From NCBI GenBank assembly GCA_026874595.1, contig CM049322.1, positions 47,463,840-47,527,839 of the forward strand: a DNA stretch of 64,000 nucleotides. The letters run 5' to 3'. The DNA comes from Sipunculus nudus (Eukaryota > Annelida > Sipuncula > Golfingiida > Sipunculidae). A model generated the notes under the pieces. It did no database searches. It saw only the letters and a program-made list of their open reading frames with translations, and was not told the DNA's origin. Below are positions 1 to 64,000 of this stretch, piece after piece. Numbering within the stretch: position 1 is the stretch's first letter; every line of letters begins with the position of its first letter. The position numbers and the translations under genes were made by a program.

Positions 1-931
1 CTATAGAGCATATTTGACAGTTATATAGATGGCACGTAAAATAATCAGCTGATAATCGATAGTTTTTTATCGTTTAATCATCGAATATGATTTTTACAAC
101 CGATCCCTATCACTGGTCTTTATATACATAATTCTTACAGATTCTATTTGATTTGACATTATGTCAAAGTAGCGTTTTCCATGTAGTAACACGTCTCTCC
201 TGTGATGCTGTGGTTGGTTTACAGGCTTAAGGTGGTAAATTAGTCAAGTCACCAGGCAGATCCATTCGGAGAAATTTTTTTCCTGACGGTTTTTTCCTAC
301 CCCTAGAACTGGTAACTAGTGCAACAATCAAATGTGGAAAGCAATGGTGGTCGATCGCTCTCGTAAATTTTGTTGACATAAACAGAGGATAATATAATAA
401 TTCCACCGTAATGGGAAGCTATTATATTTTCCCCTAACTCGGTGGTCCGTTGGCGCGATTGCTTTCAGCAATTTTTCACAAAATGTAATGAAATGATCTT
501 GATTTAAATTTCATTAAATGTTGGAGGTAACCGTGATCATCCTCTTTTTTATAATCCAAAATGTTCTTTTCAATTGTGATATCGAGGGATAACTTTTCAA
601 TGACATTGAATGACAGGAATAAGGGTCAATGCTTCCTCTGTCATTCACTGGGTAAAAACCCTTTACTGAGGCGTGGCACGGAGTACATACGTGACCGGGG
701 GGAGGGGGGGGGTTGTATTCGCGACTTCACGTTCTATTTACTATTTGGATGTTACCAAGTGTGAGCGGGGAGGTTCCTACGTTGGGAAGTAGTGCAAATT
801 ACAATAAAGTTTCTGTTGCTATCCCCCGATAGCTTCATTGAAATCTGTGAAAATAATTTTCACGCTATATGGTTACTTTATGAGTGATTCGATATTAATC
901 TGTGCCTTCTTGTGCTTTTCTTCATGGAATT

Positions 932-1045
932 TTATTTGTTCACGAACGAGATCATTGCTCTACAATGATGTCTTCTCTGATGGAGACCTTCCATGGCCTA
1001 AAGTGCTTCCGGTAGTGACACGTGACTCAGAGGAGCCAGGGTTAC
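932..1045 (-). pseudogene. ADH copy A, last exon (C-terminus)
   Basis: On the minus strand an acceptor CCTTGTTTAG precedes VTLAPLSHVSLPEAL, then an in-frame TAG, then AMEGLHQRRHHCRAMISF and a natural TAA at 934-932 that overlaps AATAAA. This matches the usual MDR C-terminus (PLSxVNEALxxLxxGxxxGRAVI). The internal TAG replaces a codon inside the conserved helix, so the exon is dead as it stands. The corresponding exon in copy B (47855-47919) keeps the acceptor and the first residues only. Confidence 0.7.
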
Positions 1046-1607
1046 CTAAACAAGGGATAGAAGTATAGGGCTTATTCTTTCAACAAGTGCGTGCAACTTT
1101 TGAAAATTAGATCTGATACTAGTTACCCGTCTATCTGACATTTTATTATAGAATACCAGTAATGGCAAACTGTTACAAGTGACCTATCGGCCATGAAGCT
1201 CGGCTGAATTCAAGGAAACCTAACCTTAGAAAATAGGTTCTAGCAACCTTATATAGCAACCTTATATATTTTACTCCCTAGAATCTAAGTTTCTCCGTCC
1301 AACTGCTACAATGTTACAGTGTAACCAATTTTCCTTTCACACATTTCAAAGAATATTGATAACAGTGGCCTGATTTGAGGTTTGCAAGAAGCTTTTACAG
1401 GGACCTCCCTTCATCTTCATTACAATAAAATTTGATAGGATCAACTGTAGCAAATCGTGCAACTCTGTTATATAGGCTGCTTAAATTATGTCGTTTCACA
1501 TATATTGCAGAATATAGATCACCATGACCTAGTATCAGATTTTCATGGAGATTTGCCCTAAACTTCCCTGGATTTTTGCGTTAGAAAATTCTAGCGCTAG
1601 CCATTAC

Positions 1608-1676
1608 AGCAACACTAATGCAGCTCAGGGTTAAACGTGGCAATGGAACTGGCAGAACTCCACCGAACAGAGAACC
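1608..1676 (-). pseudogene. ADH copy A, LFGG exon
   Basis: Minus-strand acceptor TTTCCTGCCAG is followed by GSLFGGVLPVPLPRLTLSCI, the MDR segment VGLFGGxxxLPLPxLxxRxLxIxGS. Compared with copy B (48200-48284), which reads GSLMVVLGLFGGD, about 17 bases before LFGG are missing here, so the beta-strand leading into the motif is deleted. Confidence 0.7.
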
Positions 1677-1725
1677 CTGGCAGGAAATAATGGTAACACA
1701 TAAAAAAAATAGTATCACTGTGTAT

Positions 1726-1727
<2 letters not shown>

Positions 1728-1757
<30 letters not shown>
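1728..1757. repeat. (GA)n microsatellite
   Basis: A run of about fourteen GA units lies between two ADH pseudo-exons. Copy B has a GA run at the same relative place (48315-48337). Confidence 0.95.
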
Positions 1758-1760
<3 letters not shown>

Positions 1761-1791
1761 AATCAACAAAATAAGTTTATTAATAATAAAT

Positions 1792-1883
1792 GGTGGTGGT
1801 CTCTGAGGCAACAAAATCCAATGCCACGTGGACGCCATTTAGGATGAGGTTCTTGACATTGTCTGCATTTTCACCTACTTCAG
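1792..1883 (-). pseudogene. ADH copy A, GVHVALDFV exon
   Basis: After a minus-strand acceptor ATGTTTACAG the frame reads EVGENADNVKNLILNGVHVA then LDFVASETTT. It corresponds to the MDR stretch just before the glycine-rich turn (GGVDVAIDFVGS). No stop occurs within it. Copy B has the same acceptor position (48637) and reads GENAENVRNLIPNQVHMAVD. The 3' end of the exon is uncertain. Confidence 0.7.
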
Positions 1884-2639
1884 CTGTAAACATTATAGAT
1901 AATGCAATCCCTCGAATGATTAGTCATTTGACGTATGCTTTGAGAGTGACATTACTAAGGAGACACGATTGTTACCTTGGAATTGCTTAAGAGACGCTCT
2001 TTTTGGATGATAAGATTAATCCTTAGACCTTGTGAAAATATACCAATATTTCGAAAACACAGTTTAATAATAATACCATAAGTAGATTGATGTTTCATAT
2101 TTAGAATAAATGACTAATCGGTTAGCCAATGTCTACAACTTATTTTCTGGTGTAAGCTACACTACCAGACGCATCTCATAATGCCGTGTAGTCTGCTTCT
2201 GCATCAGGTGCATCCTGCAGCTTACGTTCATAAAAAAAACGAAAATGAAAGAAAGCAAGACGAAAGAAGATTAAACGAAATGGTCAACAGCAGCAGAGCA
2301 GCAAAACCATGTTACGAGTTACCAATATGAAAGAGGACGAAAAGGCATATAGGGATATAGTAAATATAGGGTCATAAGGGCACGGAGGGCCACCAACGTC
2401 TGAAAGTATTAATAGCTTTTAAGAATGTATTGATATCGTCCCCTATGTAAAAAAGCAAAGCTGTTATTATTTTAAGATATGTTTCAGAAGATGATTTTTG
2501 TTCAGTGTGCCCTAGTTGGGTCTGCAGGTTTTTTTATTAGCTCTTCGGTCATAAAAGTCGACAGTGCGTCTGAGGCAGCACAAGGCTGCTGTAGGGTGCG
2601 TTCACCCAATATATTTTTATCATGCAGATACCAAAAACT

Positions 2640-2764
2640 TTGACCTTTGACTCGCCTCGACCGCTGCCACCAGGACCCGGGTTTCTTATGGAGGCATCGC
2701 CCGTCCCTTTCGTATACACCACAGTCCTTGTCTGCCAGCTCCCACTATCAGCATGTCAGCCTTT
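2640..2764 (-). pseudogene. ADH copy A, Rossmann-fold exon
   Basis: Minus-strand frame ADMLIVGAGRQGLWCIRKGR contains the MDR dinucleotide-binding motif GxGxxG, here G-A-G-R-Q-G. Copy B (50455-50572) has MLIVGAGELGLWCIR behind a clean GTTGATAG acceptor. Downstream of the motif the two copies drift in frame (a TAA soon follows in A). Confidence 0.75.
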
Positions 2765-3216
2765 CTTATCACCAGCATCAGATATTCAAGCAATAATGTT
2801 TTTGTCTTAAACCAGCCAGAATGAAACGTCCTTTTCCATTTGTTTCAACTGAACGGTGTTCTCCTGTACATACCTGTTGAATGTTTGATAGCTATATTAG
2901 AAATGTTTTAGTTTCTGTATACGTTGTCTCTTATTATAGTGTTGTTATTATCTGTTTGGTTGTTCATTTTCGATAATGGTACGAAGACGAGTAAACTTCC
3001 AAACTCGGTATACGAGACCAAGGCCACGTAATCCCCTCATCCCACAACTTTTATATACACATTTGTTTATTGTTTAACAGCTGATAAATTTAATTTACTT
3101 ACCATCAGTTTCTTTTATGCCCCTCATTTGAAATGTTTTATAAACTAAAAGCTGATGCAGTGCTAACAGGCACAAGGAATGTTTGCCAAAATGATAAAAG
3201 ACAAATTTTTGTATAC

Positions 3217-3391
3217 TCATGTAATGTGTCCATGGGCTGCAGTGAAATCTTGTACCACTGGTTTCACCTGGCGGACGATATTGATAGCTGTGATGCCGTT
3301 GCATGACAGCACAGCGGCGACATCTATTGGTAGATTATCGGGTACCTTGATCAAGTACTTTGCCCTTTGAACAACCACATACATATGATGA
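3217..3391 (-). pseudogene. ADH copy A, YVVV/catalytic-domain exon
   Basis: Minus-strand acceptor AAAATTTCTTCTAG at 3392 is followed by an open frame with MYVVVQRAKYLIKVPDNLP, IDVAAVLSCNGITA and VKPVVQDFTAAHG. This is the MDR segment between the structural-zinc lobe and the Rossmann fold, where the Cys in SCNG or SCSG is typical. It is the best-preserved exon of copy A, with no stop across about 58 codons. No clean donor follows HG. An earlier donor at 3267 (CAG|GTGAAA) would give 3268-3391. The exon is missing from copy B. Confidence 0.75.
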
Positions 3392-4664
3392 CTAGAAGAA
3401 ATTTTAAAAGATATCTTAAAAATCAGAAATTGTATGAAAGCGTCAATGATAGAAAGAATTTTTTTATATAAAAAAGGAGAAACAAAAAAGGTAAAATACA
3501 AATCTTTATTATATATGTTTGACTTTATCAGATTACACCGAAGTGTTTTGGCAAACCTCGCATCCCTGCCTCGGAGCTAGTCTTTCCAACAAACGCCGCT
3601 ATCTATTAAAGCCTGTGAGTCAGTTTCTGGACGCCATCCTTTTTCAAGAAACTTGAAAATGGAAGTCCCGTTTCAGGTGAGCAAGGAATCCCCCACCCTC
3701 CAGAGGAAGGTGATTGAAAACCAGACGGCAGGTACACAATGCAATTTCTTGCCATGAATCCCCTGACAAAGGTCTTTTTCTTGTATTAATCTATAAAGCT
3801 AACACCACTATGCAGAATATGAATCTGTCAGTTGTCTCCAAGAATCTCATTCAACTGAACCTCAGAGGTACACTTATTAAACAAAGCTCTTCTCTCGACT
3901 ATTCCCATGTTACATGTGATATTGCAAACAAAAACGTGTTATCCGGACTGGTTGTATTTTGACCACCATACCATTCATCATTGTACTGCTGTCATTATCT
4001 TAAATGGATCTTTTCTAAGACCAGGTATGTAACATGTATATTACACATAGCGTTTTATCCTTAAAACATTATGGTATCCTCCAATATTTCGTTTCAAAAC
4101 CGTTTTCTGCATATACACGGTACGTTACACGTATCCAGAAAGCGTAAACCGGGCGCGATCAGTGCAATATACATAAACATAGCAACCACGCCATCTGAAT
4201 GCTGTACCATGCAACTTTTTTAATCGAGATTTTTTCAAGCTTCTAACTTGATTCTCATGTTTTTCTTCTTTCTTGTTCCTTCTCATTGTTTAGAATTTAA
4301 TTTCTCATGAACAAAATTGGAACTCTAGTCACGCGGTCTTGTCATGGTAAACAGACACACGTGGACTGTGTTTACTCTCACATAGAACCATAACAACGCA
4401 TAAAACGGGGGCACTGGAGATAGTCCATATGTCGGGATACTTTTGCTGGGAAAATTTGCATTCAGTCACATTGGACAAAGAGCATACGACAATACATATT
4501 TTATTGAAATGAAAATGAACTATTAATTCCTTAGGGGAAAAATGGTTGTACACCCAAAGAAGATGCTCTTTTCTAACATTTTAGCAGACAGCCTTGCAGC
4601 GGAGGATGCACCTCAAGAGTCCACATTAAGATATCAGACAATGATTTTACAGAAAACCACGTAC

Positions 4665-4797
4665 CCGCCTATCGCAAAGTGTCCAGGTGGTCGTGAGTTC
4701 CTTTCGGATAGAGATGTTCTTATCCACGTGACATATCCCGCACGTGCCGCAGCCCAGCCATGGGTACATCATCAACTTGTTTCGTACAGTTGACCGA
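4665..4797 (-). pseudogene. ADH copy A, structural-zinc exon
   Basis: Minus-strand frame NKLMMYPWLGCGTCGICHVD shows three of the four cysteines of the MDR structural zinc site (GCGxCxxC...C). Relative to copy 2 (25454-25585) one base is lost after NIS, the fourth Cys is replaced by Ser, and the realigned frame then hits TAG. The donor is GTACGT at 4664. Confidence 0.72.
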
Positions 4798-5129
4798 GTG
4801 AACGTGAAAGCATTAAACTCCCATGATAGCGCACATAAATGTGTTATAATCAATTATCATTCGAAAACTGCCGAAATCAATGCATAAGTGCACATTGCCA
4901 TAAGCAATTATGTTCTTGCTCTGTTATGCACTTTTATGCTTTCACTCTGTTTTCTGGCTTCATTAAAATGGCATATAGCAAACGAATATGTTGGCTTAGC
5001 TTTGTTTAAACCCGAACCACACTAGGAAACGCTACGCTCTGAAAAATGGGCCAGATCACCGTAGAGCCCAGCTACAGTGCCCTGAGGTCTTTTTTAGCTT
5101 CGTAGGAGCGAGATAGTGTCGCCTTGGGT

Positions 5130-5480
5130 GGTCATATGGTCACCATGAGCGCCATGACCGGCGACAAAATTTGAACATGGACACAAATTACGTCGTGGGG
5201 TCGCTGTGGATAGAAAAGCGCAGTTAGATCGAAATGCGATCGCCATCAGCGTCCTAGCAGCACAGTACCAGCTTCCTTACAGCGCTAGTCGAGCGCCAAT
5301 GAACCGGGTACGTCGACCTTCCCGTTCCACAGTGCTCGACCAGCGCACTTACCGCGCTGCTACCGAGAATTCGGCGATCCTAATGAGCTCTTTACGCGCA
5401 TCCTACGGTGTTGCCGCTGAGCTTATGACGTCACAGCTGCGCTCTCGCTGCGCCATGGTCGCCGTATAGGTCTTCATCTA
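5130..5480. other. GC-rich CpG-containing island of unknown origin
   Basis: A sharply GC-richer stretch inside AT-rich DNA, rich in CG dinucleotides (GCGATCGC, CGTCGACC, GCGCACTTACCGCGC). It holds a perfect TGACGTCA palindrome near 5427 and nested GGTCA/TGACC palindromes at 5131-5160. One plus-strand frame is open from 5206 to 5469 but resembles no known protein. It lies inside an intron of the ADH pseudogene and has no counterpart in copy 2, so it is probably an insertion (short transposon or SINE-like). Confidence 0.5.
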
Positions 5481-5990
5481 GTGTGACGGGGCCCTTACTG
5501 ATCACACGTATTATCAAAGAGTAATGGGGTTGGCATACGAAATGTGAAAAATAGTTTATTCACACTGTTAATGTGAAAAGGTGATGATAGAAGCCCGGAG
5601 GCCATGACTCATCGAGGTTCAATTATCCAGTCCCATTAGAATTACGCATGTTTAAATAACGAGAAGTGCACCAGAAGGAGAACATGTTTTTATTATGGCC
5701 CATTTTTAACGTACCCAGCCCTGGCGATTCATACTTTACCAAAGACTGCGGAGGCAAGCGAGCTGACTGCATGGAAAGCTGATAAATAAGTGATCTCTGA
5801 GATAATCAGGATAACATAAATGGCGTCTGTTGGTAATTTGACTATTAATCCTGTTAAATTTCAATAAACATATATATGAATATAAAGTTTGATACACAAT
5901 GTATTTACACAATAGATAAACAATGTACAATATGTATGTGTGTCAAAAGTATTTTTTGCAACTTTAGTAAAAGAATTACCTCTTTCTAAC

Positions 5991-6040
5991 TTGGCCCACT
6001 TCGTTGCCAAGGCTATAAACTTCTCAGGATATTTTGTGAC
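5991..6040 (-). pseudogene. ADH copy A, GHE exon
   Basis: Acceptor CCTTATTCCATAG then (G)HKIS, an in-frame TGA, and EVYSLGNEVGQ, followed by donor GTTAGA. Copy 2 reads GHDFSGEVYSLGEEVDK at 26132-26181. The TGA stands where copy 2 has GGA (Gly). Confidence 0.7.
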
Positions 6041-6093
6041 CTATGGAATAAGGTGAAGGTACTTTTAATCACTAGACTCACGATATACACATT

Positions 6094-6170
6094 CTGAGGA
6101 CATTATGAGGACGGTTCTGTGTACGGTAACAGTGAATGAAGAATCTATGCGGTACATGATACCCCGAAAA
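6094..6170 (-). pseudogene. ADH copy A, pre-GHE exon (weak)
   Basis: DNA-level match to copy 2 26242-26317 (shared GATTCTTC and CCTCATAATGTCCT on the minus strand). In the frame that gives PSHNVLG in copy 2 this copy has a TAA, so it is decayed. Limits approximate. Confidence 0.4.
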
Positions 6171-6603
6171 GACAATGATATCAGTTGTCATTTAAACAAG
6201 CAAAATGGTTCATTTCTAAATATGGCCTAGATTTCCGAATCTTGTTCCCATACAGTATACAGTTTGATCGGTGTTTCTTATTTTACTCTTAAACACTGCA
6301 ATTCAATGTTGACCTAAAATATATGCTAAATTAAGTACCTTATTTGAAGTTTATTTGATTTAGATTAATTAGGATGCTCGTACCAGATCTGTAGCCCTGT
6401 GGTAGATGTTCCATTTGTACATTGTAACCTAACCCCCCTCCCCCCTCCTCCCCAACCTTCCCCTAATTTAGATAATTGACGGGGTGTGTGGCTATGTCTT
6501 GGCAAGAGAACGAGTAATGCAAAATTACAAGATAGAACTTAAACAGTGGATGAGACCCAATATTAATAATCTTACCGCTTCCTAGATTGTACCTTCCCTC
6601 GTC

Positions 6604-7090
6604 GACATGGATATCAGAGTAACATATCGGCTAAATGTACCTATAATAGAGTAACACATCCCGGTGTAATATACCTGTTACAGAGTAACAGATCCCAGCG
6701 CAATGTACCTGTAACAGAGTAACAGTCAAAGGGGAAATGTACCTGTATTAGATAACAGATCCTATCGTAACGAAACTGTAACAGAGTAACAGTTCAATGT
6801 GTAATAGACCTGCGACAGAGTAACAGATCCCGGTGTAATGTACCTGTAACAGAGTATCAAATGCCAGCGTAATGTGCCTGTAACGGATTAACAGATCCCG
6901 ATACAATGTACCTCTAACAGAGTAATAATTTCCGGCAAAATGTACCTATGTCACAGTAACAGATCCTAGCGTAATGTGCCTATGACAGAGAAACAAATCC
7001 CGACGTAATCTACCTGTAACAGAGTAACAGTCCAAAGCGATATGTGCGTATAACAGAGGAACAGGTCCTGGTGTAATGTACCTGTACACT
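6604..7090. repeat. 34-bp satellite, array 1 (degenerate)
   Basis: About fourteen diverged copies of a 34-bp unit whose consensus is GTAACAGAGTAACAGATCCC followed by GGCGTAATGTACCT. The array abuts the 5' side of ADH copy A, just as array 4 abuts ADH copy 2, with about 130 bp of shared flank between. Confidence 0.9.
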
Positions 7091-7497
7091 TGACCATTCG
7101 CCAACTTTCTGATTCCAACTTAAGACAAGTCGAGAATATTTCATGAAGCCAGTGTGATTTCGCTCGGGCTCAGTTGACCTGGCCGCGTCTCTGTTTACAA
7201 CATGTCACGCCTCACTGCTTATAGATCAAGAACCCGGTGCCACTCATTAATTAATGACTTAACACCCTTGAGTTGTTTTGTGACAGCAGTCATTATTCTA
7301 GTTACCGGTGTTGATTTCACACCTAGAGCTGTTTGGGCAAGTGTCATTAAATGAGGTAAACCACATGAGTAGTTTGGAGCAATAAACGGTAACACGGGGG
7401 TTCAAAGACTGTTATTTCAATGTTTGTTTACAGTTTGCAACAATAACGGTGATTTTTTAAAGTTTTTTTATCAATTAAAGGTTTTTCGACAATTTGT

Positions 7498-7998
7498 ATG
7501 TCTAACCTCATGCCTGTACAAACATATGCAATTGTTGGAAAGACAGGCTTAATATCAAGGGGTGATCAGCCAAAGGAAACAGATCGGCAGGACGGTATAG
7601 AAGCAAATAGTATCCTTCCGCTTCTACAAAGAGTTACGGATAGCGTGGGGATTGACCACAGTGGACGTATGTCTCCTCTGGAATTCGTCAATGCTGATCA
7701 GAACATCGGAACGGCACAACCTTTGAGCGATCAAGATATCGTGGAAACAGTGACAGGCAGTGATGATACAGCCAGTCCAACATGTGATTCTGAGGAAATA
7801 GTTCCCCAACCTCCACCATCATCCGCCGAAGTCCGCCAGGCCATAAAGACCGTCTTGCGATATTTCCAGAGCTCGAACTACAGCGAACAGTCCGATATTG
7901 ACGCATTTTACATGATGGACCAAAGGATATCAGCTCTTCAGTCACAAGCTGGTAATCAATGTTCCATAACGGAATTCTTTGGGGGCAGACTCGGATGA
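7498..7998 (+). CDS. C-terminal exon/fragment of a pogo/Tigger-like transposase
   Basis: A 166-codon open frame (open back to 7453), preceded by a pyrimidine-rich stretch. Its second half has the tail architecture of Tigger/CENP-B-like DDE transposases: a QPLSDQDIVETVTGSDD segment, an acidic and Pro-rich linker (EEIVPQPPPSS), a helical segment EVRQAIKTVLRYFQSS, and the closing ITEFF. In that family the catalytic DDE domain precedes this tail and is absent here. The first 45 residues are not recognised. AATAAA follows the stop by about 130 bases, so it looks like a genuine 3' terminal exon or a transposon remnant. It is inserted between satellite arrays 1 and 2. No terminal inverted repeats were seen. 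Alternative: a domesticated or unrelated small gene. Confidence 0.5.
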   Translation: MSNLMPVQTYAIVGKTGLISRGDQPKETDRQDGIEANSILPLLQRVTDSVGIDHSGRMSPLEFVNADQNIGTAQPLSDQDIVETVTGSDDTASPTCDSEEIVPQPPPSSAEVRQAIKTVLRYFQSSNYSEQSDIDAFYMMDQRISALQSQAGNQCSITEFFGGRLG

Positions 7999-8129
7999 AA
8001 GAGAAACGGCACAAGGAGAACCATGGAGAATTTTATATTTTTACCGTATATGTTATACATGTGTATTTTTGGTAATAATTAGTACACTGTATTTTTCTGT
8101 AGTTATTTGTAAATTGTTTTTTCTATGTG

Positions 8130-8135
8130 AATAAA
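8130..8135 (+). promoter_or_regulatory. Polyadenylation signal AATAAA
   Basis: AATAAA in TGTGAATAAAGTTGTAAC, about 130 bases after the stop at 7998, followed by a T-rich stretch. Confidence 0.5.
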
Positions 8136-8241
8136 GTTGTAACATTTGTACACAGTTTTAGAATGTTTTTTTTAATATGACTAGCTAAAGACGAGCCTAA
8201 TAAATGCGCGATTTTATCTACCCTGCCTATATCCCATTTGG

Positions 8242-8255
8242 CCCCCCCCCCCCCC
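8242..8255. repeat. Poly-C tract
   Basis: Fourteen consecutive C. Similar C runs occur at 11448-11459, 45062-45073, 51705-51715 and 59293-59305. Confidence 0.95.
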
Positions 8256-8324
8256 TTGATCAACCGCCACCTTTGCTTACCGCGAGAAAATTCCCCGGTC
8301 TCAAGGTTGGCGAATTAAAGAGGT

Positions 8325-10525
8325 TAGATTGTATAAGAGTAACCGTTCCCGGGGTAATGTACATGTTCCGTGCTAACAGATCCCGGGGTCTACATGTTAC
8401 GTAGTAAGAGACCCCAGCATAATGTACATGTAATAGTCTAATATTTCCCGGCGTAATATACCTGTATAAGAGTAACAGATCAAGGCATAATGTACCTCTA
8501 ACAGATAAACAAATCCCAGCGTTATATTTCTGTTACAGACTAATATACCTATAAAAACAGAGTAACAAACCCAAGTGTAATGTACATGTAACAGAATAAT
8601 ATTTCCCGGCGAAATGTACATGTAACAGAGTAAGATATCTCAGTTTAACGTACCTATAGCAAAGTAACCGCTCCCGGCGTAATAAACCTGTAACATAGTA
8701 ATAGATCCTGGCGTAATGTACCTGTAAAAGAGTATCAAATGCCAGCGTAATGTACCTATAACAGAATGACAGTCCAAGGCGTAATGTAAATGTAACAGAG
8801 TAACAGATCCCGGTGTAACTTACATGTAATAGAGTATCAAAAGCCAACATAATGTACCTATTACAGAGTCACTGTCCAAGGCGTGATGTACATGCAACAG
8901 AGTAACAGATCTTGGTGTAATGTACTTGTATCAGAGTAACGGATCCCGGCGTAACATACCTGTAACAGTGTCAATTGACAGCGTAATGTACCTGCAAGAG
9001 ATTAACAGATCCCGGTACAATGTACCTGTAACAGAGTAATAGATCTCGGCGTAATGTACCTGTATCACAGATTCAGTTCTCAGCACAATGTGCGTATAAC
9101 AGAGGAACAGGTCCTGGTATAATGTACCTGTATCAGAGTAACCGGTCCCGGCGTAATGTACATGTAACGTGGTAACAGTTGCCGAAGTCATGTATAGCAA
9201 GAGAGTAACAGATAACGACGTAATATACCTGTACCAGAGTAACAGACCCCAGCGTTATTTACATGTAACAGACTAATATTTCCCGGCGTAATGTACATGT
9301 AACAGAGTAACATATCCCGGCGTTATGTACCTATAGTACAGTTACAGCTCCATGCCTAACATACCTGTAACAGATTAACATGTCCCGGCGTAATATACCT
9401 GTAAGCGAATAACATTCCTGTAACTGAGTACCAGACCCAAGCGTAATGCAAAGGTAACAGACTTATATTTCCCGGCGAAATGTAAGTGTAACAGATCTCG
9501 GGGTAATGTTCCTGTAGCAGAGTAACAGCTCCGGGTGTAATAAACCTGTAACAGATTAAAGGACCCGAGCTTTATGTACATGTTACAGACTAATATTTCC
9601 CGGCATAATGTACATGTAACAAAGTAACATATCTCGGCGTAATGTACATATAGTAGATTAACAGATCACGTCGTTATATACCTGTAACAGATTAATAGAT
9701 CCCGGCGTAATGTATCTGTAATAGAGTATAAAATGCCATCGTATTGTACCTGTAGAGAGTCACAATCTGTGGCGTAATATACCTGAAACAGGGTCACAGT
9801 CCAAGGCGTAATATACCTGTCACAGAGTTACTGTCCAAGGCATAATGTTTATATAACTGAGTAACAGATCCCGGGATAACTTACCTGTAATAGAGTATCA
9901 AATGCCAACGTAATGTACCTTTTACAGAGTTACAGTCCAAGGCGTGATGTACCTGAAACAGAGTTACAGTCCAAGGTGTTATGTAACAGAGTAACAAATC
10001 CCAGCGAAATATAATTGTATCATATTACAGATCCTTTCGTAATGTAATTGTAACAGAGTAACCGATCCTAGCGTAATGTACCTATAACAGAATAACAGTC
10101 AAAGGCGTAATGTACATGTATTAGATAACATGTCCTATCGTAATGTATCCGTAACAAAGTAACAGTCCAAAGCGTAATGGACCTGTGACTGAGTAACAGA
10201 TCCTTGTGTAATGTACCTGTAACCGATTAACAGATCCCGGCGTAATGTACATGTTCCGTAGTAACAGATCCCGGTGGAATTTAACTGTAACATAGTTTCG
10301 GTCCAAGGCGTAATGAGCCTGTATCAGATAACATATGCTATCGTAATGTATCTGTAACAGAGTAACAGTTCCTGGCATAATGTTCCAGTAACCAAGTAAC
10401 AGATCACTGTGTAATGTATCTGTAACAGATTAACAGTCCAAGGGGTAATGTACCAGTATCACAGTAATAGATTCCGGTGTATTGTACCTTTAACAGAGTA
10501 AACATTCCAAGGCATAATGAACGTT
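8325..10525. repeat. 34-bp satellite, array 2 (main, about 2.2 kb)
   Basis: Roughly 65 diverged tandem copies of the same 34-bp unit as array 1. Because 34 is not a multiple of 3, a three-unit stretch cycles through all frames. The minus strand contains few stops, giving spurious open frames with a 34-residue period (motifs such as LLQVHYAGICYSVTGTLR). These are not genes. Confidence 0.93.
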
Positions 10526-11590
10526 ATTGATTATAATGTTTAGCCATTAGCATGAGAAACCAAGATAGGGAGAACACGTGTTTCCTTTGATGTTCCTTTC
10601 CATGTAACATAGTCTTGTGAGAACCGATCTTGTTTGACGGTCCTCACAGTAACTGTGTCTGGTTGGCGACGTGTTGTCTGCAAATTTGTTTAGGGTAGTT
10701 TTCCCACGAAATCATCGCGTGTTTAATGTGTGTTAACAACGGACATCATGGATGGAAATGCTGAATGGTGGAGAAGTCTAGCGGGAGTTGTGACGTCTGG
10801 AGTCTCAAATATGGCGTGAATCCCAGTAATCTTGAGAAGAACCGGAGCACTTCGTGAGTGTAGCTTCACCTGAGAGTGCCTCAGCAGTCCAATCGGCTTA
10901 TCTGCTTACTTCTGTGCGTCCAGATGGGCGATCGCGTCAGTGGTTATTGATAATCTATGACTGAGGGAGGCCACCTTGTTGGTACTCGATCTGTAAAGTA
11001 CTTCAAAGAGAGTAATATTGTTTGCCAAAGGACAGGCATTCTGGTGATGGTGCGCGCTCCCAGGAACAGGCAAGGGGACTTTGTCTTGACGCGAATCTGT
11101 GATGGTGCTGAATTTCGCTAGACTGTGCCTATGTTCAGTATCCGGTAACTGGAGAGCTACAGAAGACTGCAGCTGAGAGCCGTTGATTTAGGGCTCTACT
11201 AAAACATTCGGTGTGCGGCACGCGAATTATGTTTTACGGGCGATTAATAGTTATACAATCTGTATTACGCTGGGATTGGACTATGCTTCGTGTACACATG
11301 GATTACGCTAGGGCCAACTAGAACGTCTAGGCGTCCCAAGAAAGTAAGAAGTCATGTGATCTGGAGCATTTGGAACATTGTCATTGGTGATCGGATTATG
11401 GACTCAGTACGGTAGCAGTATTATTGTGATATTTGTGCTGATGACATCCCCCCCCCCCCGACATCTGTAAGTAACCCATTTATTTGCTATTATATTCTTT
11501 GTTACCCTACGACTGTCTTAAGTTTTTCTTTAGGTGTGATAATGTCTGGTCTGCCTGTTATTTTTACTTGCTGAAATAACCAGGAAGTTC
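10526..11590. other. Unassigned insert between satellite arrays
   Basis: About 1.06 kb with balanced base composition and no satellite units. It contains a C12 tract at 11448 followed by GACATCTGTAAGTAACCC, which resembles a splice donor, and a 25-codon frame from ATGGATGGAAATGCTGAATG near 10748. No family recognised. It might be a 5' untranslated exon or the remnant of an inserted element. Confidence 0.35.
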
Positions 11591-11604
11591 ACATCCCGAG
11601 TAGT

Positions 11605-11812
11605 ATGACAAACATATCCTATCAGAATGTACTTGTAACAGAGAAACATATCCCGGCGTTATGTATCTATAACAGGGTAACAGTCCAAGGCGTAACGTAA
11701 TTGTATCAGAGCAACAGATCCCTGCGTAAAGTACCTTTAATAGAGTAACAGATCCCGGCGTAATGAACATGATACAAAGAAACAGATTCCGGCGTAATGT
11801 ACTTGTCTACAG
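11605..11812. repeat. 34-bp satellite, array 3
   Basis: Six degenerate units (for example GTAACAGATCCCGGCGTAAT at 11747) reappearing after the 10526-11590 insert. This implies that one array was split by insertion. Confidence 0.85.
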
Positions 11813-13860
11813 GAGCAAAGCAAACGGATAAGAATTGTTATATTAGCAGATACCATACTATTTTAGGGAGAAAAAAACAGCATATATGTTTATAATATAT
11901 AATACGATATGTGCATATTTAGCGTCTGGTATATGAATAGATCCACTTAATATAAACCCAAAATATAATTTTTTTCACAATCCTATACCGTTCAGAGAAA
12001 AAAAATTGTGCTTTTAGTATGTCAATGCTATCCAAAAAACTTTTCTTATGCTCTTGTCCGTGTTTACTTTTTCTGTGTCGATCTCAATTCCTTAATAAGA
12101 GCTTGAAGACCAGGTCAGAGATCGTGTTTAAATTTGCGAACCGGAATAGGGCGCGGAGCATTCAGATTTTAGACGATCTTTGACGGGTTACATGTATTAT
12201 TATTGTCAGACGTATAAAGGATAGATTGGTTAAAGGAAGGTACAAAAGATGAAATAAATGTAGGTTTAAAAAAAAGGAAGCCGTTCCTAAAAAAAAAGAA
12301 GCGAGAATATACATACCTCATTCATCGCAGAAGTGGAAATGGTGCGGCTCAATTGGACCCCGCCTTCCGGACATTTGGAACTTTTTTAGGTTTTGTAGGG
12401 TTTAAATGTTATATTTAAGGTTGAAAATCACTCAATGTAAAACAGAATGTGTTTGAAGGGACTACTACATGAAGTATAATTAAAGTGGGAACCAAGTAAA
12501 GAATAATAGATCTTGTAGGGGACTATAAATGGTGTCCTTAAAGTGGAAAAGCCACTAAAAGTAAGTTCAATTTATGAAATCCTGACGGAAGCCCCCTTCC
12601 TCCCTAATTATCGGCCGGGTAATGTCCTTTGTGGACTATATGTAAAATTCTCTACACAGACGATCCATCTTTAAATCAAAGGATATACCCACATTCTTTC
12701 ACAAAGCACGCTTTTACTGCTAATACCTGATACCTTAAATTACAAAATATTAAGTTTATGGATCAAATTTAGAGTATGCATCGACATTATCCGTGCCAAA
12801 TTTAACCAACAGAAGTTATTTGTCCATGAAATATATTTTCTATATGATGTTAAAAATATGGATCTGTTATGCGGTGTAACGTCCGTGCGCGGTTTTGTAA
12901 ATATAAATTGACACTTATCAACGAGCTTTCTTGGATAGTTACCCGATACAACTATTTCTAGAATTATTGAAGATGTAAATTTTTAGTGACAGTGCAGCGA
13001 CACTTGTTGATGTCATTTCAACATTATGCAAAAGGATCACCTGGATGAAATTCGGATTACCCATCATTGCATGTTGACAAATGAATTGAATACCAAGGGA
13101 TCTCAAAACACATTCACCATGCACGTGGGTCAGTGACTGGGTCAAATGTCATGCTAAACATGCTTAAATCCGTCATTGACAGCAGGGGTTATTCATATGC
13201 ACAAGAGTCCTTAATCCTGCACTTAAGGCGACGCTGTAGGGGTTCCGTTCTTTGCAAATATGGTGTACATAAAAACATTATTTATTTTAATATCGGCGAG
13301 GTCCCTCGGGGTAAAATGATCTTTTAAATGAGGTATGACACAGTGTCACACACAACGCAGTTTGAGAGAATGAGAATGGACCAATCTCTTTCTAATAAGT
13401 ATCCACTACTGCTGCCTGCCACTGCCTAGAAATAATCTGCTCTACCTAAAAACATTTGTTAATTTATGAGATTAATTAATGGGGTCATCCCAAACGAGAT
13501 AAACAAACATTATATGAAATTCTGTTGGCAATCCGTAATTTCAAGAGGGTATCTTTTCTTATTTCTCATTTTTTTGCAAAGTTGAAAGTTAATAAATCCA
13601 TCATCACTAGGTCTTTCTTGGCCTTTCTTGTTCAGTTATTTCATTCCCATAATTGTTCAGTTTTTATGTGTCTTTATTCTCGAACTTATTATGTAAGCAT
13701 AATTTTATTGGAATGGATATAAATCAATCTCTTGGACATTTACGACTCTTCAAAACTAAATTCATTGGTACCGGTACTTGCTCCACCTACATATTCAACC
13801 CCAAACTGTACGAATATAAGTTAGTCAGTGATTTCCTTTTCTAACCAATCAGCGCGTAAC
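11813..13860. other. No recognisable gene
   Basis: AT-rich sequence. Open frames at 12939-13145 (-), 13133-13327 (+) and 13525-13844 (+) overlap or are short and resemble nothing known. No repeat structure seen. Confidence 0.4.
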
Positions 13861-14260
13861 ATGACGACCAGGCTTGGATCGATACAGCAACAATCTCCTG
13901 GCAACTCCTAGCTTAAGAAACAAATATTAATCTTCCGTAAGTGGCGTTATATTAGCGAGGCTGAAATTTTGCGATTTCTTCATTATGAACGTTTGGCAAT
14001 AATTTAATTGTCGTGCTTGCAATAGAAGCTATATAATATAAGTATGGCGGTACTTTTATTTAATAAAATTAAGAATAAACCCCTTCTCTCATTTCAGTTA
14101 CAGTCATAATTGATTGGCCTGATTCTCAGTTGAGATATCCCTGATGATCCCCACATGTTTCGTAATAATCTATGGTTGTTTGCATGGCCGGTTCCGATGC
14201 CATGCATATATTAGTTTTCTGATTAACCAACCATGTTTCCAGAGGTGTGATAACTAATTC
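13845..14260. repeat. Duplicated non-coding block P1, copy 1
   Basis: Aligns to 29700-30185: shared AACCAATCAGCGCGTAAC / AACCAATCAGTGCGTAGC, a GGCTT.GATCG motif, CCTGGCAA, GCGAGGCTG, TTTCTTCATT, and the closing CATGTTTCCAGAGGTGTGAT. Function unknown. Confidence 0.75.
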
Positions 14261-14593
14261 ATGTGTGTGAATGCATCAAAAACTCTTGTTCATAATGGTG
14301 GATATGGAACTATTTCCCAAAGGTTTCTTATTCGAGAATATCGCAAAACTAATACCCAGCGAACAAAGGGCAAATCAAAAGCAACCAAAGTACACGTTTC
14401 TAAAGCTTTAAGGACCCCAAACAACGATGCTGACCTTGGCAACATAATAGGTCTTGTTAAACATATCATTAAACATCCATATTATTTGATAAGGCTAATT
14501 TATCATCACGCTATACTCCACAGGGACCACCATAAGCTAAATAACTGTCGACTTGAACCCCAAACCAGATTGTTTGTTTCTTTAAAATATTAA
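14261..14593 (+). CDS. Unrecognised 110-codon open frame
   Basis: Basic predicted protein (many K, R, H) with no signal peptide, membrane segment or recognisable motif. It begins just after duplicated block P1. The copy of that block at 30175 is followed by a different, shorter frame, so conservation does not support coding. Listed only because of its length in AT-rich DNA. Confidence 0.15.
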   Translation: MCVNASKTLVHNGGYGTISQRFLIREYRKTNTQRTKGKSKATKVHVSKALRTPNNDADLGNIIGLVKHIIKHPYYLIRLIYHHAILHRDHHKLNNCRLEPQTRLFVSLKY

Positions 14594-14872
14594 CCCCCTT
14601 CGGCTTCCATGAATTGAACCATTGTTCCCTAATCTTGACATAATCAATCAATCAGTTCCATTGTAATTATTCTCGTGACAAAGAATAAGCTCAAGGCTGA
14701 TAACTTGTTATATTTAACACTTACTTTTTGCACGCCATTGTTAAGGCACAAACACCTATATGAGATAACAGTTTGGAACACATCAATATCATTGATGAGT
14801 CGCTTTAGAAGCAGGGACAGATAGTTACAAATAGTTAAGCAGATTACTACGGCATTGTCAGTGTGTACCATA

Positions 14873-14936
14873 ATGGCCGCTATGACAGCTTCTATCTTGT
14901 TATGTATTTTCCTATGCAACTTGGTCTCATGCAGCA
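14873..14936 (+). CDS. Signal-peptide first exon, copy 1
   Basis: ATG opens 21 codons reading MAAMTASILLCIFLCNLVSC then S, a classic secretory signal peptide (short N-region, hydrophobic core, small residues at the end). It is followed by a consensus donor A|GTAAGT leaving a phase-1 intron. Equivalent exons occur at 21617, 55165 and 61625 with the same end phase. Phase-1 junctions after a signal peptide are typical of secreted modular proteins. The rest of the protein was not found, and the frame closes inside the intron if read through. The minus-strand 127-codon frame over this site is its shadow. Confidence 0.6.
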
Positions 14937-15039
14937 GTAAGTATAATTCATTTGCCCATTTTATCCCTAGCGGCAGCCTGCCATCTAAACGTCGATTGTT
15001 TTCATTAGCTCGTTGAGATTGCAGCACAGGTTTTAGCCT

Positions 15040-18000
15040 TCGGACCTATTTTAGTATAAATGGAAGTGCACGCCATTTCTAACAGTACTTTTTTAATTTT
15101 ATCTGTTGCCGAACTGTCCTTTTCCGTGAGATAAGACAAAAATTGACGTTATTCCCTTGGGTAAAAAATATATAATAAATATTACATTCATGGCTGACTT
15201 ACGTGTATTCATGCAGCAGTAATAAATAATGAAGCTGGTTTTACTGGGAAAGTTAATCTTAACGTCCGTCATGACAGCTTGACAGTGGAAATTGCGGGAG
15301 CCGAAACTGCTTCAAATTTAGTTTTGTTCGCCAGGTGAACCACCACAAATTTTGTTTAACAACATTTTTTCTTCATTAATTAGCAAAAAAAAAAAAAACC
15401 CAAAACACGACCACATAAACTTCTAATGTCACATAACACAATAACTATTTGATCTGACATTTGTAATGGGTTTTCTAGTATAACTTGTATCATGGCTCGC
15501 ACTCCCCTATTAGTTTATTAAAAAATAAGGGCTCAATTTGATTTTGTAATGGCTACTTCAAACTTTCCGTGGGTTACATGGATGGTACAGTCGTTATTGA
15601 CATTTAGATAGCGTCTTAATGTTCATAAAGTTTGTTTGTTTTATTCCTTTTTCATTTGTCAGAGTCATGGAATATATGCGCAATACGCGACATCATACTT
15701 TTAACCATCTAAATCTATTCAATTATTTATTGGGTGGAAATACCTTTTTTCAAGATCTACCGCTAGCCACTTTAAGATCCATATAGTTTTTAATTGAGTG
15801 TAAATCTGAAAATGTGATCCAAGTTTAGGGATTACAGGCAACAGCAATTGTCTCGTTAATTAGAAAACAGGAATTAATGTAAAAAAAAATGAATTTGGTA
15901 ACCTTCATTTGTGAGGTCATTCTATCCTGTTGATTACCTCCACCAACAAAAGCCGCAAAGGGTTATTGAATCATTATGTCCAAGCAATAGCTCGGAATGC
16001 TTCGTAATGAATTTTGATGATACTTTTTTGATGATACTGACGCGGCAAATGGAAAAAGGTAATTATTTTGTGATGGTTCAATATGAATTGATATGTGGAT
16101 GTGGATCGTGATCAACGACCCCCACCCCAGCTTTTATCTCTGGAAAACAAATCATCGATCGGCCTTAAATCTTAATACGTAAACAACTCAACTGAAGAAA
16201 GACTTCAGAAAGTGATAATAATATTTATAATGCAGAAATCATTTTTACAATATATACAGGAAAACAAGCTTGTTTTAGTTCACATAAAATATTTCTAGGT
16301 AAGACACCCATATTTGATACAAACGTAATACTTTGCGCTGAAGTAAGTGTGTCTCCGAATCACAATAAATCACATAGTTTCCAGAAACAGATACGGATAC
16401 GACCCCTGGGGCTTACATGCAGGGAAATTTTGGTCCTCCACTCTTTTTTGGTCAATTTGAAAAAGAATGAGGTGGTAAAATATATTAAAAATGTCGTTTT
16501 TACATCATCCTTTGAATCACACAGTTTAAAATCTATTTAATCTTGATATTGTCCCCAATCTGCATAATATATGACAAACTTATAACGAAAGAATAAAAAA
16601 GGAATAACAAATGCATTAATAGTTTTATTTTGGTCATTGTGCAGTTAACAACAAAATCATACCGTATAGTGGATTCCTACATCCGTCACAGAGGTAATAT
16701 TGAGAAACTTTGTTATCTTTAATATGTAGCATGAGACCCAAATCGGATAATACATCAGTACATAAATTTTCATGGATTCTTAGACACGCTTTGGCATATT
16801 ACTGCTTTCAGCCATAATCACATAAATGCACTGTCAAGGAATATAAATATGACTTTAGTGAACTCTAAAGCACTCATGTCACATAAATAATTTTTTAAAA
16901 AATTCCAGCTTGCCATGTAAATCATGTATAAAAGTCTTTGCTGCAAGCAGTCGTACCCTATATAAATTTATTTTAAATGATGTTTGGTAAAAATTAAAAT
17001 ATTCAGGAATCTTGAGCAAGATCATATCCCTGATGCTGATTCAGTAAGACCAGTATACACAGTAATTGATGATCTATCGTGCATCATTTGAGACGTACAG
17101 TGTGTATAAAAAAATAAAAAAACCAATACACATACAATCTGAAAATTCCTGCATACACCAAACCTCGATTCTTATAGCCAGGTTTATTATTTATTCCTTT
17201 TAAAAGAACTTATGTGAATTGTGGCTTAATCTCCGAACATTTTAATGAAATCTAGGAAATCCCTTATCAGAAAAATTCTTATAACGTCTCTGTGACGGGT
17301 GTATGAGCTAACCTACAAGCTTTTAGTAAACACAAAGTTTAATGGTTGCATATGTATGGAAGCTGAAAGGTCAGTTGTTGTAATAGGCCTGTTTAAATGC
17401 CTTTTGCAAAATTGCCAAATATCATTGTTGAATGCGGTTTATTTGGCGGTAAATGTACAAACATGCGGATATACAAGAAACAAAAAGCCTGTGTACGGTG
17501 GGATCGCCGTTTTCTAGTCTATTTTATCAGTGAACCAAGGGATTCCTAATATTTTTAGTTAATTAGACGTCAAATAAGGAATAGGCTTCTCAAGATGAGC
17601 AACTACCTTGTGATAATGGTTTGCTACTTATATAATTAGAAATTTAACTGACAAAATAGTTTTGGTTTAGTTGAAAATTATGAATCCCCATGTGACGAAA
17701 TCTCTGGCATCTTGTTGTGTATGCGGGGAACAATATAAAACAATTTTGCAGAATTGTTTTGTATAAGACAACATTCTATAACATTTGCATATTTTCCTTT
17801 TCAGTGAACTACTTTCCGCATTGTTCATCAGCAAATGTGGCACACTCTCTGAAGCAGTAATTATACTTTAAAACAAGCATTAACATTATTATATGCATAA
17901 GTTGCTTATAATTGTTCCGGCAGTGCACGGTACGATTCATGATTCTTTTTTTTTTTTGCACAATTCATATACAAAAACGAAATTACATGCAGACACATTT

Positions 18001-18890
18001 TACATGAACTCACATCGCTGTATGCAAATTGTAAGATGACAAATTAAATTTCATCAAGAGTTTCATTTAAATGAATCCAATTATATAGCCATGTGTTCAG
18101 ATAAAATAGAAAAGCCCTACAATAAGAGGACCTGAAATAATTTTTAAAAAATCACATCACACTGAGAAGAGTTTACGTCAAAAATATTATGCATATATGC
18201 AAAGAAGGTTATGGGGGAGCCTTGAGGCAGGTAGCTTGAATTAGCATCAGAATTATAATCAAAATTTGATTATTAATCTTCCTGACTTTATTCAAGGATT
18301 TTTATTCTGATAAGAGGAACAAAGTGTACCACTTGTTCCACTTGAATGCTTTAAAATTAACTTAAAATGACAAAACACGATAATATTATCGAACCTTAAC
18401 ATAAATTACAAAGAATCTTAAATGCATAGTCTGGATAAAATTTTTTTTTTCAAAAAGAAGAATTCAAGCCATTTTGTTCTGATGACAAGTTGATCAAACA
18501 CCTTTGCTTCTTTTAGTATCTATAGCTGCAAAATAAGTCGCTATTGAATTTATCAATGCGAACGGGTTTCTAAACACATAGAATGAAGTACTTTGCTCTG
18601 AAAAAAGTATGGACTCTGGTTATTAATTGAACAACCAAAACAAATATATGCATCGATATAAATCTCTATCCAGCAGTACACAGACGTTTCATTAAATGAA
18701 TTTGTTTTTTTTTTCAATTAACGAGTATAAAAGCCAGACCATTAAATTAATTAATAATAATAATTCTTAAAATATTTTAAGAAAGGTTCCTTGTTATATC
18801 TATACAAGCACAAATAACGACATTATGCGATAATAATTATTTATTTGATTTTACAGTGTCTCGGTGAATTTATCTCAATGCGATATTTGT
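15040..18890. other. AT-rich stretch with no recognisable gene
   Basis: Nearly 4 kb without convincing exons, tandem repeats or transposon ends. Short frames at 15911, 16349 and 17299 (+) show no motif. Probably intron or intergenic DNA downstream of signal-peptide exon copy 1. Confidence 0.4.
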
Positions 18891-19029
18891 ACAACTTTAA
18901 AGTGCCGTAAGGTTTAATGTGCGGGTATAGTCAGAGTAATGGTTTTTATGAGGTAAAAAAGTGATGGATCAGTGAAAATCTCATAGTAATGTATAATAAT
19001 ACATTTGTCTAAGGTTTAAGTAACCGTAT

Positions 19030-19900
19030 GATGCCAACAATGCATAGCACGTGACCTTGACCTTGTGACGTTCTTAAAAAATCATGATAAAATTTGTATA
19101 ACAACCCTGAAGGAACAGCCTGTATAAAAGTTTTGCTCTTTAAACAGGAAAGAATATTTTTTTAAAATGGATATTATATATTATGCGTATGATATCTCTG
19201 ACTTTTACCATGAACAAAATATGAGAGGTATTTTATTGCAATATATTAAGAAGTTAGTGAGGCTTGCCTTGTGCCATAAGTCGTCGAAGTGGTGTATTAG
19301 CGTTGTTGTTGCATAGATATAGGCCACTTTTAATACTTTTATCTATATGAAAAGAAACTAGAGAGTTTAAATAAATCCTGACTTTTCACTTACAATACAC
19401 CAGGTAATACTTGACATTAATTAGTAATAGAATCTTAAACAAACACCTAGAGAATACACATTTCACTCATAGGAAATGAAAAATAACGGTAAATAATAAA
19501 TGAAAAAGACGGAAAAGACTTTTAATAAAATTAAATATCATGAACTTGTTGACCACGCTGACCTTGACATTTTTCCAAATATCATCAAATATCACACAGT
19601 GTTAAAGTAATATTCCCAAGCCTTTATTTAAGTATATTTAATACATATGAAGTTATTCATGTTAAGATAATAATCCAGACTGCTGTTCCTGACAATTGAT
19701 ACCAATGATAAGTATATGAATCTTAAACGGACAGCTTGGGTAAAGAAGCAAAATGAACAAAATTAAGTTTCTTGCAATTGTTTACGCCTCTGAATTTGAC
19801 CTTCCGCGGAATATCATCAAACTTCATTTGAAGTTAAAGTTGAATTTATACTCATTCACATGAGGGGCAATTTGTTGCAATATGATAAACATTTTAAGAT
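19030..19900. repeat. Degenerate TGACCTTGA-containing dispersed repeat
   Basis: Three loosely similar segments spaced by roughly 240-500 bases: TGACCTTGACCTTGTGACGTT near 19052, TGACCTTGACATTTTTCCAA near 19559 with ATATCATCAAA and TTAAAGT, and TTGACCTTCCGCGGAATATC near 19796 with ATCATCAAAC and TTAAAGT. A similar TGACCTTGA motif recurs in the nested element at 45042-46573. Probably an old non-autonomous repeat. Confidence 0.4.
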
Positions 19901-20533
19901 GCTACAGAGCTTTTAATTACCCCTACCCCTAGCCTGGGAACACAGATTTACAAATTGTATAGTGTAAAGTGTATAAAAACATACTGTCACAAATAAATGT
20001 ACCACTTTTCGCACTTGCATCCACACTGACAATTAACCAGAGAAAATAAGCAGAAACCTGGTATCAATGGAAATTTTCTAGGCGATGGTGTAGGCATTTT
20101 GGTCTAACACCTCTCCTGGCTTTAGACTATAGCATAATCAAGCCCTTGACATGAACCATGACTGAGACTGCATGGCAGGAATATCAATTCGCGACCATGA
20201 CAAATCTAGCCGTAGCTCACCTGCGGTCTCACTATGATTCGTCGCTCTCTATTGTGCCATAAAACTGGATGCCTTCGCTGCACAATTTGCAATTAAGCCC
20301 AAGTGTGTGATCTAATTATAACAATAATTTAAATTCAATGCTTACACGCCTGTGCGGTGAGTCTTAGTATAAATAAAGCGGATTGGATTTCTTCAATTTA
20401 TTTATCTACATGACATCTATAAGTTAATAAATGTTTATGTTGCAACAACAATATATCATTGGATTATTATTTGTTACCGGTATATATAAAAGAAGATGAA
20501 ACTACTGAAAGTTAACCTGACACAAGGGTATCA

Positions 20534-20538
<5 letters not shown>

Positions 20539-20590
<52 letters not shown>

Positions 20591-20596
20591 ATACAT

Positions 20597-20627
<31 letters not shown>

Positions 20628-20628
20628 A
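20539..20628. repeat. (TA)n compound microsatellite
   Basis: Long TA run, an ATGTATGTATATACATATAC palindromic centre, then a second TA run; the whole can fold into a hairpin. Confidence 0.95.
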
Positions 20629-20899
20629 ATTTAAACGGAGGGATATGGGGACTTTAGATGTATCCACTCCCGCCCCTGTTTTTAAGCTTTTCAATACCAG
20701 TCCCTCCCCATATTCTTCATTTCTTGCTCCTTAACATTAAATTTGATTTATTTAATATTTTAAATCAAATTGAGAGTTTTGAATAAAAGTATAATCGTTG
20801 GAGGTGACACATGCATATTCATCTTCCAACAGTATTAATAATTAATAATGCATATACTCAGAGTCTATATATCGGAATAATATTCATAACAGTATAACA

Positions 20900-22420
20900 T
20901 CTATTTAAAAAAAAACTGCTGTTAACACGTTCAATGATCCAGCGAACCTCTTGGAAGAAAATCACATTGACGTCACAACAGTTTTTGTTGTCATTTAATC
21001 CAGGCACCATTCTTACTTAAACACAATGGACAATCCAGACTAGAGGTCACACAGATCTAAGTTACTCAACCAAAACATGCCTAATCAAAAATGTTTTATT
21101 TCAGCCACAATACTTGCTACAAAAAACAAGTGTGGATGACAGTGCACTTGTTATCCTGTCCTCACAGCTGACCTTTATAAACAAATGTCACCCTGTCTGC
21201 AGACAAACACCTCTTAGAACATGCTTATCTAGACTTTACATCGAAAGATAAACGTACAGTGACACTTCACACTTGGTAACCAAAGTTCTTGAAACATCTG
21301 AGTTCTTAGCTCAGCTGGGCATGTCAAATCGCCTTCGGTAGGCAGCTCCGCCCCCTGCCTGGATTTAACTCACAAACTCCTACATCGCTGGCCAAGTATA
21401 TTCCTTTACTTTAATTCCTTTAATTTAATCTCTGACCCCAAACTTGATATATATGTAAATGTATAAGTGTTTTATGCGATTTAGAACTGTGTCATACTGT
21501 GTCACTGGCTCTTGACATAAAACCATAACTTTAAGTACCATTGAAAGAGTAGCCAAGTATATACATAAGGTAGTGCAACCTGACTTTGGTGGGAGAGTCA
21601 TGCCAGTATTGCGGCCATGGCAGTCTCTATATTGTTTTTCATCTTTCTGTTCAACCTTGCTTCACCCAGCTGTAAGTATTATTCATTTGGCAGATTTATA
21701 CTTATTGTCATTTTTTTTCAGTGGTTGGGGCTGGTCTGTTCCCTTTGAACCGATTACACAGCTTACTTAACGATAAAGTAAAAAATGTGAAATGACTGAA
21801 AGGTACATGTATTTTTATACTATAACTGTTACTATTATAAGAACATGTGCTAGCTAAAACGATAAATGTTACTTTTAATATGTTATAATTTACTATCAAT
21901 ATTACATATACATATTTTTATTACCCACCCTTGGCGGCTGTGTGCATTTAACCCTACCTATATTAACGGTTTGATTCGTCGTTAATTATAGTTAGAGACT
22001 TTAATATGATTTCAGACACAATAAGTTATACAGTTCTATTTAGGATTTTGGATTACACTCAGTAACTATTGTTTTTCACATACTGTTACATATCGACTAT
22101 TGCATCGAGTTAATTTGTAGTTAAGATAATATAATAATAAAACTAGAACTATTGGTAAGAGTTTAACGGGAACATTAGAAAAAGAATCAAAGGCCTATCG
22201 ATACAGATCTGAATAAGGCATTCATGGAAGTTCATGACAATTTTGTGACAAAGCTAGAACAGTGGTTTATTAACCATTAGCAAACTGGTCCCACCGCTCT
22301 CAGAGTAGAGACATAATACAAAGGTACCATGCAATATATCGCCTCTGATAGCATACACATAAAACAATGGCGGCGACTTTGTAGTTATATGAGTTGTTTT
22401 TACTTGAGGTTTCCTTTACA
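20900..22420. repeat. Segmental duplication block around signal-peptide exon, copy A
   Basis: Aligns with gaps to 53160-55400 and 60540-62360. Shared landmarks: ACGTTCAATGATCCAGCG / ACGTTCCATGGTCCAGCG / ACGTTCCATGGCTCTCTTG, a CGCCTTCGGTAGGCAG-type segment, CCTGCCTGGATTTAACTC, the signal-peptide exon, and then a sentence of intron ending in GCACACATCAAA-type text. It is the 3' half of the macro-unit whose 5' half is the ADH block. Confidence 0.7.
21617..21671 (+). CDS. Signal-peptide first exon, copy 2
   Basis: Eighteen codons, MAVSILFFIFLFNLASPS, then T|GTAAGT: a phase-1 donor exactly as in the other copies. Upstream lie AGCCAAGTATATACATAAGG (TATA-like, about 65 bases before the ATG) and GCAACCTGACTTTGGTGGGA shared with the copy at 55165. 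The hydrophobic core is intact. Downstream exons not recognised. Confidence 0.6.
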
Positions 22421-22539
22421 TGCAATAAATACTTTTAGAGTGGGGTAGATTTACATAATTGCTTAAAAGAGCTAAAGGCTGCCGGTCCCAACTCCATACA
22501 ATTATTGTCAGTTAGGCAGATTTCCCCTTGCTGTATGAC

Positions 22540-23240
22540 TTATTTTATATACAGTCTATCCGGTTCTTGTTTTTATGCGATTGGTATGCAAATGAGATAA
22601 GATATAATGCATTATCAATATTAATTTGACACAAACCAAGATGCCATGTGTGACAGGGCTCGACCTTTCAGCAACATTTCGCTGACAAGACAGAATTTTT
22701 AAACTTTGCTTATTTTCTTCCAGGAAAAGACGTTAGGATTTTATATATGAAATTAAAAATGCAAAATCTGTTGAGCTACAGCCATATTTCGCATTACCTT
22801 TACGCGGAAACTGTACAAAAAACACTATCATAAATATTACTTTCATTTTAGGCCTAATCTATGTTGTAAACCATGCTGATATAAAGTAATTTACCGACTT
22901 ATTATATTTGAGAACACACATAAAAGTTTTTGGTGCTGCAACTATTCTCTAATAGCTCCACAAATTTGATAGAGGCTACATAAGTATTACAGGTTTTCTT
23001 ATATATAATCTTATAAATTCTCTTTCTATCAAATTACTTTGATGCCCTCCAATACACAGTTATTTCATGGATCCTCTGAAGAATAAAATGTGAAGCTTCT
23101 TTTGGGACTTCGACTAAATTACTCGATAAAGTATTGAATGAGAATGATTGGTCAACTATATGACGGTTGAAAGACCCTTTGTTCTCAGCTTTCAAATACA
23201 ATGCAGCCTTGCGCTACAAGACCGGTAATTTGCATGTCTT
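22540..23240. repeat. Duplicated non-coding block P2, copy 1
   Basis: Aligns to 34800-35300 and weakly to 63800-63900: GACAGGGCTC, CATATTTCGC, AATTAAAAATGCAAAATCTG, GATCTACAG/GAGCTACAG, GCGGAAACTGTA, and CACAAATTTGATAGAG-type segments in the same order. No coding frame runs through. Confidence 0.75.
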
Positions 23241-23740
23241 TATTTGATGTGTCAATAAGATTCATCGAAATACTTTGATTGCAGGGATATAATTTCATTA
23301 TTTATCGATTATTCACTGAGGAATGCTGTATTTCCATCGATGTATTTCATTATGTGAAACGATAAACATATCATTAACAAGTACAAAAATGGATTATTAC
23401 ACAATAGCGTTATATTTATCTTTCTTTCGAAAAGGCCAGCAATTTGTTCTCTGCACACCTATGTATAAGCGATCGTTCTGTTGAATACGTTTGATAATTT
23501 CTTCCAATAATCATTTACGGACCTCATTTATATAACATTTTTCCTTTTTTTTCAATGGGGTCTCCTCGCCACTTGTGTATTGTAAGGACAAATATGACGG
23601 CTCAAGCAGTGTTTAAATATTTAAAATTGACCGACCGATGACTACTGAACTTATTTTTAAAAATGGTAGATTATATACTGGTATTGATATTCGGTTGAAT
23701 TATTTGATAAGATGAGAAACACATTTATTCTTAGCTTTTA

Positions 23741-25350
23741 TAGTTAAGCTGACTGTAAGTTATCTGAGCTACAGCAATCACCCTATGCCCGGCATCCGTC
23801 CGGCCGTCCGGTTGTCCTGCCGTCCCTCTGTTAACAATGCAGACCTAGAAACTTCTATCTGTACATCCGGAGAAGTCCTTTCCAAACATCCTTGGAAACT
23901 TGAATTTAGGTCATGGTGACCTATAAGCTGCAACCTAAGGCACGAAAACATTATTTTTAACTTTAAGAAAGTGAGACGGAGCATACATTGTATAAAGTAG
24001 GCCTATAATCTTCTTACGTAACATTCAAAGAGGTCGTGAGTAAATGTCCTTGGAAACATAAAATTAGGTCACCATGACCTATATTCTGCTACCTATTTAA
24101 AAATTCTTATGGGCACACTGAATGTCAGATGGACACAAATCATATATATAGACCTAAAATCTTCTAACGCAAACTACAGGGTAACATCTGGGTATATCTC
24201 TTTGAAAACCTGAAATTAGTTCATGATGACCTATAATCTGTTACCTAGGGGCTGCATGCATGATTTTGAGCTTCCAAATGGTCAGACGGGCCATAAACTG
24301 TATCCATTAGGCTTAGAATCTTCTAATGTAATATTCTCAAGGAGGTCATGGGCAAATGTCCTTTGAAACATGAAATAAGGTTACTGGGACTTATATCCTG
24401 AGAGCTATAGGAAAATGATGTCATATGAGCAACCTGAAGCTAGATCGGCAACTACACACCTGTAAAGCATAGAATATAGTAAAGCATTATCAAGGGATGT
24501 TCTTGGCAAATCTCCTTGGAAACCTGAAATTAGGTCATGGTGACCTATATTCTGTGACCTACGGCTAAATACATGATTTAGAGCACCCTGAGGGATGTTC
24601 TGGGCAAATATCTTTGGAAACCTGAAATAGGTCACCATGACCTATATTCTGTAACCAACGGGCCAAATACAGGATTTGAAGCACCCAGGCAGTCTGATGG
24701 GGCACCTAATATATCCTTTAGGCCTAGAATTTTCAAACGGACTATTCTATGATGTCCCGGGCAAATGCCCTTGAAAACATGAAATTAGGTCGCCGGTAAC
24801 CAATAGGAATATATCAAATGAGCACACTAAATGTCAGATAGGCAAAATTCGTATCTGGTAGGCCTTGAATCTACTAAAACAACATCTTGAGAAGTTCTAG
24901 GTAGATCATATTTTGCAACATGTCCATAGGCATGAATTTGAGCACCCAAATAATCAGATGAGTCAACAACTGTATTTTTAGACTTAGAAACGTCTAATGT
25001 AAAATATAGGGAGATCATGGGAAAATGTCCATAAACACATGACATATAGTCACCATGACCTATATTCTTTGACCTATAGAAAAAAATCATATGAGCACAC
25101 TGTATGTGAGATGGCAAAAGTCATATCTGTTTGGCCTAAATTCTTCAAATGCAACACCCCAGCTGTCATGGATAAATCTCCTTGGAAACCATAAATTAGG
25201 CTATGATGACCTATATTCTGCAACCTACGGGCTGAGAACATGATTTTGAGAATCCAGACGGTAGGACGGGGCACAAATTGAATCCATTAGGCCTAGAATC
25301 TTCTAATGTAATATTTTCGGGGAGGTCCTGGACAAATGCAATGCCGGTTG
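23741..25350. repeat. Dispersed GTCCG/GGTCA repeat, copy R3 (internally tandem)
   Basis: Starts with AAGCTGACTGTAAGTTATCT and a CCGTCCGGCCGTCCG tract, followed by at least seven imperfect internal repeats of about 100-260 bp, each with CTTGGAAACCTGAAATTAGG, then a GGTCA-TGACC palindrome and TATATTCTG. Related copies are R1 (30588-31735), R4 (55425-55545) and R2 (62375-63410). The minus-strand open frames here (23778, 24405, 24827, 25074) are repeat translations, not genes. Confidence 0.85.
23908..24643. promoter_or_regulatory. Cluster of four perfect AGGTCAnnnTGACCT palindromes
   Basis: Exact matches at 23908-23922, 24066-24080, 24532-24546 and 24629-24643, with one-mismatch sites at 24218. 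This is the consensus oestrogen-response-element architecture (inverted AGGTCA half-sites, 3-base spacer). They sit at the same place in successive units of repeat R3, so they may simply be a conserved part of the repeat. Regulatory function is inference. Confidence 0.5.
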
Positions 25351-25453
25351 AAGGGTCACAGAACATGATTTTTATTAACAGTAAACACGCAGTGAGTTGC
25401 ATTGGAATATGCCCTTCAAGCTACAGACAATGACTTTTCAGAAAATCACCTAC

Positions 25454-25585
25454 CAGCCATTTCTGAAAGTTCCCATGTGGCGAGGAGTCCCTTTACAACA
25501 GATGTGTTCCATTCCCACGTGACATCTCCTGCACGTACCGCAGCCCAGCCAGAGATACACCCTTACCTTATTTCCTACAGTTTTC
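25454..25585 (-). pseudogene. ADH copy 2, structural-zinc exon
   Basis: Minus-strand frame KTVGNKVRVYLWLGCGTC followed by RRCHVGMEHICCKG and HMGTFRNGW, bounded by an acceptor (CTTAG at 25586, or CTGTAG ten bases in) and donor GTAGGT at 25453. All four cysteines of the MDR structural zinc site are present (GCGTCRRC and HIC), and there is no stop. This is the best zinc lobe in the window. The catalytic, Rossmann and C-terminal exons expected at lower coordinates are absent; repeat R3 occupies that place. The copy is therefore 3'-truncated. Confidence 0.72.
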
Positions 25586-26131
25586 CTAAGAGTATCAATG
25601 AGGAAACGACAAATCATTCAACCTCCATGTAAACAGAAATAAACATATTATCAATGATCATTAAAAAATTGCCAATGTCAGTGCCAATGAAATCTTAGAA
25701 AAAAAAAAGCTTCCAGGCATATCCCAAAAGGGTTCATCACAGCTGACTGATTAGGGAACATATTATGGTTATGACTTAAACATAAAGTGTAGGTTTTTTT
25801 AATTTTGGAATCTCCCGAGGGCTCTTTTATGGACTCTTTACAAGTTCTGAAAGGAACCTTTGTAAGAGGAATCTTTAAAGGTTCTTCACAAAGGACTGTC
25901 TTTGTGGAACGAACTCCATGTATAGGTTTTTATGGTTCCTTCATAGAACACTTATCTTAAAAATATTAAAAATAATGAAGAGTATTGTTGGATGTATTTG
26001 CATTATTATTGCTGCTTACCTGATCTAATGATTACATAAAAGTATAAACGTAAGTAATTATATACACACATACAGTATCTGCGTTTAATCTCTCTACTCA
26101 ATCTTGAGTACAGGATTTCTCTCCTTCTGCC

Positions 26132-26181
26132 TTTATCCACTTCTTCTCCGAGGCTGTAAACTTCTCCAGAAAAGTCATGAC
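26132..26181 (-). pseudogene. ADH copy 2, GHE exon
   Basis: Acceptor TTTAATTTGTTCAATAG then (G)HDFSGEVYSLGEEVDK. It matches the MDR GHExxGxVxxxGxxV segment, whose H and E/D help hold the catalytic zinc. The donor place reads AAAGGCAGAA, not GT. It is either a GC donor or a lost site. Confidence 0.7.
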
Positions 26182-26241
26182 CTATTGAACAAATTAAACT
26201 TTTTTCTAAACACAGTAATGACGAAATATATAAACACACAC

Positions 26242-26317
26242 TAGGACGTTATGAGAAGGTCCTTCGTAGAGAAGCGAATGGAAGAATCTGGAAGAATGAA
26301 AATGGCTATATCCAACC
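26242..26317 (-). pseudogene. ADH copy 2, pre-GHE exon
   Basis: Acceptor TTTTCTTATTGCTAG then VGYSHFHSSRFFHSLLYEGP SHNVL, leading into GHDFSG of the next exon. The GYSH segment stands where MDR enzymes have GVCHSD (catalytic-zinc Cys and His); here the Cys is Tyr, which would remove a zinc ligand. The donor CTAGTGTGTG is one base off phase. Confidence 0.5.
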
Positions 26318-26744
26318 CTAGCAATAAGAAAATGAAATCCCTTGTCAATCAGATCAGCAGGATAATTGAATTCTCTATTATAGTCCTGTTGTCCTAATCG
26401 TGTCCCCATTGGAACTATTCTGACGTCGGGGTTTAGTATTTAATATTAATGTTCATAGTTTTCGATGAAAAGCAAAAATATCTTAAATTTGACATTGTAT
26501 GTTGTAATTTTGTGTCATGAGAGTTCTCGTATTAAAATTATAACTCTCTAGTAGAAGTTTTGTTTGAACAGTGTGAACTAAACCCTCTAAACGTTTCTCT
26601 GATGCAGATAATTGATGCAGTGTGTGGAAGTGTATTGGCAAGAAAGAACGAGTCACAAAATGAACAGTTACCGAGTACAATAGGGAACTGAAACAGCGGT
26701 TGTGCTCTAATGTTTCCCCATCTCTGATGAAACCCAACATCACG

Positions 26745-27455
26745 TGCATGGATGTCCGAGTAACAGATCTCGACGTAAAGAAGCTGTAACAGAGTAACAT
26801 ATCCCGACGTAATGTACCTGTAACAGAATACCAGATCCCGGCGTAACGTACCTGTTACAGAGAAACAGGTCCCAACGGAATAAACCTGTAACAGTGTAAC
26901 AGATCCCGGCGTATTGTACTTGTTAGAAAAGTAACAGATCCCGGCATAATGTACCTGTAACAGAGCAGCAGCTCCCAGTGTAACGGACCTGTAACATAGT
27001 AACAGATCCCGGCGTAATGTACTTGTTACAAAGTAACAGATCGTGGCGTAATGTACCTGTAACAGAGTAACAGATTCCGGCGTTATGTACATGTAACAGG
27101 GTGACAGATCCCGGCGTACTGTACCTGTAACAGAGTAACAGACCCCGGCATAATGCAAATGTATCAGAGTAACAGATCCCGGTGTAATGTACTTGTAACA
27201 CAGTAACAGATCCCGGCTTAATGTAACTGTCACAGAGTAACCGATTTCAGCATGATATACCTGTAACAGAGTAACATCTCCAGCCGTAATGTATTTAGAA
27301 CAGAGCAAAACAGATGGTCACTAAGGTTTACGTAACAGAAATAAAAGTATACATAACCAACCGTGACGCCACTGTAAGTGACACAGAATGAACTGTAACA
27401 GAGTAATATACATGGGTAATATACTTATAACAAACTAACAGATCGTCGCGTAATG
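26745..27455. repeat. 34-bp satellite, array 4 (most homogeneous)
   Basis: About 16 units at 26745-27300 close to the consensus, then degenerate units to 27455. Flank 26604-26745 matches 6465-6604 beside array 1. The 256-codon minus-strand open frame over 26538-27308 is a translation of the satellite (34-residue period) running into that flank; it is not a gene. Confidence 0.92.
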
Positions 27456-29690
27456 GGCACTAACTATAAATACCACATGACGCGTAACCTTGGTGATGTG
27501 TGACGTTCCGGGCTATGACAAGATATAAATAATTCGATACGAAAGAAACCCAAGTTAGACCGAAAATGTCCCTTAAACACTGCAAAGAAACGAACGTGAG
27601 AGCAAGAGGAAATGGAAATTGAACCAACTAGTTTACGACAAAGGGACACAGAATTCTGGGGCTAAAATTGTTATCTATCGAATGCCTGGATCTACTAACT
27701 TGTATCGTTGAGGCAAATTAAAACTGATATGATGGAACTTTTACCTTCACGACTGCTCCCACAGCAGGTGGCTCTAGATTCGGGCGTTTTATAAGACTAA
27801 GGGTTTTCCAAATTCTTGAACTTTAAGTGGGCGATTCATAGCTTGTATGTCTGCAAATTATCGACGTCCCTTAAGTCAGTAGGTTATGACTTGCTTCGAG
27901 ATTTAATATATTAATATCCGTCACCAATACGATGATATTAGGTATTTATACGCTTTTATTCAGATTCTTTGTACACTCCCAATTAGCAATCGTTGTGCAT
28001 ATACATGTATTCTGCATCTCTGCTACATTTATGTACACCATATATGTATCTTTATGACTGACACAAGTACATCAGTGTTATATTTGTTACATCGCCGCGT
28101 TGTCATTTAATGTCATTTAAATAAAAGGGATTAGGGTGCAATGGAACTTAGCAATAATAATTCCCTCTCTGGTTTATAGCATCGAGTTAGTTTTCATGAG
28201 CTGGTGGTGATTTATATTTTAGTATATATATATATATATATATAAATATATATATATATATTTAACATAACACGCATTGGCCAATGCACCTTGAGCTTTC
28301 GCATTGCTTGCGCTTCACTAACCTTTAAACATCAAATGGACAGACGAGACAGTAACAGATAATGACGACTAATGATAAAGTTTTTCATAGATAAGACGTT
28401 TAACCACTTTTTAAAAACATGTAAATATGGCTGAATAAGGCCTTTCTGTATCGATATCCGACGAGAACAATAGGTGACAGACGTCGCAGGTAGGTGTGGC
28501 TAGATGTTAGAGAAATAGAAACTTTGAAAGGGCACCTGCAAACGACTCGTCCAGTGTGTTATATCAAAATATATAAAAAAAATCATGTCGAGATGACAGG
28601 TATGAACACCAAGTGGGAGTTGTTCCATTGGTGCATCATCGGACGCTTTTAGTCCGGCTAGCAGAGACAGATGGCGCTGTAGAACCATCTCATCCCTGTC
28701 CTTGACCATATGTGTCCATAGTCGAGGTTTGCTATTTGTGTTATAATGAGAGCTAAAAATAACACGCTTGAACCTCGGATATCAATGTTTTAATAATAAT
28801 TTACTAATTTTGAATGGATGTCTTTTCTTATCCGTTCCAACACTTTTGTTTATTTTATGTTCCGCTCTTGCCGCTTAAAACAATTGTGTGGACAGGAGCA
28901 TATTTTATTTGCCATCAGGCTGTTATCTGCAACTGTTTTAATAAACATATTTATACTAATTAATATTGCCTTTTACATTGGAATATTTGAATATTAACAT
29001 CAATACTTTATATTTTAAGAATGTATATGTATATTTATTTAGATAATAAAAGTAATAATAATAACAAAAATAAACAAAGAAGTCCCATAAAGCGTCTATA
29101 TAGTTTGTTCAAACAAATGTGCTAGTTTCTCGTAAAGCATAGGCCTTTCAGTAAAAACAACTGAGCATAAATTAAGGTAACACCATTACAAAAATCAATA
29201 TGTAACAGTTTATACATTTTTAATACAATTTATCAGGACGATATACACAAAACACGTGGTTGCTTGATTATTGCCGTATCTGGTCTTGATCACATCTCGT
29301 CCTGCATTAAGAAAAACTTTAAAGCAAGTCGTCATTATTTCACATTCTCTCTCCTGGCCCCTAGGTTATTATTTTTTGTTAATTGCGCGTGTGTGTGTTT
29401 TACAGCCCAAGAATAGTTTCGTTTCATGAACTGGGCATCTCGGTTGCCTTTTGCTCTTGTCGTGCACCGGGCACCCAAACATGAGTTATTTTCTCTGAAA
29501 CAATAATCTAAAAATGCATAGATAAAGTCGTTTGTCAGTTATTTTCTAAATAACGTCTGGTCAATTTTATCAGATTTAATACCTTATTAATACCTTAATA
29601 TGTAAAATAGCAATTATTTTGGATTGCCTATTATTCAATATATTGGACTATTACGATGTTTAACAAATAAATGGGCTTGTACTTGCTTCA
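27456..29690. other. Little recognisable; one TA microsatellite
   Basis: A (TA)n run lies at 28221-28262. A minus-strand frame at 28500-28709 looks protein-like over about 40 residues (DRDEMVLQRHLSLLAGLKA) but matches nothing I know. The remainder is AT-rich without exons. Confidence 0.4.
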
Positions 29691-29699
29691 ACAGCATAT

Positions 29700-30185
29700 T
29701 TAGCCCCGAGCTGAATGAATATAAACCAGTCAGTGCCTTCCTTTTTTAACCAATCAGTGCGTAGCTTAATTAATGATGACGAGGCTTCGATCGTCCGCAA
29801 GGGTACAGCAAAAATCCCCTGGCAAAGGCTTAAACAACACATGTTTTAATAATGTGGCTGGCTTTATATTCGCGAGGCTGCAATTTCGAGGTTTCTTCAT
29901 TTTGAAAGTTTTGTGAGGATTTTTTTTTATTTTCGCGATAGCAATAGAAACTGCAGAAATTACAGCAATATTGATTAATATTAAAAGTAAGAATAAGCCC
30001 ATCAATACTTCTTTCATATTTGTACGCTCCTCACGCAGCGATATACACCGCAGTTATCCCAGCTCTTCTGTTTCAGTCATGATATAATAGTTTATGCTTG
30101 TTTGGCACGGTCGGTTCCTATTACATGCACATATAAGCTTGCTTATTAATGAAACATGTTTCCAGAGGTGTGATAATGAAAATAA
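29700..30185. repeat. Duplicated non-coding block P1, copy 2
   Basis: Counterpart of 13845-14260 (see there), diverged and with small indels. It ends with CATGTTTCCAGAGGTGTGAT at 30160. Confidence 0.75.
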
Positions 30186-30447
30186 ATACCACCGTGAACA
30201 AAGGGCAAACCTTTTTCTTGTTATCATTCACTAGCTTGCCCTCACTCCTCACTGGTAGAACCCCTCTTTCACGTATACTTTATGAATCTAAAGATTTTTT
30301 CTTTGTTTATGGATCGAATTCTTATTATCAGATTATTCACATAATTTAAATATGTTTGCCTCAGCATTGTTTACGCAAAAGTTTTATGAGATGTATAAGG
30401 CATGGTAGCTCTTTGGTATTTAAAACATTTTTTTTTTATATAAAAAC

Positions 30448-30558
30448 ATGTTTCTTCTGTTTTCTGTGTTGGCAGGTACTCTGTCTCTGGCTTTGGCTGG
30501 TATAATAAGAATGAAGGCATCAACTCTGTTTTGTACAATACTTTTAGTCATCGTATAA
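30448..30558 (+). CDS. Small hydrophobic open frame, signal-peptide-like
   Basis: Thirty-six codons starting MFLLFSVLAGTLSLALAG, strongly hydrophobic, just upstream of repeat R1. TTTCTGTGTTGGCAG at 30460-30474 could equally be a splice acceptor. Unlike the four exons with GTAAGT donors, it has no clear donor. Weak candidate. Confidence 0.2.
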   Translation: MFLLFSVLAGTLSLALAGIIRMKASTLFCTILLVIV

Positions 30559-30587
30559 TTCGTCTATATGTGGCAGTGCTTTTAGCT

Positions 30588-31735
30588 TAGCTGACTGAAA
30601 GTCATCTGAGCTATAACAATCACTCTTTGTCCGTCGTCCGTCCGGCACGTCCGGCCGTCTGTCCGTTAATAAGGCACAAATCGTAACCGCTAGACCTATA
30701 TCCAGGGAGGTCCATAACAAGTCTCCTTGGAAACCCGAAATAAGGTCTCTGTTAGTCATACCCATATGGAGCTCGTAAGTACCCACATTAAAATTAAAAT
30801 TAGATACAAAAGCTCCAGTATCTTAATAATTAAAACATTGATCGTCATGATTCTGTGCATGCATATTTATCATGGAGTGTTACACTAGTTGCTGCAGATT
30901 TGATGGCGCCACCTGTATTTATTTTTAATGTTACGCTTTAACTTTTTTTCTTTTTGAGACCTTCAAATGAAGCAGACGTCTGCTGAACCTAGAATCTTAT
31001 AATTTGACAGCCTGCGAGGTCCATGAAAAACTCTTTGGAAACCTGAAATAAAGCATCTGTTACCCTTATATTCCCCGAGCTATGGTGCTCGTAAGTACCC
31101 CCAGAATAATTAAAAAATTTGATTCAAAATCTCCAGTATTAGAATAAATAATGCTTTGATCGCCATTATTGTTTCCATGCATACTGATCATGGATCCTGC
31201 AGACTAGTAGTACCACATTTTTTCATATCTTTACACATTTTTATCTCTATTTTTGAAAACTTCAAATTAGCGGTCTTTCTGTTTATAGGGCAAAAACAGT
31301 ACCTGGCTCCTCGGCAAATCCTGTTGGAAACCTAAAATTAGTGCATGGTGACCTATATCTAGCGAATTAGGAGAGCAAACATGATTTTTAAGAACTTAGT
31401 GTGTCAGATGGGGCAAACATTTTTATCTATTTGCCCTGGAATCTTTATACATGATTATTCAAGAGGTCCACAAAATATCTTCTTGGAAACCTGAAATAAT
31501 GTCACTGTGACCTATTTTCTGCAAATTGTGACAAAGAACATGATTTGATCACTCTATTAGTCAGATGGGCACAAATTGTGGGAGCTGGATGTAGAATACG
31601 GTCGCCGTTACATATATCTAAGTTCTATAAAAATGCATGATTTTGAGCACTCCGGAAGTCGTTTAACCCACTGTTCAAGCCTCTTTTTATTCAGCTGAGC
31701 GTCATGGCTCATGGGCCACTTGTTTTTCTTTAGCC
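30588..31735 (+). repeat. Dispersed GTCCG/GGTCA repeat, copy R1 (most complete)
   Basis: Begins TTAGCTGACTGAAAGTCATC, passes a GTCCGTCGTCCGTCCGG tract, then several CTTGGAAACCTGAAAT units, and ends CAGCTGAGCGTCATGGCTCA TGGGCCACTTG. Repeat R2 (62375-63410) has the same start and the same kind of end. Length about 1.1 kb. No protein. Probably a non-autonomous element; TIRs not identified. Confidence 0.8.
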
Positions 31736-31739
31736 ATGA

Positions 31740-32560
31740 AAGACTCTTTGGCTTCATACATACTGTTTAAGCCTCTCGAGTAACCTTTACAATAGTGTTT
31801 AATTTTTATGAGGTTTTTGTTTAGTCGTAATTGCGGCAATGTTAATTTTTAGAAGACTACTTAGATGACAGGTGTTACCTTCGTGTTAAAGATACATTTA
31901 AGGTACATCCAGGGTGTTTTGACTAATGATTAAATTTTCTAACTATCCATTTAGGATTGTTGCATTTATTGCCAATTGGATCGGGATATTTCGAGTTCCT
32001 CAATGCTGACATTGGTGCGGTAGTAAGCATAACCATGATGACTTTGTAGTTACATAGTTTGATTATTTCTCAAAGATTCTCAGACATAAATCTAATATCT
32101 ACTGGAAAGGAACAAAGACAGACTTTCACCTTCAAAGACCGAGATGTTGGCTGCCCCAGATGTATATCTTAATGGTTTGGTAGATACCCCTCCCTGTATA
32201 GTTGCTAATTTCTACAGTCTACCCACAGACACATGTTCTACTAGTCAATGGCTAACATCAGTCAACTATTGACATTAATCAACCACGTTTGATGATAAGT
32301 ATATAGGGGGATCCATAAAGTGTTCGTTGGTTAGATAAACTATAGATAATAAACAAGTAACACCCTAGCCATATTTGTAAACATACTTTTTTTTCAATGT
32401 GTATTAATAAATTAACGACAACTACTTAGAGCACCATATTGATTTCTACTGGCTATCTTGAGACCAATATATTAAGCAGAAATAAAATAGAACGATGCAC
32501 CATGTGCCTGAACTGTACGATTGTTGCAAGATTGCTAAAAGAGAAACCGGTACACCAGGC
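31740..32560. other. No recognisable gene
   Basis: AT-rich, no exon or repeat structure identified. Confidence 0.4.
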
Positions 32561-32760
32561 TTACGTACAGACCGTGCTTATCAGCTGTTTACGCATTAAT
32601 TATTAGGCGCATTTGTTTAGACGTATGGGTACAATATGGGTTCGCCCAGTAAAGCATGGAGTTATCTTTTACAAGGGTTTGCAGGGTTCTTGTTATCGAT
32701 TCACAGAAGTGGTATGACATCGTTAAATCTACGCGGTGACTGGCTAATGATGCATCACAT
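32560..32760. repeat. Duplicated block P3, copy 1
   Basis: ACCGTGCTTATCAGCTGTTT, TTTGTTTAGACG, TACAAGGGTTTGCAGGGTTC and TTGT.AT.GAT recur in order at 34725-34870 and 63658-63800. Confidence 0.75.
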
Positions 32761-34079
32761 GAGACAGAAGTTTTTTTTATTGAGTGGGTAAATGAATAAG
32801 GGTCATCAGAGGACTTTTGTGGCTCTCAGCATAAAGTTTTTTAGATGCTGCTCTATTTAATTATATCTGTGATAAATGTTGGATCGGAATATAAATTACC
32901 GTTTTTATATGTGTGCGTAATTTTGAGGATATACAGTACATATACAGCTTAACATCTAGTTTTAAATTTTCAAAGAGAGTTATGGAAATCAACAAAGAAT
33001 GGTGATGGAAATGTCAAAGGCTATCATTTGAACGGAAACTTGCATCGAATCTTTTATCTTGGAAATCACTGTCAAGTCGCATCAGCCTCTTTGCCCTGTG
33101 ATAAAGCTAAATGATTGGTGACATTATTTGATCTATGTAAACTGCTGACTTTTGGGAATAAAGGACTTTATTTGGATTATTTGCTTAGTCAGCGATTTTA
33201 ATTCCAACCAAATAGATTATTTGCTGCAGGTTTATTTTATTCAGGATAAGGGTGAATTAATAATATGGGTGGCCGGATTTTCGGGGGGAAAACTGCAAGA
33301 ATAATCAAATAGCTGAGAGTTCGGATATATCACGATTACTGGATGTGTTTATGTTATGTCTTGTCAAGGACGACCTAAAAGAGCTCATCTGCAGACAAGG
33401 TGTTTTTTATATGGGTCAACTTAGGTGCAGGATCGTAAATCGCTTCCAATAGCAACAACACTAGTCGTGGTGTAGTTGTGACTGACTGACAAAATCGCAC
33501 TTTTTGCCGAGTACGGCACGTTAGTGTAATATGTAGAATAGAGAGAAGAATGTGAGAAATTACGGGGATTTGAATGACTGTAAGAACTGTTGAGTATGCA
33601 TGCGCAGCTGTGACGTTAGTGTGGTTTTCTTTTTTTTAGAGATTCGCTGCACCATTAAAAGTTTTACCATCTTTGTTCCTGTGTTAATCGTTGATAAGGT
33701 GTACCAGTATTTGGATTTTTATTTGAGGTTCGCATTACCATAGAACCTTTGTTCGTGTGTTAAATTTTATTATTAAACGGTACATTATATCTGATTGGAC
33801 ACTGCCGATTACGCCGGCCTAACTTCTAGGTTGCTTCTAGGGCAAACACATACCAACATCGGACTTAGTTCCAATCCCTTCTTTTTAGAATTTTGGATCA
33901 ATAAGTGCTTTAATGGACTAAATAGAGTGTACTTAGAATGCGGATGTTTTGATTTTGTATTTGTGATTAAAATTTAAATCTAGTAACTTGTACTTTGTTA
34001 AATCATATTTATGTACTTCTCATGTTTTATATTTTAACGCATTTGTTTATTGCTACATTTATTTACTGAATAACCTCCT

Positions 34080-35300
34080 AGCTCAGTATGTGCCTGCTTG
34101 GTTGTATGGTTTCCAGGGAGCCGAGAAAAGCTACAAGAATGAACGAGCCTAAAATGCCAGGAAGCCAAAGTTTAAATTAATTCGGATGACACTGACATCA
34201 TCGTTGATCTCAGAATATATATAAAAATCCTCTACCCTCATCTTTTTTAGTTTTGAAGTACACAGTTCCATTTAGAATTCTAAATATTCATCTAGTTCAT
34301 ACATAGGTTCGTAGATTAGGCTATTAATTGGCACATCTTGTTACATATCGTGTATTGCATCAAAATTATTTGAAGTTAAAATAATAATAACAATGATGAT
34401 GATAATAATAATAATCTAAGATCTGTCATGAGTAAAAGTTTAACAGAGACATCAGCAACAGAATCAAAGGCGAATTAAAGGAAGTTTAAAGAAATTTTGT
34501 GGTATGCACGATGTGGTATGCACTTTTTAAAGAGGCTGCGCAAGCAAACTGATACCCCACCGTCAAAGTAGGTCTTGTCAATTAGACGGATGTTCCCTTG
34601 TGGCATCATTTATATTACCTATTCTATCTACAAAATTGCGCTTGCAACAAGGCTGTCATCTACTGATTGCGTCTAAACTTTACAATCGTCCATTGGCTGT
34701 TTAGAGAAAAATGTACATTACATACGAGCCGTGTTTATCAGCTTTGATTGATAGAAGCTTTTGTTTAGACGCAAGGACGAAATTTATGGTTCTCTAGATT
34801 AAGCATAGAGGACATCTTGAACAAGTGTTTGTGTGATTCTTGTCAATCCGATCGGTATACAAAAGTGGTACGATATGATGCTTTATCACTCTTTAATTTG
34901 ACATCAACCTGGATACCATGCATGATAGGGCTCAAGCTAGGAGCCATATTTCACTATCAAGACAGATTTTATTTGAACTTTGAACCGAAATTAAAAATGC
35001 AAAATCTGTAGCACTTGATCTACAGTCATTTTCTTATTACCTATTGGCGGAAATTGTATGAAACCACTACCATAAGTATTTGTCACATTACATGAGTTGA
35101 CTAAATGTTGTTGAAAACCATGATGTTATAAAAGGATTTTACTAATTAATACATTTGAATATTCATTTAAAGGTTTTCGGTGCTACTACCAATCTTAAAT
35201 ATCTCCATAAATTTGATAGAGTTAGGAGGACTTATACGGTAGCTGAGGCAGTGTTTAAATATAATATCCAAAATTAATAGAAATTATTATAGGAGATAGA
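34080..35300. repeat. Duplicated blocks P4+P3+P2, second copy
   Basis: 34120-34330 (GAAAAGCTACAAGAATGAAC, GCCAGGAAG.CAAAG, GAATTCTAAATATTCATCTAGTTCATACAT) matches 57597-57790. 34725-34870 matches block P3 and 34900-35300 matches block P2 at 22620-23000. The mosaic order shows repeated duplication and deletion. Confidence 0.75.
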
Positions 35301-35789
35301 CAACAATAGCCAAAAGCATTCAATATATGTTTACCAGGGAATTGCCTGATTTCTAATTGGCCTTCATATGAATACAAAATTTATTTCAATAGAATTGACA
35401 GATTCTATGTGATAATAGGAGAAGCACACGTATTCTTTGATATTTAATGTTTGCACTTAATTGTTAATGGGTATTTAATTTACGTGTTTTATTCTTTTGT
35501 AAATGGTGTACATGGTGAATTGTTCTATCATGTAGTCGGTGTGTTTTTGCGTGATCTTAGTTCTACTGTTTTAGGGAAACTATTTATCTTAAGTTTGAGT
35601 TTTAGTTTACTTTATGTATGGTTGAACGTTTACTTTATATAAACGTGTCTTAGCGACACCGAAACGAATAAAGATATATGTCAATGTCTGTTTGTGGACT
35701 AGGTGTATTTTAACCTGATCCGATTTTTATGTTACGGAACCTAATATCAACAGATCACGTAGTCGTGACGAGCTAAACTTTGTTAGGAA

Positions 35790-38570
35790 GTGTGATGTTG
35801 TTACAGTGATGATATTGGAGTGAGGCTGTGACAGGGATGATATTGGTTGAATCTATGACAGTGGGGATTTTGTAGTGCGGTTGTGACAATGATGGTGCAG
35901 GTTTTGTTGTGACAGTGATACTGTAGGTGCCTGACACTGTCAAACTATCCGAACAACATCATTACTGTCACAGTCTCACACCAATAACATCACTGGCCCA
36001 CAATCATTCAAACAACGTCAATACCCAATCCATCATCACTCCCACATAATAATACCAACATCATCACTGTCACACCATCACACCTACGGCATAACTTTCA
36101 CAACCTAACATAAACATCATTATTATCACTCTCACGCAAACAGCATCTCTGTCACAGCCTCAAAACTTCATCATCATTGTCAAAACATTACTCCTGCGCC
36201 ATCAATGTCATAACATCACTCCATTATCAATAGTGTCACACCATCATACCTGCAGCATAACTGTCACAAGCTAACATCAACATCCTTATAGTCACAAACT
36301 CACACCAACATATCACTGTCAACGCCTTAAACTAACAACAGCACTGTCACACCATCAAGCCATCAGAATCACTGTCACAGATTCACAGAAAAAATATTAA
36401 TCTCCCACCATCACACCAACAACATCACTCTCCCACCATCACACAAACATTATCCACCACTGTCACAGCCCGCAACTCACAGCATAAGCATCAATTTCCC
36501 ACCATCATAGCAAAAGCATCACTCTCTCACCATCACACCAACATCATAACTGTCGCATCTTCATACCGACAACATCACTGTTACACATCACACCAACATA
36601 TTCACTTTCACAGCCTCTTAGCAAAAGCGTCATTATCCCACCACCACACCAGCACCATCACATTGACAACATCATATTAACTTCATCACTGTTACAACCT
36701 CAAACCTACATCATCACTGTCAGACGTTTATGCCAATATAATCACTGTCACACCGTTACACCTGCATCATCAATGTCACACCTAGGCATCACTGTCATAA
36801 CCTCACACCAATTTCATCACCGTCCCTTTCCTTAAACCAACATCATCACTGTCACACCATCACACAAACATGGTCGCTGTCACACCATTACATCTACCAC
36901 ATCACTCTAATAACCTCACACCTACTTCATCCCTGTCACAAGCTCACACTAGCACCTTCACTGTCACAGCATCACTTCAACATCATCACTGTCATACCAT
37001 CACACCAGCAACATCACTTTCTCATTACTACATTAGCATCGACACTGTTACACCATTACACCCACATCATCACAGTGCTATCATCATATCAACATACTCA
37101 CTGTCACACCCTCATACCAACACAGTCACTACCATACCATCACACCTACCTACTCACTGTCACAACCTCACACAAATATTATCATTTTCGCAACTTAAGA
37201 CAAACATCATCACTGTCACACCGCATCTCAACTTTATCATTGGCTCAACCTCACAATAATTACATCACTGCCCTATCAAACCTACGTCAATAATGTCCCA
37301 TCATCACAATATATTCACTGTCACACCCTGTCACCAACACCATCACTCTCATACCGTCACACCAACATCACCACTGTCACAACCTCAAACCAACATCATC
37401 ACTATCAGAGCATAACACCAACATCATCACTGACATACAATCACACCTGCATCATCACAGTCATACCATCAGACCTACACAAATATAATCTCTGTCACTG
37501 AATCACACCTACAGCACCACTGTCACAACCTCACACCTACAGCGTCTGTCACAACTTCACACCAACATCCTCTCTGTATCAACATCACCCCTACAGCATA
37601 TCTGTCACAACCTCACACCCACAGCATCTCTGTCACAACCTCACACCTACAGCATCTGTCACAACTTCACACCAACATCATCTCTGTATCAACATCACCC
37701 TACAGCATTTCTGTCACAACCTCATACCCACAGCATGTCTGTCACAACCTCACACCTAGAGCATCTGTTACAACCTCACACCTACATCATCTCTGTCTCA
37801 ACCTCACACAACCTCACACCTACAGCATTTCTGTCACAACCTCACACGTACATCATCTCTTTCACTGAATCACACCTACATCATCTCTGTCACAACATCA
37901 CACCTATAGCATCTCTGTCACAACCTCACACCAACATCATCTCTGTCACTTAATCACACCTACATCATCTCTGTCACTGAATCATACCTACAGCGTCAAT
38001 GTCACAACCTCACTCCAACATCATATCTGTCACAGAATCATACCTGCATCATCTTTGTCATATCCTCACACCTACATCATCTCTGTCACTGAGTAACGCC
38101 TGCAGCATCTCTGTCACAACCTCATAACTACATCATTTCTGTCACTGAATCACACTAAAAGCATCACTCTCACAACCTCACACCTACAGCATCACTGTCA
38201 CAACCTAAACCCAACATCATTACTGTCACAACATCACGCCAACATCACCACTGTCACAAAATCACAAAGAATTACTGTCACACCAACACACAAACATCAT
38301 CACTGTGCCAGACTCATACTAACATCATCAATGTCACAGACATACATGAACATCATCACTGTCACACCAACAATTATCACAGTCACAACCTTACTCCAAC
38401 ATCATCACTGTCACAACATCACACCAATAATCATTACAGTCACAACCTCACACCATCATAATCACTGGCACAGCTTCACCTAACATCACCACTGTCACAA
38501 TCTCACGTCATCACTGCCGCACCATCACCCCAACACCATTACTGTTATAGATTCACAAAAACATGATCGC
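35790..38570. repeat. 27-30 bp minisatellite with an orientation switch
   Basis: About 2.6 kb of imperfect tandem units such as CATCATCACTGTCACAACCT CACACCAA; between 37500 and 38000 the unit is CTGTCACAACCTCACACCTA CAGCATCT (28 bases). The strand is extremely G-poor. From about 35790 to 35930 the units run on the opposite strand (GTGACAGTGATGATATTGG), so the array starts with an inverted segment. Open frames at 36870, 37075 and 37735 are repeat translations. Confidence 0.92.
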
Positions 38571-38599
38571 AGTGGCAAACACGCATTTTTGGCTAGTAT

Positions 38600-39560
38600 G
38601 ATGACTGGATCATTGAAGGTTTACTTAAATATCACAAAAAGCAGTATTCAAATAATTAGCATTACATTCTCATAACTGCATGGCCATTTCATTTTCGCAA
38701 AATGCATCATCGCTTTCTCTTCTTCACAGGGCATTTAACACCACCGCTTCCTCACACGGACATCACACTGTCACAATCACAACTTCCTCACAAAAGTGTC
38801 ATCACTATTCCAATTTAATCACACTAAATTAAAGTCAATGTCATCATTGCCTTAAACATTCGCAGAATAATTACTCTTTTTGTACTTTTTAAAAAGTTTA
38901 ATATGAGAAGATGAACTCTTCTCTTAAAATATAAAAACAAATAACCATAAAGCAGATATTAGCTGTTTTCCTAGAATTCAAGTTAAATGGTTGCATTAAA
39001 ACCTCAGAGAATTTCTACATTAAAAGAGCACGTCAATCAAAAATATTAAAATTGTATTGACCTTATTCACACACTTTTACTGTATTAATAATAAAATGCC
39101 TGATGTTAAACAAATCAAATAAAGTAAAACGAAAATTCTTCTTTATTACACTGCATCCATTCTTCTTATTCGATTGTCAACCAAAATGTTGATTTTAACC
39201 AGTGCGCTAATACGAGCACGCACACATACACACATAAATATATATATAGATACTGCACATGGGTAGGGATAATTATTAATAATGACAAATATTTACCATT
39301 TATGTTAACAACTATAAAGTATATAGTATGAAAAGTCAATTTTATCGATCATGAACAACCGTTTATTGGATTTGTTTACTATTATATTTATCTTATTTAG
39401 ATGTTAAATATAGCTTATTTTAATTATTTGATTAACAGATGTGAGAACAATTGTAAAACATTAAACGCTTTATATAAAAAAGATGTTAGGAAGAGATCAT
39501 TTCGGGAATTAAGACTATGAACAAATAGCCAATATACAGTAGGTCTTTATTTCACTTCAG
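38600..39560. other. AT-rich spacer upstream of the NACHT exon
   Basis: No exon recognised. It presumably holds intron sequence of the NACHT gene, ending in a pyrimidine-rich stretch and CACTTCAG at 39553-39560. Confidence 0.4.
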
Positions 39561-40970
39561 TTTACCAGTGGACAGAGAGGTCGGCTGATGTTTCTATCAG
39601 GTGAGCCTGGGGTCGGGAAGTCTACCATCTCACGTAGAATCTGTGTGGACTGGAGCAACATCATCCTGGACAAGAAAATAAACATGACCATATTGGAGAA
39701 GGAAATACTCGGTAAATTCAAATATGTGATTCCTATCATTCTCAGGGATGTCAAAGACGAACAGGAGTTGGTTGGTGTAATAAAGGAACAATTAATGTTA
39801 GAAAAGACAGATGCGCAGGAGCTATATAAAGTCATCACAGAGGAGGCAAGGTCCACTTTGTTCCTGCTAGATGGCTATGATGAGTACAGAGAGAAAACGT
39901 CTAGTGAAATAACAAACCTGGTGCACAGAGAACTGTTCCCTTACGCCCATGTATTTATTACGTCCAGACGTTCATCAGACTCTCATTTTACTGGCCAAAA
40001 GAATCTTCCCGAGACTGAGGTGTTACTCAGAGGTTTCTCACCAGAGGGCGTTAGGGAATATGTTAGAAAATCATTCAATAAGACCAGTGGTAAAGGAAAG
40101 AAATTACTAAAGAAAATAGAAAAATCCGAAGATCTCATACACCTGAGTCGTTACCCGGCCTTATTGTTATTAATGTGCTCTTTATGGGAAGAAACCAATC
40201 AATTGGCCAAAACAATCGCGGGCTTTTACCGTGATTTCATTAAATATTCATGTTGTAGATTTGAGCGAAAATATGTTCTTAAAACAGAAACACATAAACA
40301 TGTAGACATAATTCATCATTATTTCCCAAATTTGATGAAGTTAGGTGAAATAGCAACAGAAGGAATGACCGGAGACAGACTGGAATTAACATTCCCGTCT
40401 GATAAGGCCACACATTTAGATGAGACAACCTGGAAACTTGGGTTCCTAATAGAAGAAACATCAACAAAAAAAGAGACACGGATTTCGTTTGTACATAAAA
40501 CCGTACAGGAATGGTTTGTCGCTTATTACATTGTTAATTCTAAAAAATCAAAACAAGAGGAACTTTTAATTCATTTCTGCAGCTCGCCCCAGGCATTCAG
40601 AGATTCCTCTATGGTAGTTACCTTTACCGCTGCTCTAGGAGGAGAGGACATTCTGAAACAAATGCAAACAATAATACAAGGTAAGGAGGACATGTGGAAG
40701 ATGCAGACCTCACTACAGCTTAGTTATTTATCAGAACACAATGAGGCTGAATTGATCCTGCCCGAGGTGGTAGAGTTATACATTACAGATAAATATCTCG
40801 AACATGTTTATGTTAAATATCTTTCCATGGACGCAGACAAGGTGGTCGATCTTACAGTGACGTCAGATGTTGAAAGGGACATGCGTCTGCTACAATATTT
40901 AAACGCTCCATCGTTAACACGGCTTTCGTTGTCAGTGAGCCTGTTTGGTCCCTCAATACTCTGTCCGTAA
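39561..40970 (+). CDS. NACHT-domain NTPase (NLR-like), large exon
   Basis: The frame is open from an acceptor TTTATTTCACTTCAG at 39560, so the first Met at 39588 is probably internal and N-terminal exons lie upstream. Counting from that Met: Walker A GEPGVGKST (5-13), Walker B LFLLDGYDEY (91-100), sensor VFITSRR (122-128), the LLRGFSPEGV helix (147-155), RYPALLLLMC (188-197) and the winged-helix FVHKTVQEWFVAYYIV (301-316). This is the STAND/NACHT order of NLR proteins, ATP-dependent switches that oligomerise in innate immune sensing; such families are expanded in bivalves. The frame ends at TAA 40968-40970, but homologous-looking sequence continues in the +1 frame (next entry). The adaptor domain that would reveal its signalling output is not in view. 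Confidence 0.88.
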   Translation, partial: FTSGQRGRLMFLSGEPGVGKSTISRRICVDWSNIILDKKINMTILEKEILGKFKYVIPIILRDVKDEQELVGVIKEQLMLEKTDAQELYKVITEEARSTLFLLDGYDEYREKTSSEITNLVHRELFPYAHVFITSRRSSDSHFTGQKNLPETEVLLRGFSPEGVREYVRKSFNKTSGKGKKLLKKIEKSEDLIHLSRYPALLLLMCSLWEETNQLAKTIAGFYRDFIKYSCCRFERKYVLKTETHKHVDIIHHYFPNLMKLGEIATEGMTGDRLELTFPSDKATHLDETTWKLGFLIEETSTKKETRISFVHKTVQEWFVAYYIVNSKKSKQEELLIHFCSSPQAFRDSSMVVTFTAALGGEDILKQMQTIIQGKEDMWKMQTSLQLSYLSEHNEAELILPEVVELYITDKYLEHVYVKYLSMDADKVVDLTVTSDVERDMRLLQYLNAPSLTRLSLSVSLFGPSILCP

Positions 40971-41538
40971 GGGTCACGTGACACAGGGACTTGACATCAC
41001 ACTCACAAACTTCCCTTTACAAACGCTGAAAGTGGAACGGTTTAACCGCCTTGGTAGGAACTTGATATTATATAAAGATGACCATGAAACTTCACCTGTG
41101 AGTGTTGATGATGGTGATTGTACTTATCCCGCCCTCCTGGCCATAATTAGAGTAGTGCCACGGATACTGACAATGGAGAAATTAGAATTTTATGAAACCA
41201 ACCTGACCGGAGTAGCTCTCCGCACACTCACAGAATATCTGCCTGATACACATCTCATAACACTCACATTCAGGGCCTGCAGGCTCACATCACAGGATGT
41301 TTTGTCAGTAGTGGACAAAATTCCAGAATGTCGAACCCTCAAAAACTTCCTGGTTGAAAAAGCTTTTCTGGATGACAACATATTCCAGCTAATAAACAAC
41401 ACAGACAACTTTGCGGGCCTTAGGTCACTACAGCTGGAAAGTTCTCTTTTAGCTTGGTATGGTATATCTGCCAATGTAAGAGATAAAATAAAACAAACCC
41501 TGACAGAGAAATTTCCTAATCTGGATCTAAGGCTGTAA
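40939..41538 (+). CDS. LRR-like C-terminal part of the NACHT protein, shifted frame
   Basis: Open in the +1 frame relative to the preceding exon, from a stop at 40936 to TAA at 41536-41538. It has leucine-rich, roughly 27-residue periodicity: LITLTFRACRLTSQDVL, LRSLQLESSLL, MEKLEFYETNLTGVALRTL. This is the expected ligand-sensing LRR tail of an NLR. The switch from frame 0 must occur within 40939-40967. The simplest explanation is a one-base insertion or two-base deletion (pseudogene allele or assembly error). A donor-like CC|GTAAGG at 40967 is the alternative, but no sensible short intron fits because the frame is open straight through. The protein ends at NLDLRL. Confidence 0.7.
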   Translation, partial: ACLVPQYSVRKGHVTQGLDITLTNFPLQTLKVERFNRLGRNLILYKDDHETSPVSVDDGDCTYPALLAIIRVVPRILTMEKLEFYETNLTGVALRTLTEYLPDTHLITLTFRACRLTSQDVLSVVDKIPECRTLKNFLVEKAFLDDNIFQLINNTDNFAGLRSLQLESSLLAWYGISANVRDKIKQTLTEKFPNLDLRL

Positions 41539-41991
41539 ACCGCACTTAAGTACAGAAATGATAAAAGTAAAGCAACCATATATCAAAGTGGTGTTCATAC
41601 AGACATTTTTCTTCGCCGCTACACCGTGCACCGGATGATCTGCAAAAACAAGGCGAGTTTGAGCCGAGATAAAAATTATACGACTTCGCTTCGAAGCTTA
41701 GAAACATTTCTGCACTTATTAATATTTTCAATTTACCAGTTAAACCGCCAGTCATTCAAAACCTCTGTTTGTTTGATCCGCTGGTGAGCAATGCAGCACA
41801 TAGCTCTAAAAAGGAGAGTAACTCCGCTGTGTTGTGTCCAAGCTGAAGCCTTACCTTAACAGATGTCTACCAGTTTAAACATAATCCCACCTTAATGGCA
41901 TGTGTTCTCTGTGGCTCAAGAATAACTGATCTGTCACCTGTAATCCAATTGGAATAGTGTACAATGCCGCTTTGAGGTGTATGTCTCGCTT

Positions 41992-41997
41992 AATAAA
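41992..41997 (+). promoter_or_regulatory. Candidate polyadenylation signal
   Basis: AATAAA in GCTTAATAAAATGTG, about 450 bases after the LRR stop codon; the first good signal downstream. Confidence 0.35.
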
Positions 41998-42918
41998 ATG
42001 TGAAATACATATTTTACTTTCAAATTGGCTTATTTTATGAATGAGATCATAGCTAAGCGGTAGCGCGCATACAGATACAGTATAGGTAGGGTTATTTTAA
42101 AACACTTTTAACATACCTACATTCAATATAAAACATATAGGCGGGGAATAACAAGACATAGTACACAGACTTAAATATATGTTTTACTATTAACTATTGA
42201 AAGTTGATAAACAACACTTAATTTGTGATATATGCTACGAAGACGTTTTGCTAAGGGAAAATATTGGGCCGATATGAACCCATGTGGGTAATGCACATGT
42301 CCAGCCTTTCAATTCTAAGGAGGCTTGGAGACGGTTTTATATGCACCCCGTACCGTATTATATTTTAGGTTTCTCTTGAATGATAAACGAGATGCAACAA
42401 TGACTCCTCTGCTGTTTTGCAATGCAATCAAGGAATTCTTTCTTTGTGGTTGTAACCGAAATTGATTATTGGCAATACTTTTTTTGTTTCTAATGGTAAA
42501 TCTTTCTTTTATTTTACAAGCATCAAGTACAGCATCATTACAGTCACATACCATGTCCTTCCTTCTATTTATTATAGAAGCGTTTCTATAACGTTCCTAT
42601 TGGTATTTAGTGTCTATTAGTTCTTTATATATAACATTCGCAAAGTTCTTGTTTTTTATAGTTTATGCAAATCTATTTTGTATGGTATTTAGTAATGGGC
42701 CCAACTTTTATTTCAATTCTTTCCTCCAAGTCACTCAAATTCAATCAATTAAGCTCGTAACGTGTATTTTTAATGGTCGCTTTAGTTGTATTAACCGAAT
42801 CATCATACGATAGAAAGGAGTGATTTTTCTCCATTGTTTTTAACAATTTTAAACACCTAAGTGATGCCGGAATTGTAAGAAGTTTATCATGTACAATATA
42901 TTTATCAATTTTCATGTA

Positions 42919-42922
42919 CAAG
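42919..42922. repeat. Target-site duplication CAAG (left)
   Basis: CAAG directly before TGTAACG of the left LTR; the same CAAG follows the right LTR at 47263-47266. Confidence 0.65.
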
Positions 42923-43223
42923 TGTAACGACCCGCGCTTTGCCCCGGAGTTTTTAATCCGAGCCAATGACGAGGTTCCTCGGGATCTCACGGTCCGAGCT
43001 GTACACCGAACCAATCCACAGTACCTATATACCGATGTTGACTAGTTCACCAGGCTGCGGCATTCTTCTTCTTAGCTTATCCCGTTGTTATTTCCCCTGG
43101 TCTTGACCAACAACGAACCTGTGCCCTGGATCTTCCAGCCCTCTTTCTCACTACGTCACTTTCTACCAAGTCATCCATAACTGAATACATCTGTAAATAC
43201 ATACTCTATAGGGGTTCGCCACA
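42923..43223 (-). repeat. LTR (3' LTR of the minus-strand element)
   Basis: 301 bases, TGT...ACA ends. Contains about 57 bases (CCTGGTCTTGACCAACAACG region) absent from the other LTR. Confidence 0.8.
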
Positions 43224-43252
43224 TTCCTCCCCCTTCCCCCCACCCCCTCTTA
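43224..43252 (-). promoter_or_regulatory. Polypurine tract
   Basis: On the minus strand GAGGGGGTGGGGGGAAGGGG GAGGAA ends exactly at the TGTGGCG start of the LTR. This is the position and composition of a plus-strand priming site, and it fixes the orientation. Confidence 0.75.
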
Positions 43253-44024
43253 GCTTCAACCGTCCCCAGTTGACATGCGTATTAAACACTTCACTTAAAT
43301 CTCAAACATTAACCTAGGTATTAATAATTACATAAGTTACATTATCAAAATATGAACCCATATCACATATTTAAACATCAGATACACAGACCATGTTTTT
43401 TCATCATTAACGGCAACGAACATACCAAAACGGATTATAGTCACCCGGTCAGCTCCTTCGGCTACCTAACATTCTTATATGCCCCAAGGGGGAGCTTTCC
43501 TCTTGTCTCGTTTCGTTCTCAATCATTTTGGGCTCTGTGTTCGCAAAGCATCGACATAATTAAATGTACTCGATATTAAATGTTTAACTGGAAAACTAAT
43601 GTAATTTTTGTAATCTACATAAATCCCCACCTATTGTTTCATTCAATTTAAATACAAATCCACATTAAACATGATAATAGTTTGTATCTTTACTTGATTC
43701 CGGGGATATACCTATCGAAACACGTTAGGTAAAATGCACGGACTACTACATTTGGTGGATCAGAAAAGGTCTAGCTAAACCTACTATCTCTGCTAATTTG
43801 GTAGTTCTTCATATGGCATATCTTGTCACACAAGGGCATACTTCAAAACAAGACTGTTAACCTTGGTGGGTTCCGCCATAGAAACCAGTTCACCAAATTT
43901 ATGAGCCTAAATTCCCTGCCCAAATACAGCCTGCCATGTCAGCCTTTTACCAATTATGCATGTCTCTCCACCGGTCTCTCTACGCGAAAACCACGGCCTA
44001 GCTCAACCCTTTCAACCGCTAAGC

Positions 44025-44306
44025 TCATCGCCCTATCCCTCGCGCCCCTATCATTAATTCCCTCGATATGAGATGGGAATGCCCGTGGAGGAATCCCAGC
44101 AACTCAATCCGGGGTTCACCTCCCTCCAAGTCATCCTCAGCATCATCATCATCAGTTAATTTTCTCGCAATCATACGCGATACCTGGGGAGGAATCTCGT
44201 CTTTTCGATGTCCCAGGTCACTTCTTGGCACATGAGCGAATCTGCACGCAATGATCTGAACAAGTCTGCAAATATTATCCGCCATGCCGCCCTGTTGGAA
44301 TTTCAC
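44025..44306 (-). CDS. 93-codon open frame inside the LTR element
   Basis: Minus-strand frame in the element's own orientation, upstream of the polypurine tract. It has an acidic centre (DDDDAEDDLEGGE) and a Cys/His-poor remainder. No gag or pol motif is visible. Could be a residual or accessory open frame of the non-autonomous element, or chance. Confidence 0.25.
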   Translation of the reverse strand: MKFQQGGMADNICRLVQIIACRFAHVPRSDLGHRKDEIPPQVSRMIARKLTDDDDAEDDLEGGEPRIELLGFLHGHSHLISRELMIGARGIGR

Positions 44307-45041
44307 TGGATGTAGTCACAATAGAACGTGCAGTACAAATATCTGTCTCTCAAGCAGTGAAGTGCCACAGAAGACACATAAACTGTCCAATCAGGTTACC
44401 AATTGTCATTGTAAAATACTGTACAATAGGCTATTCTCTATCTTTTCAAGAGAGAATGTACTAAAATATAGCCTTGACTGTTAAAACCGCGATACAACAA
44501 AATCACCAGACTCATAAACTTCAACATCGAACTGCTGTGCCAAGTTAAACATAAACTGAACAATATAATTATTGTAATAAGTTTTATTTAAAATCCCAAA
44601 GTAATGAATAATTAAAAAATAAATATCTTAATAATCCTCAGCTGACATTCCAGTTAAACTGAATATCAGAGCATATGATTTCAGCATGAAATATCCAATA
44701 TCACATCACATATGCAACAAATACATAATGATTTGATCTCTGGTTCCAGCCAAAATAATTAAATATTATGCTCAAATTACAAACTCAATAATATATACTT
44801 TCCCAGTACCCACTTTGATAGAAAAATCAAATGTCTTGTATAAATTAATCTCTCATCACCATTCTATAGCCTGGTCAGTGGCGCCATCTGTCAGCCATGA
44901 CATAAACAAATGTGACGTTTCTTTGTGCTCTCCTTGAACACAGGTCATTGGCGACATTTATCGAGCATTACTGAAAAATAGCTTCCTTTAAAACTTATAC
45001 AATGTAAAAACTAGATATTTCTTGGCACCGCAGGTGCCATA

Positions 45042-46573
45042 GTATCCCCAGACAATTAACTCCCCCCCCCCCCTTCCTCCCAGCCTCGAAGTATAGGATC
45101 CCATCTGGAATTCAGATGCCGAGACTGACACTTGGCAAGCCACCATGGTTTCTTATAAGTATGGGCATATTTAAGGTAAAGGTCACTCTCATAGGAGAGG
45201 TCATGATCCAAATTGAAATATATTTATTCCATAACCCATGTCTATATACATGATATGAAAGACATCTGTCAATTGTTTTTTTATTTATTATGCTCACAGT
45301 GCTGTAAAGTTGCAATGGTGAGGTAATACAAGGTGCGAAAGCAAGAAAACAACACAAGGTGGCGCTACCTGTTTTAACATTATCGCTGCTGTGACCTTGA
45401 AAAAAAATGTATCAAGGTCACCCATGTTCAAATTTGACCTAGCCGTTGATAAGATGCATAATTTTAAAAAAAAGTTATTCCGTTTAAACATAATTTTACC
45501 AAGAAAACAACATGTTTTCTGCAGAAAACAATGCTATCAACGACCTTATGTCAATTTGATCTTTGGACCAATCCATGCATCCCTCAGTGAGATATTAAAG
45601 TTAACATCATTTCAGCGTTATCGCGTCTGTGACCCTGAAAAATGCGGTCATTCATATTCGAAATTGGCCTAGCCCTTGATGAGATGCATCAAAACTGTAG
45701 GTTTGGTGACTGTACCACAAATTCTTTTTGAATTATTGCCCTAATATCATTTTAGCATAATCGCTGCTGTGACCTTGAAAAAATGCATCAAGGTCATCCA
45801 TGTTCAAACATGACCTAGCCGTTGATAAGATGCATCAAATCTGTGGGTTTGGTGACTGTACCTCAAATTCTTACAAAGTTATTGCGTTAACATTATTTTA
45901 ACAAAAAAAGACACAAGGTGGCGCCACCTGTCTTTTTCAGAGCTATCCAAGATCTTCGCACAATTTGATTTTTGGATCATTCCATGGATTTTCTACTGAG
46001 ATATTAAAGATTTTGTGTGTATTTCACCAAATATGGGAATAATCGAGGTCAAGGCCACGCTCATAGGAAAGGTCATGACCCAAATTTAAATAAACATCAT
46101 CCCATAACCCATATCTATGTATATGCATAATATAAAAGAAATCTGTACATTCGTTTTTGACTTATGATGCTCACAGTACTGTCAAGTGGCAATTTTGGTA
46201 GTATTAAAAGGCACGAAAACAAGTAAAGAATAATGGGTGGCGCCACCAGTTTCTGAAACATGACAACCCTATCCATGATCTTTGGTCAACTTGATATTGG
46301 GATCAATCCATGCAAGATTTCATGAGATATTTAATAATTTGTGTAATTTCCCCAGAACTGGAAATATTCAAGGTCAAGGACACTCTCCCAGTAAAGGTAA
46401 TGACCTCATTTTATATAGGCGTCGTCCTCTCACCCATGTCTATACATATACCAAGTTTGGTAAAGATCCGTGAAATATTTTGATATAGTTATCGCGCCAA
46501 CAAGATTTATATGCGGCGGCGGCTGCGGGACCGTCATGAAAACATAGTATTCCCTGACTTTGTCTGGGGATAC
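45042..46573. mobile_element. Nested repeat with GTATCCCCAGACA inverted ends
   Basis: The left end GTATCCCCAGACAA and the right end TTTGTCTGGGGATAC are inverted copies. A GGCACCGCAGGTGCC hairpin (45024-45038) adjoins the left end. Inside are two diverged copies of a 200-bp segment (CTCATAGG.GAGGTCATGA.CC at 45190 and 46060; CATAACCCATGTCTATATAC) and repeated TGACCTTGAAAAAATG.ATCAAGGTCA units. It has no transposase, so it looks like a non-autonomous DNA element. It sits within the LTR element and is therefore younger. Confidence 0.6.
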
Positions 46574-46982
46574 AATTACGACTCAAATGTCATCAAAACA
46601 CCGTAATTATCCAAGCATGCCGTGCCACCAAAATCTGTATCTCAAAATGTAGAGTTTCACCCACCACAATCATCCAACCTGACGTGCTGTCCCGTGCTGC
46701 AGGTTCTTACCGGGGTGGGTTGGAATTTGATGACGTATTTGGTCCAATGTTTCTAGTTTGCAAGTTACTGGTCAGAGTTCATTATGGAAACACGACAACC
46801 ATGGCTCATGCAATAAACAAAAGGCAGACGTATAGATTTAAATGATTGTTAACAAATAAAGAAGAATTACAAGAAATTACACACGATCCTTTTACATTGA
46901 AATCTCATCCCCATCAATCCCACTGGCCCACGCGTCTTTGGTTCTCCCAGCTATATGCAGGGCTGGACGCCATATTGCATGT

Positions 46983-47262
46983 TGTAACTCTAGGCTAGCG
47001 GAGTTTTTAATTCGAGCCAATGACGAGGTTCCTCGGGATGTCACGGCCCGAGCTGTACACCGAAACAACCCACAGTACCTACATACCGATGCTGACTAAT
47101 TCACCAGGCTGTGGCTCGCTTCTTCTCAGCTTATCCTGATGTTATTTCTCACTACGTCACTTCCTGCCAAGTCATCCGTAACTGAATAGATCTGTTAACA
47201 TGTGTGACGTCGTAACTAAGTTCGAACAAAGATCAAATCGTACCCTTTAGGGGTTCGCCACT
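46983..47262 (-). repeat. LTR (5' LTR of the minus-strand element)
   Basis: 280 bases, ends TGTAAC...CGCCACT with the last base changed from A. On the minus strand the adjacent interior reads TGGCGTCCAGCC a few bases in, a possible primer-binding site (uncertain). Confidence 0.78.
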
Positions 47263-47550
47263 CAAGTAAAAAATAATATATGAAACACAATTTCGTGAAA
47301 ATTCAAAAGAGTGATTCATCCACAGAATGCGCATTTCTAAGTATTATTAAGACAGTATTTATGTTTTGGTAATGTTGCGTTATTTTTATTTACGTTATTG
47401 CGTTACCTGATTCGTTGGTACGCTGGTTTGATAGCTGTTTGCAATTTTACACAAAAAGTATTGAACAGATTTTGATTAAAAAATAAGAAAGTTTAGGGCA
47501 ACAGGCACGGAAGGATCCATTAAATGTCAGATGTAATCTTGATCATCCTC

Positions 47551-47552
<2 letters not shown>

Positions 47553-47608
<56 letters not shown>
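47553..47608. repeat. (TA)n microsatellite
   Basis: Long TA run. The periodic Ile-Tyr frame at 47524-47712 is its translation. Confidence 0.95.
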
Positions 47609-47611
<3 letters not shown>

Positions 47612-47854
47612 ATATTCGAAGTCTTCTTTTCTATTGTGATATAGGGGGATTCCAAAGCTTGCTCTGCCATTCACTGGGAAAACCCTTGTTACTAAACCGT
47701 GGCACTGTGTAAACACATGACTCGCCATGATATGTAGACATGTAAAGTCTACGTTCTCTTTACATTAAGATGTTCAGGAGTGTGATCTGAGATGTTCCTA
47801 CGTTTGGAAGTAATGTTAATTACTATTACGTGTCTGTTAATTACTTTAAGGTGT

Positions 47855-50572
47855 CTGCTTGGCGTCGTCTCTGTTTAAGATCATCCGGGAGTTACGAGAC
47901 TTAGAGGAAGCGGGGTTACCTAAAAAGAAGATTCGAATATATATGACATTATTTTTTTAAACAATTTTTAAAAAATCTTTTTCAATTTACATCTGGTACT
48001 CGTTATATATCACTATGCCGAAGAACATAGCAATTCGATAACATTTTATGATAGGATGCAAGGATTGGAAAAGTGTATCATGTACACAAGCTCCCTATTG
48101 ATATAAAGGTCTTAAAACTGTTATTGATCAGGTTACTATGAAAAAGAGACACCACAATATAAGCGTCAAGCCTGAAGCTGGTGATCCGAGCTTGCCACCA
48201 ACAACACTGATGCAGCGTAGGTATAAACGTGACAATATAACGCTGATCTCCCCCGAATAGTCCCAACACAACCATCAAAGACCCCTGGTGACAGATAGAT
48301 AAACACAGCATATGCCGAGAGAGAGAGAGAGAGAGAGCTATCGAAATCAACAGAATAAGTTTGGCTTGTTATGCATTTAGCAGTACATGGATGACAAATT
48401 TATTAAAAATTACCATAGAATGGTCCATGACCAATTAGCCTGATTCTTTGGTCACTTTGTTTTACGGACAAGTCGTTCGCAATGCATCACCATAAAATTT
48501 AAGGATTGACTCATGTGGATTAAAGTTTGAAACACCACAGATATTGTGGTTTCCGTGTCAACCCAATCTATCCACTGCCATATGAACCTGGTTGGGAATG
48601 AGGTTCCTGACATTTTCTGCATTTTCACCCGCTTCTTCTGGAAACATTACACATTATGAAATCCGCATAAATGATTATTTACCTGACGTATGCTTAGAAA
48701 ATAAATTACCAAGGAGGTACGTCGGTTCCCTAGGAGGCATAACAAATACGTAAGAGACGCTCTCTCCCGTAGACAAGATCAAGATTTTGTGAAAACATTA
48801 ATTTTTCGGATGTTGAAAACACCCATTAACTCCAGAAGTGGATTGATGTTCCATATTATGTATAAAAAAGAGACCTGTGTGTTTTCAAATGTGAAATGCA
48901 ATTACCTTGTATACGACGGCTCGTCGGTGTTTTGTTATTTCATTACCAAAGCGAATATTTTTTATTATGGCCAGAAAATACAGGGAAACCTCCATTTAGT
49001 AGGCACCTCCATAAAGTGGGCACCTTTACATAGCCAAGCGAGCGTTTAACCATTCAACTGTCAAGGCCCGTATCTCACCGAACATATTGCATCTGGATAT
49101 AGAAATATAGAAGTTGTTACATAAGTTTGAGTGATATATATCCCTTCACTTTCATAGTGTAAAAGAACTTTTATACTCTAAACTTATTTTCCTGGGGATA
49201 AGGTACTGTAAGAAAAAAAACGCATTCAGTACCAATGCCATATTCGATAATATATCTGATTCCCTTATCCTTATACGCTCTGTTTGCAATTGGTGCGCAT
49301 GCGCGTAAATATTCTTAATACTATGAATGCATTACGGAAACGGTATACTTCACAGGTTTCACGTGTTCACACTTTGATGGCGCGAATACCACATTATGAA
49401 ATTAATATCAAATCTACTTGTGGTTTCACCGATGCTGCTAATAACTATGACGCAAATAAATTTGAGTTTAGATTAAAGAAAACGTGGATTTGAAGATAAT
49501 AAAATGGTATTCCGTTCCGTATTCAGTGAATATAGGCATAGTGTATAAAAACGACATAATACTAGGGATTCCGAAGGGAAAGAGGAAATAAGGTTTATTG
49601 CGATATCGTACGTGAATCTGGGGTCATAAGAGCACAACAAGGAGGTTTTCGTGGTTTTCAAGAATTTAGTGATATTGGTTCATAGCGAATATGGGATGTT
49701 TTCCTGCCCGCTTTACAATCAGGCAAAACTGTCATTATTTTAATGAATCTGTTTCTGACGAGGTTTTTTTTACTCTGTGCCCAAGTCCTCCTATAGTTCG
49801 TCGTGGAGGGTTTTATTTTATTGGGTCTTCCGTCACTGACGTGAATTTTGTTCAGTGCATGTCATTATTATGTAGTTCCAAGCAAAATTTCAGCTACGAC
49901 CCTTAGCAAGTCGTAGCAAAATAACAGCTACATAATTATTTGCAATAATATGTGTATTACATCAGGCTTTTTGTTCTTACCGGCTGAATACAAAATTTCC
50001 CGGCAAAATCATCCCGCCACAAGGACACACTGTTTCTATAAGACCTGTTTTACACGTTGTTATGGTTCTGTCAAGGTAAACAGTGTACGGTTGTATATTT
50101 ACCATAACAAGATTGCGCGACCAGAGGTCTATTCTTGAGTCTGTCCGACTTTTACCATTCAAGGAAAAAAAAATGAAAGCCGAAATATAGAAGAAACACC
50201 AATTAAAAGCTAGAACAATCTTTATTTGTGAAGTATGCGTGCGCGCTATGTTTAAGTTTAGCGCCACTGATAGCGCCCGGTGAAAGCTTATTTCTACTGA
50301 TGTACAGGAGTAGCCAAACGGTCTTAGGAAGAAATATTGAAAGACCATACTATTGTAAAGAGAACACAGTGTATTGCATGTATATTTAATATACCTTGTG
50401 TGTGAATAGATCCCTTTAGAGACCTTCTGAAAGACAGTAAAACGGCTGACCTTTTACCCTTGACCCACGTCGACCTCTGGCACCAGGTTTCTTTTGGAAG
50501 CATCGCCCCTTGCTGTCCGTATACACCACAGCCCCAGTTCGCCAGCTCCCACTATCAGCATTTCAGCCTTGC
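47855..50572 (-). pseudogene. ADH pseudogene, copy B (four exon remnants)
   Basis: Minus-strand remnants in gene order: Rossmann exon (50455-50572) behind TTCTGTTGATAG with KAEMLIVGAGELGLWCIR; exon at 48550-48637 behind TGTTTCCAG with GENAENVRNLIPNQVHMAVD; exon at 48200-48284 behind GTCACCAG with GSLMVVLGLFGGD, then frameshifted; last exon at 47855-47919 behind TTCTTTTTAG with VTPLPLSLV, then TGA. The YVVV exon has been deleted (only its flanks near 50930-51060 remain), and the zinc and GHE exons were not found. Compared with copy A it keeps a better Rossmann motif and the intact MVVLGLFGG strand. It is not a functional gene. Confidence 0.75.
50455..50572 (-). pseudogene. ADH copy B, Rossmann exon
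   Basis: Reads KAEMLIVGAGELGLWCIRTA; GAGELG fits the GxGxxG dinucleotide-binding turn. The first codon is split (G|GC), which fits the HG end of the YVVV exon in copy A. Confidence 0.75.
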
Positions 50573-51289
50573 CTATCAACAGAACTACATACTCAAGGAA
50601 ATCTGACATTTTCTCAGCTGAGTCCTAAAGAAACATCATTTTCGATATGTTTCGACTGGGTTGTTTCCCTTAGTAACACCAAATGAATGTTTAACCGTTA
50701 TGTTGAAAATGTTTAGTACCTGGTAAGTGGTGTTGCATCATAGCTTTGTCACGGGTTATGGTTATTCTGAAGAAAAGACAAAACCACCGTATTCAGTATA
50801 CGATTTTAGACCTTAGGGCGTTAGATTCGTGTAATCATTCTCGTTATATAAGAAACACTATATACATACACACCTTTTCACATATTTAACAGCGGGTAAT
50901 TTAAGTTCATTTGACAATACAGTTTATTATGCTAGTGATGTAAATTTTAAATTAATTACCAACCTATACTGCGCTGGTAAGAGCGAGGTTCGTTACCCAA
51001 CCATTTTTTAAAATATTAAGTCAGAATTCGTATGAAAGCATCAGTGATATGATTACAAGTTTATAAAGATATAAATCTTTACCTATATATATATATAATA
51101 TTTATTTAACAAAACATACTTCACGTGATACTTAAGATATCAAATTATACAAAAAATATTTGAGGTTGGGGTTTTTTCCCCAGTTTGAAACAAAACAGCA
51201 CAAGGAATTTGTTTCATAATCTCATAGATTTCAAAGAACTGTCTAAATGTAGTATAATTGCATTACCAAATACCTTTAGATCAAGTGTC

Positions 51290-51900
51290 ATGATGCCTGT
51301 CATGGGGTGCGGCCTTCACTAAGATCATTAATAGAGCATATGGGCACCATGTCTTTGATGGGCCTTACATAAGCCCGAAAAAAATGATCTTCACATTATG
51401 CCTGGAACTATCGTTTTTTTTCTCCGCGAGGAGGGTATGCGTTTAATCCCGTTTGCAGGTGTTTGTGTGTATATTTGTTCACAACGTAACTCTTGCAATC
51501 AAAAGGGCAGTCTCATCAGGGCATTTCGAGAATTGGCCACTGAAGAATCGATTAGATTTTTGTGTGGATACGGTACATGATCCGGATACAGGAATGTCAT
51601 CAAGGAATATTCAAAAATAAAGGTCACTAATGCACGAGCGAACCCGGTAATACGGACCGAATGTGTGAAGGCAAACAAGGTTTCGGGAGTATCCAACAAT
51701 ATGACCCCCCCCCCCGACACACACATGCACACACATGGCGGAGGCTTGTATTACTTGCATTGTAGTTAATGCTAATGCGACAAGAATTGATTATCACTAA
51801 TAATATTCTGAGAATAAAAATGGAATGTTTTTCTCATACAGAGAGAATTTTTAAAAGAGCAATCATCAAAGTTATAAGATTATGAAATGTCAATGTATGG
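51290..51900. repeat. Duplicated block P5, copy 1
   Basis: Aligns to 58940-59400 (GAGGGTATGC, TTGATTAGATTTTTGTG / TCGATTAGATTTTTGTG, GAAGGCAAACA.GGTTT.GGGAG, C run, AATATTCTGA.AATA, TTTCTCATACA.AGA). Frames at 51398 (+) and 51499 (-) are not conserved as protein. Confidence 0.75.
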
Positions 51901-53230
51901 AACATGAATAATGAGTACTCTGTAATATTAACCCCTAGATATGTTTCATGGTTTTAATATTAACACTAACAGGACACTACAGGACACTTACTAACAGTTT
52001 TATTTTAATATGATTGATGCATTACCATAGCTGATAGGAAATATATCGACACTTAACTATTTGACAAGACTTTAACACTTTATCAGCTGTCATACGAAGT
52101 CATGCTCTAACAAACGGTTGATTATAATTTAAGATGTTGTACTTATATGTTATACATTGCTAGTATGGTCTTGTAGCATGTAAAAAATTGATAATAATAT
52201 CTTATATTTTACTGTAGGTTATTCGAACCTGCTTGCACACGAATAAGCCCCAGAAGTGAAGTCAGTAATTGGCAGTGAGTATCTTTTCTATTTATGTCTG
52301 CTCAGTATTGAGAACTAGTGTTTATCAATGACATAAGTCTCGATCACTTAGATAATGATAATATGTATAAAGGATCACATATTTAAAAGTTTGATATATA
52401 AACATATAACCTAATTTAAATATTAGCTGAAGATATTTTGATTGTGTGCTAAAGGACACTTATTAATGCTGTATACCGTTGGTAATGCAAATCGTTTAGA
52501 TGTAATTGAAAGTAATTTTCCACCACAATGAAGCTTTAAGAGAACTTGTTCTGTAACGTTCATTCTTAACTTACTTCTCTTTGTATTTGTTTCAGTATCT
52601 GATTCATCAGATTATAAGTAATTAGAGATGAAGCCATTGTTTGCGATACTATAATTATTGAATATATTCACACTCTTAACATCTAGATTTCTAGATTTCA
52701 CATAACTTATTACATACCTATTTGCTTTTATATACATATATTTGCTCTACTACATTAAACTATATATACACGTACTTCAGGTGTTACTTGTATGTGTGCG
52801 TATGCTGATCAATGAATTGGAAATTGGAACCTAATATTCGGTTACACCAGTAAGAGACGGGATGTACCAGTAAACTAGTGCATTGACAAACATAAAACAT
52901 CATCCTCCAATTACAACGATATGAATTAGCCAAGTAGCTGTCTAGTTGCAGCTATTTAAATTTTATTCACTAAGTCAATCATCCACATTTTAAGTATGCA
53001 TCACTGAACCAAATAAAACATGTCATAATCTATATCCGCAAAAAAAATCTGTCCGTGATAATTCCAGTGTTGATAGGAGGCGTGATCTTAGATGCAAAAG
53101 CAATTTTTATTCGAGTAAATGACAGTCAGCTCTTACATTTGATTTGAGGGATTCAGTTTAAAGGTACACCTTCGTTGAAACGTTCCATGGTCCAGCGTAT
53201 TTCTGATAGGATAATCTAATTGGCGTCACA
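51901..53230. other. AT-rich, no recognisable gene
   Basis: No exons. Part of it (52850-53220) aligns to 60340-60720 of copy C (for example GTACCAGTAAACTAGTGCATTGACAAACAT versus GTACCAGCACACAAGTCCATTAACAAACAT). Confidence 0.45.
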
Positions 53231-53238
53231 GCAGAGAA

Positions 53239-54394
53239 CAGTGAAACCTCTTCTAGCGGAAAACTCACTAATGCGAACACTACATCTCAATCCCTTCAAA
53301 TTTGCCTATTTGTTATGTTTAACGTAAACTTTCTTGTCCCGGCTGTGTGAATAGCACATATAATGACTCTCTAAAACGGACAGACATGGCAAGTTCTATT
53401 TCTATTTACATATATGCATGCATGAAGGGAGCTGGAGCTCCGAGGTCGTAACCTCCTGTGACCTGTATTGGTCACAGAGACAGCCCAGAAACCAGCGTGA
53501 TTTAGTGAACCATCGGGATGGTATGGTCGAAATTGTTTTTATTTAAGAAAATAAGTAGATATTACAATCAATTTTTAATTAGGGTTTCCCAGTCCATCCA
53601 AGCTTTCAAACAGCTTTTTATTCAATAGGACCACCATCTGCCGTTCTCGCTTTGTTATCAGTGTTCGGCCGGGGAGCTGAATAAGTTAGTGACAGATTGC
53701 TCTTTTTACGGTGAATGCGTGGTGAGGTACATTGATTAACTACCAATCGATGTTTGTATCAATGTTTTGTAAACTACAAGGGTGTTGATTTTTGCAGTTT
53801 AAACTACCAATCCCGGCATTTGCTATTGTCAAATCATGCCATACCTGAACGAAAGGTTTCGTTTTCACATAGAACCTATATAAAATGAACTTTCAAAGAG
53901 ACAATAATTCTACATTGGTTTGCCTTATGACCACAAAGACCAGAGCTCAAGTTTCATATATGTGTTCTTCATCACTATCTGTTAACAAGTCATCATACTG
54001 TTCATACGCTATCAATGGACAATATACAAATATATCTAATGCAACCAGGCATGAGATACCGCTTGTGGAGAAGAAGCTGGTACATCGAAGTGAAATATGT
54101 GTGTGAGGCCAATGAACCCAAGAGTGAAAGAAAGTGTTTGTCTTACTGTTATATAAACTATTTTATAAATAATATTTTATAAGTAACAAATGCATATTAA
54201 AGCCATTTTGAATATAATCTAAATATAATTAATGCATTTCAAATTAACTGTAAATTATTCGGAACGGAAGACACCTGTAATATTCAATAAAGAATTATTG
54301 CAATAAAATGTACAACTCCTCTTAACAGGACAACTCACTAATACGGACAAAATCCTCAAGTACCTTGAGTGTCCGGCTTAGAGGAGTTTTACTG
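53239..54394. mobile_element. Degenerate Tigger/pogo-like non-autonomous element
   Basis: Left end CAGTGAAACCTCTTCTAGCG then GAAAACTCACTAATGCGAAC; right end, read on the minus strand, CAGTAAAACTCCTCTAAGCC then GGACACTCAAGG, with GTCCGTATTAGTGAGTTGTC further in. CAGT(A/G)AAACCTC...GGAcA ends and 'CTCACTAAT(A/G)CG' subterminal text are typical of Tigger-like DNA transposons. The TA target duplication is not intact. A 73-codon frame at 53885 shows no transposase motif. Confidence 0.5.
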
Positions 54395-54693
54395 TCATAT
54401 AATTTTCTCTCCAGAATAGAAATCCCACAAACCTATCTTGCTTGGCGAACCTTTTCTGTTATCACAACAAAAAAGGTCATTTTTCAGCTGCAAGACGGGC
54501 CACATTCAACAGCGTTAATGGCAGTCCTTCACAAGGGCTAGCGACATTTATTAATAGTGAATAAAAGCCACACTATTAGTCTTGGCCGGTCAACACGCCT
54601 TCGTCTGAAAGCCTAACTAATAAATACAAGCTATGCATCATGAGGTAGGTCCGCCTCCTGCCTAGATTTACCTAAAACAACTGGTAAAGAACA

Positions 54694-54702
54694 CTACATA
54701 TA

Positions 54703-54751
<49 letters not shown>

Positions 54752-54771
54752 GGAGAGAGAGAGAGAGAGAG
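54694..54771. repeat. (TA)n and (GA)n microsatellites
   Basis: TA run followed by GGGGAGAGAGAGAGAGAGAG. The GA run is at the same place in copy C (61174-61234). Confidence 0.95.
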
Positions 54772-55059
54772 GCCGGGTGTCTCCACAATCATCAAACATT
54801 GCTGGCATCCTTGACAGCATATCTGCTCCTCGGAAACAGATCGTTTTTAATCAAAAATAATTTAACATTCAGAACATGAACTTTCCTTGAGTCTAATAAA
54901 TGTAACTACTCTCAAACCTGAATTTCTAACTCACTATCACGCGATAGTGAGTTATATATACACAGGCCAAGGCTCGGAAATGGTAGTAACATAACGCGTA
55001 TGTTTTTGTAAGCCTTTGTCAAGGCACCCATATGTGCAAAGCAAATATGTCAGTTTACA

Positions 55060-55164
55060 ATACGTCATTGATTGGTATATTTATCTACGAAGATTCGAGT
55101 AGTCAAGCATATATACATGATAGTACGATCTGAATTTGGTGGCAGTTATTCCAGTATAGTGGCC
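55060..55164 (+). promoter_or_regulatory. Candidate core promoter of signal-peptide exon copy 3
   Basis: Inverted CCAAT (CATTGATTGG, 55064-55073) and TATA-like AGCATATATACATG near 55107 lie within 100 bases of the ATG at 55165. The same two motifs recur before the exon at 61625 (CATTGATTGG at 61532, AGCATATACG near 61574); only the TATA-like one is clear at 21617. Confidence 0.4.
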
Positions 55165-55219
55165 ATGGCTGCCTCTATATTGTTTTTCATTTTCTTGTGC
55201 TTCCTGGCCTCAGGCTGCA
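55165..55219 (+). CDS. Signal-peptide first exon, copy 3
   Basis: Eighteen codons MAASILFFIFLCFLASGC then A|GTAAGT, giving a phase-1 intron. It has a strong hydrophobic core, with small residues and Cys at the end. It is nearly identical in layout to copies 2 and 4, and both the flanking 5' sequence and the first 40 bases of intron are shared. The frame closes soon in the intron, so the mature protein must come from exons not in the window or lost. Confidence 0.65.
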
Positions 55220-55424
55220 GTAAGTCTAATCCATTTGTCAGTTTTCGATCCAAATTTGGCATGTCAGTTTTGTGATGAGCGCAAAACATAGTTAATTAGA
55301 GAGAGTGCACAAGTAAACTGACCCAATCGCCCTGAAAGTAGTGTACCATACATTGCCTTAGCTCTCTAGCAACACACATCCAACAATGGGGGCGATATTT
55401 TAACCATTTGAGATTTATTCTACT

Positions 55425-55545
55425 GACTGAAAGTCATCTTAGCTATAGCGATTAACTCTTGGTGCGTCGTCTGTCTGTCAGTTTATCCGTTTGGACCTAG
55501 ACCTAGAAACTTCTTACTGAATACGCATGTAGTTCCATCTCCTTG
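55425..55545 (+). repeat. Dispersed GTCCG/GGTCA repeat, copy R4 (truncated)
   Basis: ACTGACTGAAAGTCATCTTA, a GTCGTCTGTCTGTC tract and CTCCTTGGAAACCTG, then an abrupt switch to GC-richer unique sequence. Confidence 0.75.
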
Positions 55546-55709
55546 GAAACCTGCGTGGCCGTCCTCAGACACTGACACTCTACGCTCAAGAACATCGACT
55601 CCCAGCTGATCTGACACTGGATCCAACACTGACAAACACGGACCTGCCTCTTGACCGCACGTCACCGTCAGACTACACCCAACTGGCTTGCTCACCTATG
55701 CGTTCGTAA
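55533..55709 (+). CDS. Unrecognised GC-richer open frame
   Basis: Open from 55533 to TAA 55707-55709 (58 codons), reading GRPQTLTLYAQEHRLPADLT and LDPTLTNTDLPLDRTSPSDY; the opposite strand is also open. Base composition differs clearly from the AT-rich surroundings, and the stretch interrupts repeat R4. It looks like a fragment of real coding DNA (exon or retroposed piece), but I do not recognise the family. Confidence 0.3.
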   Translation, partial: FHLLGNLRGRPQTLTLYAQEHRLPADLTLDPTLTNTDLPLDRTSPSDYTQLACSPMRS

Positions 55710-57579
55710 ACAGTTCCTCATATCCACAGCTTTAATACGCTAGCTAACGTCACAAATCTGATCGTCTTATGGCCAATCATCCCAAGGAAATATCCTGCTT
55801 GTCATTAACTGCATGGATTCTAATATGGACACGCCTCCATTGCGCAAACCATGAGAAAAATCAGGTAAGCAGGTGCGTTGTCTTTGATGTTTACAAAAAA
55901 CAATATTTGTGCCCTGTTACTATTTGTGAACATGGGCTTGCCAGTGAATTTGTCAAATTAAAATAACGGAAGAGTTAAGAAAACACACATGGAACAAGCG
56001 ATTACATATTTGCAGACAATCTTGATCATCTCATATATTTTTGTTTATTTTGACATTTTCTTTGCTATTGTGACATAAGGTATTCTTTCCACTGATTCAA
56101 GCCACCCATTGACTGGAATTAGGGCCAATGCTTGCTTTGCAGTTCACTGGGAAAACCCGATTCTGAAGCGTGGCACTGATTACACGAATGACCGGCGGGT
56201 TTGTCGGCACAGATAACACGTCCTATTTACTGTTAGGATGTAACGCAGTAATTATTATGACGTGTTTGTTGAGTAAAAAAATCCCTAGATAGTTTTTACG
56301 CGATTCGGTCACTTTCTAAATGATTCGTTTTTAATCTTGGCCTTCACCTGTTTTTCTTCAAGCAGTATTATTTTTTCACAAGAGAACAAGGTCAAGAGTC
56401 TGTGCAAAAAATATTATTGTTGAAAACACCGTTTACCTTCATAAGTAGATTGATGTTCCAGAATATTTTTTAATGTTCCAAGGGATAAGGCACTGAAAGA
56501 AATAAAACGCATTATGTTCCAATGCCATATTAAATAGATATCGGATTCCATTCTCTTTATTAGCACTGTTTGTAGTTAGTGCGCATGCGCGTAAATATCC
56601 TTTCTATTGTGTATGCATTAATGAAACGGAATACTTACGATGAATGTTCACACTGCGTTTCCCCGGATACCATATTATGGAATTCGGTATCAAATAGAAC
56701 TGTGGTTTCACAAATCCTGCTCAAAACGCGAATAAATATAAAGATAGTTTGAACGAAACGTGGATTTGAAGAAAAAGGTATTCCATTCCGTATTCAGTGT
56801 GTATACATGACATAACACCAGGACTTCCTAAGGGAAAGAGGAAGCAAGTTATATTGAGATATCGTGAATCCTGAGTCATAGCAGCGCAACTCGGAGGATC
56901 ATTCGTGTTAAAGGTCGTGAGGGTTTTCAAGAATTAGTGTCATCGTTTTATAGCTTATATGGGATGTTTCCCTCCCCGATCGAGCAAAGCTGTCATTATT
57001 TTAGTGAAACTGTTTGCGCCGAGGATTTCTATTCAGTCTCCTTATAGTTGGTCATGGACACTTGTATTGGGTCTTCCGTCACGGATGTGGACCTTTTCTT
57101 CCGTGTATGTTCTTACCCAGAAACATTTCAGCTACGACCCTCGGCAAATCGTAGTGAAATTAAAGCTACATAACTATTTGCATTTATATGTGTATTATCT
57201 CACACTTTCAGTTCATTTTTGCTTAATACAAACCATTCCCGGCTAAAACATCCCGCCACAGGAACACACTATTTCTATTTTACCTGTTTACACGTTGTTA
57301 TGGTTCTGTGTGGTAAACACAGTGTACGTGTGTATATTTAACATAACAAGGCAGTGTGATCAGAGGTCCCTTTATGAGAATGCGCGACCACAGCCAAACA
57401 GGGTGAAAATACAAAGAAAGCCGAAACATAGAAGAAACAGTTTGAAGCTAGAAAAATCTTGATTTGTGAAGTCTGGGTGTACGCTATGTTTACGTTTAGC
57501 GTCACTGATTGCGCCCGATGAAAGTTTATTTCTACTGTTTTACTTTAGTAATCAAACGGGTTTAGAACCAAATCGTTCT

Positions 57580-57800
57580 AGTTGTATACTACCCAGGAAT
57601 CGGGAAAAGCTACAAGAATGAACAGGCCTGAAATACCAGGAAGGCAAAGTGTAAATTGAGTCGGTCGAGACTGACGTCGTCGGCGGTATCAGACTATATA
57701 CAAACTCCTACCTTTCCTTTTTTATCAATTTTAAAGTACACATTTCCATTTTTGATTCTAAATATTAATCTAGTTCATACATTGGTTCCTAGAATACACT
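57580..57800. repeat. Duplicated block P4, copy 2
   Basis: Matches 34110-34330: GGGAAAAGCTACAAGAATGA, ATACCAGGAAGGCAAAGTGT, TATATACAAACTCCTACC, TCTAAATATTAATCTAGTTC. Confidence 0.75.
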
Positions 57801-58437
57801 CAATGTCGCATTTCTTTCGGTTTTGATTAGCATCTTACCAGCGCTTATCGTGGCACTGAACAATGTTTAATCAGGATCCTGATGATCTAAATTGTTAGCA
57901 GGGTCTATATTGAAACATAGAGTGTGTTTTTTCAGGTTTCACTTATTACTTCCTGTTAAAAGGTCTTTGGTATATTTCATTATTGCTTGGATTCCCTGAA
58001 AAAAGGGAAAAAGATGCAAAGTATGAATTCACACAATAAATATAAACATGAGCTTTTTTTCTTGCATTAACGCTTTGTCTAATCTTTGCCCATAATTTAC
58101 CACTTGCCAACTCTGTGTCTGTTATACATGGAAAATGTTATTTTTTGTACATCTGGACAAGATTAAAACGACCGAAAAATGCCAGTACTTGCAGATAATT
58201 TTGAAGTGCAAAAGACTTTTTTTATATCTAGACTAAAGTCATGTTTCAAATGAAGAAATTATTGAACGTCCTTATTTGGGCGTTGACTGTATATTCCAAC
58301 TATGTCTAATACATCTATCTCTCATCTCTCAATAATTGCTAATTTGTTTAACTATTACTATTGCTACTATTACCATGTTTATTAAAGAAGTGGGAGGGGC
58401 CATGGGGGCAGGGGTAGCTTGGCGTCTTTTAAATAAT

Positions 58438-58438
58438 A

Positions 58439-58473
<35 letters not shown>
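58438..58473. repeat. (TA)n microsatellite
   Basis: About 17 TA units; open frames over it on both strands are spurious. Confidence 0.95.
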
Positions 58474-58476
<3 letters not shown>

Positions 58477-58939
58477 GTAATCATGCAAATATCTAGAGCA
58501 GGCAGCTGCACCCTTATATATATATGCATATTACATGTACTGACCCACTAGAACCAGTACTTGCGAAATCCTGAATCCTCCATGGATATTAACTGAAATA
58601 AATCCTCAGAAACGAACATGAAAAAGGCATATGGTTTTTTAGAATCCTGAGATGTGCCGCATAATCACACACACGCTTGCATCCACGGCCCTACCGCCTG
58701 AAACCAGCAGGTTTTTCATGAAAACTATCTTAAAAATCATGCTACCGAAAGCCATCTACTAGTGATCACATAACATTATGGCCTAGATTCTGAAGATTGA
58801 GGTGCGTATGTTATGAGATTGAGGCTTGTGTCTCTAATGGATATATTTTAGAAATAATTTCCAACCTAAAACGAGTTATATATATTTTATGTACATGATG
58901 AAAGAGCCAGGAAATATGTCTCATTTCAAACAATTCTAA

Positions 58940-59400
58940 CTCAGGCATCGAAGGTGAAATCATGTATACAAAAGTATGTCTTTGGTGGGCCAAACCTAAC
59001 CCCGAATAATGGCATAACCCAACCAGAGTAAATCCTCATGAACATTAATAAGATCTTTTTCCCCTAGCTAGGAGGGTATGCTTTCAACCCAGTTCGTGTG
59101 TGAGTTTGTATGTTTGTGTGTTGATTCACAACAAAACTCTCGCATTCATGGGCACAATGTAATGCTTTTTCCAGACCATTCCAAGGATGGGCCAATGAAA
59201 ATTGATTAGATTTTTGTGCACGAAGGAATCTGGGAAGACGAGCAGAATAAATGAAGGCAAACACGGTTTTGGGAGCATCCTGCATTAGGACACCCCCCCC
59301 CCCCCATAATATTCTGAAAATATAATTGGAATATTTCTCTCATACAAAGATAATGTTAAAAGAACAATCATCACAGTTAAAGATAATGTTATGATATATA
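58940..59400. repeat. Duplicated block P5, copy 2
   Basis: Counterpart of 51290-51900, including the C13 tract at 59293-59305. Confidence 0.75.
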
Positions 59401-59849
59401 TTAATGCTTTCCTTGACGTACATCACATTGAAAGTCTTAAACATTTGATCCATGGGCCATGTTGCTAAGCTGATTTTTTTCGTATAGGCAAATGATGCAT
59501 TAATTATTGATATATTAGTTTATGCTTTAAAATTTATTGAAACTGAAATAATTGAAGGGGTATTAATCAAGTTTATATAAAATGCATTCAAAGTGGTTTT
59601 GCCTATATTTTAATCAAACTCTACATCCTCACATATATTAATGTGTGGCATATTATTATAATATTAATTATGATCTTATTTAAACAAAGAATCTGTTTAG
59701 CAGCCGGGAATAGTATGAAGACTGACTTAAAACAGAATTAAAAATTGTAGTTTTGCCTATAGCTAAGAAAATTTATAGAAGACACAGATGTATAGTTATA
59801 TGTTTCCAAGAAGGTTTAACCTGGATGCTAAGAAACTTTTAAGTCCAAC

Positions 59850-60180
59850 AGTTTTGGTTTGTACCCTGTCTGATGTTCAGGGTACCCAAAATCAGTTTCC
59901 CAAAGATGTAGTATATAGGTTACAATGACCTAATTTCAGACTTCCTAGTAGATTTAACCAGGAGCAGTACCCTAGCTGAATGTTACACACTGCAGAGTTC
60001 CTCCATTCCCGAGTGCTCAAATCATATTTCTTCCATGGTTTGCAAGTGAAGGTGACAGTGACATCAATTCGTGGGACCCTCTTTTTGAAGGCTCTGTATT
60101 TTAAGTATGAATCCTCCAGGGCCATCTATTACAATGTGTACCCTGTCTGAATTTCATCATGTTAAAACACTGTTTGTTTC
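59850..60180. repeat. Possible short dispersed repeat (TACCCTGTCTGA)
   Basis: TTTGTACCCTGTCTGATGTTCA at 59857 and TGTGTACCCTGTCTGAATTTCA at 60135 enclose about 280 bp that includes AGGTTACAATGACCT, a one-mismatch AGGTCAnnnTGACCT. The 77-codon minus-strand frame here has no recognisable motif. Confidence 0.4.
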
Positions 60181-61173
60181 CCATATTTAATAAACTATAC
60201 GTCACCGTGACTTAATTTAATTGTACAATTGAAGCTTGGCGTGACCGGCGTGGATTTATTTAAATATTTTTTAGACATCGATCACATGCAATCCTGGAAA
60301 CACCTCCTGCGATGGTCATAGCTCGTTTCATTCTCAATCACACAGGACCAGCAAGATTTGACGTACCAGCACACAAGTCCATTAACAAACATAAAACGTG
60401 GGAATGCAAAGATATGAATTAACCAGGTACCTATCAGTGAAATGGTTATACAATCCAAATTCGAAAAAAAAAAAACTCAGTTCCGTGTTGCTAGGAGATT
60501 TGACCTTAGAGCCAGAAACAATGTTTATTCGGCGTAAACAACAATGACCATTCAGCTTTTACATCCCATTTAACAGTTCTATGGTTAATAGAACCTCTAG
60601 AAAATTCACGGTCCTAGTTCCTCTAGCCAAAAGCCAGAGTATAACACAGGTATACATGCGAGAAAACGTTCCATGGCTCTCTTGTAAGAAAATCAAATTG
60701 ACATCGAAGCAGAGTATATTTGTCAGTTCTTTTAATCCCTGAATACAATTTTCTCTGTAGGACTAGCGTTCACACAAACGTGCCTTGCTGGAAAAACTAT
60801 TCTTTTTGTTTCAGCTTTAACATGGGCCACATTCAACAGCGTCAATGGCAGTTCTTCATGAGTTGGAAATGACGTATAATCCTGACAAGTAGAAAAAATT
60901 CCTACTGGGCCAGCGGCGATAATGATATATCCTTGCTCTAGGCTCGACTATATTTTTCATGTCTCTACTGGAATTCTGGCTTGCCAAAGCAACTCACGCT
61001 TATCATGAATAAAAATAAAAAAGCATCATATAGCCTAAACCAATAACTGGTAGTTATTAGTCTTGGCTGGTCGACACACGCCTTCGCCTGAAAGCCTAAC
61101 TAATAAATCCATATGCATCATGAGGTAGGTCAGCCTGCTGCCTGGATTTAACTCAAAACAACTAGTAAAAAAC

Positions 61174-61175
61174 AC

Positions 61176-61213
<38 letters not shown>

Positions 61214-61234
61214 AAAAAAAAAAATAAAGAGAGA
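61174..61234. repeat. (GA)n microsatellite with poly-A
   Basis: GA run, A-rich interruption and further GAGACA units; counterpart of 54752-54771. Confidence 0.95.
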
Positions 61235-61624
61235 CAGAGAGACGCGGGGTGTCCTGATAATCAACAATCATTGCTGGCATCTTTGACAACATATCTGGTC
61301 CTCTTAAACAGATCGTTTTAAGTCCAAAACATGTTTAACATTCAGAACATTAACGGCCCACGAGTCTCATAAATGTAACCACTATCCCCAGTGTGGATTT
61401 TATACAACTGAATTTCTACCTCACTACTCTGCGAGATATATAATCAGACCAAGGCTAAGGACTGGTATTACATAAAGGGTATATTTTTTTGTAAGCCACT
61501 GTCAGCGCACCTATCGTGCAAAGCGAATACGTCATTGATTGGGCTATTTACCCAAAAAGATGCAAGTAGTCAAGCATATACGCAGTGTAGTGCGACCTTA
61601 TTTTGCTGGCATAGTTAATCCAAT

Positions 61625-61688
61625 ATGGTGGCCTTGTTAGCCTTTATATGGTTTTTCATTTTTTTGTACTACCTGGCCTCAGGCAGTG
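61625..61688 (+). CDS. Signal-peptide first exon, copy 4
   Basis: Twenty-one codons MVALLAFIWFFIFLYYLASG then S, followed by G|GTAAGT (phase 1). It aligns with copy 3 over exon and flanks, including CCTGGCCTCAGGC and the intron start GTAAGTCTAATCC. The ATG used here is three codons earlier than in copies 2 and 3, because the aligned ATG has changed. Downstream exons not seen before the window ends, where repeat R2 begins at 62375. Confidence 0.6.
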
Positions 61689-62374
61689 GTAAGTCTAATC
61701 CCTTTTTCAGTTTTATATCTAATTGTCAGTTTTCCCAGTGGTTGTTGGCTTTGGCTATTTATGGTGACCAGTAGAGTTGATTACACAGCTTAGTGATCAA
61801 GGAGGAAATGCGAAATAACAAAAAGGTACATATATTTCTATATTACTTCAATGACTATTATAACTCAATGTGCTAGATACTACGATAACTATTGCTTTGT
61901 AGGTGTTTTTAGTTCCTAACACTATTACTCTTACATATTACTGATAACAATCTCTGGTCCTATATTAACGGTTTAATTCGTCATTAATAATTTTTGGAGA
62001 CTTGAATAAGTCCGAAGACACCGTGAGGTACAGAGTTCAAAATATTAATCTAGTCCATACATTGATTTATGGAATACCCTCTATGACTGTTAGCACTTAG
62101 TGTTAATACAGTGTATTGCATCAAGTTTAGTTGTATCTAAAGTAATGATAATAATAAGGGGCATTAGCAAAATAATCAAAGGCTCCTAGATATATATCTG
62201 AATTCGACTTTTGTGATAAGTTTTGTGATAAGCTCGAACCGTGGCTTATTAGGAAGAGTTCTCAACTGATCCCACTACCCTCAAAGTAGTGACGTTATTA
62301 ATGTACATGTTCTGGCTCTCTGGCAGCACACATCAAACAGTGGACACGGTATTGTAACTGTATGAGTTGTTAAT

Positions 62375-63410
62375 TTAGCTGACTAAAAGGTCAGCTCCTC
62401 GTCCGTCCGTCCGTCCGTCTCTCCGTCCGTCCGTTTACAAAACATAAATCATAAATGCTGGACGTAGAAACTTCTATCTGAACGTCCGTTTAGTCTCATA
62501 AAATATCTCCTTGCAAACTTGGAATTAGGTCAATGCGGCCTACATTTTCCTCCAGACAAAATATAAAAAAAATTGCTACAAAAGCTGCAGTATCTGAATA
62601 AGTATGCATTGGTCGCAACATCTCTTAGCTTGCATTTTGACCATAGATCCTGCAGACTGGTGGAGACTTTTAAGATGGGGAACAAATTGTATATATTTTG
62701 CCTACAGTCTTCTAAAATGATTTTCAGGGAGTTCCATCAAAAATCTCCTTGAAAACCTGAAATTAGGTCACTGTGACGCATATCCGTTGAGCTATGTGGC
62801 TCGCGAATGTCCCCAGAAAAAAATGATACAAAAGCTGTAGTATCTGAATAACTAATGCATTGGTTCCCGTGATACTTTCATTTTAATCATTTCCTGCCGA
62901 CTGTTGCAGCCACCTGGATCTTTTTCACTATTTTTTTCTACACATTTTTTTTTTCTTTTTTTTCCAGACCCTTAGATGAAACAGTTCGGCTGTTGATAGG
63001 CGTAAAATGAAACCGTTAAACCTAGAATTTCTAACTGTACATACGGAAAGTTCGAGGCAAATCCCCTTGGAAATCTGAACTTTGGTCATAGTGACCTATA
63101 TTCTGCAAGATATATTTATAAATATATTTTGAGCCATATATAGGACTGATTTGCATGATTAGTTACAGTTAGAGCAAAAAACTAGGATGTTCCTTTCCAT
63201 TAAACCTGAAATAATGTCACTGTGGCCTAAATTCTGCAAACTGTGTGAAAAACATAATTTTAACACTCTATTAGTCAGATAGGAACATGGGAGCCGTTGG
63301 ATGTCGCTATTTGCAACATGCATGATTTTGAGTACTCTGGGAGTGATTTACCCATTGTTCAAGGTTCCTTGAATTTAGGCCAGCGTCATGGCCTACAAAT
63401 AAAGAGTACC
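62375..63410 (+). repeat. Dispersed GTCCG/GGTCA repeat, copy R2
   Basis: TTTAGCTGACTAAAAGGTCA, a CGTCCGTCCGTCCGTC tract, several CTTGGAAACCTGAAATTAGG units with GGTCA-TGACC pairs (62762, 63083) and an end CCAGCGTCATGGCCTAC, parallel to R1. Confidence 0.8.
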
Positions 63411-63639
63411 CATAGGATTTGGTCATTGATAAACTGCCACCCAAGGGCCCCATATATAGAAAGGCTTTACTTCTTAACCCAATACAGAGGTTATCGATTA
63501 GGTGGATGTTTACAACTTGCATTATTTGTATTACTTACAGCCTTACATCATCAAAGGCATATGCTCCGAATTGGGCTAGCATCTACAGGTTGTGTCTTTG
63601 CGTTACAATGGGTCATTGCCGGTTTAAAAAGGTTCACGT

Positions 63640-63910
63640 ACAATACATTTACATATAGACCGTGCTTATCAGCGGTTGACGCTTTGGTTGATAAAGGCTT
63701 TGTTTAGACGTAAGGGTAAAATTAATGCTCCTCAAGATTAACCATAGGGGACATCTTGTACAAGGATTTGCGTGGTTCTTGTTGATATGACTGATCTACA
63801 AAACGGGTGAGATATGAGTTTTATCAATCTTTAGTTTGACACAAACTATAATACTATGTATAAAAGGGCTAAATGCTTGAGCCATATTTCGCTAACTAAT
63901 CTTTTTAAAA
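63640..63910. repeat. Duplicated blocks P3+P2, third copy
   Basis: ACCGTGCTTATCAGCGGTTG, TTTGTTTAGACGTAAGGG, GGGGACATCTTGTACAAGGA and GAGCCATATTTCGCTAAC follow the order seen at 34725-34970. The 136-codon frame at 63297-63707 runs across repeat R2's end and this block and is not a gene. Confidence 0.7.
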
Positions 63911-64000
63911 TTTGTTCATTACCTTAGGGTAGTTCTCCCTTTCCTTCAAAACCGATCATGGGGTTTGCCAGTTTTCGTACACTCTAAAACTCAGCTGTGA

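Follow-up and report, generated by a model that had tools for sequence, protein, structure and literature searches.

Signal-peptide exons of Sipunculus nudus as probable first exons of tandem paralogs for a predicted lectin-transmembrane-NACHT receptor

Four short exons (A-D) in a 64,000-nucleotide stretch of the Sipunculus nudus genome (the window; C17:47463840-47527839 in the 1.43-Gb assembly) are very probably the first exons of tandem paralogs for a predicted membrane-bound immune receptor with C-type-lectin, transmembrane and NACHT parts. The same first exon stands ahead of a recognisable body in copies E and H outside the window and, in broken form, in D, which supports the suggestion of an earlier sequence-only reading that these exons are the 5' ends of tandem genes. 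The secreted product it had envisaged is too simple, because the body includes a transmembrane exon and a NACHT exon predicted to be intracellular. The receptor would consist of a signal peptide, two C-type-lectin domains outside the cell, a single transmembrane helix with a basic stop and, inside, a short linker followed by a NACHT NTPase. In a working copy, the transcript would be spliced from the phase-1 donor of the first exon to the phase-1 lectin exon, the product would be displayed on the cell, and binding of an external ligand might bring the NACHT domains together inside and thereby elicit signalling. The array within the window appears decayed, with A and C as orphans, B ahead of a frame-shifted NACHT relic and D heading a body with missing exons.

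Table 1. Features of the array. Eight-digit positions refer to C17; all others count from the first base of the window.
Feature	Position	Strand	Remarks
Signal-peptide exon A	14873..14936	+	both ATG positions; donor GTAAGT 14937-14942
Signal-peptide exon B	21617..21671	+	second ATG position; donor GTAAGT 21672-21677
Signal-peptide exon C	55165..55219	+	second ATG position; donor GTAAGT 55220-55225
Signal-peptide exon D	61625..61688	+	first ATG position; donor GTAAGT 61689-61694
First exon E	47447075	+	donor GTTAGT; upstream of window
First exon F	47975800	+	intact; profile match
First exon G	47988523	+	intact; profile match
First exon H	48002403	+	in-frame stop; downstream of window
Phase-1 lectin exon 2 of E	47451448	+	matches C-type-lectin chains
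NACHT exon of decayed unit	39561..41535	+	open for 469 codons; match shifts frame from about 40954
TATA-like TATATA, putative promoter	21558..21563	+	59 bases 5' of exon B ATG
TATA-like TATATA, putative promoter	55110..55115	+	55 bases 5' of exon C ATG
Old duplicated block including exon C	47652..55439	+	pieces align to 56125-62396
Second copy of that block, including exon D	56125..62396	+	aligns to 47652-55439
Exon B and intron-1 tract	21547..22974	+	homologous to 61565-62382; partly to 34837-35221 and 63774-63925

The body exons were sought in 231,840 bases. A profile of A-D, applied to the fetched regions, identified four further first-exon copies (E-H) within 0.6 Mb, and all eight copies lie on the plus strand of one chromosome stretch. 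The sequence-only reading had reported no downstream exon for any of A-D; this holds for lectin and transmembrane exons inside the window and fails overall, as such exons start 141 bases beyond the window end. The search it had proposed, for phase-1 acceptor exons downstream and beyond the window, yielded a phase-1 lectin exon behind E, H and D. In E, the body is composed of lectin exon 2, exons 3, 4 and 5, and the transmembrane, cytoplasmic, linker and NACHT exons, in this order. The transmembrane exon (MNAKPQGMATHYTALIVSCSIGGLAVFTGILAGMFLWRRKR, phases 1-0) ends in RRKR and is followed by a short cytoplasmic exon (phases 0-1), the linker exon (1-0) and a NACHT exon of 672 codons with a phase-0 acceptor. 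H carries the same exon set, including a diverged linker (30-40% identity) and a NACHT exon of 639 codons at 48025461. As read from the sequence, the phases in both E and H follow the chain 1, 1-1, 1-1, 1-1, 1-1, 1-0, 0-1, 1-0, 0 and would thus permit joining of all exons; every exon of both chains is open except exon 1 of H with its stop. The cytoplasmic exon was detected in E and H only. The acceptor of the NACHT exon, which is in a phase other than 1, had suggested that this exon was unrelated to the first exons, a view overturned by the seven exons that intervene between the two in E and H.

As for the domain assignment, the NACHT relic in the window matches Pfam PF05729 (E 1.1e-20; NPHP3_N and weaker P-loop families match the same stretch) as well as NLR proteins, e.g., NLRC4 (PDB 8fvu and others, E 2.8e-8); E, D and H each contain an open exon homologous to it. 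The C-type-lectin call is a sequence match to solved C-type-lectin chains: lectin exon 2 matches such chains in the PDB with a best E of 2.5e-8, and exons 4 and 5 together reach E 2.6e-4 against snake C-type-lectin-like and Reg4 chains. The signal peptide and one transmembrane helix are predicted from hydrophobicity alone; the transmembrane exon is present in both E and H, as well as in 8 of the 13 related loci described below. Apart from the NACHT stretch, no Pfam family reached the cut-off in the window on the plus strand (1-35900 and 38702-64000, all frames) or on the minus strand (1500-5500, 11000-25900 and 47400-64000); the interval 35900-38702 is a minisatellite. Sub-threshold matches to Atrophin-1 (0.26), DUF3915 (0.16) and CofH_C (0.025) were dropped. 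The window contained no Rfam family and no tRNA (ARAGORN).

Relatives of the body occur elsewhere in the genome. A genome-wide query with exon 4 returned at least 146 matches at E <=0.001 (150 scored of 331 candidates), most of those listed being C-type-lectin-like with less than 60% identity. Eight relatives at C17 3.0-4.8 Mb, out of 13 loci examined, are 67-78% identical in exon 4; within 3.2-kb stretches, exons 3, 4, 5 and the transmembrane exon were found in all eight and exon 2 in six. The remaining five loci have exons 4 and 5 but no transmembrane match within 3.2 kb. The NACHT and linker exons were followed further in one relative, at C17:4.83 Mb, where both are present on the same strand, and the NACHT exon, which extends beyond the sequence retrieved, is 64% identical to that of E.

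The body exons are clearly under constraint. The dN/dS values for exon 2 are 0.22 (E/H) and 0.20 (E/D); between E and H, they are 0.15 for exon 3, 0.17 for exon 4 and 0.44 for exon 5. For the NACHT exon, we obtained 0.36 (E/D), 0.22 (E/H) and 0.34 (D/window). H and E share 66-91% identity in the lectin exons, whereas their NACHT exons show 36% identity and a pS of 0.73. This divergence may be due to an exchange of ectodomain and NACHT between copies, which is a likelier cause than lectin and NACHT parts being separate genes. If they were separate, the NACHT exon would belong to one family and the exons from lectin to transmembrane to a second, neighbouring one duplicated along with it, in keeping with this unequal agreement and with the 2-9 kb gap between transmembrane and NACHT exons, which holds a minisatellite in some copies. 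We regard this as quite improbable, given that all four units traced as far as the NACHT exon (C17 4.83 Mb as well as D, E and H) agree in order and strand, that the transmembrane exon of both E and H enters in phase 1 and leaves in phase 0, and that the linker of these two and of the 4.83-Mb copy ends in phase 0, matching the NACHT acceptor.

Within the window, the sequence-only reading had described four paralogous exons, each running from an ATG through a hydrophobic core to a GTAAGT donor in phase 1, and this description was confirmed: the frames are open and the cores and donors present in all four. The best 10-residue Kyte-Doolittle mean is 2.9-3.4, and K, R, D and E are absent from the 18 residues counted from the second ATG position. 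Ahead of the core, none of A-D has a charged residue, which counts against the reading of A-D as signal-peptide first exons of receptor genes. Exons encoding a signal peptide and ending in phase 1 have been described as commonplace (PMC1626468). A pattern scan of the window (ATG, 16-30 codons, core mean >=2.0, at most one D/E, GTAAGT in any phase) returned A-D as its only plus-strand matches and a single minus-strand match, in phase 2, compared with a chance level of 0.55 matches on average (0.28 in phase 1, maximum 2) in 60 first-order Markov sequences read on both strands; as A-D are homologous, they count as one event and not four. The profile built from A-D recovers, by construction, these four alone in the window (E <=1.9e-51; next match E 4.4). 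The claimed indels in multiples of three codons were not borne out, since the 64-base exon alignment is gap-free; the 18- and 21-codon forms reflect two ATG positions 9 bases apart. In addition to the TATA-like motifs 5' of B and C, exon D has ATATA at 61576, and no TATA-like pattern matched in the 110 bases 5' of exon A.

The divergence of the flanks had been overstated: they are homologous and alignable over hundreds of bases to kilobases (B/D over 897 columns, A/C over 285). The C and D units belong to duplicated blocks, in which same-strand pieces from 51349 onward are offset by 6.3-7.6 kb.

None of A-D heads an intact gene, as A, B and C are without lectin and transmembrane exons and the body of D is incomplete. 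The broken body behind exon D sits 2.5 kb downstream and begins with the phase-1 lectin exon 2 at genome position 47527980, equivalent to window position 64141 and 141 bases past the window end. Exon 4 survives in its first 36 residues and exon 5 in its terminal part, and the transmembrane exon runs into a minisatellite with most of the transmembrane segment missing; exon 3 and the linker were not detected, and the NACHT exon at 47531532 is open over 671 codons. Behind exon B, the NACHT relic at 39561 is the sole body exon, and lectin, transmembrane and linker exons were not found 5' of it; none of the body exons was found between exons C and D. The 231,840 bases likewise yielded lectin, transmembrane and linker exons for none of A, B, C, F and G; the 80 kb examined for F and G contain no body belonging to either.

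The orphans F and G raise the alternative, also put forward for A-D in the sequence-only reading, that several first exons are live starts with their own promoters serving one body, F, G and H that of H, and A-D that of D. Interchangeable promoter and signal-peptide exons would then drive single lectin-NACHT bodies, and H would be usable through F or G despite its broken exon 1. The layout of F, G and H would fit, as F and G are intact, the H exon is stopped ahead of an intact body, and strand and phase are common to all copies. Nevertheless, we judge this arrangement unlikely: E adjoins its own body and is self-sufficient, the body of D is broken, A and B would require introns of 42-49 kb over the NACHT relic, and loss of the other exons explains the orphans equally well.

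Under the preferred reading of A-D as first exons of tandem receptor paralogs, we asked how far the first exons themselves are constrained. The hint of purifying selection in the sequence-only reading is only moderate here, in contrast to the body exons (dN/dS 0.15-0.44). For the four copies, pN/pS is 0.40, where neutrality gives 0.90 on average (P = 0.012); without A it is 0.50 (P = 0.12), and for the pair C-D 0.77. The proposed codon-position analysis gave a flat distribution, with minimum changes per position of 10, 10 and 11 after the second ATG and 11, 11 and 15 over 64 bases. Exon and flank identities are 51/64 versus 428/546 upstream for C-D, 46/64 versus 454/644 downstream for B-D, and 48/64 versus 46/59 upstream for B-C; exon conservation among B, C and D is not above that of the flank. 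With A, the exon and upstream flank identities are 45/64 versus 98/174 (A-C) and 43/64 versus 23/46 (A-B). The first 19-27 intron bases are conserved like the exon (C-D 22/27, A-C 15/19, A-B 19/26, B-C 15/19), although these stretches are short and bounded by BLAST match ends. Ranked by pN/pS among 482 windows from 21 aligned pairs, two of which overlap, the A/C exon frame was lowest; in the collapsed list, the C/D exon was sixth and B/D eleventh. Pooling copies A-G gave a pN/pS of 0.58 (no null computed), and pN exceeded pS in the pairs C-E, D-E and E-F.

The chances are about even that A-D are all dead relics evolving neutrally, which is compatible with descent from receptor genes. The equal divergence of exon and flank among B, C and D, the pN/pS of C-D and the fact that none of A-D precedes an intact body point in this direction. 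On the other hand, all four keep an open frame, a donor and a charge-free core, which is rare under neutrality: in simulations with four copies, 9e-5 to 1.2e-3 of the runs kept all of these features (frame open, GT and core present, no charge), as did 0.8-1.4% of those with B, C and D alone, with ancestor and thresholds picked post hoc after data inspection.

Two further candidate exons were considered. The segment 50080-50154 ranked beside the signal exon by pN/pS, and an ACAG shared with its copy at 57319 would fit phase 1; on closer inspection, pN/pS was 0.42 in its frame versus 0.79-1.45 in the other five, its codon positions are flat (7, 9, 8) and its third copy is inverted. It was set aside as a second exon after the lectin exon had been found, though not disproved. 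A conserved block 3' of B, C and D was rejected as an exon on account of gaps that break the frame.

NLR proteins are usually cytosolic. Transmembrane C-type-lectin receptors possess a signal peptide, C-type-lectin domains, one transmembrane helix and symmetrical phase-1 exons. The predicted receptor resembles these lectin receptors in its extracellular layout but has a NACHT module as its intracellular part; with NLR proteins such as NLRC4 it has the NACHT in common, placed here behind a membrane-anchored lectin ectodomain, with no CARD seen. The sea cucumber AjNLRC4 is described as a membrane NLR with an Ig ectodomain that binds microbes and drives phagocytosis (PMC8699970). It likewise combines extracellular recognition domains, a transmembrane segment and an intracellular NACHT, and its cited description reports no CARD; however, it has an Ig and Ig-like ectodomain and two transmembrane segments instead of two C-type-lectin domains and one transmembrane exon (PMC8699970). 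By analogy, the S. nudus protein may be a lectin version acting like AjNLRC4. Membrane-bound NLRs of sponges are also NACHT proteins predicted with transmembrane segments, for which the cited account names no lectin ectodomain (PMC12909245), and 35 domains are reported together with NACHT in cnidarians (PMC8260672). A limited literature search found no protein combining C-type-lectin, transmembrane and NACHT parts, and we do not claim that none has been published. If our reading is correct, a tandemly expanded family with predicted C-type-lectin domains outside and NACHT inside would place recognition at the surface and NLR-type signalling on a single polypeptide, in an animal without antibodies.

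The window contains a duplicated 75-base open frame that is a candidate exon, at which an ACAG is compatible with phase 1 and for which pN/pS is 0.42. Another tract is likewise present in two copies, with an open stretch partly conserved on the minus strand, and no Pfam family reached the cut-off in either copy. A further repeat, whose two copies share about 90% identity, is much younger than the other duplicates of the window.

Four separate arrays belong to a single 34-base minisatellite family. A 28-base minisatellite lies upstream of the NACHT relic, a frame-shifted exon, and has a strong GC skew (-0.69 at 36001-38000). The interval between the transmembrane and NACHT exons holds CATCAC-type repeats both in unit D, whose broken body lies just past the window's end, and in the relative at C17 4.83 Mb.

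Coordinates of repeats and open frames (window positions unless prefixed C17)
Feature	Copy or array	Position
75-base open frame	1	50080-50154
75-base open frame	2	57319-57393
Minus-strand open tract	1	2619-2857
Minus-strand open tract	2	50425-50674
Young repeat	1	42945-43197
Young repeat	2	46999-47198
34-base minisatellite	1	6615-7086
34-base minisatellite	2	8556-10501
34-base minisatellite	3	11626-11806
34-base minisatellite	4	26758-27293
28-base minisatellite		35935-38580
Long minus-strand frames		C17:48043058-48045999

Outside the window, long minus-strand frames look, by eye, like a non-LTR retroelement reverse transcriptase. Of the two more complete gene copies, H (compared over C17:48016205-48027377) and E share only 36% identity in NACHT, whereas their lectin exons are 66-91% identical, far above their NACHT exons, a contrast hinting that the ectodomain or NACHT may have been swapped between copies.
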